From the NCBI RefSeq assembly GCF_030704535.1, contig NC_081823.1:8149001-8213000 (forward strand): 64,000 bases of DNA, in the 5' to 3' direction. Position 1 is the stretch's first letter. Each line of letters begins with the position of its first letter. The stretch comes from Vitis vinifera (Eukaryota; Streptophyta; Magnoliopsida; Vitales; Vitaceae). Made by a program: the position numbers and the translations under genes. Positions 1-64,000 of this stretch are shown here, piece after piece. The notes under the pieces were generated by a model. The model was not told the origin of the DNA, did not search any database, and was given only the letters and a program-made list of their open reading frames with translations.

Positions 1-314
1 TTTGGAGCTAGATTTAGTGACCCAAGTCTCTTGTTGACTCAAGTCACTTAAGCCTAATAGGAAACCTTATAAATACCCCCTTAGGGGTTAGGGTTTCTAA
101 CTTTTCAATCTTTCACCATCTAGAGAAAGAGAGTTTTAGCCTCCACCCTCTCAAACACCCCATCGTTTATACGCCAAGAGTCGAGGTAGAGTCATCATGG
201 TAGAAAATCGTAGGTGTGCAAGACTTTCAACCACTTCGATATGGTTCTTTGTTGAAAGGAAAGGATTAAGGAATGTCCAAATCAATGGTAAAGGTTTCTA
301 GCCATTAATTTAGA

Positions 315-357
<43 letters not shown>

Positions 358-860
358 TGCCTTTCTTTGCTTCCATTGTATAAGATCTACAGGCCTAAGC
401 AGAAAATCATGCACCTTACCTAATTCTAGGATAAGGAATAGAGAGATCCAAGATTCTCGATAAATATATCTCATGGATTAAGGCAATATGCCCCTTAGGG
501 TGATTCTAAGACTTGTAATTTTGAAATATGTGGTCATGTTAATTGCTCAAGTGAAATTGATATATATTCTTTATAGGCTAGAATATATTAGTTAATCACA
601 TAATAGAAGGACCTCAGACTCGATGATTATAAAGGTAATCTTAAAAGGTTAATAGCTTCTACCGTGTTACATTATGGACTTCAATCTATGAAAAGTCTAT
701 TTGAAGTGGGTAGTAGGTCACAAGCCTGAAAACTTAATAAAATTAGATTGAATCAATTTTCATCTCTATTTAATATCATAGGATATTAATGTGCAGTTAG
801 CTATGTTGAATAAAATATTGGGTTAATTTCAGAATTAGATTATAAAGGAATTAACATTTT
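1..860 (+). mobile_element. LTR fragments of a long-LTR retrotransposon (sense orientation)
   Basis: Positions 1-320 look like the TATA to leader part of an LTR, with a TATA-like CCTTATAAATACC near 65-80. Positions about 460-760 read as the reverse complement of 9.25-9.50 kb: shared blocks include the AGGTAATCTTAAAAGGTT stretch and the GTAGGTCACAA stretch. The two parts are in an order that implies the end of one LTR followed by the start of another. A TA dinucleotide run lies at 317-350. No coding sequence was found. Confidence 0.55.
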
Positions 861-2069
861 TCTATGGGTCCTAGTGATCTTTGCTCAAACTTACACTCTT
901 TGGTAGCATGTACTTTAAGAGAAACTTTGTACACCATGATGGACATAGGTTGCAAGCAACATTGCACTCTAATTTCTGTCATAACACAACTCCTACCAAG
1001 TGTTCCTCAAATCCAATACAGAATAAGGGCACACTGAGTAATGATGTTATCTATTTTCCATGGTTTTTTAGAAGAGAAGGAAAATCGAAAAAATACAAAG
1101 CACTCTACTGTTTTTTTTTTTCCAAAACTAAAGAAAACCCTTTAAAGAAATGTATAAAACCTCTTAAACTTTTGTCCTCAAAATCAAAGGAAACGTTGTT
1201 CATTTTTAGGTCTAAACAATCAACTAAACAAATATGTAACGGGTAGAACTCTAATTTTGTGAGAAAGAAAATAAAATAAAACAAATATTATGAGCCAAAA
1301 TTAAAACACAGTTTCTTTAAGATCAAAAGAAAATAAAAACAAATAGTGTGAAGCCAAAACATAATTTATTTAGGCCCAAAATAAGGATTAACCACATGGA
1401 GCCCAAAGTTGTTGGCTCATTTGAGTGCAAGGATAAAAATATCGGAAATTATGGATATATTGGTACTTCGATTTTACGGATATATCGGAGATATATCGAC
1501 GGATATTTTGGAAAAAAATATCAATAGACGTAAAATTGATCAAAATTTATAAAAATATAAGAAAAACTTCATAAAAAAATAATTAAAAGTATAATAGATA
1601 TTTTAAAGTTGTTTTATTAAAGAATTTGATATATGTATAATATAATTTATCATATTTGATAATAATATCATATGCATCGATAAAAATATGAATTTAATAA
1701 GTGTACATTTATTATTAAATTACATAAAAAATTATTTCATAATAATATTATGATATTTGATTATAATATGTCTAATTTTAAAATATATATTAATATTAAA
1801 ATTATGATCCATTTAATTCAATTGTATTAAATAATATAAAATAAATTATGATATATGTACAATTTTTTAATATTTAATTAATTTATTAATGATATTAAAA
1901 ACACTATGAAGAAAATTATTATGATAATTTTTATATTTTTGGTAATTAATTAAAAGAAATTTTGTATTTAATTATAAAATAATTATAATTAATTTTCTCT
2001 CTAAAATTTTCTTTTAAATTTTCTTTATATGATGACTTTGAATATATATATTTTAGTGCATTACATTTA
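861..2069. other. AT-rich intergenic DNA with one end of an ATATCGG-type repeat
   Basis: No gene is seen. Around 1435-1530 the sequence is rich in ATATCGG and CGATATAT words, like the ends of the element at 5.28-6.30 kb, so a truncated member of that family is likely. The rest is A/T-rich. An open stretch at 881-1246 has plain composition and no recognisable domain. Confidence 0.4.
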
Positions 2070-2168
2070 ATAAGGACAAAGTTGCTCTTGTGGTAAGATG
2101 AGTTGAACCACAAATCTTTTGTTTGGGGTTCGAGTACCCTCAACAACAAAAAAAACAAAAAGGCATTT
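2070..2168 (+). mobile_element. tRNA-derived SINE
   Basis: A box-A-like segment (GCTCTTGTGGTAAGATGAG) is followed about 35 bases later by a near-perfect RNA polymerase III box B (GGTTCGAGTACC) and then an A-rich tail ending AAAACAAAAAGG. This arrangement of internal pol III promoter and A-rich tail is typical of a short plant SINE. I did not find clear target-site duplications. A degenerate tRNA gene is the alternative, but no cloverleaf acceptor pairing was seen. Confidence 0.55.
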
Positions 2169-2169
2169 T

Positions 2170-2920
2170 TGACCAAATATCATATCCATGGTCTTGTGAT
2201 GCACCTAGTTAAATGGCTTTCAAATCAAGCATCCTGAAATTGCACTGAATGTGCTTGGACCTCATGCCTGTAGGCCCTACTTTCTCTTCACAAATTCATG
2301 AGGTTTGGAAAGTGGGATTTAATAATATAAACCATTTCTTAGCTCCAACCTTCCCAAGTCAAACAAAGTAAACTCATGCAATGTTCCTATAATCTCCTAT
2401 GAATTGCATGAGTTGACAGATACTGAAAAAAAGAAAGGAATGGTGTTTGGAGAAATACGAGAATTCAATGCATCAAAATTGGTGTCTTCATGCTGTGAAC
2501 TACTGTTAGGATATAGCGAGTTGTTAACCACAAAACTTTGGTATGAAATCCATGAACCAAAACGTGGAAAATGTGGTGCGATTAACTTTCAAGATTGATA
2601 TCAATGAGTGCTTGAACACACAAGGATCATAAGGATGTGTGATTTATGAAATGGGATCTAACCATTTCAATGTTCAATGCCTCTGCTTCTCAAACACCAT
2701 ATCATAACTTTGGGGTAAAATCTCCATTGAGGTCATCAATTCCAAAGGAAAGTGCTAGCATGATTAATTCATATTCTTTACTTTAAACGTCTACATCAAA
2801 CAACATTTTACAAGCTCAACATCAGCAAATAAGTAGTACTAGCTTACATGGGCATTGCATTTCAGATAAATAGCATCGAACCATACAAAATAAGCATCCA
2901 CTACGTTCTTTTTCAACCGT
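2170..2920. other. 3' flank of the P450 gene, duplicated at 20.57-20.81 kb
   Basis: From about 2640 to 2920 the DNA is alignable by eye with 20570-20810. Shared blocks include CAACAGCAAATAAGTA-type, ACATGG.CATTGCATTT and AATAAGCATC words in the same order. This is the 3' UTR and downstream DNA of the P450 and shows that the duplication carried flanking DNA. Nothing is recognised in 2170-2640. Confidence 0.55.
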
Positions 2921-2921
2921 C

Positions 2922-4715
2922 TTATTCAACAGGCAGAGGACGATAAGTAATGGGAATTAAGTACAGATCTTGTTTTCTTTTAGTTGATGTGCGAAAGCCC
3001 TCAGTCATGTCTAACTCTTCATGCCTTGCTCCATTTGGAAGTTTCCAATCAAAATGGTAGAGTAATTGTGCTAGTGCAAGCTCAACATTGGCCATACCAA
3101 ACAATATTCCTGGGCACATCCTCCTTCCAGCACCAAATGGGATGTATTCAAAATTAGTACCTTGATAATCAATTGAACTGTCGAGGAACCTCTCTGGATT
3201 AAAGCTCTCTGCATCAGTCCAATATTTGGGGTCTCTTGCAATTGCCCATGCATTAATTATGACTCTGGTTTTGACAGGTATCTCATATCCATTAATTGCA
3301 CACCTCTCTCGAGATTCTCTTGGAATTAACAAAGGAACAGGGGGGTGCAGTCTCAGAGTTTCTTTGATGACTAACTTCAAGAATTTTAATTCACGAACGA
3401 CAGTTTCATCAGCATTTCCTTTTCTACTAAAGATGTCTCTCACCTCGGCTTGTGCCTTTGCCATTACTCTAGGGTTTTTCAGCATTTCTGCCATGGCCCA
3501 TTCCACAGCTGTAGATGATGTCTCAGTGCCAGCTACGAACAGGTCCTGAAATAGGATTGGTGAAATGGGAGTTAGAAAATTAAACAATATGTTCCCACTG
3601 GGGACTCTAAATAAGCTGTCTACAACCCTGAAAGCTTGATGTTGATTGACTGTATTAAGGCTCTTGCCCAAGTGAGGAAATGTCCCTTTAAGATAAGGGC
3701 TCTTTTTCTATATGAACGCTGGTTACTGGCCGAGAATTTGAACGGTCTGGTGGAACTATGTCGAGCTACAAAAAAAAAAAAATGATAAGAGGCAGAAGAT
3801 AAGAATACTAACCAAGAGAACTGCTTTGATGTTGTCCATAGTTAAGGGAAATTCAAGGTCACCCTGCTTCTGAACTTTCAAAAGGACATCAACTAAATCA
3901 TCATCTACTTCAGCCTCACAGGTCTCTTTTGCTGCACTTCTAGCTTTATGTTCATTGATGATGTTTCCAAGTATCCTGTCAAGTTTTTTGTGAACTTTCT
4001 CAAGTTTACGCCTCATTCCACTGACCACATGAAGCAGTTTTATGGAAGGGAACACGTCAGCAATGGTGAAACCCCCTGCTGAGTCTGCAAATTTATCAAG
4101 AGTTACGGAGAATGCTTCTTGGTCCTTGCATTTCTTACCAAAGGCTGTCCTGGAAATTATGCTAAATGTCAAAGAAAAAATACTCTTAGTGAGATTGATT
4201 AATACTCCCTCCTGTAAAGAGACTGATCTAACAAGATTGAGCACCTCCTCTTCCCTCACTGATCTGAATGATTGGACCCGCTTTGCACTTAAAAGCTCCA
4301 GAACGGAAATTTTTCGAATTTGCCTCCAGTAACCTCCATATGGGGCAAAAGCAATATCTGTGCAATCATAAGATACGATACTTGCCGCAAGAATACAAGG
4401 CCTTTGAGAAAAGATGATGTCATGGGTTTTCATTACCTCTTTGGCCATCTCCCTTGAAGAAACAACAATGGCGGAAACTTCACCAAGCTGTAGGTGCATC
4501 AGGGGTCCATGTTTCTTGGCCAAGCTTCTTAGGCTGCGATGGGGTAGACTACCAACAAGTTGATGCATGTTTCCAATGATGGGTAACTTCCATGGTCCTG
4601 GTGGTAACTTCGGAGCAGGATGGTTGGTTCTGGATGGCTTTCCTAATCTCTTCAGCAGATAAATGAATAGAAGGAAGGTGCAAAGGATAGGGAAGAAGGA
4701 GAATTGGAGCTCCAT
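2922..4715 (-). CDS. CYP71D-like cytochrome P450, intact, two exons
   Basis: ER-anchored heme monooxygenase of the plant CYP71 clan; members of the CYP71D branch usually oxidise terpenoids or other specialised metabolites, but the substrate here cannot be read from sequence. Exon 1 is 4715-3813 and exon 2 is 3545-2922, joined in phase 0 at a GT-AG intron, giving 508 residues, normal for the family. Seen: an N-terminal hydrophobic anchor (residues about 5-20), a proline hinge ([10 protein letters not shown]), the I-helix AGTET (about 306-310), the ExxR of the K-helix (E363, R366), PERF (418-421) and the heme loop [10 protein letters not shown] with the cysteine ligand near 445. The intron position matches the usual single CYP71 intron. 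I see no stop or frameshift. It is the only intact member of a local tandem set; two broken copies lie at 19.1-21.8 kb. Confidence 0.93.
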
Positions 4716-4870
4716 GAGGAGAAAAGAGATGACCAGTAGAGAGGATAATCTCTTTTGTCTTACCTCTTCCGGAGAAACTGTGCCATGGAGTTCTGCTCGG
4801 TCATGGGGTATCCTTATATCATTAATAAAGATGCCTTTCCCAATCTGATATTAGTGGATGAAATGCCTTA
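4716..4870 (-). promoter_or_regulatory. Probable proximal promoter of the P450
   Basis: Upstream of the ATG, on the minus strand, the DNA reads TTATTAATGATATAAGGATACC near 4830-4808, a plausible TATA region about 100 bases from the start. The broken copy at 21.77 kb has a related block (TTATTAATAATAGAGAGATACC) in the same place, so the promoter was part of the duplicated unit. The transcription start is not known. Confidence 0.4.
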
Positions 4871-4879
4871 TCTAGGAAA

Positions 4880-5274
4880 GCTCCAACATATGCTAAGTAC
4901 GAGTCTTTACGCATCATGCCTAGTGGGGTATTTACAAGCTTAACATGAGAAAATTTATCTAATCTGTGACACCCTGAGGCCAAGGCACAACCTTGTCACC
5001 TACGCATACCTAACATAAAAAGTAAAACATGCAAAAATGACTAATTAGTAAAAAGTGAACGAAATAAATTCTCCTTTAAAAGTAAGTTATTACAGTTAAA
5101 AAAAAAAAAAATTCTGAGATAAAAGTTTAATGAATCACATAACTATGAAATATTAATTTAATTCAAGTTAAGTTGATAATTAAAATGCAACACATAATCC
5201 AAACTAACTAGTTTAAACAAAGGCTTTAAAGCCAAACAAAAACCAAACTCATAAGAACCCTTTCTAGCCCGCAA
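4880..5274. other. Intergenic, nothing recognised
   Basis: AT-rich DNA with a poly-A run near 5100. No open frame with a recognisable product and no clear repeat ends. Confidence 0.4.
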
Positions 5275-6300
5275 TCATGGATTGAAAATTAGAGATATTT
5301 CTCCAAAATATCGGTGAAATATCGGATATCAATGGTGGTCAATACAAAATTGGTTATCAATTATCGATCAAAGAAAATTTTGATTAGTGAAATCAACATT
5401 ATATTGGGGTCAAAGCGAAAAATCGGCATTGTAGGTCAAATGTGCAAGGAAAGAGAATTTCACCAAAAATTGTCAATATATCATTAATAAATCAGAGATT
5501 ACTAGCATTTTTTTTTTAATTCGTCTTTATTTAATTGTTTTTTTCTAATTTATCTTTTATTTTAAATTTACATTATTCTTTTATTTTATATTATCCTTTT
5601 ATTTTTAATTATTTTCCATATTTATCTCATTTATCCTATTTTAAAAAAATTAGTACCACTTCACTTTTAAAATTTTTTATTTATCCTTTAATTTTATTTC
5701 ACTTTAAATATTTTATTTTAATATATGAAAAATATAAATTTATTCAAAAATTATCAAAATATAAAAAAATTAATAAATATCTAATATTTTATAAATTAAA
5801 ATTAATTTGATAAGATAAATTATGTTATTAATATAATTTTTAATAATTTTAATTATTTAAATAAATCAATGTTAATAGAAAAAAGTTGTCACCACAAATT
5901 TATAATAAAATTTTAAAAATAAAATATTTTATATAAATTTATTTAATTTTGTATTTAAAATACAATCGAACATGTTTTAATAAAAATAGTTTTAAATTTT
6001 TTAAATAAATGAATATAAATATATTAAAGGAATTTAAGCTAATTTTTTTAAAAGAAATTGATAAATACTACCCTTGATCATACCTATGTTAATTACACTT
6101 ATTAAATAACTTTAATATGTGTACTCTTACTTATTTTATCATTTTTTGAAATTTTTCCAAAGTATATTTATGCATTTTTAACAATTTCTATTTCACCGAT
6201 ATTTTTATCAAAATATTTACCAATATTTTACTAATATTTTCGATATATCCTTAAAAGGCAAGTACTGTTTAACGATATTTTCATCATTAGCCATAACATC
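5275..6300. mobile_element. Non-autonomous TIR element with ATATCGG-rich ends
   Basis: The left end contains AAATATCGGTGAAATATCGG and the right end contains ATTTCACCGATATTTTTATC, which are inverted relative to each other. The AT-rich interior has no open frame of note. The same words occur near 1435-1530. The superfamily is not certain, and exact ends and target duplication were not resolved. Confidence 0.45.
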
Positions 6301-7964
6301 AATCATTGTCATCTACATCTAAGATAACTAAAAGGAGCTTTCAAAAGCAAAAGTAGTAAGATTTAGCTTAGTAAAGAATATACTAATAATTTCTTTTATG
6401 AAAATAAAAGTGTCATATACATGACAAAACAACCGCTTTTGACTAGGGCTAGATATCATAATCATAATAGAAGTAATATTTTTCACAATATGAAATTTCT
6501 TCATAATTGTAAAATATTTTTCTACCCTTTCAAAAAAATAATATTTGAAAAAATGTTGAAGGGTCATCATTCTTTATCTTAAGCAAAGGTAAAAGTTGAA
6601 CTGAGTAAAAAAAAATGATTAAACTTATAATTCACCTAAATAAATAAAATAATTCTCATTAATAAAAACCTATTTTAACCTAACGGGAATTCTATAACAC
6701 ATACTATAAATTTATTCCTATAATAATTAATTTTATATTTAAGAATTTATTTTTTTTCCAACCACCCCAATTAATAATTTTTTTTCTCTGTATTGTACAC
6801 TTCATATGTTATTTTGTTACTTCCATCATTGTCCACTAATCACACCGAAGCAAACATCATCATTTTTTTTCTTACTCTTACATAGTAAAACTTTTCCATT
6901 ATATTATAAATTCTATTTATCTTTTTTTTCTTATTTTCTTTTATTATTAGTCTTTTATTCACATTGAATATCCATTCTACACTATATTTTGTTACCAAAT
7001 AACTAAAATTTAATTTTTATTTATTTAAATTTATATTTTTCTACGAAACCTCAGTTCTTAAATATGTAGAATTTTCTTTTAGACTAAATATTTACATTTA
7101 TTTTATAATTTTATTATATAGAAATTTCTTCCAAATAATAATGAAACACTCACTCATAAAGACTTTGTTTTGGTCTAGGGTTAAATCAAAGATCACATTT
7201 ATCGTACTACCATATTTTATTTTATTTTACTTCCTAAATATATATAGATTCCTTAAAAACTTACCTTATATATTTTACTCTGTAAAAAGTAAAAACAATC
7301 AATGGTGAAATCTCAACATTTATCTCTTTGTTTTTCTCTTTTTTATCCCTTCATCTTGCTTTCTAGTTCTCCCTTCTCCAAACTCTGTAGATTTGTTAAA
7401 TATTTTTATTTGTATTATTTTTAAATTAAAACTCCCCTAACATGGTTTATGCTAATAGAAAAAAATGAGATATTATGAAAGTTAAAAAGTTATTAGTAAT
7501 TAAAATTGATGTAAACATTCATGTGGTATTCTGTTTATACCTTATCTGGTATGACCTAAAGGATTTAATCCTAACAAAGGGAGCCACCATGGTTAAAGTG
7601 GGCTATTGTCACAACCACCCATTAGAAACCTCCAACACTACTACAACTCTTCTCCACCCCACCACAACTACCACTCTTCTCCATCAATGACCATAATTGT
7701 CACTCCCTAAACTAATCACTATTGTTGCCCTCACCATTAGCCACCATCTTCATGGTGTCATTAAAATCTTTTAAAGATTCAAGTCACACTTCCATTACTA
7801 CCCTTGAGTGCTAATCATTAACTCTCATGTCACATCTCTCTTAAGTTATTAAAAATAAATAAATAAATAAAAATAAGGTCTTGCTCTCATTCATCGTCTC
7901 TCTCAATAATGGGGTTGTGAGTGGATAAAAGAAGAAAAAGGTTTGGGATAAGTAATTTTTTTTT
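6301..7964. other. AT-rich intergenic DNA, nothing recognised
   Basis: Long A/T-rich stretch with T- and A-runs and a short ACC/CCA-rich patch at 7600-7690. Open frames here are short and low complexity. I see no gene, RNA or defined repeat. Confidence 0.4.
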
Positions 7965-8619
7965 AGGATAGAGCTTTTAAAAGCAGATATATGATGTAAC
8001 AAACTCAATATATTATTTTATTTGATAGAAGTGCTTATCATTTATTTGCATTACATGTGTGTTTATTTACTTGCATGAAAATTCAAGCCTATACATCAAA
8101 GATTCGATTCATAGGTTTGCAAAGCAATAAGTTGTTCATCATTGATTCATAAACTTAGGCAATCCCATAGAAGTCATAGTGCACTAGGTCCAAAGTGGTG
8201 GGGTGATTAGTCTTAGCCATTTAGATGGTTTTCCTATGGCATTTGTGCTAGTGTATATACACATGTTGAGATAGAGCCCTTACAACTATGATATGATGTA
8301 ACAATATTAGATTTTATTAATATATTATGACCTCAATTTCACTCTACTATCTTATTTTTGTATTATTATTTATCTAGGCATCTAACCTACATCACTTCCA
8401 TTATACATGAGTTGAGTACATTAGAAGTTGCACAAAAGATTCAAGTCATTGGTTACGTGAAGCTAATGAGTAGTTCACAGTCGACCCATGAACTTAGCAA
8501 ATCTATTTGAGGTTATAGTCGTCGAAATATCTGGATTACTTCATTCCAAGTCTTGAATCATTAGAGTGCATTCAACAAACTTCCTAGGGATACTAGATCT
8601 AAGCAATGGAAACCATTTT
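7965..8619 (+). mobile_element. Two LTR start fragments, sense orientation
   Basis: Positions 7967 and 8272 each begin a block of the form TAGAGC..TT..A...ATGATGTAAC. This is the reverse complement of the block that ends the LTR copies at about 9945 and 11795. They are therefore 5' ends of the same LTR family in the opposite orientation, one after the other. Confidence 0.5.
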
Positions 8620-9945
8620 TTACTAAAACATTAGATCTAGGTGTTCAAAAAATAATACCTATAATTTAAATGTTCCTATATCAATTCTAAGTAGTAAAAA
8701 GGGTAGTGCCAATCTCAAATACCTATTAATCTTCCGCTTGATAGATTTATCCTTGACATTAATATATGAGGATGGTAGAATCCTCTCTAAGGGTATGGAG
8801 GCTAGGGTTTGTCTCTCTAGATGATTGATTGGTAAAATTGTAAGCCCTAAACCCTTAAGCTTATCTATGAACTTAAGTAACTTGACCCTATCTTAGGCTT
8901 GGATTTCTTAATTTAGTTCAATAGGTTTTAATTAATTAATTAACCCTAATAGGCTTCAATTAATTAATTAGATCAATCCAAAAATATCATTTATAAGCTC
9001 TTATGCAGCTGTGTGTATTTACCAAAACACCTTTTTGCACACATATGAATAAAGAACTCAATTATCCCTCAAGTAATATGCCACCAAGAAATATAACTTC
9101 AAATGAGAATCATTGGGACGCATAGGAAAATATTGATTCTCTCATAATCTAATTCTAAATTTGACTCAACATCCCACTACAGAGAATCAACTACACTCCA
9201 CTGTCCTATGATTTTAGATTAAGAAAGAAAGCTTGAGTTTGTGACCTACTAAAAATTGCATGCAAGGCCCCCATGAACAATCTAACAAGGTGAATGCCAC
9301 CAACCTTTTAAGATTACCTCTATAATCCTTGAGTCTCAAATCCTCCTATTATATGATCAATTGACATATTCTAGCTCTCTAAGAGCATGTGTCAAATTCC
9401 ACTTAAGTAATTATTAAGGTCATAGATTTCATGATCACATGTCCTTAGGATTACTAAGAATGACACATTGTCTCAAATCCATGAGATATCACGGTGTCTA
9501 TCTTAAGTATATTTGTTGTCACCAGCCTCCAACAATAATGACTCAATCTATAGAGAATATATGACTACCTTAGGGTCTCACCCATTAGTCAAAGCCACTG
9601 AGGACTTTAACACAAGCTCAATATTCTCTTAAAATTGATAACTCATGCAACATAGTAGCTTAGTGAAGTCATGACTACCCAATAGCCCATTTCACAACTC
9701 ACAATAAGTCTTGTTCAATATATAACCACACACACTAGTGCAATCATCATGGGAAACCAATTCCAATGATAAAAGTCCTAATACATCCAAGTCATGAAAA
9801 ATGCAACAAATGATAGGACAAAATGCTCATAGAGTATAATGCATAGAATAAGGATAGATAAAAGTCCCTAGAATATCATTAAGTTAATAATAAATTCTAA
9901 ACTTATTACATCATGTCATGCTTTTAAGGGCTCTATGCTAAAATT
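8620..9945 (-). mobile_element. Long LTR copy, antisense
   Basis: This block matches 10380-11800 in the same order along its length. Shared marks are the CCCTAA..CCTTAAG block, the AATTAATTAATT tracts, the GACCTACTA / GACCTGCTA region, the TGAGATATCACGGTG / TGAGATATTGTGGTG region, and the terminal TTACATCATGT.AT.CTTTTAAGGGCTCTA. It sits just downstream, in element sense, of a Copia RT/RNase H fragment at 10.0-10.35 kb, so it is probably that element's 3' LTR. Confidence 0.6.
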
Positions 9946-10009
9946 CGCCCAATAGCCCTCAAAGCATAATGCATTCAAGCATACTAGATACACATCTAAC
10001 ACTTATGTT

Positions 10010-10348
10010 ATCCCCATGACCAACAAAGACTTTCCTATCAATTTCATTGTTAAGGGATCCATCAAGTTGTCTACAAACGCTATCTTTTTCAACCCATACA
10101 TTACCTCTTTGAATTATCTCAACACTCTAGAACATAAACACATAATCCCTCATTCTCCTAAGATACTTGAGTATATGTTTAACAACTATCCAATGTTTTA
10201 GGCCAATATTTAACTGATATCTACTCACCATGGCTACAATAAAGCAAATATTCGATTTAGCATATAGCACCACATACATAAGGCTATCATTACAGAGGTA
10301 TAAGGTATTTGTTGGCATCTTAGATCCAATCAACGAAATCAATACCAA
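10010..10348 (-). pseudogene. Copia RT/RNase H fragment
   Basis: The minus strand encodes a Copia-like segment just before RNase H. It includes DSLMYVVLYAKSNICF, then MVSRYQLN, then KHILKYLRRMRDYVF, which match the conserved Copia order of DSLMY..., MVSRY... and KHILKYLRRT. The frame is short and breaks at both ends. It lies directly inside the 3' LTR at 8.62-9.95 kb. Confidence 0.75.
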
Positions 10349-10379
10349 TTTTTTTTAAAAAAAAATAGATCTTTAAGGT

Positions 10380-11800
10380 TAAAGTACTAACATTTAGGTT
10401 TAGATGTTCTCATATCTTGAATCCATGTGTTGAAAAATCAAATCAATGTCGTTAAAAGTCTTATATACCCAAAATCTTCCATGTGATGGCTCTTCTTTGA
10501 TCTTGACACACTTCCGATGGGGGAAAAAATAGAATGAAGTATGACTCTTTTTCTCTTTGGAGGTGAAAGATAACTCTATGGAAAAGGTATGAAAACCCTA
10601 AGCCTTAAGAAAATACTTATAGAGTTCCCCACTAAGGGCTTAGGCCACTTAACCTAGCCTAAAATAGATCCTAATTAATTAATTAATCCAATAGGGCCTC
10701 TAATTAATCAATTAGTTCAATCCAAAGACCTTGTTCACTTATCCCTATGCAAACTTGTGTAATTGCCAAAATGCATAAAAGTGAACCTAGAGTCAATCCA
10801 GCCCTCATAAATCACGGCAACAAAGTACATAAGCTTGAGTGGGGACCACTAGGATAGGAGTACTAGCTCCCTTAAAATCCAATTCTAAAGTTGATTCATC
10901 ATGTCACTACAAAGAATCAACTAAACTCTAGTATCCTATATAAATAACGAAACACCATATGCTTGGGTCTGTGACCTGCTATCCATTTTGTTCGATCTCT
11001 TCATGAACTAGTATCTATAGTCTAGTAAAGTGAAAAGTATCAACTCTTCAATACTACCTCTACTATCCTTGAATTATAGATCATTCTACTATGTGTACAA
11101 CTAACATGTCTTACCTTTCCAAGAGTTAATGTCAAGGTCCACTTAAGGAACTACTATGGTCATAGTTTTCATGAACATATCTCCTTAGGATCACCCAATG
11201 GGACACTCTGTCTCAATCGCATGAGATATTGTGGTGCCTTAATTGAGAAAACATATTTCTATAATCTTTTATCAATTCATAGGGAATATATGTTCAGTTT
11301 ACGATCTCACTCATAGGTCAAAGTCATTGTTAAATTTAGCACAAGCTCAATATTCTCTCAAGGTTGAAAAACAACACAATGAAACAGCTTAGTGAGGTCA
11401 TGACCATTTAATAACCTTAAGTCATGACTCATCATAGGTCCTATCCAATGTGTAAACATACACACTAATGCACTCACCATGGGATACTCATCCCAATAGT
11501 TAAGTCTAACCATCACTTTAATTAGAAGGTGGTGCACTACAACCTATAATAGGTTGTCTAGACCCATAAACTGGCTTTAAACAAGTCATCTATTTATAAG
11601 GAACTCATGACTTGGATCTTTTGTGTAACTGCTAATACAGCCAAATCACAATGCAAAAGATGATAAGTGAGAATGTTTATAAAGTCTAATGCATTGAATA
11701 AGAATATATAAAAGTGAAATTAGAATATCATTAAATAAATAATGAATTCCAAATTTGTTACATCATGTTATACTTTTAAGGGCTCTAACTAAGAATATTG
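10380..11800 (-). mobile_element. Second long LTR copy, antisense
   Basis: It is homologous throughout to 8620-9945 (see that entry), diverged by many substitutions and small indels. It contains the AATTAATTAATTAATCC tract near 10675 and ends with the same TTAAGGGCTCTA block. It may be the 3' LTR of the Copia coding remnant at 13.9-17.2 kb, with later insertions between them. Confidence 0.55.
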
Positions 11801-13880
11801 CTTAAATGAAATCTTTTTCCTTAGATGTCTAAGAAAAGTAGTCTTGAGAAAAGGTAACTCCAAACCTAAAGGGTAGCAAACCCTTCTTAGAGTGTTGTGA
11901 TAAGAACTTAAATTATTCGTTGGGATAACTCTTAAAGAGCCAATTTTTGTGTGTTTGAGGCATTTATGATAGGCTCACTCCTTGAGCTTGTTGCTAATGC
12001 CTTAAAAAAATTCATTTTAATATGTTTTGTGAGAATTTTATAGGACTAAGGATTCTTTGCACACTTCCAACACTTCATGAGCAGATAGTAGATAAGTAAA
12101 GGATGCTATCACCAATGGTATACTAAGTAAGAGCTTGAAATTGTGCACTAAGTAGGGATTAACAAGAATAGTGCACCCTGAGGGCAGTAAGCCATAGTGA
12201 ACACTTGGAAAAGTGCTCTAATAGCACAACGTTAAGTGGTGGTGTGGATTGCACACTTAAGGGAGCACTATTTTGCTTACTTAAGGCACCCTTCTCAAAT
12301 TATGCTAGGGTCTGATAGTGCACTTTCCTTACACCATCCAATAGTAAAGCACCTCATATTGCATACTGAAGGAATTTCCATCAAATTGTACACCACTCAA
12401 GCATGTCGAGAAGTAAGCACATTTTATCCCAACTTGCACAGTGTTTAAAGAACCAGCAACTCATAAGTGTGTTATTCATTCAACAATAAATCAACCACAC
12501 ATCAAACATTCATCAGTGTGCAATTTTGTCAAGCAATAAATCAACGCACTACCTTCCTTAATAAAGCATCTTTTTTTCTTCACATAGAGCCCATGTTAAA
12601 GCTTAACTCGATACATTGCCTTGATCACTTCACTTGCGTACAAGCTATATCACCCATCTTTGTGCACTCATCAGGTTGCACACCAAATATCACTCTTAAA
12701 GCTCCTAAACATTCCATCATTCATATCATCATGTTGTCACATTGAAAAAATAGGAGGTGTAGTCACCGCTCACACCAAGCTGACATCTTTTGATTAAGGC
12801 CACCACACTATTACATCACCAACATAGGAAAGAGGCGTAGCATAGAAGGGATGGCTTTAGAGCAATTATGAAGAGAGATTTTGTTGCTTATAAATACAAG
12901 AATTGTAAATAGTAAAGTTCTCTTTTTCTAGAGGAGTTCTCTTAGAGAGGACACCCTACTTTTTAAATGAGAGAAACAATTTTTTTCCTCTGGAGTAAAG
13001 ATGTTAGGAAAATAAGTTAATTTGTTTTTATTATTGTTGTTGTTGTTTCTTTTCTTAGTGTAACTTGTTTTTAAATTTAGTAAAGTTTACATTTCAATTT
13101 TTATGTTTCTATCTTTTAGTTTATGTTTCTTTCCTATTTATTTTTTTCATGTTTCCATTTTTTAGTCTCTAGAGGTTGTGATCTCCTACCTTAGTTTAAC
13201 ACACCATGGTTTAGCTATTTACGATTGAAAAAAGCCCTATTGAGGTTTGTGGTCACGATGACCAAAATAAGCCTCCACAGGCTAAAGTTAGTGGTTACGA
13301 GAACCAAAAAGAGTAACCAGAGTTAGTGGTTACGAGAACCAAAAGGAGTAACCATAATCATGAGTCTAATAGACTAGAAACAGGCTTTTTGACTTGAGAG
13401 TAAATCCATCTAAATTATCTAATTGCAAATACCAAAATAAGCAATTAGACTGAGTTGAGCTTCCATTGAAGTGGTTGATTCTCTTATTGATTGGTGCCCT
13501 ACTGTCGGTGTAAATCTCCTAGCTAGTCCAAAGGCCAATAGCACTAAATTGGGACCAAGCATCTAAGTTGAGCCTGAGAGAAGAAATTTATATGACTTTT
13601 CTTTCTAGAAGTTTGCATTTATTTTCTTTTCAGTTCCTAGGTTTTCCACCACTCCTAAAAAAAATTACAAAAATATGTTTCTTTTCCTACACTCATACCC
13701 AAAAGTCCTACATCTAGTACTGTTAATCCTAAATTCCCTATGGAGACAACCTAATTGTTATACAACCGTTAGTTCTATTTTATTTTCTGTGGTTCAAGAA
13801 CTAAGAGTGATAACGACTAATCCGATTTAAAGTTTTGTTCCTATAAAACCTCATTGTTAAAATTAATTTTAGATTTTGTT
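11801..13880 (+). mobile_element. Probable Gypsy-type LTR and leader remnant
   Basis: There is a TATA-like GCTTATAAATACAAG near 12890, followed by a CT-rich leader. Near 13735 a CCCTATGGAGACAACC block resembles the conserved CCCTGTGGA-GACGACC block of some plant Gypsy LTRs. No protein domain survives. A 35-base unit starting GTTAGTGGTTACGAGAACC is tandemly repeated twice at 13286-13355. The assignment rests on these marks only. Confidence 0.35.
13286..13355. repeat. Tandem duplication of a 35-base unit
   Basis: The unit beginning AGTTAGTGGTTACGAGAACC occurs at 13286 and again at 13321 with one or two differences. Confidence 0.8.
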
Positions 13881-16800
13881 TTTAACCAAAGAACATCAAA
13901 CCATCCTACATCATGCACTTAACTAAATGCTTGTCAATATACTAACATAGCACAATTTTCATATTTTTGCAGCCCCTAAGGACTTTAAACCTAAGAATGT
14001 ATCACGCCCCTTCTAGATTTTCATCTAGAGCTAAGTAGACAACTACATCTTGACTAATGACAATATCCCTACATCATTCTCAATGAATAAATTATCATCC
14101 ACCCACAATGCTTTCTGACACCCTCTTGAACAAATAAAACCTTTTTGCTATCAAAATATCTAGTTGCATCATATAGATGTTAACATCAAGATGCCTATTC
14201 AAGAACGCCATCTTAATATCCTATTTTTATATATAATAAATAAGATACACTACAATGGATAGGAGTACTATGATGGATTTTTTAGTATGGCTATGGTGAA
14301 AAGGTTTCCCATAGTCAAAAAAATGTTTTGAGCTATAACCTTTAACTACAACCTTAGTTAAATAAGTCTCAAACATTCCATCTACTCCTTTATTCCTCTT
14401 GTAGACCAACTCACACCAATAAGTTTTATCCTCTAAGGTGCTTTTATAGGAACCTAAAATACGTTAGAATACAAAGATTCTAACCATCCTTTCATAGCTC
14501 ATTGCCAAGTATGAGCACAAACACTACTCATTACTTCATCAAAATTTGTAGGATACAAGTTTTCCACTATGATGAGATATTTGTGTACTAGAAGTATCAA
14601 GAATTGCATGTTTTTATACCTCTGGATCCATACTATCATGTGTAATATGGGACTCTCTTCTAGTGTTCTCCAATCTATATCACTTTTTGTAACAACAAAT
14701 ACCTTCTAATGATCCTAACTATAAAGTTAATAACTCCAAAATCCTTTTGGATATCCTATAAACTAATATGTCTTTTATCTTACTTCCAACTAGTCTACCT
14801 TTGAGTTTAGTAAGAATGTTGGGTATTTCCATATGTGAATGTCATAAACTAAGTTTACAACATGTCCACATCTCTTTAGAAGTCAAAGATGTCAACCTAG
14901 TAATGGAGGTAAGATACAATCACCAAGGCATAATCCAAATGGATATGGGTAGTGATAAGAAACCAACCATTAATCTCACTATATTATATATTCATCAAAG
15001 TTCTATTTCTTATTTCTATTATTCCATTTTATAATGGAGTCTCTAAGGATATAATCTCATGTTCTTATTAAAAAAATCGAACCTAGTAAACACTCTGCCT
15101 CAATCTAATTGAAGTGCATTGATATGTTTACCCAATAAGTTATTCGATTTCATCTTAAATTCAATGAATTTATATAAGGCATTGGATTTCCTATATGCCA
15201 TATACACATATCCAAACCTAGAGTATTCATCAATTAAAGTGATGAAGTACTCATACTTTCCTATGTATGAACACTAAAAGGTTCACACACACCAGTATGC
15301 ACTAACTTTAAACATTTCTTGACTCTATGTCTTTTAGCAATAAAGGGTCTCTTGGTCATTTTACCCAATAGACATATTTACAGGCTAGAAAATCCTTTGG
15401 AATCAAAATGTCCAAACTTAACCGATCTTTGGATCCTGTTTAGATCAATATAACCAAGACTTTAAAATCCAAATTTTTAATTAGTGGAAAGTTTTCTCAT
15501 TTAGAAAGATCTTACTATTCTCATTACTTGAAAAAGTGAGAATGGAGTCTCACATAAAAGAAGTAATACCTCATACTAGCCTGAATAACTAACCTTGCAA
15601 TTAAAGTTAAGATAAGTACAATCCCATCATATAACCTTTTCACTTGTTGAAAACCCTGTAGAAAACTACCAATAGTGGATCTAGAATCTATCCACCATAA
15701 TTGGTGAAATCCACCCCTACATTTTCAATAGTGAGAATATGATGTGTATCTTCATTTCCTTAGGTAGTTTAGGCATTCTTTTTCAATATCCCAATAAAGA
15801 TTACAAAGGAATCATTACCCCTGAACTTGTTATCCCATTTCTTCTCTTGAACTTTCCTTAGTTTGCATTGTTGTTCTTCTTCTTAATAGAAGAACCTGAA
15901 AATCCCTTAATTTCATATGAACACCCTCCTAATCTTTGAGAATCTCCTTAGCTATCTCTAAGGAATCTAACATAGGAATGGCAATTTCACAGTTTTTAGG
16001 GTCACCCGTCCTTATTAGAACGGGTATAGGAGCATAGAAATCAGGGATAGGACGGGTTCAGTTTTTTTTTAAAACTCGAATCGGGTTCGGGGCGGGATCA
16101 GGTTTAGTAATAATATGCCCTGCCCCGACCCGAATATGAAATTAAAATCCCCCCTCCCTCCCTACCTATAAATATTTTCTTTTTTTTATCCTTTTCGGTC
16201 TTCCTCTCTCGTTTTAGGGTTCTCGTTCCTCTCTATCATTAGGGTTGTTATTCCTCCTACTCAATGCAGAAATCCATTAGATAATAATCCATCTGAAAAT
16301 CCATTGAATAATCTCATTTCCTCCATCTCCTCTTGATTCATCCTTGTTTATCTCATATTCACAACTATTGGCATTCTCATCAGTTTACGCTACTGCCATT
16401 TTTTCCATATGAATCGTTTTAGGTATTATTTTTTTTTAATGTTAATTTGTTTGGTTTGGGGTGTTTCTTTGTCAATTTCTAAGCAAAAGATGAGAGATTT
16501 GTTGGTGATATTTGGGATTATCCTTCTTATTGGGATCATTGTAATTGCAACTTAATCAGAAAATTTGGAGAGTCCAAACGTGCAACAGATCTGTAATCTG
16601 GTGGCAACAAGGTGTGATCTTTTCGCTATTTTTTTTTCTCATTTCAACATGTTGCTCATGTGGAACTTACTAGTTGTCAAGTCCCAAACCCCAATAGTTA
16701 AGAATACATGCATACACAAGGTGCTCAATTCAAGTTTTTTTCCCCTCTTTTTGGGCAACACAAGGTGCATACACATACTCGGGTCAGGATGGGTCAGGGA

Positions 16801-17180
16801 TGAGATTTTAATTATAACTTCGAAACGGGGATGGGAGTGCATACCAACCCCCCCTCCTGGCCCCGAGTTTGGGACGAGATGGGAAATAACCATATATTTT
16901 GGGATGGGAATGGGATAGGGGTGACCCGTCCCAAACCTACCCCGTTGTCATTCCTAATCTAACAAGGCCTCTAAAATCACACGAATCTTAGTGTTCATAA
17001 TCCTAAAGGAAACTCAACTAGTTGACTTGCCCTTATCACCAAATAATCTTTGCAATTTTAAAGGGAATATCATAGTCATGACAATAGACATGTGTTGTTA
17101 TTCCAACACATTATCCAAAGATCCAAGTATGAGACGCTTAGTTTTCTAATTTGTCTTATACCATCTTTGATTTACCTCTT
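13881..17180 (-). pseudogene. Decayed Copia retrotransposon (RT, integrase, gag)
   Basis: On the minus strand the reverse transcriptase start is readable at 14409-14130: KGVDGMFETYLTKVVVKGYS followed by an FDYG..F segment and MAFLNRHLDVNIYMMQ, matching the Copia order of GVDG..., KGY.Q..G.DY and FLNG.L.E.IYM. Further right, 14.5-15.4 kb has many stops and scraps resembling the integrase region, and 15.5-17.2 kb the gag region. No frame is intact. The hAT element at 15973-16956 interrupts it. Confidence 0.6.
15973..16956. mobile_element. Non-autonomous hAT element, 984 bp, perfect 8-bp target duplication
   Basis: The terminal inverted repeats are TAGGAATGGCAA on the left and TTGTCATTCCTA on the right (11 of 12 paired). 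The direct repeat ATCTAACA flanks it at 965-972 of the 15.9 kb line (15965-15972) and at 16957-16964; an 8-bp duplication is the hAT signature. Both subterminal regions are rich in GGGACGGG / CCCGTCCC words. The interior has CCTATAAATATTTTC followed by a CT-rich leader-like stretch (16165-16250), but no transposase frame. It is inserted in the Copia remnant. Confidence 0.88.
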
Positions 17181-18380
17181 TTTCTTTCTGCTAGGTTTCT
17201 CAATATAATTTTTGCAAGATACTAAAATGTTGTTGACTCTTTGTAATGGAATGTTGAAACAAGTTTAGAATTGGATTTTGAATGAGTCAATATTTTCATA
17301 TGGGTCCTAGTTTTTCCTACTTGAGCTCACATTGCTTGGTGACACATTACTTTAGGCTACATTTGGTTGGCTAGATTAGAGGAAGGATAGGATATAGATA
17401 TCCTAGGATATTATTTCCATAGGATATCTTATCCTATGCTAATGTTTGGATATGTCAAGGAATTAAAGGCCAGATAAGAAAACATATTCATTCTAATGTT
17501 GGGATATGTCAAGGAATTAAAGACATGATTATAAATTATATCAGTTTTAATGTTTAGTTACTTGATGTAAGGATTGAACATGAATATAATATTTTTTAAG
17601 TATTTCAATTATATCATTTTTTTTATAAAAAAAAATATTTGCAATATCATCCTTCTAAATATAAATAAAAATATATATTATATTTAATAAAAAATATATA
17701 TTCAAATATGAAATTTCTCATAAAAAAAATTAATAAGTCAAGAACTACAGTTCCATTTTCTCAAAGCATAGATACTCCTGTTTGCAGTATAGAAAATGAT
17801 ATAGAAACACATCCTTGAGAATATGGGTTACAAACACCATTTTTTTGTTTCTATTTACTTGCATAGAAAATAGCTCCATTTTTTGTTTTCTATTTACAGT
17901 AGAGGAGTATATTGTAGCACATCATACCTTAATTGCGGCTACCAATTGCTATTGTCGCAACTTTGACAATCTAATGGGAAGACTAAATTGGATGCATAAA
18001 GCTTAAGCACACTATATATCAAAGCCATTATATCAATGTATATCAATTGATATATCAAAGCTCAGTGTTAAATTGGCAGCCTCCCACCATCAACATCAAC
18101 AGTATCTCTGGCCCAAGCACATTGAGCTTTGATGGTTGTTTACATCAAAGCAAAGGAATGGGAAGCAAGAATTCCATGGTTGACCCATCTTTTTTCATTC
18201 CACAAGTGATCTCACAATTGATATTAATAAAAATAACATATCAATCAATTAATCAACCTTAATAACAATTCAATCTAAATGGTTGTTTCTCCAGCAAATG
18301 TTGCACTTAATATATGATGAAGTTCTTCACTTGGAAAGGAGGTTCTAAAACCAGGCTGTCTTGACTTTAAATACCTATTA
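17181..18380. repeat. Intergenic DNA with a small internally repeated MITE-like segment
   Basis: Near 17350-17540 there is an imperfect palindrome around GGATATCCTAGGATATTA and ATAGGATATCTTATCC, followed by a direct repeat of TGGGATATGTCAAGGAATTAAAG (17450-17475 and 17500-17525, the first copy with one change). This suggests a TIR element or its remnant. No gene is seen in the rest. Confidence 0.35.
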
Positions 18381-19100
18381 TCTGTTAACACACCAAAGGA
18401 CTAAGTTAGGCTGAGGGCCAACAGTAGGCATCTTGTTTATGTCTGCAAAAACCACTTTCTTCGCTCCGGATTCTTGGAATGAAAATCTCTCGTGATGATC
18501 TTTTATCATTATATATTAAATTTCCTCTACCTCCTGCACCTCTTCTGCTTTCTCATCCACTTCTACTACCTCAACTTGAGGTAGCGCTACTTCTATTGTT
18601 TGAAGAATTCTTTTCAGCATTTTTAGAATTGAAATTCATCTTAAATTGAAAGCCACTTTCAACAGAATTTTCAGAATGTCTCAACAGTCTCTGCTCGAAG
18701 GATTTTAGAGATGCAAATAACTGAGAGAAACCATTTGTTTCTTCAATTACAGCAACAATCACATAAAATTTTTCCAGAGAACTAACCTAGATTTTCTGTC
18801 ACTAATGTCTTCTCAGTAAGTCGTCATCTGATTTATTAACTCTAACAATTTAGAAAAGAACTCTCAATTAGAGTCTCATTCTCCTTCATCCTCATATTCT
18901 CTTGACTCCCTCCTTAGAGTTTGTAATTTCAAAAATCTTGTTTTTTGATCTCCTTGGAACTCTTGTTGAAGATGTTCCAAGCTTCCTTAGCCTTTGAAGC
19001 CTTCACGATTCTTGGAAAGATATTATCTCGTTGAATGAATAGCAAGGCTTCTGAATCCTTTTTTCTATACTCTTTTGGTTGTTCTTTTTCAGCTAGAGTC
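18381..19100 (-). pseudogene. Copia gag fragment abutting a P450 pseudogene
   Basis: The minus strand reads as Copia gag (UBN2-type). From 19095 down come scraps such as KKDSEALLFIQRDNIFPRI and SKAKEAWNIF, then a broken middle. From 18762 down come IVAVIEET, then a LKSFEQRLLRHSEN segment and a KN...NRS-rich tail. The order matches plant Copia gag (KKDAKAL..IQ, KEAWD.L, V.AIEE, L.AHE.R). Stops and frameshifts interrupt it. It meets the P450 homology at about 19100, where the P450 heme-loop coding sequence should continue. Confidence 0.7.
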
Positions 19101-20130
19101 AGGGTTCTGAACCGAATGGAATGAAATCAAAGTTAGTCCCCTTGTAATCAACTAAACTTTTAAGGAATATCTCTCTGGGTTGAAGTTGTCAGGTTGAGTT
19201 CAATGCCTCCATCTCTTCCAGTTGCCCATGCAATAACAAAGACATTGGATTTAATGGTATATCATCACATCCACTAATCTCAAATCTCTCTCCACATTCT
19301 CTTGGAAGCAACAAAGGAGCAGGAGGGTGCAATCTTGGAGTCTCTTTGACAACTAACTTCAAGATTTTTAATTCATGAATGCCGATGTCATCAACTTCCC
19401 CTTTTGTCTCAAAGGTCTGTCTCACCTCAGCCTGGGCCTTTTTCATTATTTGAGGGTTTTTCAGCATTTCTGACATTACCCGATGTACCATTGTTCCTGA
19501 AATCAGGGTACTCATATTAAAACAATTACTAAACAATAGTTTTAGTACAAGCAACAGACAAGAGTTCAAGAGATCATATATATATATACACATACATACA
19601 TATAAACATGCATGCAGAAACAGCAAGTACAAATACTAACCAAAAACCACTTTTATGTCATCAGTAAGAAAAATTAATGGCGGATTAGAAGTGAAAAGCT
19701 CCTTAGCAAGATTGATTGGCGACCTTATGTTCAAAGAGATTGATCTAACAAGACCTGATACCTCTTCTTCTCTGATGGATTGGAAGAATTGGACAGGTTT
19801 TGCAGTAAAAAGCTCCTATATCCAAAATTTTCAAACATGAGGCCTTTGAGAGATGATGATTTGGGTTTTGATTACCCCTTTGGCAGTTTCTGGGGAAGAA
19901 ACAATAATGGTGGAAACTTCACCAAGTTGTAAGTCCATCAAAGGTCCATGTTTCTTAGCCAAGTCCCTCAGGGCATGGTGGGGTAGGTAGCTAATAAGCT
20001 GGTGCATGTTTCCTATTAGCAAGGTGTAGCCTCCATGGCACAGGAGGTAAATTTGGAGCCAAATTGTTGGTTTCAAATCCCTTCCGTGTTTTTAGTACAA
20101 GATGAAGGAGAGGAATGTGGATTAGAGTCC
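19100..20130 (-). pseudogene. CYP71D-like P450 pseudogene (copy 2)
   Basis: Exon 1 homology runs from about 20130 to 19640. The hinge ([10 protein letters not shown]) is followed by a frameshift, then [20 protein letters not shown] and a [15 protein letters not shown] segment. About 30 residues are then lost before a PVQFFQSIREEEVSGLVRS segment, and most of the rest of the exon is missing before DDIKVVFG at the exon end. Exon 2 homology at 19495-19100 keeps the K-helix region (KETPRLHPPAPLLLPRE) with Leu replaced by Pro in ExxR, then a frameshifted NPER and NFDFIPFG. It stops just at the heme loop; the cysteine ligand is absent and Copia gag follows. The N-terminal anchor is degenerate. Broken beyond function. 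Confidence 0.88.
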
Positions 20131-20264
20131 TGTTATGGCTGAAGCTGCGTTCATCAGATTTTATATGCCTGTTTTAAAACCATGGAGTTTTCAAATGCAA
20201 GATTCTCTTTGTTACTCTGAGTTGTGGTTTCTAGTTACCTAGATACACAAGTAAGAGAGGGGTT

Positions 20265-20570
20265 TCAGTTTGATGTTATCCCCAGATATGAGAAGATAAT
20301 CTGAATGCAGAAAGCCATAAAGCCAGCCCTATATTGAACATTAACATGGAAAGCCTGAACTAGAGTTGGCACTAGAATTAGAATAGCATGGATTTTAAAC
20401 TGTGGTAGGATAACAGAAGGCATGAATAGGGCAAGGCAAAGAAACGTGAAGAATTTAGATGTGGAAACCTTGAGGATAAAGCTTGGAGTTGGCTCTATGA
20501 TATAAAGTTGAGATAAAAGACAAATAAGCATGAAGAAGCTACAAGAATTCAAAGGATGGTGATTTACCAA
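20265..20570. other. Intergenic DNA between two P450 relics
   Basis: An open minus-strand stretch exists here but has no recognisable domain and no homology to the P450. Treated as non-coding spacer. Confidence 0.3.
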
Positions 20571-20811
20571 ATGGGTCTCACCATTTCAAGGGCCAATGGC
20601 TCCCTATCAATGAGCCAAGTCTGAGATCAACAGATTCAAAGCAGAGTGCTTGCATAATTTCATCTTCTTACTTTAATATATACATTAAAAAAAAAAAATC
20701 ACAAGCTCAGCAACAGCAAATAAGTATTACTGTCCCACATGGACATTGCATTTTAGATACATAAATTGAACAATACGGAATAAGCATCTTGTGCCTTGTC
20801 TTTGAAGCCTT

Positions 20812-21772
20812 ATTCAAGGGGCAAAGGACAATAAGCAATGGAAACTAAGTACAGATCTTCTTGTCTTCAAATGTTGTGCCAAAGCCCTCAATCATCTTTT
20901 ACCTTGTACCCTGTGCCGTGTTTTCAATCATTCTTGGGTTTTCCAGCATTTTAGCCATTGCACATTCCACAGCTGTAGATAATGTCTCACTCCCAGCAAC
21001 AAAGAGGTCCTCAAATGGGATCATGTGGTTTGAAACTTTGCACTTTACAGAAATTGAAGTGTGTTTATTACTGGAGCTATAAAAATAAGATACAAGTAGA
21101 AAGTAAGCATGCTAACCATGACAACTGCTTTGATGTTGTTAGTTGCGAAAATTTCAAGTGACCCCTGTTCTGAACTTTTAGAAGTGCATCTATCAAGTCT
21201 TCATCTGCTTCACCCTCACAGGTCTATGTTGTTGCATTTCTAGCTTGATGTTCATTGGTGATACTCTCAACTATTCTGCCAATTCTTATTATGAATGTTT
21301 TCAAGTTTATATCTCCCCCCCACTGACTACAAGAAGAATTTGATGGAAGGGAACACATTGGCAATCCTAAAACCCCCTCCTGCCTCTGCAAGTCATTGAC
21401 AATTTCTCAGAATGCTTCTTAGTGCTTACATTTCTCATGGAAAGCTGCCCTCATAATGATGCTAAAAAATGTCAATGAGAAAATATTCTAAGATTGATAC
21501 GGTACTTGCAGCAAGAATAGGACCTCTGGGAAAAGATGAGATCCATCACCTCTTTTCTAATCTCAGGTAAAGAAATGACAGAAGTGGAAACTTAACGTTT
21601 CTCAGGCCGTGATGAAGTAGACAGCCAACAAAGTGGTGCATGTTGCCCAGGCCCAAGGGGTGAATTTGGCGTCTGAATTGTTGGTTTTTGATTACTTTCC
21701 TAATTTCACTTCCATGCAGATAAATAGCAGGAAGGTGCAAATGATAGGGAAGGAGGGCCATAGGAGCTCCAT
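20812..21772 (-). pseudogene. CYP71D-like P450 pseudogene (copy 3)
   Basis: The start and anchor are preserved from 21772 (MELLWPSFPIICTFLLFIC), but the frame closes within about 26 codons. Further exon 1 scraps follow: GNMHHFVGCLLHHGLR, SQRSYS, and a segment ending in NIKAVVMV at the splice donor near 21115. Exon 2 starts at 21009 with DLFVAGSETLSTAVECAMAK, then after about 30 codons jumps to the C-terminal IEGFGTTFEDK and an LVSIAYCPLPLE-like end near 20812. The K-helix, PERF and heme loop are deleted. Broken beyond function. Confidence 0.88.
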
Positions 21773-22076
21773 GAGGAGAATGGAGATCAGTGTGGAGAAG
21801 ACTCTAATTGGCTGGCTCATTGAAGAAATTAGGCATAGGAGTTTCCCTAGATTCTGTGTCTTATAGTCTTGTTTTCTAGCTGTATGGTATCTCTCTATTA
21901 TTAATAAAGAAGCCTTGGTTGATAATGTTAACCTATCTGAGACGAAGCAGTTGGAATGTCTATTATTAATAAGATATTTAAAATATAACCAACACAAGAA
22001 TTCTTGCTCATCCCTAAGCAACTTCAAGAAAATTGCCATAACAGCTCGATGGAGTAAAGAAAGAAAAATGGCATTT

Positions 22077-22405
22077 AGAGTCCATTTAGTAGTGTTTTTA
22101 AAAAAGGCACTTCTAAACTAAAAAGTATTTTTGAAGAAAAAATCATGCATTTAAAGTCCGTTTGGTAGTGATTTTAGAAAGTACTTTTAATATTTTTAAA
22201 ACTTGAAATTTTTTATCATTCAAGTATTAGCAATGCTAAAAACGCTTTCTAGAATCACTCTCAAACGCACTCTTAGTAAAATTTAGAAAACACTTTTAAA
22301 AAGTTGAAAAATCACATATAGTGCTCCTTGAAGAAATACTTTTAGAGAAAACATTTTCACTGTAAAAATACTTAAATAAAAACACTATCAAACGCACTGT
22401 TAAAA
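22077..22405. mobile_element. MITE nested in a MITE of the same family
   Basis: The outer element begins TAGAGTCCATTTAGTAGTG and ends CACTATCAAACGCACTGTTA. Inside it, at about 22154-22278, lies a second element beginning AAAGTCCGTTTGGTAGTGAT and ending AATCACTCTCAAACGCACTC. Both have the same type of terminal inverted repeat (CGTTTGGTAGTG / CACT.TCAAACG). A related element is at 38.49-38.61 kb. Confidence 0.65.
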
Positions 22406-22409
22406 GATT

Positions 22410-24260
22410 CACAAAAAATAATTTATCTGGATTCTGAAACTACCCCATATTTTCAGTTTCACTTATTACCTTCCATCTGTATAAACTTAAATAGAAGTTA
22501 AAAAATAAAATTAAAAAATGATAAAAAAAATTAAAGCAAAATGACACAAAAAAGGAAAAAACAAAAAATCACCTAACAATTAATGCAGCAAACAAGGAAA
22601 TGAATTGCTTGAAAGTTCATAAAACAGTTCCAATGAAATAGCATTTATAACTTTGAATATTATTTAAAGTATGAATTGGAACACTCTAGTTGGACAACTT
22701 ATTTTGGAAGGTTGAGCAGAGGCTCACTCTGTCCGCAATGGCAACAAAAGGCTTAATTCCAGTAGATGTCTGCCTAAAATAAAGCTGCTTAAGATGCAAA
22801 CAAAGATGCTCAAACCTAGGGAAAAGCTTCCATATACGAACAGGCTTGGAGCGTGCTGTCTAAGTTCAGCGTATGTTATCCTAGGCCTAATCTTCTTGTT
22901 TAGTATATATTTCTTTTGTTTTGTCACTCATCAAAATATATATATATATTTTCTTTTGTTTTGTTATGAGAAGAGGATAACTTCGCATGGACCCTGTATT
23001 CTTTTCCTCCCATGAATGAAGTTTCGGCCTTTTATTCCAAAAGAAACCAAGAAAGGGGAGGAAAACAGACACAATTGCTCATGCCTTGTTCACATATATA
23101 AATCCAGGGAGAATTGAGAACTCCAGTAGAAATGGTATCTTTTCATCTGCTGGAATCACTCTATTACATAAAGAAACATGCCATCATTTCCATAACTCCC
23201 ATTGATGGTGATGACTTTACATCAGCAAAAGCTCTAAATCATGAACTGATGGCAATGATAAATCAAGGATTATATACCAAGTTTAGGGATATACTGATTT
23301 TTATGTTAATGAAGTCAAGTATCTCTATTAAGTCATTTGATGCCTCATTAGGATGACCATGAGTAGCAAACCTTTAGTACATCACTACATTGTTCCATTA
23401 ATTTCTATAGCAGTTGTCCTTAACTAGAAACAGAGATTTGAATACATTTTCTATCCCTCTTCTAAATTCATCACCAGATGTCTACTCAAGCTCTTCTTAC
23501 TTAGCTGCCTATCAAGAAAAAAAGAAAAAGAAGAAAAAGAGCTCTTCTTAGTTAGCTCATCTTACATGATTTAAGAAATAAAACAAAAAATATGACAGAA
23601 GACTTCCTCAACTTCCATAATTGAATTTCCTAGTGTTCTTTTACTACCTTCCACCAAGCATTTCACTACCTTCACATCTTCTAGCTACATTTTATACCTT
23701 CTCCTAATCAACCAGATCGATTGATTCCAAAGACAGATTACAGTAACCAACCAAAGGATCCCTATAATCAAATTATGACTATAGTCTAAAATTCAACATT
23801 CAGCCATCTATCCTAATCAAAATCTTTCAAGGGTTCCTTGGACTCAAATCAGTACATTTATCCGAATACATGAATGATTGGATCATAAGCACTACAAGGA
23901 AGAATGGTACTAACCGTTCTTAAGACAGCAAATCATGTCTTCTATGAATAAAATCTGCTTGATTTTGTTTCCACTCAATCAAACTGGCAGAGGCCCTGGA
24001 GGAAGACATAGGATATACTGAAAAAAAAAAAATAGAGCACAGAAAAAGGGGATGATCAATTCATAATACGAGGGAGTATATATTACTTGATGACCATAAA
24101 TAATACAGGGTTGCACTAGTGTCTAATAAAAACAAAAAACAGAACAATTCAAGATAGAAGAGCTTGCTTAGGCTACATAATCATGTCTATTAATGGGAGA
24201 ACTTCAGTTCTCACTTATACGCACAAACAACAAGCTCCAATCTCAAGTAACTAACCTAAA
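22410..24260. other. Intergenic, nothing recognised
   Basis: There is a TA run at 22940-22950 and a purine-rich AAGAAAAAGA tract at 23515-23545. The open frame at 23114-23356 starts with ATG but encodes no recognisable domain. The right end is probably the 3' UTR of the serine acetyltransferase gene. Confidence 0.4.
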
Positions 24261-24269
24261 AAATTGCCT

Positions 24270-25403
24270 TTAAATAACATAATCAGACCACTCAGAGATA
24301 TGAGAAGTCTGGTCCATGGTGAAACTGGGAATCTTATCAAGCTTAATTGGATTCTCCTTCCCTCCAACCAACCTTGCGGGGTTCCCAACTGCAGTAGTTT
24401 TCGGAGGCACTTCCTTTAACACCACTGAACCAGCACCAACCTTGGCCCCATCCCCAATTCTAACATTTCCCAAAATACAAGTCCCAGCACCAATCAGCAC
24501 CCCATCGCCAAGCTTCGGATGCCTATCACCAGACACCTTCCCAGTCCCTCCTAAGGTCACATTATGCAAAATCGACACATCATCTCCAATCACCGCTGTC
24601 TCCCCTATGACGACTCCAGTCGCGTGATCAAGCAATATTCCTCTTCCAATCTTAGCCCCAGGATGGATATCCACGGCAAAAGCTTCAGACACTCTATTCT
24701 GAATTACCAATGCCAGAATTTTTCTCCCTTGCGACCACAGCCTATGTGCCACTCTATGAGCTTGGCATGCCAAAAAGCCTTTGAAATTCACCAGACACTG
24801 CACGTAGCTTATGCAAGCTGGGTCTCTCTCCTTGACTGCCCTCAAATCATCTTTAACAGCTCCCATGATTTCCCCATCTTCAACCAACACACCCATAAAG
24901 AGATCATAGAGTGTACTGCTGGGAAGACTCGAATTGCTCAATTTGATCGAAAGATGATTGGCTAGGGCACTTTCCAATGATTTATGAGACAGAATTAAGC
25001 TGTAATAGTAGCTTGACAAGATGGGTTCTTGCTCAACATCAGACCTAGCTTCGTCTTGAATTTTCAGCCACAAATCAGCTCCACAGAGGTCGTCTTCGAC
25101 TGTACTTGTGTGAATTCTTTTGCGGCCATTCTGCGACATGGGCACGCAGGAAACAAGATCAGAGAAACTGGGTCGGCAGAAATTTGCGAACTTGTACATA
25201 TGATCATCGAGTTGGGACCCGTTTGGCTCGCAAGAAAGTTGGTTCGTTTGGGCAGTCTCTGCTCTGGAAGTGTCAATACAAGCAGCCATGAAAAGGCGGT
25301 GTTTGGGGAGAGAGAAAGGGGTAGTACAACGATGCGGTGGTGAGAAGGGAGGTGGGTTATATCGAATAAGAGATAAGGTTCCAGATGTCGCCTGAAGTTT
25401 CAT
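24270..25403 (-). CDS. Serine O-acetyltransferase, SERAT2 type, organelle-targeted
   Basis: Transfers acetyl from acetyl-CoA to serine to make O-acetylserine, the committed step of cysteine synthesis, and binds O-acetylserine (thiol) lyase in the cysteine synthase complex. The frame is 377 residues with no intron, as in plant SERAT genes. Residues about 95-240 form the N-terminal helical SATase domain, including DPACISYVQC. Residues about 240-345 are a left-handed beta-helix of hexapeptide repeats with the active-site stretch DIHPGAKIGRGILLDHATG and the GGTGK motif. The protein ends in ISEWSDYVI; the terminal Ile is the residue that docks in the partner's active site. An N-terminal stretch rich in S, P, R and H without acids (1-38) suggests a plastid or mitochondrial presequence, and a second Met at 39 opens the conserved MAACIDTS start. 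The C-terminal half matches the SERAT2 subgroup rather than cytosolic SERAT1. Confidence 0.95.
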   Translation of the reverse strand: MKLQATSGTLSLIRYNPPPFSPPHRCTTPFSLPKHRLFMAACIDTSRAETAQTNQLSCEPNGSQLDDHMYKFANFCRPSFSDLVSCVPMSQNGRKRIHTSTVEDDLCGADLWLKIQDEARSDVEQEPILSSYYYSLILSHKSLESALANHLSIKLSNSSLPSSTLYDLFMGVLVEDGEIMGAVKDDLRAVKERDPACISYVQCLVNFKGFLACQAHRVAHRLWSQGRKILALVIQNRVSEAFAVDIHPGAKIGRGILLDHATGVVIGETAVIGDDVSILHNVTLGGTGKVSGDRHPKLGDGVLIGAGTCILGNVRIGDGAKVGAGSVVLKEVPPKTTAVGNPARLVGGKENPIKLDKIPSFTMDQTSHISEWSDYVI

Positions 25404-26740
25404 GGAAAATGAAATTTTCTCGGGAAAATCAAAATATAATTAAGAAAGAGTGAGAAAATGGGCTTGTGTCGTTTCCCCGTGTGTAGATTGGCTGGTCTTC
25501 AGGAGGAGGGCGGCCATTTTTTAAATACTCTTTGGAGTCTCCAACAATAAAATAATCATTTAATTCCTCTATCCTTTTCACTTGAAATGCGAGAAAAAGC
25601 AACAGACATAAAATTTGGAAATTGATTTAACACCTCAAAAAAAAGAGAGGTTTGGAAAATGTTAAAAATATATATATATTAAAATAAAATTTAAAATTTC
25701 AATTAAGATTTAAGTGAAATTTAGAAGTTTAATCTTATATTTTAAATTAGAAAAAGATATAAAGAAGTAATGTAATAAGTCATGGTCATAATCTCATGCT
25801 TTATTGTATTAATTATAAATTTTTATTATTGGTTTAAAAAAATTAACATATTTAACAGATATTTATTTTAAAATTTATTTTTTAAATTAAAAATATTAAT
25901 TAATTTTTATCAATAATCAATAAAATATTAAAAACTAATCTCATACTAAATATCAAATTGGAAAAATAAACTAAACTAATTTGTAACCAAAACACGTGTA
26001 AATCATTTTATGGGGCCAAAAAATAAAATAACATAAAAATATAACAAATTACCCAGTAATTGGTGAAGCATTTTGCCCTAACTCGGGAGACAAGGCTGGT
26101 CAATCCTCCACTCCAGCATTAAATGGACCATACACCCACTCTCATCGGACGCTACACGTGGCAAGTACCCAGAAGATATGACCTCAACGATGACCGCACC
26201 CTCCAATTATCATCACTTTACCCCACCTGTGCCTTTCACAATGGCCGGGTGACCTACACGCATTCGCCGCCGGACGTGTCGGGCGATAGAACCCAGGCGA
26301 AGAAGGGCAAGTTTGAAAAGGAACAAAGACGTTCGAGATGACGCGGAGCTCAGTGGACGGCTTTTTTGGCACTTCGATCCGACGGTGCCGATAAAGTCTG
26401 ACTTTGCTAGTGCAGCGCTGACCGTTGCTTTTAGAAATAGTTGGGATTTGTGGTCAAATTCAAATGAAGCTTAGGCTGCTTTTTGGTTTTTACCTCATGG
26501 GTTACGTCCCCCAAGGCATGACCAAAGGGCACGTGACTCACGCGCTTGTAAAAATCACACACGGAATTATATTCCTAGTTTGCAATTAACATACATTTTG
26601 AATTTACGAGCCTCCCAATGTGAATAGGCTTTTTGGCCATTGTGAATCAAAATAAATGCCCAAATTAATCTGGCATGGCCACGTGGACATCCTGACATGG
26701 CAAAGTTAATACTTTGCTATTAAAAAATTGGGAACACTAT
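25404..26740. promoter_or_regulatory. Upstream region of the acetyltransferase with several ACGT (G-box) cores
   Basis: Upstream of the minus-strand gene there are four CACGTG cores: AACACGTGT near 25990, ACACGTGGC near 26154, GCACGTGAC near 26530 and CCACGTGG near 26680. The 26.0-26.6 kb part is much less AT-rich than its surroundings. A TATA-like TATTTAAAA (minus strand) lies near 25520, about 115 bases from the ATG. CACGTG cores bind bZIP and bHLH factors; whether these act here is not known. Confidence 0.4.
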
Positions 26741-28540
26741 TATTGAAGTAACCCAAAAACACCCTTTGAGTTAGGAATGAAAGCCGTAAGTGAGCGGTGC
26801 AAGTCTACAACTGAGACTTTCCATCTTCCTTCTTTAGCACTGTTGGAGATGCCCCGCAAGGTTTTCTTTCTCAACATTGAATTATTCGTAGGATAAACAA
26901 TAAAAAGCAACGTTTTATTAATCAATTTCAATCAATGATGATGTACGCTTCCTCTCACCCAATCCTTAGAAAGTGTTAACTCTTCGCCTTCATCTTTACA
27001 TTGAATGATTCATTCAATTTGCCATTAAACGTAATTAGTGAGGGTTTATCCCTTTTTAATCTATATGACTTACTTATACAAGTATTCAAATTTATTAAGA
27101 GTTTGTTTGGCAATTATTTTAAAAAATATTTTTAATATTTAAAAATTTTTATTAATTAATTATTAGAAATACTAAAAATATTTTTTATAATCACTATTAA
27201 ATACAATGTAACTAAACTTAAAGCATATGATCAAAACTCTAGTGGCACACCTAGCAATATCAAAATTGAATTCTTATGGGTTGTAAAGGCGAACTAACAC
27301 TATTTGAATAGAAAGGGAAGGATTTTTTTTTATATATAGAAAATATTATAAATAATTTCTTCATATTATAAATAATTTTTTAAAATTTTAAAAACACTTC
27401 CTAAATCTTATAAAATATCTTAGATTTTTAAAACTAAAAGTAATTTATAGAATCGTTATTAAATAGGTTCCAAGAAAACACGGTCATAGATATGATTATA
27501 TAGTTGTCTCAAAAAACATGGTTATGGGTTGGAGTTTTATCTTTAAAAAAAAAAAAATTAAATTTTTTCCCCATGATCATCTCCATCACCATGTACAGAA
27601 ATAGATTGAAAATTATTTCAGAGTTAACATAGAAATGGGTTTTAAAAGGAAAATAACTATTTTTGGTGGAAAACTCTCTAAATTTGATAAGGTAGATCTC
27701 AAATCAGGTTTAGAATATTCGGCATTCAATTATCACGGTGATGGGGAAAAAGGAGAACAGAGGAGCGACCATCAGAAAAAGGCCCCGAAAGTCATGTCTC
27801 CGTGACCACCCATACCCATATCAGTTATTCCCTCGGCTACTATAATCCTAGAACTCATGGCCACCCGCTCCCACAAATCATGTAGATAACATAAAGCAAT
27901 TTGATCGTGTCGGTAGGGTCCCCCCAACCGCCCGTTCTCGAATCTCAACCTCACTTTTGGCACTTCTTTCTCTGCTCTACCAAGTGGCCGCCTCCCCCAA
28001 ATGCCTGAAAGTCACATTCTATTGACCATTCACACCACACTTGAAACACCCCTAACCCTACACCTACACCTACACCTACTCCTGCACCACTTGTCCCATG
28101 AAGGGCAACTAAACCATTTCAATGCGAATCGCACACCCACCTGCTTCAATCACCACGTTCTGGGTCTGGCTTTCTTTGCATATATGATTCCATTTTACTT
28201 TTCTAAGGGGACTTGAAGCTGGCACATACAAAATCATTCCCTTGTTACTGACTAGAGTGAATAGGATATGAAGATCTTAAAAGATTCTTTCTTGTGATTT
28301 TAATCATATTCTAATGATATGATAGCATTACTATTATTACGGAGAGAAGTCTCAAACAGGTCGCCAACAAATATAGTTTAGAAGACAAAGAGACCTTCCT
28401 CTCGGTTTCAGTATCTGATCCGTTGGCATATTCTGTGACATATGCGCATCACTATTATGTCTTTTTCTTCCTGTTCTTTCTGCGCTGCCGATTAAACCAT
28501 AGAACAAAAATCAAAGGCTGAACAGAATTCAACCAATGCA
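26741..28540. other. Intergenic, with a degenerate MITE and a CCTACA repeat
   Basis: Near 27100-27215 there is a degraded MITE of the GTTTGGTAGTGATTTT family. At 28048-28085 a short CCTACA tandem (about five units) follows a CCCTAACCCTA stretch. Two open frames in the GC-richer patch at 27.77-28.2 kb show no domain and look like chance frames. Confidence 0.35.
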
Positions 28541-28549
28541 CCACAAGTT

Positions 28550-28747
28550 GTTTCTCTGAATCAATAGTGCCAAATCCTTCCTACCTTGTGACCACAATTT
28601 TCAAGAAGCAATAAATATAACTTAGGCATGCTGGGTCTATCTCTTCCACTGCTCGAACATCATCTCTAGCAGCCCCTACAACTTCCTGCTCTTCCATTAC
28701 AATACTAGAAAAGACATCAAAGAGGATAGCACTCAGAAGACTTCAAT
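28550..28747 (-). pseudogene. Serine acetyltransferase relic
   Basis: The minus strand reads LLSAILFDVFSSIVMEEQEV, then VGAARDDVRAVEEIDPACLS and YIYCFL, collinear with STLYDLFMGVLVEDGEIMGA...DDLRAVKERDPACISYVQC of the intact gene 3.2 kb away. The next 16 or so residues (the FKGFLACQAHRVAHRL part) are deleted, and after a frameshift WSQGRKDLALLIQRN continues the homology. A stop follows in the original frame. Both ends of the gene are missing. The divergence from the intact copy is large, so it is an old tandem duplicate, not a recent one. Confidence 0.85.
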
Positions 28748-28759
28748 GGAAATATAAAA

Positions 28760-30129
28760 AAAGATCACCCAAAAAGTTATAAAAAATAAAAATAAAAAAA
28801 AACCACATACAGAATAAAATGGAAACAAAGGAATAAAGGAGTAGTTAATCAAAAGACAATAATGAACTAAAAGAATTCACCCACCATAGATCTACTCTGA
28901 GAAGGAATCACTAAATAGATTACTTTATAAGGACAGGATTATATCGCTAAGGATTGATATTTCTATCCCTGATACTATAAGAATATTAGTACTTCATTTC
29001 CTCTTCCATCATCTCTCACATATAGTTTAAAGAAGTGTAAAAGCAGCATCATCACTGAGGAAGTGAGTCCAATTAAGACTACCTTTTACTTTAATCACTA
29101 AACACTAATTCAAATCTCATACTTTAAGAACATTATTCTAATAAAAAATCATACTAAGTTGGAAGTCCTATTCAAAGTGACTTCACATTGATGTCTATCT
29201 CATAGCTTTGTAGACTCTGCATGAAATTTCCTTGTTTGCAAAGCATATGTATAAAACTTCTTGTTTGTAAAACATTTTCTTCTGTGCCGTATAGGGATTA
29301 ATACAAAGCCAAAACTTTCACATTCATGAATTTGGAGGAACAGAACTTGTCTTTTCTTGTGTCAATGACTTCATTTTTCATAGAAGACCCGGGACAGTGC
29401 ACTAGAGAAGGACGCCGCATGCAGACAAGAAAGACCAGGTTGACAAGACTCAGACCTTGGTGGCTGTGGTGTTTCAGTGTTTGTGATGATGTAGCACTCA
29501 ATGGATGCTTCTTGAGACTTTATCGGACGACGCAAATAAACTTTTGACTTGGTGGGCCCAGTTACTGTTTTACGCAAGCTGACAAATTTGAACCTAGTCG
29601 GTTTTCTGGTTAGGTTCGAATGATCTTTTCCTTTCTTTAATGATAAAGAAAGCACCAAAGGAAGGAGGTGCACACGATGAATACAAAGAGCTCAGATTCA
29701 AATGATCTTTCAGCCCCATATCTTGAAGGACTGTAGCAAGCCTATAAAATATGCAACCTTTAACCTCTTCTTTGTGGAGTTTTTTCTAAAAAAGTTGCAA
29801 CTACATCAAATCGACCCTTAAAATATTTTTGGGATTAGACCGAACTTTGACTAAAATTAATTATGACATTAATTTTCATTGCAATAGTGAAGTGAATAGC
29901 TCTCTTAAGATGATTACCTCTTAAAAATATGTAAGAGACAACTTTAGATAATGAAAGCTATCCTCACTAGATCTTTTGAAATATTGCCAACGGAATCAAA
30001 ATTCAAGTTTGAAACTCATGCAATTAACCTCTTTTTGTTAATCGAGAAATAAAAAGGATATATCTTATGAGCAATCTCATTCAGATATGGGCTTTCCTAC
30101 GAGATTAATCATGAAAATACAGTAATTCA
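28760..30129. other. Intergenic, nothing recognised
   Basis: The 29.3-29.7 kb part has open frames on both strands, but the minus-strand one begins with GTG and none encodes a recognisable domain. The GC content is slightly raised there, so an unrecognised non-coding transcript or relic is possible. Confidence 0.3.
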
Positions 30130-30283
30130 TTTTTTCTATTCAACTAAAAGTAACGTTTTAATACTAACCAATATAATTAAATTGAACCTATTAATAACAA
30201 ATTCACTTTAATTATGTTGATCGATACCGACAAATTACTTTTACCTTAATAAAAAAAGTAAAAAAAACAAACACCACCTTATT
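30130..30283. mobile_element. Truncated MITE of the TGGTGTTTGTTTTTT family
   Basis: It ends in AAAAAAACAAACACCACCTTA, the inverse of the TGGTGTTTGTTTTTT end. The interior (TTTTTCTATTCAACTAAAAG, TTCACTTTAATTATGTTGAT) matches the complete copy at 38278-38486. The left end is missing. Confidence 0.6.
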
Positions 30284-30466
30284 TGTGTAAGATGCTATAT
30301 AACAAGCCACTAAGATTCCCGTTAGCATAGCTTATCAACATCCTAAAAGCTTCTAGAAGGCTTTAGAAAAAGATAAATATTTCATTAAGAGTTACACCGC
30401 ATCAAACAACCCTAAACCCTTGTAGGATAAATCACATTTCAACATTACAATACAATTAGGTAATGT

Positions 30467-31542
30467 TTGTTTTTTTAGCTTAATTCTAAATAGAACTTAT
30501 TTTTAACTTAATACTAAATAATGTTTAATAATATTAAGTATTAAATTGTTTGTTTTTTTATCTACTAAAAACCAATATCTTAATATTTTAATATATTAAA
30601 AAAATTATAATTTAACGTATTTCTATTCAAAATAATAAAATTGTTATAATAAATAATTTATCATTATCATTCTTACAAAAAATAATTAATATATTTATTT
30701 TTTATATAATTAAAATAAAATATTTAAACTTAATAATATGAACTGACTTTTTATATTTGGGGAGGTTTTAAAAATTGAGTTATTTTTGGGGCTTTGTAAA
30801 CTCGTAGATGTACTAAATTCTCAAAGTTGACATATTGAGTTAATGGGCTTTTGGACGACTGACTCAACCCAGCCCAACTCAAACTCCGCCTCAAGAATGC
30901 ACTTTTGGTTCTACTAGGATTTAAATCAAACAGGTTGTAGACATTTCCTTAATTCAACATATATCCTACGATTAATCAAACAAACAACCAGAGAGGATGA
31001 CAAAAAAAAACTGCAGAAAGAAAATTTGAAAACATACATGTTGGATCCGTATGATAGAAACCAGCACTACTCAGTTGCAGGTTGGGGTGTTGGAGGAGGA
31101 ACAACTGCATCAGATGCTTAGCATCAGATGAAATGACAGTCCACTTGTGTGGCAGAGGAGGCAGCGGAGCATACACTGTGGGGTGACGCTTAATATCCCA
31201 TGGCTGGGTTTTACGCGGGCGAGTTTTCATGTGGTGAGACATTGCCTCCTTCTGTGGTCGCGACGAACACTCTATCACCGCCGCACCGCCACCCAATCTC
31301 AAGGTTGCCTTCCTCACACCAAACAACGCCGTCGTGGAATAACGGTCGGGTTGAAAATCGTATTTGGGGAGGTTTCAAAAACTAGCTTTTTCTATTTAGA
31401 AAACTCGAAATATTTTGGTTTTTTCTATTTAACCAAAAATTATAAAATTTCAGTAATAAGTCATTAAAAATTAAAAAAACAAATAACCTAAATACTAAAA
31501 ACAAATTGCTTTCAACAAAAAGTCAAAAAAACAAATACCACC
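30467..31542. mobile_element. TIR element of the same family enclosing a gene relic
   Basis: The left end TAGGTAATGTTTGTTTTTTTAG pairs with the right end AAAAAAACAAATACCACCTTA. The outer parts resemble the 264-bp element next to it. In the middle, between two direct copies of TATTTGGGGAGGTTT (30757-30771 and 31359-31373), lies about 600 bp that the neighbour lacks, and this holds the PSRP6 relic. Confidence 0.55.
31067..31375 (-). pseudogene. Plastid ribosomal protein PSRP-6 (CL25) relic
   Basis: The minus strand encodes [20 protein letters not shown], then [20 protein letters not shown] and [20 protein letters not shown]. This matches what I recall of plant-specific 50S ribosomal protein 6, in which a transit peptide is followed by ECSSRPQKK...HHMKTRP and [11 protein letters not shown]. 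There is no ATG upstream in this frame before a stop near 31378, so most of the transit peptide is lost. A 14-base tandem duplication (GCATCAGATG at 31107 and 31121) shifts the frame; in the other frame the sequence runs [14 protein letters not shown] to a stop at 31067, which looks like the original end. The functional gene must be elsewhere. Confidence 0.75.
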
Positions 31543-31545
31543 TTA

Positions 31546-31809
31546 GATGGTGTTTGTTTTTTTACTTAATTCTAATAGAACCTTAATACTTAATAGTATT
31601 AAATATTAGATTATTTGTTTTTCTAGTATTTTATTTCTATTAAGTATTAAAAAGTAAAGAAAAATCAATATGTTATTTTTTCTATTTAGAAAAACTTACA
31701 TATTTTAACTTTTTCTATTTAGTCAAAAATTTATAATAAGTCATGAAAAAGTAGAAAAACAAACTATCTAAATTCTAAAAACAGCAAAAAGCCAAAAAAA
31801 CAAACACCA
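31546..31809. mobile_element. Complete MITE of the TGGTGTTTGTTTTTT family
   Basis: The ends are GATGGTGTTTGTTTTTTTAC and GCCAAAAAAACAAACACCA, with the 5-base direct repeat CCTTA on each side (31541-31545 and 31810-31814). The interior is AT-rich with TTTTTCTATTTAG words and no coding sequence. It lies immediately beside the previous element. Confidence 0.7.
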
Positions 31810-31815
31810 CCTTAG

Positions 31816-33360
31816 CCATACACTAAAGTACAAGAAGCTATAATAGGTTTGAGGCCTAAAAACTCTTTTCAGTAAAGTTAGCGTCCACATACAAGCTCTT
31901 ACTCAACTACTATTGTATTAAACATTATTAAGAATCTAAGACAATTTTAAGTGATCAAACTTCCCTATTTATTTCCTATCAGTATCGATGTGAAGTTTTT
32001 CTATGCAAAACTCCAGTTTTAATACCCCTTTTTAAAGTTTTCTTAGGCAATGTCACACTACAAAACTAACATGGAGAAAAATACGAATCAATTTTCTCCA
32101 ATCACAGTTTAACAAAACAAAATCATCAAAACCTCTAACAATAAAATGACAAGGAAAGTGAACTGAAGGCAAAGTTTGATTTACAAAATGCAGGAATGGG
32201 AATAAGAATGTTAACCTCTTTCCCCAATGTTGCTGCATCATACAAACCAACTTGGAGTTAATTTCCTGTGTCTTTACATAACTAACAAATCTAATAATGA
32301 AAACCCGAGTGGGAAGTGGTATTTCTATCATCATGATTCGGATTTTCCATTATGATGATTATAATTATGATCATACCACTAAAAAAATCTTCATAAAAAA
32401 TAACAAGTCTCAATTATATCCTAAAACCAATACATTAAAGATTTATAGTTACAACCATCCAAATCCATACAACCTAGACTACTAATCTCAATTGGACTAC
32501 AAATCAGACTAGTTCAGATCAGGAGAAAGCTTGACTCAGAGAGGTTATATCGTGCTATGGATAGACAAAATCAAGTCTTTTAAAGAAAGACTAAGTTTGA
32601 GTCAACCATCTGGCTTGGGCCAAAATCTCTCAAACAAGAAAACTGGGATATCAAACCCCACTTTCCATGCAATACCATTTACACCACTGGAGAAGGTAAA
32701 GTTCATCTCATCTCCCACATGGCAACAAGACATCAACAACAGTTATTTACGTCAGATAAAGCCCTTTTTCATCTTTAAGCATTAGCCTATAATGATCACT
32801 TCAGATTGCTTGTGCAAAAGAGTAAATGCTTGACAGGCATACAAGTAAAATCACATCCTTAAAAGTTTGAGATCACAGTTTCTGGTACCTTGATGATGTC
32901 ATGTACAAACTGCTCAGTTAGATGGAAAATTACTATACCTAATTTATCAATGCAAATATCTTGGAATAAGTTTGTGAAAGATCATTTCATTAGAAGTCAT
33001 TCTCAATATTGGTCAAATAATGTATATTAACCCCTCAAAACTTGAGGCATTTTATATCATTCAATCAATATATTAGTATTTATTTCATATTCTTCAGGCA
33101 CCTCAACCACATACTATAGAAACTTTTAGGGGAATTGCAATAGCAGTACTAAACTTCACATCACCGGCTATGAAAGTTGAAATTGCCAAAATAATCAAAC
33201 CTGAAGAAAGAACAGAGTAAAAAAGAAGTTGCACCTATCTCATTCTTTTCACGCTAATGTTGGAAGGCATTCCACAAAGTGACAAGTAAATTTAAGCCCA
33301 AAAAAGAGACAAACTTTAATCACAAAGCTGAAAGTTACTGTGTTCACCTAAGCAGCAGCA
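31816..33360. other. Intergenic and 3' flank of RPS10, nothing recognised
   Basis: No gene, RNA or clear repeat is seen. The right part (about 33200-33368) is probably the 3' UTR of the RPS10 gene. Confidence 0.35.
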
Positions 33361-33368
33361 GTGCCTCT

Positions 33369-36300
33369 TCAGAGCTTGACCTCTACATCAACCCCAGCAG
33401 GAAGATCAAGCTGCATTAAAGAATCTATAGTTTGGGCAGTTGGGTATAGAATGTCGATTAGGCGCTGGTGGGTTCGGATCTCAAAATGGAACCTGGCATC
33501 CTTATGCACATGTGGTGATTTAAGTACACAAAAAATTTTCTTCTTGGTTGGTAATGGCACAGGACCCATGGTCTTTGCGTTGGTTGTTCTCGCAGCTTCC
33601 ATTATTTGCTTGCATGAGTCCTCTATCAGGGGGACCCAGTAAGACCTCAATTTAATTCTAATTTTCTGCTTCGGTGCCATCTGAGAACAAGAACAAAGCT
33701 TGAATTGAACCAGCGTGCTGCTTAAGTAAGGATTAGCAAAAGAGTTTAGTATGGTTAAGGATTCTAAGATTAGAAAAGGTTGGTAAAATTTTTTTACTTC
33801 CATATATCATGGTTGAAAATGATAATACTTAAATCTTTCAACCAAGGAATGAACATAAAGAAACATTTCTGGGTATCATCCTAGAAACTAGTCAAAAGAG
33901 GCAAAGATTCCTTCATTCCAATATATTATGTGTCTCTCTTTGTTGGGCGCTTCTCTATTAATATCTTTTCTTTTGGTCTGTCAAAAAGGAAAAAAAAAAA
34001 TTCTCATTCCACAACAATCAATCTTCATAAAAGCATGATATATGATATGTTAGACTCCACCCAAAAACCTTCCCCTAGCTCACCCACCTAGCTAAAATCT
34101 ATCAATTTTTTTTTTTTTTTGGGATAGGTAAATAACGATATATTAAAAGCGCTTGTAAAATGACACATCGGAGTACACACGAAGTATACTTAAAATCTAT
34201 CAAAATATTTTTTTAAAAAAAAATCCTTATAGGATATATGATATTTCATGTACTCTATCCAATTTCCCAATTTATTTCATGTCCTTACCATCCCAAGAAC
34301 TATGAGATTGAGGTTAGAGAAGATTCAAAGGGATTTTCTTTAGGGAGGAGGAGCCTTAGAGAACAAACCACACTTAATGAAGTGGTCGACTATTTGTAAG
34401 ACCAAGTCAAAACAAGGACTAGGCGTTTGATCCCTATCTCTTTGCTAAATAAAGTTCTTCGTTGCAAATGATGTTGGCATTATTCGTGTGAAAAGGAAAC
34501 ACTTTGGAAAAAGGTCATAAGGGCGAAATATAAGGAGAAAGAATGGGAGTGGTGGTCATGTGAGGTGAGGTGACTCTTATAGGCTCAGATCATGGAAAGC
34601 TATAAGAACGGAATGGGATCTCTCTAACACAGGAGTTTCCAAAATGCAATGCATGATGGGAGTAGTCTAGTAGAGTGAAATTTTGGAAAGATAAATAATA
34701 TAGTTAAATGTGATATTCTCATCCTTTTTTGCCATAACCAAATTGAAAAAGGCATAGGTAGCAAATTTATGGGAGCAAAAGGGGGAAAGAGAAGAGTGGA
34801 ATTTCTGTTTTGCAAGGAATCTAAATGACTGAGAGTTGGATATTGTGGAGTGTTTCTTGTTTAAACTCCAAAGATGGTCAATGAATAAGGAGAAGGACAA
34901 AGTAGTTTGAAAGGGGCGATTGAAAATGAAGGTTCCCTATCAAAGCCCTTTATTCTCTTTTGGAATCAGATTGTCTCATCCCTTTTCTATTAGAGATAAT
35001 TTGGAAGTCTTGGATTCCTTTTAAGGTGAGCTTTTTCACTTGGAAGGCTTATTAGGGTAAGGTGTTGACTTTGAACCAGCTCCAAAAAAGAGGTTGGTCG
35101 TTAGTCAATGGGTGTGATCGGTGCAAATAGGAGGCACAATCCATTCATCACATTCTTCTTCATTGTGCTATAGCTAGGATTTTATGGTAGTTGGTGTTCT
35201 CTGTATTCAGTATTCCTTGGGTTATTTCTACCTCAATTAGGAAGACTGTCCTTGGGTGGCATGGTTCTTTTGTGGGTAGAAGGTGAAAGAAGGTTTGGAT
35301 AGCCACTCCCTTACATATTTTTTGGACTTTTTGGAATGAGTGAAGTCGAATGTCAAATCAAAGACTCAAAAGCCCCTTAGCAATCTATCTTTGTGGATTA
35401 AAGTGTATATAGATGGAAGCACTATGTCTTAGTTTCATTTTGTAGATTGGTTGAGTTCTTGTTAATGGAGTGAGTAGTTTTTTGTTTTTCCCTCTTTTGT
35501 GTTTTGCCTCTTGGTGCCCATTATATACATTCCATGTACTCTCATGTGCTAGTTACGCTTTTAATACATTCTCTTATTTATCCAAAAAAAAAGAATCCTT
35601 ACAGGATTCTTCTTCAATGTGACCTAATAAGATGTGAACATCACACCTACTGGTAACTTGCATCCCAACAAATTTTATCATCTGCATACATTCACTTGAA
35701 TAGTTCTACCGACTCAGAAGGCTCAGGCACTTCCTTCTTCCAGTAAGCATGATTTGCTTACATTTCCATTTTTTTTTAACCAAATCTCAATTCTTCCTAT
35801 CTTTTTAAACTAACTGCATTCATTTCCATAGAGAAACCTTAACCAACTAACTTAAACATCAAGAATGTTTGGCAGATCATTTTAACAGCTCAAGCCAAAG
35901 TAACCAACTGCACATATCACCAATATGTTGTAAGCCATTTCAAATATATTCAATTTCATACTAAGTGGAAGTTGATGCTCTTCAAACTAACTTACAGTGA
36001 ACAGCTATAATTCCTTTAGCAATGAAAAAAAAAAAAAATCAAATCCAGGAATAAAAAACACACACACACAACAAAAACTTTCAAATGCCTGAAAAACTAA
36101 AAGGGTGCTTGCTCTAAAATTAAAATTATCATAAAAACTGCATTTAACAATGTATTCCCTTGGTGCAAAATTCATCCAACTCCAAATTCACAAGGAATTA
36201 CATATTAACAAAGAAAATGGAACACTAAGGACCTGTGTGGTTGCAAAATGAGAACTATTGTCTGCTTTCAGAAACATAAAAAATGAAACTAACACTAAAA

Positions 36301-37051
36301 TAAAGTTCATGAGACATTTTTAAAACTACTTTTGACAATATTTCCTATAGACAAGGGCCAAATATCCCTTTCCTTGAAAATGATGCAAATGCAAACATAT
36401 CCATTTTTTTTTTTTTTTCAAGTGAAAATGTTTCTGGAAAAAATCATTTTCATCTCTGCTACCAAACAAGCCCTAAAATTTCCATTCAACTCATCCTCTT
36501 AACAGGTCGCCCAGGAATTCTTTCCTCCTCCTACAATTTATCGGAAACCGAACAGAGCATTAGAATAAAGATAAATACCTTATCCGCATCCACACCCATA
36601 CTCAGCGCAGAAGCCCCAGGAGTTTCAGAACCCTCAACCTAAATCACCCAAATTACTTAAAAAATTTGAGAAAGACAAATGTAGACACACAAAGATTCCC
36701 CATTTTGGTCCCCAGGAAAGCCTCCACCAACATTAGAAATTCAGCTTCTTTTCCAGGAGTTTCTCGGGAACCAAACAGGCGGAAGAAAAAGCGAAGAAAG
36801 AAAAAACAAACCTCAATAGTTGCAGAATCTTCAAGGCCATCAGGGGTTTCTTGGGAACTCAAGAGCTCAGGAGCAGCAAAAACCCTGGAAGAAGAGAGAG
36901 AGGGTTTAAGGGTTTTGAGAGAGGAGAAGGAGGCATTCGAAAGGAGAGAGAGGGACGAAGGTCTGAGTTTGTGGGAAATGGAGGAATTGTATGTGGGAAG
37001 CATTGGAGGCAATCGTGCCGCAGAAGATGAAGTGATAGCCATCGTCGTCAT
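33369..37051 (-). CDS. RPS10: Plastid 30S ribosomal protein S10 (uS10c), nucleus-encoded, three exons
   Basis: Small-subunit protein of the chloroplast ribosome; bacterial S10 contacts the 3' domain of 16S rRNA. Exon 1 is 37051-36812, exon 2 36638-36579 and exon 3 33680-33369, all joined in phase 0 at GT-AG sites, giving 203 residues. Exon 1 (80 residues) is a Ser-rich, basic transit peptide ([24 protein letters not shown]). Exon 2 adds a 20-residue linker (VEG...MGVDADK). Exon 3 opens with [15 protein letters not shown] and holds the whole S10 domain, including the [24 protein letters not shown] and [12 protein letters not shown] stretches. Two in-frame ATGs (37051 and 37042) could start it. 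Intron 2 is 2,898 bp, enlarged by two LINE fragments. From memory, the Arabidopsis orthologue lies next to a serine acetyltransferase gene, as here. Confidence 0.93.
34106..34190 (-). mobile_element. Very short LINE 3' end with 13-bp target duplication
   Basis: On the minus strand it reads as a LINE-like tail (TTTTAATATATCGTTATTTACCTATCCC followed by A14), here seen as a T-run at 34107-34120. The direct repeat TAAAATCTATCAA flanks it at 34093-34105 and 34191-34203. The insertion is under 90 bp and lies in intron 2 of RPS10. Confidence 0.7.
34236..35593 (+). mobile_element. 5'-truncated LINE-1 type element in RPS10 intron 2
   Basis: The plus strand carries the end of a plant non-LTR retrotransposon ORF2 with many stops. 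Scraps include [24 protein letters not shown], then the zf-RVT region [36 protein letters not shown], and [10 protein letters not shown]. The matching plant LINE order is ETLWRKVI, P.K..FF.W.A...., L..RG......C..C, and HL..HC. A poly-A run (35583-35592) ends it. The direct repeat AATCCTTATAGGAT (34222-34235) recurs as AATCCTTACAGGAT (35594-35607), one mismatch in 14. Antisense to the host gene. Confidence 0.85.
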
Positions 37052-37200
37052 TGTGAGTGAACGAGTGAGCGTGGGATTCCTCTCAGAGGTTTATCCAAAA
37101 TGTCTTCTTAGATTGCCCTTTTGGGCTCGGCTCTTGGAGTTGGGTATTGTGGGCTGGGCTCATTCACCCAATAAAATCCAAAGAAATTGTTAGCCCCCAT
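37052..37200 (-). promoter_or_regulatory. RPS10 proximal promoter with three Site II (TGGGCT) motifs
   Basis: TGGGCT occurs at 37122-37127, 37150-37155 and 37155-37160 on the plus strand, 70-110 bases upstream of the ATG. Clusters of TGGGCC/T (Site II, bound by TCP factors) are common in promoters of plant ribosomal protein and organelle biogenesis genes. No clear TATA box is seen. Confidence 0.55.
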
Positions 37201-37559
37201 CCATTCAAAGTTGGCTACGGTTAAAAAAGTTATGATGTAAAGTCTAAAGCGACTTAGGTAGAAGTGTGAGAAAGAATGTGTGATGAAGTAAGGACTCATA
37301 GTTCAAGGTGTCTTCCAAAGAAAACCGAATACTATTGGGGTGCAGTAGTGTCTTAAGCCTAATAATGGGTCACTCAAGATGTTAGTAACATTGAATTTCA
37401 TAAAAGGTATAACTTAATTCACTTTTCATCAATTGGTTTTCAAATAAAATAGTCAAAATTCGATCCAAAAATTAATATCAGAGTCGACATCATATTAAGG
37501 AAATGATTATTGAAGTGCAACAATGTCTTTCTCGAGTTATATTATATTTTAGTTGTCTC

Positions 37560-38110
37560 TTTAATATTTCCTTCTTTCTAATAACTTAAAAATGTATGTA
37601 ACATTCTGTCCTCTTCTTGAGAAAACATTGTCCTCAAGGTTTGGGGGGAGGGAAATATGACTCATAGGTTTCTTTCAATCTTCCCAAGTCTTCAAGAAAA
37701 GAATGAGACTAATGAATAAGAATTTGGGTCTTGGCGTGGTTCGCATATTTGATAACACACAAAGCAAAAAATTTTGATTCATTCCAACATCATTAATAGA
37801 TGGCAGCTTAGGCTCTGTAGTGTTTTCCTAGCCGAGCTTTTCCTTTAAACAAGATACATGAAGAACATGGTGAACTTTGGAAGTAAAAGACAATTCTAAA
37901 TAAGCAGCTACTCCTTTTTTTCAAACCAACAAAACCGAAGAAAAGAATGGATTAACACTTGGATGAATGGTACTAGCTATCATTTTCCTTTTTCCAGAGC
38001 AAAGGATTAATAATAAGGTCTTAGATTAACTAAATGACTTTCAGCCTTCAAGGGAATCATAGGATCATGAAAATGATGTGGAGACAAGTCTTTTGACTCA
38101 ACAAAAAAAA
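37560..38110 (-). pseudogene. Gypsy retrotransposon scraps (RT, chromodomain and 3' end)
   Basis: On the minus strand: HHFHDPMIPLKAESHLVNLR followed by PYYNPLLWKKEK resembles the start of a Gypsy RT domain, then PFFSSVLLVWKKG. After a jump, HHVLHVSCLKEKLGK matches the F.VS.L..KLG of the Gypsy integrase C-terminus. GQCFLKKRTEC near 37620 resembles the FLKERGQNVT-like end of these polyproteins. It is multiply broken and internally deleted. Confidence 0.6.
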
Positions 38111-38277
38111 CATCTTCAAATTAGGACAAACACATGCCTAAATTCTAGGTTATGAGATGTACCCTCAAAATTGGAATACGAAGCTCCTAATTGATTAAAG
38201 TTTGTCTTGCATTATTGTAACAAATTTCTATTTTTAATTGATTAAAGTTTCATATAATGAGACTAAGGTGGTGTTTG

Positions 38278-38486
38278 TTTTTTGGCTGAATAGAAAAGAC
38301 CAAATATTTTAGCTTTTTCTATTCAGGTAAAAGTAACTTATTGACATCAATCAACATCATTAAGCTAAACTTATTGATAATAAGTTCACTTTAGCTATGT
38401 TGGATAGTATCAATAAGTTACTTTTAGCTGAATAGAAAAAGCCAAAATATTTAGCTTTTTCTATTAAGCCAAAAAACAAACACCAC
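38278..38486. mobile_element. Complete 209-bp MITE with CTAAG target duplication
   Basis: The ends GTGGTGTTTGTTTTTTGGCT and AAGCCAAAAAACAAACACCAC are perfect inverted repeats over about 20 bases. CTAAG flanks both sides (38273-38277 and 38487-38491). Subterminal GAATAGAAAAAGCCAAA words are also inverted. It is the cleanest copy of the family in the window. Confidence 0.88.
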
Positions 38487-38491
38487 CTAAG

Positions 38492-38612
38492 AGTTCTGTT
38501 TGGTGATTTTAGGAATTGTTTTTAATATTTTTAACACTTGAAAATATTTATCTTTCAAGTATTAGAAAAACTAAAAGCATTTACTAGAATCGCTGTGAAA
38601 CGCACTCTAAAG
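38492..38612. mobile_element. Short MITE of the GTTTGGTAGTGATTTT family
   Basis: Ends AGTTCTGTTTGGTGATTTTAG and CTAGAATCGCTGTGAAACGCAC are imperfect inverted repeats; the interior has a TCAAGTATTAG palindrome partner of CTTGAAAATA. It abuts the previous MITE. Related to the nested pair at 22.1-22.4 kb. Confidence 0.6.
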
Positions 38613-39639
38613 GTATAAAGTCACTAGACACCCAAAACCATGTCACAACCACCACGAGCTAGCTAATAAGTAAAAATCAATAAAAAGATATAATCCAGAA
38701 TTCTACCTTAATCAATCAAAATAGTAATAATTAATAAATCCCTTCATATCCATAGTTTGATAAGTGAGCAAACTTCAAAGTGAGTGGATTGAAATCAATA
38801 GTTTGGGAAATTAATCTTATTGTAACAGGCCTGAAAATTGTTGTTGCGATCAAAGTCCACCCTATGGTCATTGCTTTGAAAACTCTCGGTATGATATTGC
38901 TGATGAATAATTGATCTCAGTCGTCCATTCATGTAACTCCTTCAACATTTCAGTCTATTGTTTGATAGCTTTTGAATGTGAATCAAAGCTTTCACATAAT
39001 AGTTGGATAGCTTCTTCTACTCTGTCAGGCTTCTTGGATTTAAAGCAAAATCATTATTCTGATATCAAAAGATTTTGTTAATTATTGTTTTAAAACATTA
39101 TATATTAAAATAATGCTTATTTCAATTTTTTTATTATTTAAAATCCTTAAATAATTATACTTATTATATAATAATATTTATGAAAATAATATAATATTCT
39201 TAAAAATTATAAAATAATTAGATACACAAGTTTGAACATGTAGATAAACTAAATATTATTTTTCCTTAAAATATTATATATTATATATGTTGTATTTAAT
39301 CAAATTTAAAATATTAATAAATTTATATTTATCCTTATCATTTAAATTGATAACATCAAATATAAAGAATGAATTACTATTATTATTTAATCTTAACTTT
39401 TATAAATAATTTTAATCTTTGATAGTATATAAATTATATATTTATTATATCACCACTTCGACCACGGTTCAACCATAAATCCGATTGTTGAATTGTGAAC
39501 CGATAACTTTTCTGATTCAATGATCAGTCCAAAGAGAGAGAGAAACTCAATGAAGTGAAGACCTAAAATATGTCAAGTTTAAGTCAAGTAAACACCAAAG
39601 TTAATTCACCTTCGGCCAAGATTGTGTTCTTGTAAAAAA

Positions 39640-39975
39640 AAAAATTTATATATATCAAGAATAAATTTTTTGCTACCAAAGTTGAACTATTCATATGTCA
39701 AGGCTCAATTGTTCATATGTCAAGGAAGTTTGTTGCATATGAAATATGTCACCAAATATACATGCGAAGAACCTATATATATGATCTTGTACTCACATCA
39801 AATATGTAGAGATAAAAAACTATACATAGTGAGAAGAACTTATACATGATCTTATACTCTAATCAAATATATTAAAAATATATATATAGGTAAGTAGTTA
39901 AATATATCAAAAAAATCTTATAGTTATACATGATAAAAAGAAGTCATACATGATCATATAATCTCGCAATTGCTA
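39640..39975. repeat. Degenerate tandem repeat of about 66-100 bases
   Basis: Three diverged units share AGAAC.TATA.ATGATCTT.TACTC (near 39767, 39833 and 39942). Just left, TTCATATGTCAAGG occurs twice (39690 and 39712). No coding sense is apparent. Confidence 0.45.
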
Positions 39976-40597
39976 CTTGCACATGTCATCTCTACTCCAC
40001 GTGAGAAAAAGGTTGGCTAAATTAACTTTTTTTTTTTTAAATAATAATTATATTCCCTTTTCATTCTTTTGTAAGCCCTATTTTATTTTTATTTTAACCT
40101 TTTTTTTAAATGCAAAATGGAGGATAAGAGAGAGTTAGGATTTGGGTAATTAAACTTGAAGTTAAAAAATAATGGGTGAGGGATAATATTATATTTTTAT
40201 TTTTTAAAAAATAAAAATAAATTTATTTGTTCATATAAAAAATATATGCTTGGAGGACAATAAAAAAATATATGAGATTTGAAAATGCTATCTATTTTAA
40301 ATTTGTCGAAGAGTATGATATAACATATAGATTCATCATCTTTCTAAACTATCACTATGATCACGACTACCCATGGAATATAGGGTTGAACACCTAGGCA
40401 AAAACCCCCTGCAAGATACACACGGAAAAAAGGGTTTTTTTTTTTTTTTCTTTTTTCTTTTTTTCTTTTTGCTTTTTAATTTCGGGTAACTATCTTTTTT
40501 TAATCATCACATTTTTTTTTTATGACAACGAAATGTGTTTTGTATAAGATAGAAAACGTTAACAAAAATAAAAGTAGCATTTTTAAGAAAATTAAAA

Positions 40598-40985
40598 TAC
40601 CGTTAGATAACTATTTTTGAAAATAATTTTAAAAAATAGTTTTTAATAATAGTTTTTAAAAATTATTTTCTAACGTTTTGTAAAATAAAACTTTGTCGAG
40701 AACTTGAAATGTTTTTAACATATTTTTAATGTTTTTAAATATGTTTTAAAAATTATTTTTATGTTTAGAACTTTATTTTTAATAATTATACATATTTATA
40801 CAATTATTTTTTAAAATAGTTCTTAAAAAATAGCTAAAAATGTTATTTGAAAATATTTTATTTTTTGTTATTAAGAAAAAAATATAAAATAATTTTCTAA
40901 TTATCAAAAGTGTTTTCCAAATTTTTTGTTTTGAAAAATAGAAAATTATTGTCGAAAACAATTGTCTAATAGATCCTAATTATTT
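40598..40985 (+). mobile_element. MITE of about 385 bp (family with AATTGTCAAAC end), copy A
   Basis: The order of blocks is the same as in 51176-51548 and 57367-57745: A.TTTTT..AAATAGTTTTT, TTTTGTA.AATAAA, TTTTTAAT..TT.TACATATTT.TA.AATTATTTTTTAAAA, and GAAAACAATTGTC near the right end. All three copies have the same orientation. The ends are eroded in this copy. Confidence 0.6.
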
Positions 40986-40989
40986 TAAA

Positions 40990-42690
40990 TTTTTTTAAAA
41001 ATTACTTATATTCCAGTTTAATTATGATCATTTGAAAATAATTCTTCATATTCTATTTTTTGTTTTTTGTAAAATTATTTTATTATATTAATGATTGAAA
41101 AAAAAAGTATCAAAGTTAGGCTAACTTTTGTTATAACCGAAAGTTGTTCTCGAGAAAGATTTTCAAAGTTTGAGAGTTGAAAAATTAAACTTTTGATGAA
41201 TAACTATACTTTCTACATGTTAATAAAAATTCACTACCCCTTTTAAATAAAATATATCTATTTATATTTATAAAACCTTTTTTAGAATTACAAAAAGTTT
41301 TCTAATTTTAAAACATTTTAAAGATTCTTTTTAGAATCAAATATCAATTTAGAGATAATCACAAATTTTAAAATTACAAAAAAAAAAAAATTAGAATTAA
41401 AAATATAGTAGAAATCAAATTATGAAATAAAAAGTATTTTTTTCTTAATTTCTTGTATTAGTCATTTTAAAAGTTTTATCAATCTTAAATATATACTTAT
41501 CTTAAATTTTATAATTCTTAATAACCTGAATCTAAATTTGATAAAGTTCAAGTTGTTTTGAAACAAATAAAACTCAAAAAAGTGAGTTACATCCGATTAA
41601 TAAGAAATGAACAAAATTATCAACTAAATAAAATACCGTAACAATAATGATGAATGATAAGTCATTCTACAACTCTCTAATTCACTAACCTAATTGCATT
41701 AGGATGATCAAGTCCAATAAGCTGAAATCTTAATTTATATCCCGCTTCAAATTAATGGGTCATTTTAGAATTTTTAGGCTTTATTCCTTTCCCACAAGTA
41801 TCAAGAAAAAAATATTTAAAAAAATTATTTGCTTATGTTTATTTTTACAATGAAAAATATGAAAATTAGTGAAATTAGTTAAAAAAAATTATTTATTTTT
41901 ATATAAAAAAGAAAAATAAATAAATGAAATGAGTTTGAAGTATATACTATATAAAAATAATTTATTAACTATCAATTTACCTTTTATTTTTCTCTATTTA
42001 TTTCTTTTTTCTTTTTTCTTTTTATTTTCTTAATTACCTTAACATATAAAATAACTGAAAAAAAAGTAAGATGAACTTGAACTAACGTACAAAATCTAGT
42101 TAAATTACAAAACCAAATGACATTGAATCAAACTCATAAATTCTAAATCTCAACTAATATTCATGTTTTCATGTGGGGTAAGACGATGATTTGATTAGAA
42201 AGAAAAAATGATAATGAAAAATTCCCATTCTGTGTGATTTGGGTATGCCCCTAATTTATCGAGAATTCTATATATTTTCCAAGACAGAATCTTTCCTTGA
42301 ATCTATGTTGGTGGCGAGAAAATGGATTCGTGAAAGACCAACAGTTACTTGTTTCACCCACTACTTCTCATGTTCGAAAAAAAAAAAAAACACACCAATG
42401 GAAGGAGAGGGAAGGCCTAAATTAACTGGCATTGATTATGACAAAGATGGTCAGTTTCAGCTCAAGAAAAGCAAATAACTGTAGATTAACTTGAGAGTTT
42501 CTTAACTACTCATCAACAAACCACCTTCTCCATTATCAAAACCTCCACTCCCATTAAAACTGTTCTTTATCAGTTCTTAGATTTCATGCTTTCTCCACAA
42601 AACTCTCATGACTGACCTTTTCCCTCCTCCACATCTCTATATCTCTGTTCCTCTTCTTTACCTCAATCTCCTTCTGTTTTTTCTTCCACA
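40990..42690. other. AT-rich intergenic DNA, nothing recognised
   Basis: Long A/T-rich stretch with homopolymer runs. An open frame at 42239-42478 has no domain. The last 150 bases are CT-rich and belong to the pectinesterase promoter and leader. Confidence 0.35.
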
Positions 42691-42832
42691 CTCACTGTAT
42701 AAGTATGCTCATTTCTTCTTCTCACATGTACAGGCTTTGAAGCACCATTTCCTTCCTTTGTGTTCAACTCATCTGTTCAGAAAAATCTGAGACACCCAGA
42801 AGGGAAAATATTGAGTTTTGAGGGAGGAGCAT
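42691..42832 (+). promoter_or_regulatory. Pectinesterase promoter TATA and leader
   Basis: A TATAAG box at 42698-42703, within CACTGTATAAGTATG, lies 130 bases upstream of the ATG and follows a CT-rich tract (42610-42690). This is a normal plant arrangement for a start near 42730. Confidence 0.45.
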
Positions 42833-44368
42833 ATGGGGTTTTCTGGGTTCAGTGCAAGCCTTTGTGTTGTGGGTCTTATCTTAGTTCTTTCAGGTGGTGG
42901 TTGTGAAGGAAAGGCAAACGACAACCTGAGATTCATTACTTGGAGTGATTTCACAGCGCGGAGGGCTAGACCCTTGTTGACTGTGAAATGTCGGAATAAT
43001 ACAACCAAAGTTATCGTTGTGGACAAGAATGGAGGGGGTGATTCAGACACAATTCAAGGTGCAGTCGATATGGTTCCCGTGCAAAACAAACAGAGAGTGA
43101 AGATTCAGATTCGTCCTGGAATTTACAGGTCTGTAAATGAAAAGGTTGTGCTTCTTTTTGTGTTTCATTTCCTCAAGAAGGAGACGAAGAAAAAAAACAG
43201 TTTGTTTTTCAACCTTGCAGTTGTGTTTTGGGATCTAGAAACATGGGTGTGGAGGTAGTTATTTAACTGCATGGTCTCTCTTCATTTCTGTGCAGAGAAA
43301 AGGTGTATGTACCTGCATCCAAGCCATACATTTCATTCATTGGGAGCCAAATTCGGTCTGATGATGTGGTGATTACTTGGCACGACAAAGCATCAGATTT
43401 GGACTCCAATGGGTTTCGATTGGGAACAGTCAGAACAGCTTCTGTGACTGTAGAATCTGATTATTTCTGTGCAGCAGGGATCACCATTGAGGTTCCTTTG
43501 ATACAATGGCTAGTTTTCCAGTAAAGCCAAATACTACTTGAATGACCCTTTTTTTATATATATAACTGATATGTGAATACTGTACTGCTTGCAGAATTCA
43601 GTGGTTGCAAGGCCTGGAGTGCCTGGAATGCAAGCAGTGGCACTGAATATAAACGGTGATAAAGCCATGTTCTACAATGTCAGGCTCTTGGGAGCACAGG
43701 ACACCCTCATGGATCTGTCTGGAACACACTACTTTAACCAGTGTTACATCCAAGGAAGCATTGACTTTATCTTTGGTGGGGCAAGATCAATCTATCAGGT
43801 AAAGGGGTTGATCTTGATCATTTTGATAATAGAAATTACTGTTATTGCTTCAATCCAAATGTTGGGTATTTCTGTATGATTCTGATACTTGAAGTTGCTG
43901 TGTTGAACTAGGGATGTGTCATTGAATCAATAGCGACAACTTCAGGAGCAATTGCAGCTCATCGCATGGAATCACCTGACGATGGCACAGGATTCTCCTT
44001 TGTAAACTGCACAATCATTGGAACTGGAAAAATCTACCTGGGAAGAGCTTGGGGTAAATATTCAACAGCAGTTTACTCAAACAGCAGGATCGCTGATATG
44101 ATAACTCCTAGCGGATGGAGTGACTGGAACAAGCCAGAGAGGAGAAGGTATGGATATCAGAATCAATACAACTAAATTCTCAATGATTTTAACCAAGGTA
44201 TTGGAACTGTGCAAATGCAGGACTGCAATGTTTGCAGAATTCAACAACACGGGCAAGGGAGCAGATAGAAGTAGAAGGGTTAAATGGTCCAAGTCTCTCA
44301 GCCTGGAGGAAGCCATGCCTTTTGTGGATTTGAACTTCATAGCAGCAGAAAAATGGCTTAGACTATAG
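42833..44368 (+). CDS. QRT1-like pectinesterase (pectin methylesterase), five exons
   Basis: Removes methyl groups from cell-wall homogalacturonan. Exons 42833-43128, 43296-43491, 43595-43798, 43912-44147 and 44221-44368 join in consistent phase at GT-AG sites and give 359 residues. Residues 1-27 form a signal peptide ([15 protein letters not shown]), so the protein enters the apoplast. There is no PMEI-type inhibitor pro-region, so it is a type II enzyme. Family signatures are complete: GIYREKV, then QAVAL (Q177), AQDTL (oxyanion Gln199 and catalytic Asp200), DFIFG (nucleophile Asp221) and LGRAWG (Arg277, Trp279). The sequence is closest to what I recall of QUARTET1, which separates pollen tetrads, including [12 protein letters not shown] and the WLRL end. 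A paralogue with another role cannot be excluded. It is convergent with the BAH/Agenet gene, as its Arabidopsis counterpart is recalled to be adjacent to one. Confidence 0.92.
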
Positions 44369-45123
44369 AGATCTTGTCTCTAAAACTCCGTCTATTCCCC
44401 TATTGTTTCAATTTTTTTCTTTTCCATTATACACAAGGGGCAATTCATACCGTCTTACAGGCAAAAACATGCTTTGTTCAAGGAGTATTGGTGTAGCTCC
44501 TATAGGAATTAATATGTTCAAACTGAGCCTAATGGCTCTATGGTGAAATACGAAAGAGATAAACTTTATATTATGATAAATGGGTAATGATACATCAACC
44601 TGCTAGTTCTTTTCATGAGACAAACAGGAGAAATAATTTCTCCAAGGCTTGTACATGGATAAGGATGTTTTTATGCACTTTTGAAACACTTCAAATAACT
44701 ATCATGCAGCAAAATGGAACCAAAAGAGTGGTTGTAACACTTCAAATGACTATCAGAGTGTGTTCCAGAGGTCCAAGGAAAAAGGGAAGCAAAAGAGACT
44801 AATTCTAGCACTGTAGAATGTAATTTAAATTTGTTGGTACAAGGAAACAATCAAGAAGAACATTAGCCAGTCACTAAATGAAAGCCTTGAGTGAGATTTT
44901 TACTCATCAATGGGCTTCTAGGTAACATAACAACAGAAACATCACAAATAAAATTCTAAATGGCTTCTGTACACCTACAAAGTCCCCTAAGTCATATCAA
45001 AATGAAATAAACTCCCCTCCAGCGCCATCAACCAACTATTGCTATTTACAAAAATCCAAACCTCCAAAATATGAAGCTCCTTCCCAATATCAACCACCAC
45101 CACCACTTCCATAAGTTGTTGGG
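44369..45123. other. Convergent intergenic region (3' UTRs of two genes)
   Basis: It holds the 3' ends of the pectinesterase and the BAH/Agenet gene. An open frame at 44587-44802 has no domain. A CCACCACCAC run lies at 45095-45105. Confidence 0.4.
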
Positions 45124-48100
45124 CTATGCCACCACTTCCATGAGCTCCACTGCTACACATTTCTGTCGAGCAGTTTCAAAATCCTCCAGGTCTAACTCAC
45201 AATCATTGTCATCACCATCATTGTGGTCATCTTCATCATTGTTATTGTTCTCGTCATTGTCATCACCATGGGCTTCATCTAAATTGTCATTATTATGACT
45301 ATCATTGACATGATCAGCATCATTTCCACCCCCTCCATCTTCCCGTGATGGCTGCTTCATTTCATTAACACAGTCCATGTCTTCAGGGAAGCCATAGGAA
45401 CTGACTGGAGCAGCTAAGTCCAACTTATCTTCAACAACATTTTGCATGGTACTAATGGGAGCTATAGGACACAAGACAGCAGCATCCTTACTACTGATCA
45501 AGGAGGTGGAAATCTTTGCATCTGGGCTAATAGCTGCATATATGGCTGACAGTATATCAGGCTTTGCCTCAATATCAACCCACTGGTTTCCTACCCAATC
45601 TCTAGAAATTCTTAAATCCTTGCTGTGCATATTCAAGAACAAGTTTTCACCTAATTTCCCCATAAAAAAATTACATTAGAAAGAGGTAAGAAGGGATAAA
45701 TAGAAAAATGGAGAAAAGAAAGAAAAGAAAAATAATTGCATAAGATTTCCCAACAAGCATACCAGGGATGTAAACTTGCAGAGGACCATCTCCTAAGTTG
45801 TTGGCTTCAGTTATAACGCCCTCCCACCAGCCATCACTCCACCATGCATCCACTGGAGTCCCAACCTTCAAAGCAACATCTGTTTGAGTGCTAGAAGGGG
45901 CTGGTCGAATTGTTGGGCGGCCCAAGCATCTCATGCCAAGTTTATCAGGGGCAGCTAGCTTGAAAATTGAGGTCCATTCCTACACAAAGGAAAATGAATC
46001 AACTTACTTCCCCAGGGAAGAGTTTTCGATTCATAACAGAATTTGAATGCATAACCTAGACTCATGATATATATTCTTCAAGCAAAATGGTTTCTTTCTA
46101 AGTAAACCCCAACTCCCCCCCTTCCCCTTTTTTTTTTTTGCTAAAATGCCTGTTTTGTATGACCCACAGCCAGAACAAGCACCAGATTTTCTGGTTGACA
46201 ATGCTGAGTGCTGACACTATTCACTTGCCAGCCTATATATATCCAGCCAATTCACTGAATATTCATAAGCAACAAGTAGATACCCCTGTTTAAAACCACA
46301 CAAATTAAATCCCCTCCCAGAATTCCAATATTGAAGCAAAGATCAGTGTGAAGGGTTCTTCCTAAAAAATTTCTCACACAAATATGCCACAATATATTTC
46401 CTTACCATCCCAACTTTACCACCTATATTTCCCAGCACAATATCCAGTAAAGTGGAGATGGACATCAGAAAAAATACATTGATTCCAAAGGGTGAACATG
46501 CGTTCAGATGTTCCCAACACATTACAGGCACCAGTAGATAGACATAAGATATCCAATCTTCTTGATGACAAGTCATCCTTGATATGTGAGACTTAAGACT
46601 GGATGTTTTCACAACAAGAGGGGGAAAAAAAGGAGCAAGTGTGTATTTGGATTTTGGAAATACAGGGTTTATTAAAATAGGGCCCAAGTTGTAACCCGGT
46701 ATTCCTGAACTAGACATCCCAGACTTGATCCAATTACTGAACAGCTGAAAATTAACATTATTATAGTTCAAAACCATTTGAAATTATTGTGTATGATAAA
46801 AATTCAAATGTAAATTTGCTAAACCATATCTAAAGGGTTTATTCAGATGGGGAAATAATTTTAAAAGGTGTTTCAGGCATCTGGGCATACCTCAAGATTG
46901 CCACACCCATCTTCATCCTGCACATCAACATATCTAACTTTCATTTGTTTACGACATATCCGTAACACTGTGCACCTGAACCAGCAACCTCGAATGCCAC
47001 TATCTTGACACAACAATTCTATCTTTTCATCAACCTTAAATAGTGGGTTAGGCCAAGGGTGGGGCTCAACATGTTTCTGGGAAAGTAGCCGCCGACTTAA
47101 CAAATCATATTTTAAGTTCATGTGTGGAGATTCATACATCATCATCTGGCTCCCTCGACGAGGTATTCTGGCACATGAACGATCATTCACAAACCTTTGA
47201 CGCCCTCTACAACTTCTAGTCCTCTTAGCTCCCTGCTTTACATTGTCACCGGGGCTTAATTCTTCATCCTCTTCTGCAGTTGGACCATAGCAATCAGAAT
47301 TGGGCTTCTGGAGAGGATTGAGATCCAAACAAGAGAGAATTGCTTGATCAAAATAGCCACGTAATTTACTCAAATCAAAGGGTTTCACCCTATGGCTTCT
47401 AAACTGTCTAAAACAAAGATGAACTCTGGATAAGAAGGCGTGTGGAAAAGCCGCTAAGCATTTCTCATAATGTTCAGGAGTTAAGACTATGGCAGGACCG
47501 TCGACACACTCAGCACTGATAACCTGTGCATAAGGCGTGATGAACACTTCTTTTGGGTGAGGATTTCGTAAAGGAATTACACCCTTGACTTCCTGATTAT
47601 GGTGAAACCACCTCACTCTGACCTTTTTCTGTCCCTTCCGGTCTTCATACATATCTTCCAGATATGCAAGATAGTGATCCTCCTCTTTGGCCATGACAAA
47701 CACAAAGGATTGTATCTGAATATCAGAAAAAAGAAAAATATTGAGAAATTGGCCACTGAAAGAGAAAATTGTACTAACATGCAGCTATCATTACATTTAG
47801 ATCTCAAATAAGGTTTACACATCAAGGCTTGCCTCAGGCCAATTCATGGGAAACTCAGACTGAGAAAATTTAGGGATTAAATCCCTTAATGTTCATTCTT
47901 GAAATATCAAGCCCAGATGGGGCGCAACACTTTGTGCTTTGATGCTCATGTTACATATGAGGCACAAGGCTTGCCTCATGATGATGTTCATGATGCATAT
48001 GTGCTTTGAGCTGTGATGAAATCACATGCTATCATGGAGCTGCCATTATATTAAGATCTCAAAAAAGATTTCCATGATGAAGCTTGCCTCAAGCCTTTGC

Positions 48101-50010
48101 ATGAGGACAATATACTGAGAAAGTTCTGGAATGAAATCCCTTAGGCTCAGTTTGGATCTTGGAGAGAGTTTAAGAAAAGTATGAGGAAAACAAATTAGAG
48201 AGAAAAAATGGAGGAAAGAAAGTGAGGGGAAAAAAATAGGTTTAAACGTAATAATTTATGTTCACATGTTTTCCTAAATTAATCTCTTATTTTCTCTCTT
48301 ACATAGAAGAACTTGAAAATGCATGTTTCTAAATATTTTTTCTCATATTTGATTTTCTCTTCATATCTTAGACGGTAAACAAAATATGAGATTTAGATCA
48401 CTTCCTACTTTTTATCCTCATGCTAGTATTTACCAGTATCCAAACATAACCTCATGTTTTAATGTTCATGTTACATATGAGGCACATTATACATTCCACA
48501 TGGTTCTTTATAATTTCATTGTCATTTCCTCCATTAAATTTTTCTGGAATGAAAAACAGCAATATATAGCTGATTACAACACTAAGTTTTGTTTTAATAT
48601 GTGGACAACTATAGCAACTAACTTTTTGTATAAAACAATTGCCACAAGAAAATTCTAATGCAGCATTTTTCCTGCTTTTTTCAGTTCATTCTTTTTATAA
48701 CACAAAATGTGATTTAATCATGAAGCTCCTAGGCTTACATGTCATACTTTCTCTTTTGAGACATTAGCTGATACTTACCACTATTGTAGTCCCATTCCTG
48801 CAAAATGACGGGTAATGCTTGAGCTGTTTACCGCATGTCCATGCAACACCTGACCATACAATGTCTGAATCATGTCCTTCCAGGTTCCTAGCAAACCGAC
48901 CCTGTTGCACAAGTGTCAGATAAAGAAAATATGCATTGATCTGGAGCTAAAACAGAACATAACAGAAATAAGTACCGTGTAATCTGGCATATGGGCCCGT
49001 CGAGCACCAAATCCAGTCATTGCAAATTGGGAAGATCCTAAACCTTGTGTCAGATCATTTGATGGTGATTCTGTCATTAAAAATGTTATCAAGATTTAAT
49101 CTTCATTAAATTCAAATAAAATCTTTGTCAAAGACATGACAGAAAATGTAAATAAGAAATCAATCTATCACAAGAAAGGCAAGGAAGAAAGACAGTATAT
49201 CACAGACAGGTAAAAAAAAAAAAGAAGTAGCAAGAGGAGCCAACACCCTGGAATCACTTAAAGAAGCAAAATAATTTCGTAAAATGCAGACTGATTAAGC
49301 ACCAAGAAACATTCTTTCCAGATTCCAATTTTCTCTAATTTAGGAAAAATCAGTATTGCAAAGAATATTCTTCAAAAGACAAATCACAGAGAAATCCTGT
49401 AAAGGAAAAGGAGCATTTTTGACCAAGCTCACAAATTTGCTACCCAGGAATCCTCCATGCACTTCTTAACACAGTCAGCATTTTTCTTCTTAATGCTGAA
49501 GAGTCTAATGTGTATTGAACTTTAACATTAAAAAATCTTAATCAACTTTCATGGACGTCCTCAATGAATTCAAATCCTAGAAACTGATACAAGAGAAAAA
49601 TGCAGGACTATTTTGCATAAGGTCATGGTTTGCTTCATAAAAATATTTCTACAATGGCAAGTAGACTGAAGAAATCATGAGAACCTGAGCCTGATGAAAA
49701 AAAAAAAAAACTTACCCGATCCATCTCCAGGCAAATGCTGCTTTGATAGCATAGATGTGAGCCAATCCACAACTTCCCGCCTGGATCTCCATTTGAAGCC
49801 AGCATGAACAGAATTTTCCGACCCGTATGCATTCAAGAACTCATCAGCAACAACGTAGAACATGTGTCTGACACTCCTCTCAGTGCCCACAACTGCAAGG
49901 ATGAAATTCCCAGCAGAATCCTTCAAGAAATAGTGAACCACACGGTGGCCACGCTCTTGGGAGACAAATTGCTCTTTCCACTCCACAAAACATTGACCAT
50001 TTGCAGACAT
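45124..50010 (-). CDS. BAH and Agenet domain protein (probable chromatin reader), six exons
   Basis: Coding exons 50010-49716, 49070-48976, 48901-48779, 47715-46891, 45979-45763 and 45650-45124 join in phase and give 693 residues. The N-terminus (1-98) is a conserved plant region (FVEWKEQFVSQERGHRVVHY). Residues about 145-265 form a BAH domain (DIVWSGVAWTCGKQLKHYPS, then AYLEDMYED and VRVRWFHHNQEV). Two Agenet/Tudor-like modules follow: about 397-458 (FKVDEKIELLCQDSG, CWFRCTVL, MKVRYVDV) and about 475-540 (VGTPVDAWWSDGWWEGVI). BAH and Agenet folds usually bind nucleosomes or modified histone tails, so a nuclear role is inferred. The C-terminal 100 residues are an Asp/Asn-rich acidic tail. I recall an Arabidopsis gene of the same architecture (At5g55600) beside QRT1; no function is claimed. 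Confidence 0.9.
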
Positions 50011-50920
50011 TTTTTTTAACAGAAGTCACCAGAGTGCTTAACAAAACATCAAACCCTAAAAGAAACCCAAATTAGCTAGCTGAAGATGTCCCATAAAATC
50101 TGTCAAAGGGGATCAAACTCAACCGATTTTGTTGTCTAAATCGCTAACAATATTACAGAAATTGAGGGAAAAAGTTACAGCCTTGAAACAATTGGGCACC
50201 CCAATTGGATAAATCCTAGGAAAACCCATGGGTTATCAGCTCAAATTCAAAGAAACTAGCTAAAAAGAACTTGGTATTTTACAATCCTGAAACACAAGCA
50301 GCAAAGACCTCTAAACCTACAAGCAGATCAGAAACCCTAATTACAAGGCAGCAGATAACCCATAGAAGCAGAAAAAGGCTCCACTATGGAAAAAACTCAA
50401 CCCTAATTTGCTAACCCTAGGAAAATCAATGATTTCTCAAACCAAAATGGAACAATTCCAACAGACAACAACTGGGTCTTTTGCAAAACACACCAAAACC
50501 AAGAAAACCCAACTCCTAAAAATCTACAGGCAGATCAGGCACCAGAAAAACAACCTGGGTCAGACCTAGATACTCCCAACTCAAGAGACACAAAGAAATG
50601 ATTTTGACTGTCTTTTCCAAGAAACCCACCAAAAAATGAAATGGGCACCTAAGTTTAGAGCAGCAGGTACAAGTTTGCACACCTAAATGGGGTCTCGCAA
50701 TCTTTTGGGACCTGACACACTTGGTGGTTGCAGTACTGCTTTGAAGGCCTCAAGAAGAGAAAGGCAAACACAAAAGGTGTTCCTTCTGTTTTGGAACGTA
50801 GGGGGGAGAACAGAGGAAGAGATGGGAGAAAGAAGAAGAAAGATGATACCTTGAAGAGGCCGTGAAAATGGAAAGTGGAAGAGTTGCAGAGTTTAGGAAG
50901 TTCACATCCCATGTAGGTGA
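50011..50920 (-). promoter_or_regulatory. 5' UTR, probably spliced, of the BAH/Agenet gene
   Basis: A CT-rich leader-like stretch (minus strand) spans about 50900-50690, with possible donors AAG/GTATCATC near 50850 and TTAG/GTGTGC near 50683. An acceptor TTTTGTTAAG lies near 50038, just upstream of the ATG. An open frame in the leader shows no domain. The splice choice is not settled by sequence alone. Confidence 0.4.
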
Positions 50921-51019
50921 TGAGAGGGAGGAGTGAACAGGTAGGGGAAGAAAAAGTCCCTTGTAAAGGGGGAAAATCTTAGGTGTGGTTGCTTAGACGT
51001 TTTCATTTTCAAATATTAA

Positions 51020-51046
51020 AATATATATATATATATATATATATAA
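51020..51046. repeat. AT dinucleotide microsatellite
   Basis: An uninterrupted AT run of about 12 units lies upstream of the BAH/Agenet gene. Confidence 0.8.
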
Positions 51047-51175
51047 GATTAGTTAAAATTTTTCCTATTTTAAAATTATTTTATTTTTATAATAAAAAAA
51101 TGAAAATTTTGAAATAGTATATAAAATTAATTTATTCAATGTAAATTTTTTTTTTTTTTACTTTTTCTTTATAAT

Positions 51176-51548
51176 CTAAGGGTTTATTTGATGCCCGTTT
51201 TTTTAAAAATAGCTTTTTAGAACAGTTTTTGAAAATTATTATATTATGTTTTATAGAATAAAAATCTATTTTGGAACTTAAAATGTTTTTAATATTTTTA
51301 AAAATAGTTTTTATCTATTGTTTTATTTTTAATCGTTTTACATATTTGTATGATTATTTTTTAAAACAATTCTCAAAAAATAAATGAAAATAATTTAAAA
51401 CAAATAAAAATTGTTCTTTAAAAATGCATTTTTTTCTATTCTTGGAAATAGAAAATAAAAAATAGTCTATTGTGAAATGTGTTTTATTTTTTTATTTTTT
51501 ACTTTGGGAACAAAAAAATTATTCTTGAAAACAATTGTCAACACAAGG
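51176..51548 (+). mobile_element. MITE of about 370 bp, copy B of the AATTGTCAAAC family
   Basis: Begins GGGTTTATTTGATGCCCG and ends GAAAACAATTGTCAACACA, with the same internal block order and orientation as the copies at 40.6 and 57.4 kb (TTTTTAATCGTTTTACATATTTGTATGATTATTTTTTAAAA in the centre, given here in part). No coding sequence. Confidence 0.6.
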
Positions 51549-51549
51549 T

Positions 51550-53380
51550 GAAATTAATAATTTACTTTTTTGAAAAATATTTTACTAATTATTTTCACAT
51601 GAGTCTAGGTTAAAAATATTTAAGAAAATGAATTAAGAGTTATTAACAATATTTCATATTATACTAAATTTTCATAGTGGGATGTTAGGTGAAGTCTATA
51701 AAAAGAAAATGAATAAAGAGTTATTAATCCTCTTTCATATTGTACTAAATTTTCTGGGATGTTTGGTGAACCCTATTCAATATATTTACAAAATTATGGG
51801 TTTATTTGCTTTTTGAATTAAGTTTTAAAGCAGTTTATTTTTAGATTTAGATAAAATTAGAAAATTTTATCTTAATGGGAAAAAATTAAAATTTTTTGCC
51901 TTAATGAGAAAAAAAAATCATTTTTTCTCTCTTTTTTTCTTTTCAATTTTTAATTTTATTAACACTTAAATATGGTTAATCCTCACATAAAATAAAATAA
52001 AATTTATTTTTGAAAATTTTGGATAATTCGTGTTCTTGAAAAAAATTAAAATATTTTAATTTTGTACAATTTGGATAAAAAAAAGAAAAAAAAAAAAAGA
52101 AAAGGATTTACTATAAGGCAAAATCGAATCATTAATTTCAATGAAATTTTTAATTAGAAATCCAAAACATACTTCACACTTATCTTGATATCCATTAGAA
52201 TCATCAATTCTAATTAATTTGAAAAAAAATAAATAAAAAAGTTGGGATTTATACATATTTGGATCACAAATTTATACATTCCAAGATAAAGCATATGAAA
52301 ATAAATTTTAACTTAGAATTTTTTTAATATTTTTTTAGCAACTAAACATAATTAAAAACCCTAATTATTATATAATTTCCAGTTTCCAAACAATTATATA
52401 CTTAATCATTATAAAATTTTTATTATGAAAGCAATTCTTGGGATATTTGGAAATATGTAATTTTTTTTTTCAAATTATTAGGTTTTTAAATAGAATAAAA
52501 TAATTGATTTTTTAAAATATTTTTAACATGAAAAATAAATAAATTTAACACTTACCAGTATTAAAATCTTAATAATAATAATAATAATAATAATAATTAA
52601 AGAAGGTATCATCTTAGTTCAGTGTGGGAGTAGTATATACATACAAGGATACCTAATACCTAATCAGTCATGATTCAAGCCTCCAATGTTGGTTGTCTGT
52701 TTGTATGTAAGAAGTGTGTGTCCAAAGATTGCCAAACCAAAGCCCCCATCAGCTGAAAAATGAGGGTATTCAACTAAGATGTGAAATATTCAACTCTTCA
52801 TACTCATATCTCCTTTCTCTCTCTCTCTTTTCCCCCCTTTTGACCCTTATCGCATGGAAAACATAAAATTAATGCCTGCAGTGTTTTGGGGTTGAAACAA
52901 GTGTTTCTTTTTCAAATCTGCACATCCTCTCATTCCCACAGCTTTAGGTTTCAGCACTTAACTTTTGCAAGTCTTGGTAACCCAAGTGTGATTCCCACTT
53001 AGACCAACCACATGCTTCACAATCTTTCTCTAAAGATATTTAGAGGAAAGCCAATTAGTTAAATGACTGAAATTCATCCCATACAAAGCATAGGAGTTAG
53101 AATGAAAGTGGGTGATGTTGTTATGTGTGTTATGGCATGTGATTTGCTGGATCCATGGCAGATGATGATGGTGACTTGCATTGCAAGTTGTGGGATTTTC
53201 CTTATCTAACATCACCATTTCTGTATATATTTTCTATGATCCCAATCGGGAAAATGTTAAAAGTAACTGAAGTTCAGGAGGGTTGATCAAAAGTTTCATT
53301 CTTTATCCAGCTTCTTCACATGAGCTCTGGTTATTATCACTGTCCCTTTCTGTGGTGGTTCAACCTCTCTCACCAAAATA
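51550..53380. other. AT-rich intergenic DNA with a TAA microsatellite
   Basis: A (TAA) run of about nine units lies at 52571-52597. Open frames on both strands are short and of low complexity. No gene is recognised. Confidence 0.4.
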
Positions 53381-53389
53381 TCAGGTGCT

Positions 53390-53475
53390 GGGCCCAGACC
53401 AGGCCCATTCTATTGGCCTCTTTCAATTTGTGGCCCCAGCCCAAAAGCCCAAAATTCTGAGTAGCCCAAATGTGT
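53390..53475. promoter_or_regulatory. Orphan cluster of GCCCA / TGGGC motifs
   Basis: AGGCCCATT, CCAGCCCAAAA, AGCCCAAAA and TAGCCCAAAT occur within about 80 bases. These are Site II-like elements on the reverse strand, normally seen just upstream of housekeeping genes. No gene start is found nearby: the flanking WLM gene ends here and the BAH gene starts 2.5 kb to the left. Confidence 0.35.
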
Positions 53476-54037
53476 GCACCTGCTCCTGATATCCACCAAA
53501 CCATGAAGATTGCTATTGCTCACATGATATTGAATCAAAGCCTTATTCATAATTGCCGAGCACGTACCTCATCAATGGCTTCTTTGGCATGGTCAGTGGC
53601 TTTGCTGCCATGAAGAGGAACGCATGCTATCTGCTCCCTGTATGTGATTATACAGGTATAAAAATAGCATATCGTCTAGCTTCTGAGCAGTTTTGGCTTT
53701 CTCTTCCTAGTGGCCAACCTCACCCCCACAGTTGGATCTTAAATGTAAGCCATCAAGCCCACATAATGGTTAGGTACATATCAATTATAATTATGGTAGG
53801 CAGGATGGGGAACGGTTGAGGGGTATTAAAGGCAGAATAAGGAATAGGTACTTCACAGTAGAACTTTGCTTTTCTCCTCAAGCAACAACTATACTTCTTT
53901 GTTCATATTTAAATCCAAAACATGATATGAGAACCATTCTAACCAAACTATAAAGGTAAATATCTCCAAAAAATGACAGGATCATAGTAGCCATATATAT
54001 GTGCAGAGAGTTTATGGACCATTTTGAGGGGTACCTC

Positions 54038-57000
54038 TCAAGTGCCAAGATTGGGTGCACGAGTTGACACTGGTGGGCCATGAGAATATCTCCACTGTCC
54101 GCATGCACCACATTTGTCTAACTCTACGTTGTTTTCCAGAGTACAGAATTTACATGACCAGACTTTGTACTTGATACCAACATCTTTTGGCTTCTCAGTG
54201 CTGCAAACCTTGCATATAGGAGCTAATGGCTGCAGCAATGCACCATCATTTACAAGCAAAAGACACATGAGTTCCAGTGGGAAGGTATCCAAAGCAAAGG
54301 AAAAAAGTAACTCTGCTCACAAAAACATTAACATAAAGCAAGATGAATCATAGGAAAAGACATGAACCCGGCTTGTTAGAGACTCTAAAGCAAGGAGCAG
54401 CGGCAGAGGCCTGGAAATTAATCTGGGGTGGGAGTGCAAGATTTTGTAAGTTTATTTCAGGGGAGGCACCAAAAAAATAAATAAGTAAAGCAAAACTACT
54501 GACTGTAGCTTAATGGTCAAGGCTGACTCCTTTGAGTAGGGGATAAAAAGTTCTCAGAGCGAAACAGGGGGTTGGGGCGGTTTGTTTGTGGTGAGTCACT
54601 TGCCCCCTTGTCCATCAAGTGGCTCCCGTACTAGCAAGGAGCCAATAGAGTTAATGCAAGTTTTGAATGTCAAAGATGCTATAAACATATCTCGTCCACT
54701 TCCCCAACCCTAGAGATATGTAGGTTTGCACCTAGTGAAGCTAGAGTTAGTTATTGAAATAGCCAAATACAATAAGCAAAGTAAAAAAAAAAAATTCAAA
54801 ACATGAGAAAGAGAGAGGGAGAAAGAGTTGAGATCTCCATTTACCAATTAAATAAATTCATGAGTGCAATGATTGAAATACTTACTGGATTCAACAAAGT
54901 GCAAATTCCACACTCCCACATAATCGATTCCTCAGTATTGTGAGTTGCATTGTGGCCAAGCACAGACCCAGAGGCTGAAGCACACTTGGATAGATCCACA
55001 AAACTTGATCCTGGATAACAATTAGAAGATGAGAAAACAAAATATTAATCTGATTCACAACTTTTTTGAACCTTGTATCATGGTTAAGTATGGGGTTCTG
55101 AAGTTGAAGCATATCCATGATGCATGTATCTGGATGACTACTAAAGGACCAAGAAAATGGCCAGTTACCAGTTTCATGACTTCTTTTTCGAGATGTCACA
55201 TCCAAATCAAGTGCACCTCTACCACTACCATGACTTGACATTCCAGCACTTTGCTCCCTATGTACATGCCTGTCAGAGAGATCAGAGCTACTTTCACCAC
55301 CCTCTGAAGCTTCACAACTCTGGGAGCCACACCAGATATCATCCTGTAATCTCCTTTCTGCAGCCATTGCAGCAGCTTGTATTGGACTAAGTGCATCCAT
55401 GATACTGCTATCACCTCCAAGGCGTTTAGGACCAGATGGCACTAGAGATCCTAGACGGGCTCTCTTTTCTGCAGCAGCAAGTGCAGTTTGGCGTAGAGAT
55501 GAAACAGGAGGTTGACGAGAGAAACCACCCAAACGCCTCCCAGGAAGATCAAACCCCTCCCCTGTTCCAGTTATGCCCTTTGCCATCAGCTCCTCACACT
55601 CCTGCATGTGGCAATAAGCATACCATAGAAGTAAAAGAAGCAAAATAAAAAGAAAAATAAACAACGTCTAATAATTCTTCAGCTCAAAACTGGTTTTCCC
55701 AAAATTTTCATTTGATTCATTCTGAAATAGAAAATTATGCCTTAGTGTATCCAAAATCCATCTCCATGCCATCTACATAATTTCCAAAATAGGTATGACT
55801 TCCCAACCCCAGCACAAAGTCAACCCTCTTTTGCAAGGCCTAACTTGTGTGAAAAAGATAAGGAAGATTCATACTCAAGCTATCTAGACAGAAATATAAC
55901 ACAGAATAACCAACAAAAAGATCATAAGCTATGTAAACACATACAATATAACCATTCACCACTAGAAAATTGAAAATATTTGAGAAAGCATCTACAATGG
56001 GAATCACATTTTAACTAAGTACTATAATTCTTACTACAACGAGGTTTAATGGGAAATTTTCTACAACCATAAGTATAGCATATGTTGTAGTGGGAAATCA
56101 TATAAAATAGTAAGTTGATAATGGACATATTTTGCATGAAAGTTAAATAGACTAATGAGCATCAACAATCAAACTGAAAGCAGAAAGCACTAAATATCTA
56201 GGTCCTAAACTTATCCTCTTTTCTCCATTGACTATTACTACATTTGGGTCTTGGAAGGAATAAAACAATGAAAATACAATGTTTCCTTATGATCTTGAAG
56301 CATTTATCTTCAATTCCTCATGCTGTACTAATAAGGACTTCTCAAGGGCCTTTTCTCAAACAAAACACAAGTCAAGCTCCATATGTTTAGCTCTGCAATG
56401 TAAGGCAAGATTGGCACTAAAGGAAACAACTCTTGAATTGTCACATCAAAGAATTGGAACTTTGGTTTGCAAAATTCTAAGTTCTTTAAGCAGGGAGTGA
56501 AGCCAAACTGTCTCTATTGCAGCATTAGCTAGGCTTCTATATTCGACCTCTGTGCTTGATCTTGAGGTTAGTTTACCTCTTTGAACTCCAGGTCATAGGA
56601 CTGTTGCCAAGAAAGATGCAAAATCCAAATGCAGATTTTCTATCATCTGGATCTAATACCCAGTCAGTCTTGTAAGAACAAGTTCAGTGGCTTAGGTTTA
56701 AATACCCTTCAATGGATCAGATAATCATAGGATGAACATCACCATGAGCATGAGATTCAGTTTGACTCTCACGAGTTGGTACAAAAAGGACTAGAGGAAT
56801 TTTAGGAGTGGCAAAGGTTGATTTAGAGGCTGGAATAGGAGAACCAGCACCAGTTGATGATGGAGAATGCTAATCTAAGGATCAAGAAAGTTGGTCTGGT
56901 GTTTGAAGCTTAATTGAGGAGCACGATCTAGAAAGTTGGTCCATTAATTGAAGCTTAATGGACCAAGAAATGAGGTTCCTGAACTAGCAGAAGTTGACTT

Positions 57001-60000
57001 GGTTTGAAGAAGTTTGATTTGGTGATGAGCAACAATTCAGCTTGAGCCTTAAAATGGAGGAATAATTAACCCACCTCAGACTTACATTTGAGGAAATAAA
57101 TGTAAGTATAATGGGAATAGACACCAACAAAGCTTACATAATATTTAAACCTATTTGTGCAACACATTGGTGCTGCCCCCTAAAGACTAGAGTGGACCAG
57201 CTGCAAAGGCTCAATGTAAATAGTATTGAAATAAAAACAAAAAAACAAGAAAAAAAGGAAGTTTGTGACTCTTTCCAAATTACCAAGCAAAGCAAAAATA
57301 AAATTCTTGATGATAGAAACAGGTACTTCACCATCAGATAAAATTTTCCTTACTTGAGAGGCTAAAGCTTTGTTTGGGAAATGTTTTTAAAAACAGTTTT
57401 TGATAACAGTTTTTAAAAACTATTCTCAGATGTTTTGTAGAATAAAGGTCTATTTGGAATTCTAAAATATTATTAACTTGTTTTCTATGTTTTTAAATAT
57501 CTTTTAAAAATAACTTTTATATGTAATGCTTTATTTTTAATCATTCTCCATATTTGTACAATTATTTTTTAAAACCCTAAGAAAACCAGTGAAACAACTA
57601 AAAAATATTCTTTGAAAACACTTTTTTTTTTAAAGAATAAAAAACTGTTTTTTATTTTTTAATTGTCAAACATGTTTTCCTGCTTTTTTTATTTTGGATA
57701 ATAGAAAACTATAAACTATTTTCAAAAACAATTGCCAAACAAAGCATAGACGTCCAGGCTTTTTATGCCATAAATTTAGAACCTTATTACTGGAATTTAA
57801 ATAAACAATTGATTGATTAACAATTGAAGAGATTGACTTGGTATTGGAACTAGCTGAATACTTTAATTCACTAGCAAAACCATAAAACTCGAAGTAAATG
57901 TTAAACATGGAAGACTAGACTTGATGTGGAGGAATTGATCTTAGATGGTGGAGAAATGGTACAATCCTTCATGGAGCTCCTCTTAGAGCAATGGCATTCC
58001 CTATGACTTGTTTCTTCACAAGACAAAAAGTAGGGTGAAGTTCAAAGAAATCTCCATTATCTTTTGCAAATTGACTCTAATAAGTGTGAGGTATATCTAA
58101 GAGATTGGAAAGAGCAAAAACTTAAGAAGAATTAGGTAAACAAAGAAAGAAAGACTAATATAATTGATTGTCAAACCTACACCATTACCCATGCAAAATT
58201 TGTTTGTATCATGATACTCAAACCAAAGATCAAACATGCTCAAATCATTGGTTGTATGGTTTGTGGCACCCAAGTCTGAGAAGCAAGAATTGTTAGTGAG
58301 CAAATCGAAGGTGGTGGCCAATGCTGCAAAAGGATTAGTGTTGTTGGTTGCATTCCCATGTTGTTAAAGATGGAAGGCCTATTGTTGCTTTTCAAGCTTG
58401 AGAAATTTGGGGCCAATTAATAATAATATTTTTCCTATAAAAAATAATAATAATAATAATATTTTTTTTTTCCCATAGGGTTGACATTGAGGCTTGGAAC
58501 ATTTGTTCCAAGTTATTCCTTAACCACAACCATTGCATCCTGCACTTGGTAATTTATTGGTGGTTGTTCTATTAAAAGGTATTATTGCAACCATTAAACT
58601 CTTCTGTTGATTTTGAAACATCAAATTCATTGTTGGTTGTATGACATTAGTGTTTGCTATGTAGTGCTCAATTTAATTCTCATGGGCAAGAAATAAAGCA
58701 CCCACATCAGACAATGAGTCTGGTTCCAACCAAGAAGTGGTCAAGACAACCACAAATTTGCATTCAATGCTAAGCCCAACTAGTATGTAGAGGATTTGAT
58801 CCTCTTCTAAGATCAAATCCTTATTGAAGCAAGCACATCAGCACACAACTTCATCTTTACAAGATACACCCTCATGCTCAATCAACCTTTCTTCAAACTC
58901 TGTAATTGTAGTTTATACTACATTAGCTTCGCTGTGTGTTGTGAGGTAGACTTTCTCTAAGGTGCACCAAATATCACAAGCAGTGCTGCATCCAACCATG
59001 GAAGCAAACATGCTTGCAATCATAGAGGAGAAAATTGATGCCTCCATATGAGAAAATTGTTGTCAATCAAACAATGCCTGACTGAGTTGTTGGGTTTATA
59101 ATCTGAATGTTCTAGGTATTAATGGGATTGACTGATACAACTATTTGGGTTGTAGGATTTGAGGTATTGGAAGATTCAGTGGCAAGTGTCATTGATGAAT
59201 GTTGTGCTCTGATACTAAGGAAACTAGCAGAAATTCAAAGAAGTGGAGGCTAAACCATATTTGAATAATGGATACATACAGATATTTAGGCATAGAATTA
59301 ACAAACTAAGCCAATACAACACAAGTAGTTGGCAAAGGAAATATTGCAATCCCTAGGCAATTATGCTACAGGACATGAAACTCTGAATATTCAAGAATAG
59401 GACATAACTAATTCTTGATAAGTTATGGAGCTAACCTTGCATTATCTCTAACAAAGACCTACAAGTTAAGTACAAAAGCATAAAACAAGATTACAAAAGC
59501 GTCTACAACGGTATAACCCACCCCCAGGTAGAGCTTTTATGCAACTCCAATAACTCAATACATACCTATATAAATAGATTTTTTTTTTTTTTTTTGTTAG
59601 GTATTAAAAGGGCTTGCATTAGAAATGCCTAAAAGGCGGTGAAACAAAATGCATACATATATAAATAGATATAGTGTATATATATATCAGTTATCATTAC
59701 TTGAAACAAGCTGTGGAGTAGAAGAAAAAAACCTTTCTGATTTCATCCCAAAGCTTGTAGAAATCTGCATTATGAGGACCATGGACATTGTGGCAAAGCT
59801 CATGAAGCATGGTATCAAGAATTTGATCGAATGGGAAGAAATCCCAATCTCTGTTGGGCCTCCGAAGTCTCAACTTCACATGAATGCCACCCCCTACATT
59901 CAACCCTAGAAGAGCCGGATTGTTTGGGCTGCAATTTCATTTATTCATTTTAATTCCATGGGGGAAGAAAATAAAACGAAAGGGCAAAATGAACAATGAA

Positions 60001-63000
60001 GTGAAACAAAAACAGCTTGAAAAATCTATTCGGTGGCTAAGAAAGCATCAAAAATTAAAAAGGAACTTCAACTGAGGTTAGAGTTGTAATGCTAGCATTC
60101 CAAATTTTCTACTTACCTTTACCTCAAGTTTCTTGGCAACCAAATGGGATATAATCTAAAATCCAAGTAAAAAAAACTTAACCCTTTATTACACATAAAA
60201 CATAGGAGAAAACAAAAAATGTGATAGAGACAAGTGGCAATCACCTGTAAAAGTTTAACAAAGGCATAGAAGATTAGACTTTTAAGGCCCAAACTATGTT
60301 CTGGCATATTTATTAAGCAAAGCAGAAATATTCTACCGATAACAAAAAATGTGATGCACTGGTTCAAGCTTTGCGGCACTTGCATCATTATCTTCTTCCA
60401 AAGGTGTTTGTTTTATATTCTGATCATGAAGCTCTCAAATATCCAAACTCTTGAAGGAATTTTAATCACCAACATGGGCAATGGGTCTCATTTTTATAAT
60501 AATACCCCTACGTCATTAAGCACAAATCTGGTGTTGTGAACAAGGCATTTGACACTCTTAGCGGAGTGGTGTATATTCTTTCTTCCATGGCTGCACAAGT
60601 CGTGGGATTTAACTCACTCAAGAGAGCTAATCCTTCTTGCAAAGATTTTAGAATTATATATGCTGCTCTAGTAGCTGGAAATTTGGGAGAATATGCTGAT
60701 TTTTCATTATATGATGGATATCTCTTCTAAGGGACTCGATGTTGCCTACCCAACACATCATTCCATGAGCATGTGGCATGAGAAGATCATTTTTGTTGGC
60801 CAGGTTTGAAAAGGGATGTGGCTGAGAATGTCCCAAGATGTCAATCCTGCCAAGCAGCCAAGGGAAAAAGAAAAATACAAGTCTATGCATGCCACTCCCT
60901 GTACCAAATGAGCCATAGCAAGACCTAAGCATGGATTTTGTCCTTGCTTTGCCAAACACTATCAGAGGGCTTGATTGCATAATTGTGGTGGTAGATTGTT
61001 TCTCTAAGATCACTTTATCCTGAGCTCAAACACTTCAGATGCTATCCACATTGCTAAACTCTTCTTCAAGGAAATTGTCTGCCTTCATGGTTTCCACTGT
61101 TTCCTAAAAACCATTATTTTCAATTGGGATGGAAGGCTCATGAGTTACTTTTGGCAAACTTTTGGAAATTTCTAAACACCAAATTAAAATTTTCTTCTGC
61201 TTTTCACCCTCAAACAAATGTCCAAACAAAAGTTATACATGGAAGCTTGGGTGATCTACTTTGCTGCATAGTCGGAGAAGCTGTTATTAGTTGAGATCAA
61301 ATTCTTCCACTGGCTGAAATTGCATATGATATCTCCATGAACTGGTCTACTGGTTGTAGTCCATTTGAGATTGTAACCTGGATTTCTTCCTATAAAGCCT
61401 ATTGATTTGGTTCCTTTACTAATGGACATATGAACTAGTGTTGAAGCTGATGCTTTTAGCAGGCATATGCATGAGATACATGATGATATTCGACAAAAAT
61501 TCGTTTTGAGCCATGAAAATTATAAGGCATATGCTGATGTGACAAGAAAATTTTCTGAATTTATGGAAAGTGACATGGTTATGGTGTGAATAAGGCCTAA
61601 ACAATATCCTAGAGGTGTCTACAAGAAACTCCACTCCAAGAATGATGATGCCTATAAAATTCTCAAGAAAATAAGCTCCAATGCTTATGTACTTGGCTTG
61701 CCAGAAAATATGGGCATTAGTAACATTTTCAATATTGAAAACCTCACCCCTGATTCCGATCCTAAAGCCACTACATCAATTAATGATCCAAATGCTCACC
61801 TCCCCCCAGCCCCTTGATTATTGAAAGAGAAGATAGAAGATGTAGTTGATCACCAAATTCTTTCAACTGGGGCAGGGTGTTAGCAAAGTATCTCGTGAAA
61901 TGGAGGGGGAGACCACTTTCAGATTGTACATAGACCACAAACAATGAGTTTCATCAATAGAATCATGACATTTATGAGAAATTCCATACCTTGTAACTTG
62001 TCAGGGTTGAGCTTCCTAAGTTGGGATAGTTGATGGAGACAAGTGGCAAGCACCAATAAAAGTTTACCAAAGGTGTAGAATATTGGACTCTAAGGCCCAA
62101 ACTATGATTTGGCACACTTTGCATGATGGTGAGCCTAATTGAGATTTTATGTGATTCAATGTGGATTTCAGCCCATGTTTTGTTTGAGTCTAGTCAAAGG
62201 GTCACAAGAGTTCGTATTTCCAAAATCATTAATGTTTCATAGTTTCGTGAGTCTTTCGTTGTCCATTTGGATACACTTCCTGCTTTTCATTTTTAAAATT
62301 AGCAATTTTTATATAAAAGTAAAACATCTCATATTAAAAGTAAAGATTTTACCTTATATCTTTCTAAATCGCCTTCAGAAATTTCAATGGAAACCTCTTG
62401 GAGGTTCGGTATCTTATATAAAAGTAATTACTATTTTCTCATTTTAAAAACAAAAAGTGTATTCACACCAACACTAAATTTTTTTCGTCAACCAGTTCAA
62501 GTTCTTTAGTATTACAGTGATTAGTTCACTCTTTAAGGTTGTAGTGAATAAAGCTGGTCAGCCTATTTTCTAAAAGGATAATGAAAACACAAAACCTTCC
62601 TGCCTTCAATTCTAGTTTGTATGAGATAAGCCCAAGGTTTCTGAGGGTGATTCGTAGAGTCCCATCATTTTTCTTTTACTTATCTATCTGCATTAAAATG
62701 AACTCAAATTTTGTATACAAATCTTTTCGAACAAAACAGTTTGAAAAATAAATTCCCACAATTCAGCCATCAAACGGAAATAATTACAAATTGAAGTCAA
62801 TCAAAGCTCAAACCTTGATTACCCTTGAATAATAAGAGGAAAGGGCAAAGGAGCGGAATTTCGTTTTCATTTTTCGTTTTGTTTTCCCTTCATATATTCT
62901 CGGGAACCAAACAAATGTTGAGAAAAAATTTACCAGAATTCAGAGAGAAGCTTGACTCTCCATTTGTGTTTCCGCATAATGGGTTGGACATGTTTGGCTA

Positions 63001-63088
63001 CCCTCTCCAGAATCTTCCTCGCTTCATCTTCTCCAGCCTTTTTCAGGGGCTTCACTTCCCATACCTTGTTGAGATCGCCCAAATTCAT
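54038..63088 (-). CDS. WLM-domain metalloprotease with two RanBP2-type zinc fingers (Wss1-like), five exons
   Basis: Wss1/SPRTN-type proteases degrade proteins covalently trapped on DNA; the plant member WSS1A is reported in DNA-protein crosslink repair. Exons 63088-62934, 59928-59733, 55601-55169, 55010-54886 and 54229-54038 join in consistent phase and give 366 residues. The WLM domain starts at residue 1 (MNLGDLNKVWEVKPLKKAGE), passes LGLNVGGG and LRLRRPN, and contains the zinc-binding HELCH at 94-98 with a third His at 104. Residues about 118-262 form a variable basic/Ser-rich linker with an RRLGG motif and FDLPGRRLGG. Two WxCxxC...CxxC fingers follow: MWECGICTLLNPP...CKVC, split across exons 4 and 5, and VWSCKFCTLENN...CGAC. 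Introns 1 (3.0 kb) and 2 (4.1 kb) are filled by retrotransposons. No break is seen in the coding sequence. Confidence 0.9.
54480..54620 (+). mobile_element. Possible tRNA-derived SINE remnant
   Basis: CTGTAGCTTAATGGTCAAGG resembles a pol III box A, followed by GTTCTCAGAGCGAAAC, a weak box B, about 50 bases later. It lies in the last intron of the WLM gene. No A-rich tail or target duplication was resolved. Confidence 0.35.
56220..59217 (-). pseudogene. Decayed Copia element in WLM intron 2
   Basis: On the minus strand, a primer-binding site TAGTATCAGAGC (59217-59206) resembles the TGGTATCAGAGC copied from initiator Met-tRNA. Gag scraps follow (CDIWCTLEKVY, TITEFEERLIEHEG, LVGLSIECKFVVVLT), then the protease end (FSDLGATNHTTNDLSMFDLW, with DLG for DSG) near 58290, and RNase H at 56690-56250 (DWVLDPDDRKSAFGFCIFLG, SSTEVEYRSLANA, KHMELDLCFV). 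Stops and deletions remove most of the integrase and RT. The MITE at 57367-57745 is inserted in it. The 5' LTR would lie right of 59217. Confidence 0.75.
57367..57745 (+). mobile_element. Complete 379-bp MITE, copy C
   Basis: The ends GCTTTGTTTGGGAAATG and CAATTGCCAAACAAAGC are inverted repeats with two or three mismatches. Sits inside the Copia remnant and has the same orientation as copies A and B. It is the best-preserved of the three. Confidence 0.75.
59580..59651 (-). mobile_element. Very short LINE 3' end with 19-bp target duplication
   Basis: A T-run then TTAGGTATTAAAAGGGCTT reads on the minus strand as a LINE tail ending CCTAAC(A)n. It is flanked by CATACCTATATAAATAGAT (59561-59579) and CATACATATATAAATAGAT (59652-59670), one mismatch in 19. 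Confidence 0.7.
60230..62115 (+). mobile_element. Decayed Gypsy element in WLM intron 1
   Basis: The plus strand carries the 3' half of a Gypsy polyprotein with many stops: an RNase H scrap (VLYSDHEAL, HQHGQWVSFL), then VVYILSSMAAQVVGFNSLKR, integrase scraps (WPGLKRDV...CQSCQ..KGK, a degraded core, and FHPQTNVQT) and a C-terminal region (YKILKKISSNAYVLGLPENM). The flanks 60229-60310 and 62034-62115 share GAGACAAGTGGCAA, TAAAAGTTTA and GGCCCAAACTATG blocks in direct order, so they are probably remnants of its two LTRs. Confidence 0.75.
62116..62933. other. Remaining part of WLM intron 1
   Basis: No repeat or coding sequence is recognised here between the Gypsy remnant and exon 1. Confidence 0.35.
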
Positions 63089-64000
63089 GTTTCAGTAATC
63101 CAAAACTCTAGCTTATCAATCTGAGCAGTAAACGAAAAACCCTAGCAATTGACTCGTGGGTTCAGATTTTCACTGCCATCGGCGTTTTGAAAACCACAAG
63201 GCGTGAAACTCCAGAGCTTTTTTTTCCCCGGAAAGTGCCAGAATGTCTTTTCAGCGTTGGAATTTGAAGGAAAAAGGAAAATGCTTTTTCATTCGCTTGT
63301 TTTTAACCTTCGGCGGGATTTTGAATTCATGGCCGAATAGGAGAGAAGTTTCTTAAGTGGGAATTTTAGGGAAATGGAAAGGGAATTGGAATTCAACTTT
63401 TTTTTGTTTACACACATTTTTAATTTTCTACTTGAGAGTTGAGAACACTTTAAATAAATTATTTTAATTAAAATTTATTATGGTAACTAATTATTAATAA
63501 TTTAATGTGTGAAAAATGAAAATAAATAAATGTTAATGAAGAGTTAATATGTGTCAATTATATATTATATATGATTATATAAATAGATAATATATCTAAA
63601 TGTATATTAATAATATAATTACGCTTGTTTGAATTATTTTATATTTTTTTAATTAATTTAATTTTTAATTTATATTTTTATGGTTGTTTTCAATTATATT
63701 TACAATAATATGGATGGGAAACTTTAGTGAAGGAAAAAAAAGTATAATATTCTTTAAATGTTTTGATAATTATTGTTTCATTAAAAACCTTATTAGTAAT
63801 TGCATAACCAAATCTACTAAATATCAATTTCACCATTCTTTTAAAGCTCAGAGTATAGAAGATTTTGAAGGAGACATGCTTAGTTCTGGTTGTGTACAAT
63901 TTGCAAAATACATAGTGGATCAATAACATTAAGACAAAGGCATTTTGGACCAAGTAGTTCTTTATTGTCTTTAAGACAAAAATATTGTTTTTTAACTTCA
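63089..64000. other. Upstream region of the WLM gene
   Basis: The first 250 bases are mixed in composition and hold the 5' UTR and promoter; from 63400 the DNA becomes very AT-rich. An open frame near 63684-63926 has no domain. No TATA box stands out. Confidence 0.35.

Follow-up and report, generated by a model that had tools for sequence, protein, structure and literature searches.

A serine acetyltransferase gene row in grape, its probable Arabidopsis counterparts and a probable sister block from an older duplication

Comparisons of grape with Arabidopsis commonly show one gene row in grape whose members are divided, by complementary loss, among duplicated regions of Arabidopsis, a textbook pattern that follows from the ancient genome duplications already on record. 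The Arabidopsis loci compared with the row described here fall into three regions, in which we take At3g13120 to be the plastid S10 gene and At5g55600 to be a BAH/Agenet gene. According to the papers cited here and below, At1g55920 and At3g13110 (SERAT2;1 and SERAT2;2) are serine acetyltransferases (SERATs; PMC4330696) and are tabulated as a pair from the alpha whole-genome duplication (PMC4202327). At3g13120 is an S10p/S20e family protein (PMC4778361), QRT1 is At5g55590 (PMC6232315) and ZIP11 is AT1G55910 (PMC12279101). At1g55915 is WSS1A (PMC10118267), with a WLM domain and two RanBP2-type fingers (PMC7154859). The original prediction had named six Arabidopsis loci as retained neighbours (At1g55915 with At1g55920, At3g13110 with At3g13120, At5g55590 with At5g55600); five of the six are backed by papers, At3g13120 as S10p/S20e only, but no mention of At5g55600 was found in the literature searched. 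Adjacency within each Arabidopsis pair is read from consecutive locus numbers only. Among the matches listed, the only publications naming at least two of the six loci named the two SERAT loci together, and a literature search found no published account of the row.

The window analyzed is the whole stretch of 64,000 nucleotides of grape DNA, C19:8149001-8213000, where C19, C10 and similar labels denote contigs of the assembly. Whole-genome searches covered this assembly of 495,616,077 bases in 21 contigs. The following features were assigned in the window:

2922..4850, minus strand: cytochrome P450, CYP71-like by sequence (reading frames, named by eye)
19189..22117, minus strand: P450 fragments at 19189-19635 (Pfam p450) and 21692-22117 (by eye)
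24270..25439, minus strand: serine acetyltransferase, SERAT2 type by its long N-terminus, one open frame (Pfam, PDB)
28553..28742, minus strand: broken tandem SERAT relic in two frames (48% over 48 residues and 75% over 16 residues)
about 31102..31374, ends approximate, minus strand: plastid-specific ribosomal protein 6, PSRP6/cL38 (Pfam, PDB)
33369..37090, minus strand: plastid RPS10, with the S10-domain frame at 33369-33806 and a likely transit-peptide exon within 36653-37090
42833..44368, plus strand: QRT1-like pectinesterase, five exons, without a recognised inhibitor pro-domain (PF01095, exon frames)
45124..50010, minus strand: BAH and Agenet gene, five or more exons (Pfam; BAH 6.5e-09, Agenet 1.2e-12)
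54041..63091, minus strand: WLM metalloprotease gene, WSS1A type, long introns (WLM domain, frames)

From Pfam, reading frames and PDB relatives, the order of the row is SERAT - PSRP6 - RPS10 - QRT1-like - BAH/Agenet - WLM. All five genes that had been predicted to stand in one row (SERAT, plastid RPS10, pectinesterase, BAH/Agenet and WLM) were recovered by Pfam near the expected places. PSRP6/cL38 is a sixth, unpredicted member between SERAT and RPS10, so these two are not direct neighbours in the window. It was recognised by PF17257 (2.7e-31, at about 31120-31293) and by a PDB match to chloroplastic PSRP6/cL38 (1.3e-23).

The window SERAT contains SATase_N (3.7e-36) and Hexapep (2e-13) domains, keeps its C-terminal tail and has as its best PDB relative the serine acetyltransferase 4n69 (3.8e-118). 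Besides the relic in the window, the genome has three further SERAT sequences, one each on C10, C11 and C4, of which that on C4 is partial. RPS10 matched Ribosomal_S10 at 3.8e-34, and among the four solved structures closest to it are chains labelled as plastid or chloroplastic S10. Its first, transit-peptide exon was assigned by reading frame and likely lies within 36653-37090. Of six S10-family matches found in the genome, the window gene alone spans the full domain (positions 1-98); as the sole full-domain match, it is the only grape counterpart of At3g13120 that was found. The other matches are partial, on C1, C20, C10 and C16, and some are presumably mitochondrial rps10 and its nuclear copies. 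The five joined exons of the pectinesterase matched PF01095 at 2e-63 over positions 2-297 of 298, with no other family listed, and the gene is a putative QRT1-like member. The WLM domain is spread over three exons (positions 2-47, 47-112 and 112-189 of 190), and the gene reaches to about 54041, which corrects the earlier extent. A HELCH motif and two RanBP2-type finger motifs were identified by eye, the finger scoring below the Pfam cut-off (19.5 vs 27 bits). The window gene thus has the same architecture as WSS1A.

Upstream of the row, the P450 at 2922..4850 is the edge of a P450 array that continues upstream on C19, as judged from reading frames. Raw-frame Pfam scans were made by interval, strand and frame and cover part of the window. 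In the three minus-strand frames of 9.5-24.2 kb they gave P450 (PF00067, 2.4e-18, in one frame) and a sub-threshold reverse transcriptase; in the six frames of 25.5-33.3 kb, PSRP6 and the SERAT relic; in the three plus-strand frames of 42-47 kb, the pectinesterase; and in the three minus-strand frames of 49.5-64 kb, WLM and a sub-threshold gag. No match was obtained in one plus frame of 5-20 kb or in five of the six frames of 37.2-42.7 kb. Additional small genes in the window are possible, for example on the plus strand past 47 kb and along most of that strand up to 25 kb. Scans of the window for tandem repeats, tRNAs and Rfam families showed nothing relevant.

On C10, a SERAT gene at 2426617-2427552 shows 63% identity over 324 aligned positions. 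A BAH/Agenet gene lies about 11 kb from it, at about 2438929-2454079, and the two genes have the same order and strand as on C19. Comparison of window frames of at least 30 aa with 200 kb of C10 surrounding this SERAT gave 57 matches at 1e-3 or better. The strong matches were SERAT and five BAH/Agenet frames, and the remainder were these sites hit again in another frame, or short matches of repeat-like character. Window positions 1.3-1.8 kb, for example, matched C10 in this repeat-like way with up to 89% identity. The 80 kb of C19 flank gave no gene-like match to the 200 kb of C10 (12 matches at 1e-4, short or retrotransposon-like), and the C19/C10 block therefore has two anchors only. The interval that separates SERAT from BAH on C10 has no listed frame of at least 130 aa, smaller or many-exon genes being possible there. 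With a simple Nei-Gojobori script, BAH (627 codons) gave a synonymous distance of 1.13 between C19 and C10, and SERAT (299 codons) gave 1.73, a value near saturation. With these values the pair looks old and would be compatible with gamma.

The C10 block is probably the gamma sister of the C19 row. Grape chromosomes 10, 12 and 19 are presumably a gamma-homoeologous triplet; terms for this triplet did not occur among the literature matches listed. No third homoeologue turned up on C12, where one is expected; the single WLM match there (C12:6583492-6583593), at most a candidate trace of such a block, is also the only other WLM match in the genome among 7 candidates scored.

The row had been described as unfractionated. 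This is too strong, because the genome of the window has lost genes from at least one sister copy: in 200 kb the C10 sister has SERAT and BAH/Agenet, and no convincing match to PSRP6, RPS10, QRT1 or WLM was found there (best E 0.05; E limit 10, or 1 for PSRP6, with the WLM finger exon covered only by the 1e-3 search). What the data show is the better-kept of two copies. The window is probably the fuller of at least two copies that arose in an older duplication, the gamma event, and the core of the row, SERAT and BAH, is older than the Arabidopsis-lineage duplications themselves.

The row also bears on the naming of the SERAT genes. The C10 SERAT ends without the usual C-terminal tail, and VvSERAT2;1 is described as tailless in PMC4330696 (section 11). 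With its tail kept, the window gene is therefore probably VvSERAT2;2, and the C10 gene VvSERAT2;1. The grape SERAT2-type pair on C19 and C10 looks older than the Arabidopsis alpha pair, so the names SERAT2;1 and SERAT2;2 in the two species probably do not denote one-to-one orthologues. A wider reading, which we advance tentatively and put a little short of even, is that C19 preserves a pre-gamma eudicot block almost in full and that the two-member SERAT2 sets were built independently, from gamma copies in grape and alpha copies in Arabidopsis, with isoform names and organelle roles evolving in parallel.

Beyond the window, a ZIP transporter gene lies at C19:8249848-8251649, 38 kb past the WLM gene. 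It is a candidate ZIP11 type, and since ZIP11 is At1g55910, the ZIP-WLM-SERAT order may be kept in Arabidopsis too. By locus numbers, ZIP11 - WSS1A - SERAT2;1 corresponds to the C19 row stripped of its inner genes, with the outer ones kept, and SERAT2;2 - RPS10 mirrors its other end. With about 27,000 genes in Arabidopsis, two genes taken at random would be neighbours with a probability of about 7 in 100,000. A chance match of the neighbourhoods, or misassigned loci, is disfavoured because papers confirm five of the six and add ZIP11 as a further locus in order; even with At5g55600 missing from the literature searched, we regard it as very improbable.

A duplicate pair is on record for two of the three Arabidopsis regions, namely the alpha pair At1g55920 and At3g13110. 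For the idea that all three regions are mutual duplicates, the available literature covers these two, and nothing was found for At5g55. SERAT is the sole documented duplicate pair here, and no second row locus for RPS10, QRT1, BAH or WLM was seen in the limited literature available. Both points would fit one row broken by translocation together with one alpha duplication, SERAT2 alone being truly duplicated. Complementary retention in the documented alpha partners, however, accounts for SERAT-RPS10 and WSS1A-SERAT without a translocation, and we consider the translocation unlikely.

PSRP6 departs from the pattern. Arabidopsis PSRP6 is AT5G17870 (PMC10761087), outside all three regions, so not every row member has its counterpart there; either the gene has moved, or AT5G17870 belongs to a further copy of the row, or grape gained PSRP6 by insertion. 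The claim that the row order predates the Arabidopsis duplications holds to the extent that the row is common to both lineages.

The origin of the QRT1-BAH region at At5g55 was considered separately, as it could descend from either a C19 or a C10-type copy. Genes for PGLP, NIPP1, NPH3, PPR and MAP70 proteins were recognised by domain on C10, and these presumably resemble genes at At5g46-47 and At4g16-18. A two-pore-type K+ channel gene lies about 55 kb past BAH on C10, and TPK1 is AT5G55630 (PMC6073294, PMC3410407), a few locus numbers from QRT1; At5g55 could therefore tie to C10 rather than C19. Past the window on C19, 40 kb of sequence held no frame of at least 130 aa for such a channel, and no C19 flank frame of at least 30 aa matched the C10 channel at 1e-4. 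If At5g55590-At5g55600 came from the gamma sister, its QRT1 and BAH would be paralogues of the window genes and not products of the duplications that formed the other two regions. Such an origin requires that C10, where QRT1 has no match in 200 kb, lost this gene once the grape and Arabidopsis lines had separated. Moreover, At5g46-47 and At4g16-18, which the C10 neighbours call to mind, are where TPK2 and TPK3 lie, and the C10 gene could just as well belong with TPK2 or TPK3. When the channel was compared with PDB, the best 60 of 238 matches included no two-pore channel of a plant. A C10-type origin is accordingly possible but rather doubtful. Descent of the At5g55 region from the C19 copy is somewhat favoured, because a comparison of 144 kb of C19 with 200 kb of C10 showed QRT1 on C19 alone.

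Taken as a whole, the explanation that we hold with reasonable confidence is that C19 kept an old row predating the Arabidopsis duplications, with C10 as a sister from an older duplication and complementary loss in Arabidopsis. Weighing against it are the separate place of Arabidopsis PSRP6, the lack of gene-like flank matches between C19 and C10, the missing third copy on C12 and the C10 channel. SERAT and BAH/Agenet would already have been neighbours before the older duplication that gave the C10 block, for which the gamma hexaploidy is the likely event. Most genes would then have been kept on C19 in grape, in the old order SERAT - PSRP6 - RPS10 - QRT1 - BAH/Agenet - WLM - ZIP, and of the genes tested C10 would have kept only SERAT and BAH. 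The row order would have formed before the Arabidopsis-lineage duplications. On the Arabidopsis side, subsequent duplications (alpha, with beta or gamma behind the third region) and then complementary loss of genes would account for the three remnants ZIP11-WSS1A-SERAT2;1, SERAT2;2-RPS10 and QRT1-BAH. We infer both the gamma date and the orthology of the row members. So read, it would illustrate cleanly, at one place, how duplications and complementary loss can divide a single row, and would caution that SERAT2;1 and SERAT2;2 of grape and Arabidopsis may not be one-to-one counterparts.

Like gamma-homoeologous segments of grape, the C19 and C10 blocks share a pair of genes in matching order and orientation, with synonymous distances that look old. 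They differ in that only two anchors link the 144 kb of C19 with the 200 kb of C10, and in that a third copy was not found. The alpha SERAT pair of Arabidopsis belongs to the same family as the window SERAT, and its locus-number neighbours are WLM and ZIP at one member and RPS10 at the other. Against that pair, the SERAT2-type genes of grape on C19 and C10 look like the product of an older duplication.

Upstream of the serine acetyltransferase (SERAT) gene, CYP71-like P450 genes and fragments were seen by eye to lie in an array, accompanied by a copia-like element. Features are listed below in window positions, or with the contig name C19 (chromosome 19) in the flank.

Features around the SERAT gene
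C19:8110643-8114672, copia-like element, by eye
C19:8118005-8132589 (frames L026-L028), window 2922-4850 and window 19189-22117, parts of the CYP71-like P450 array, by eye
14164-14406, minus, reverse transcriptase (RVT_2), sub-threshold Pfam match
28553-28742, remains of another SERAT copy with a disrupted reading frame, at a distance of ~3 kb from the intact SERAT
31102-31374, PSRP6/cL38, plastid ribosomal protein, large subunit
33369-37090, RPS10, plastid ribosomal protein, small subunit
~58931-59041, minus, copia-type gag, sub-threshold Pfam match in an intron region of the WLM gene

PSRP6/cL38 and RPS10 share a strand and are separated by ~2 kb. Elsewhere in the genome, partial S10 matches at C20:488842-489000 and C1:26825507-26825665 score equally, and a further one at C10:18092535-18092693 contains a stop; the pattern would fit a mitochondrial rps10 with copies in the nucleus.

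Window 1321-1827 is 64-89% alike in translation to C10:2449283-2449709 over a short stretch. The latter has exons of the BAH/Agenet gene of C10 on either side, and the similarity is probably a repeat common to both.

The window SERAT (24270-25439) carries a C-terminal tail that is absent from the C10 SERAT (L001). This difference agrees with that described for VvSERAT2;2 and the tailless VvSERAT2;1 (PMC4330696).
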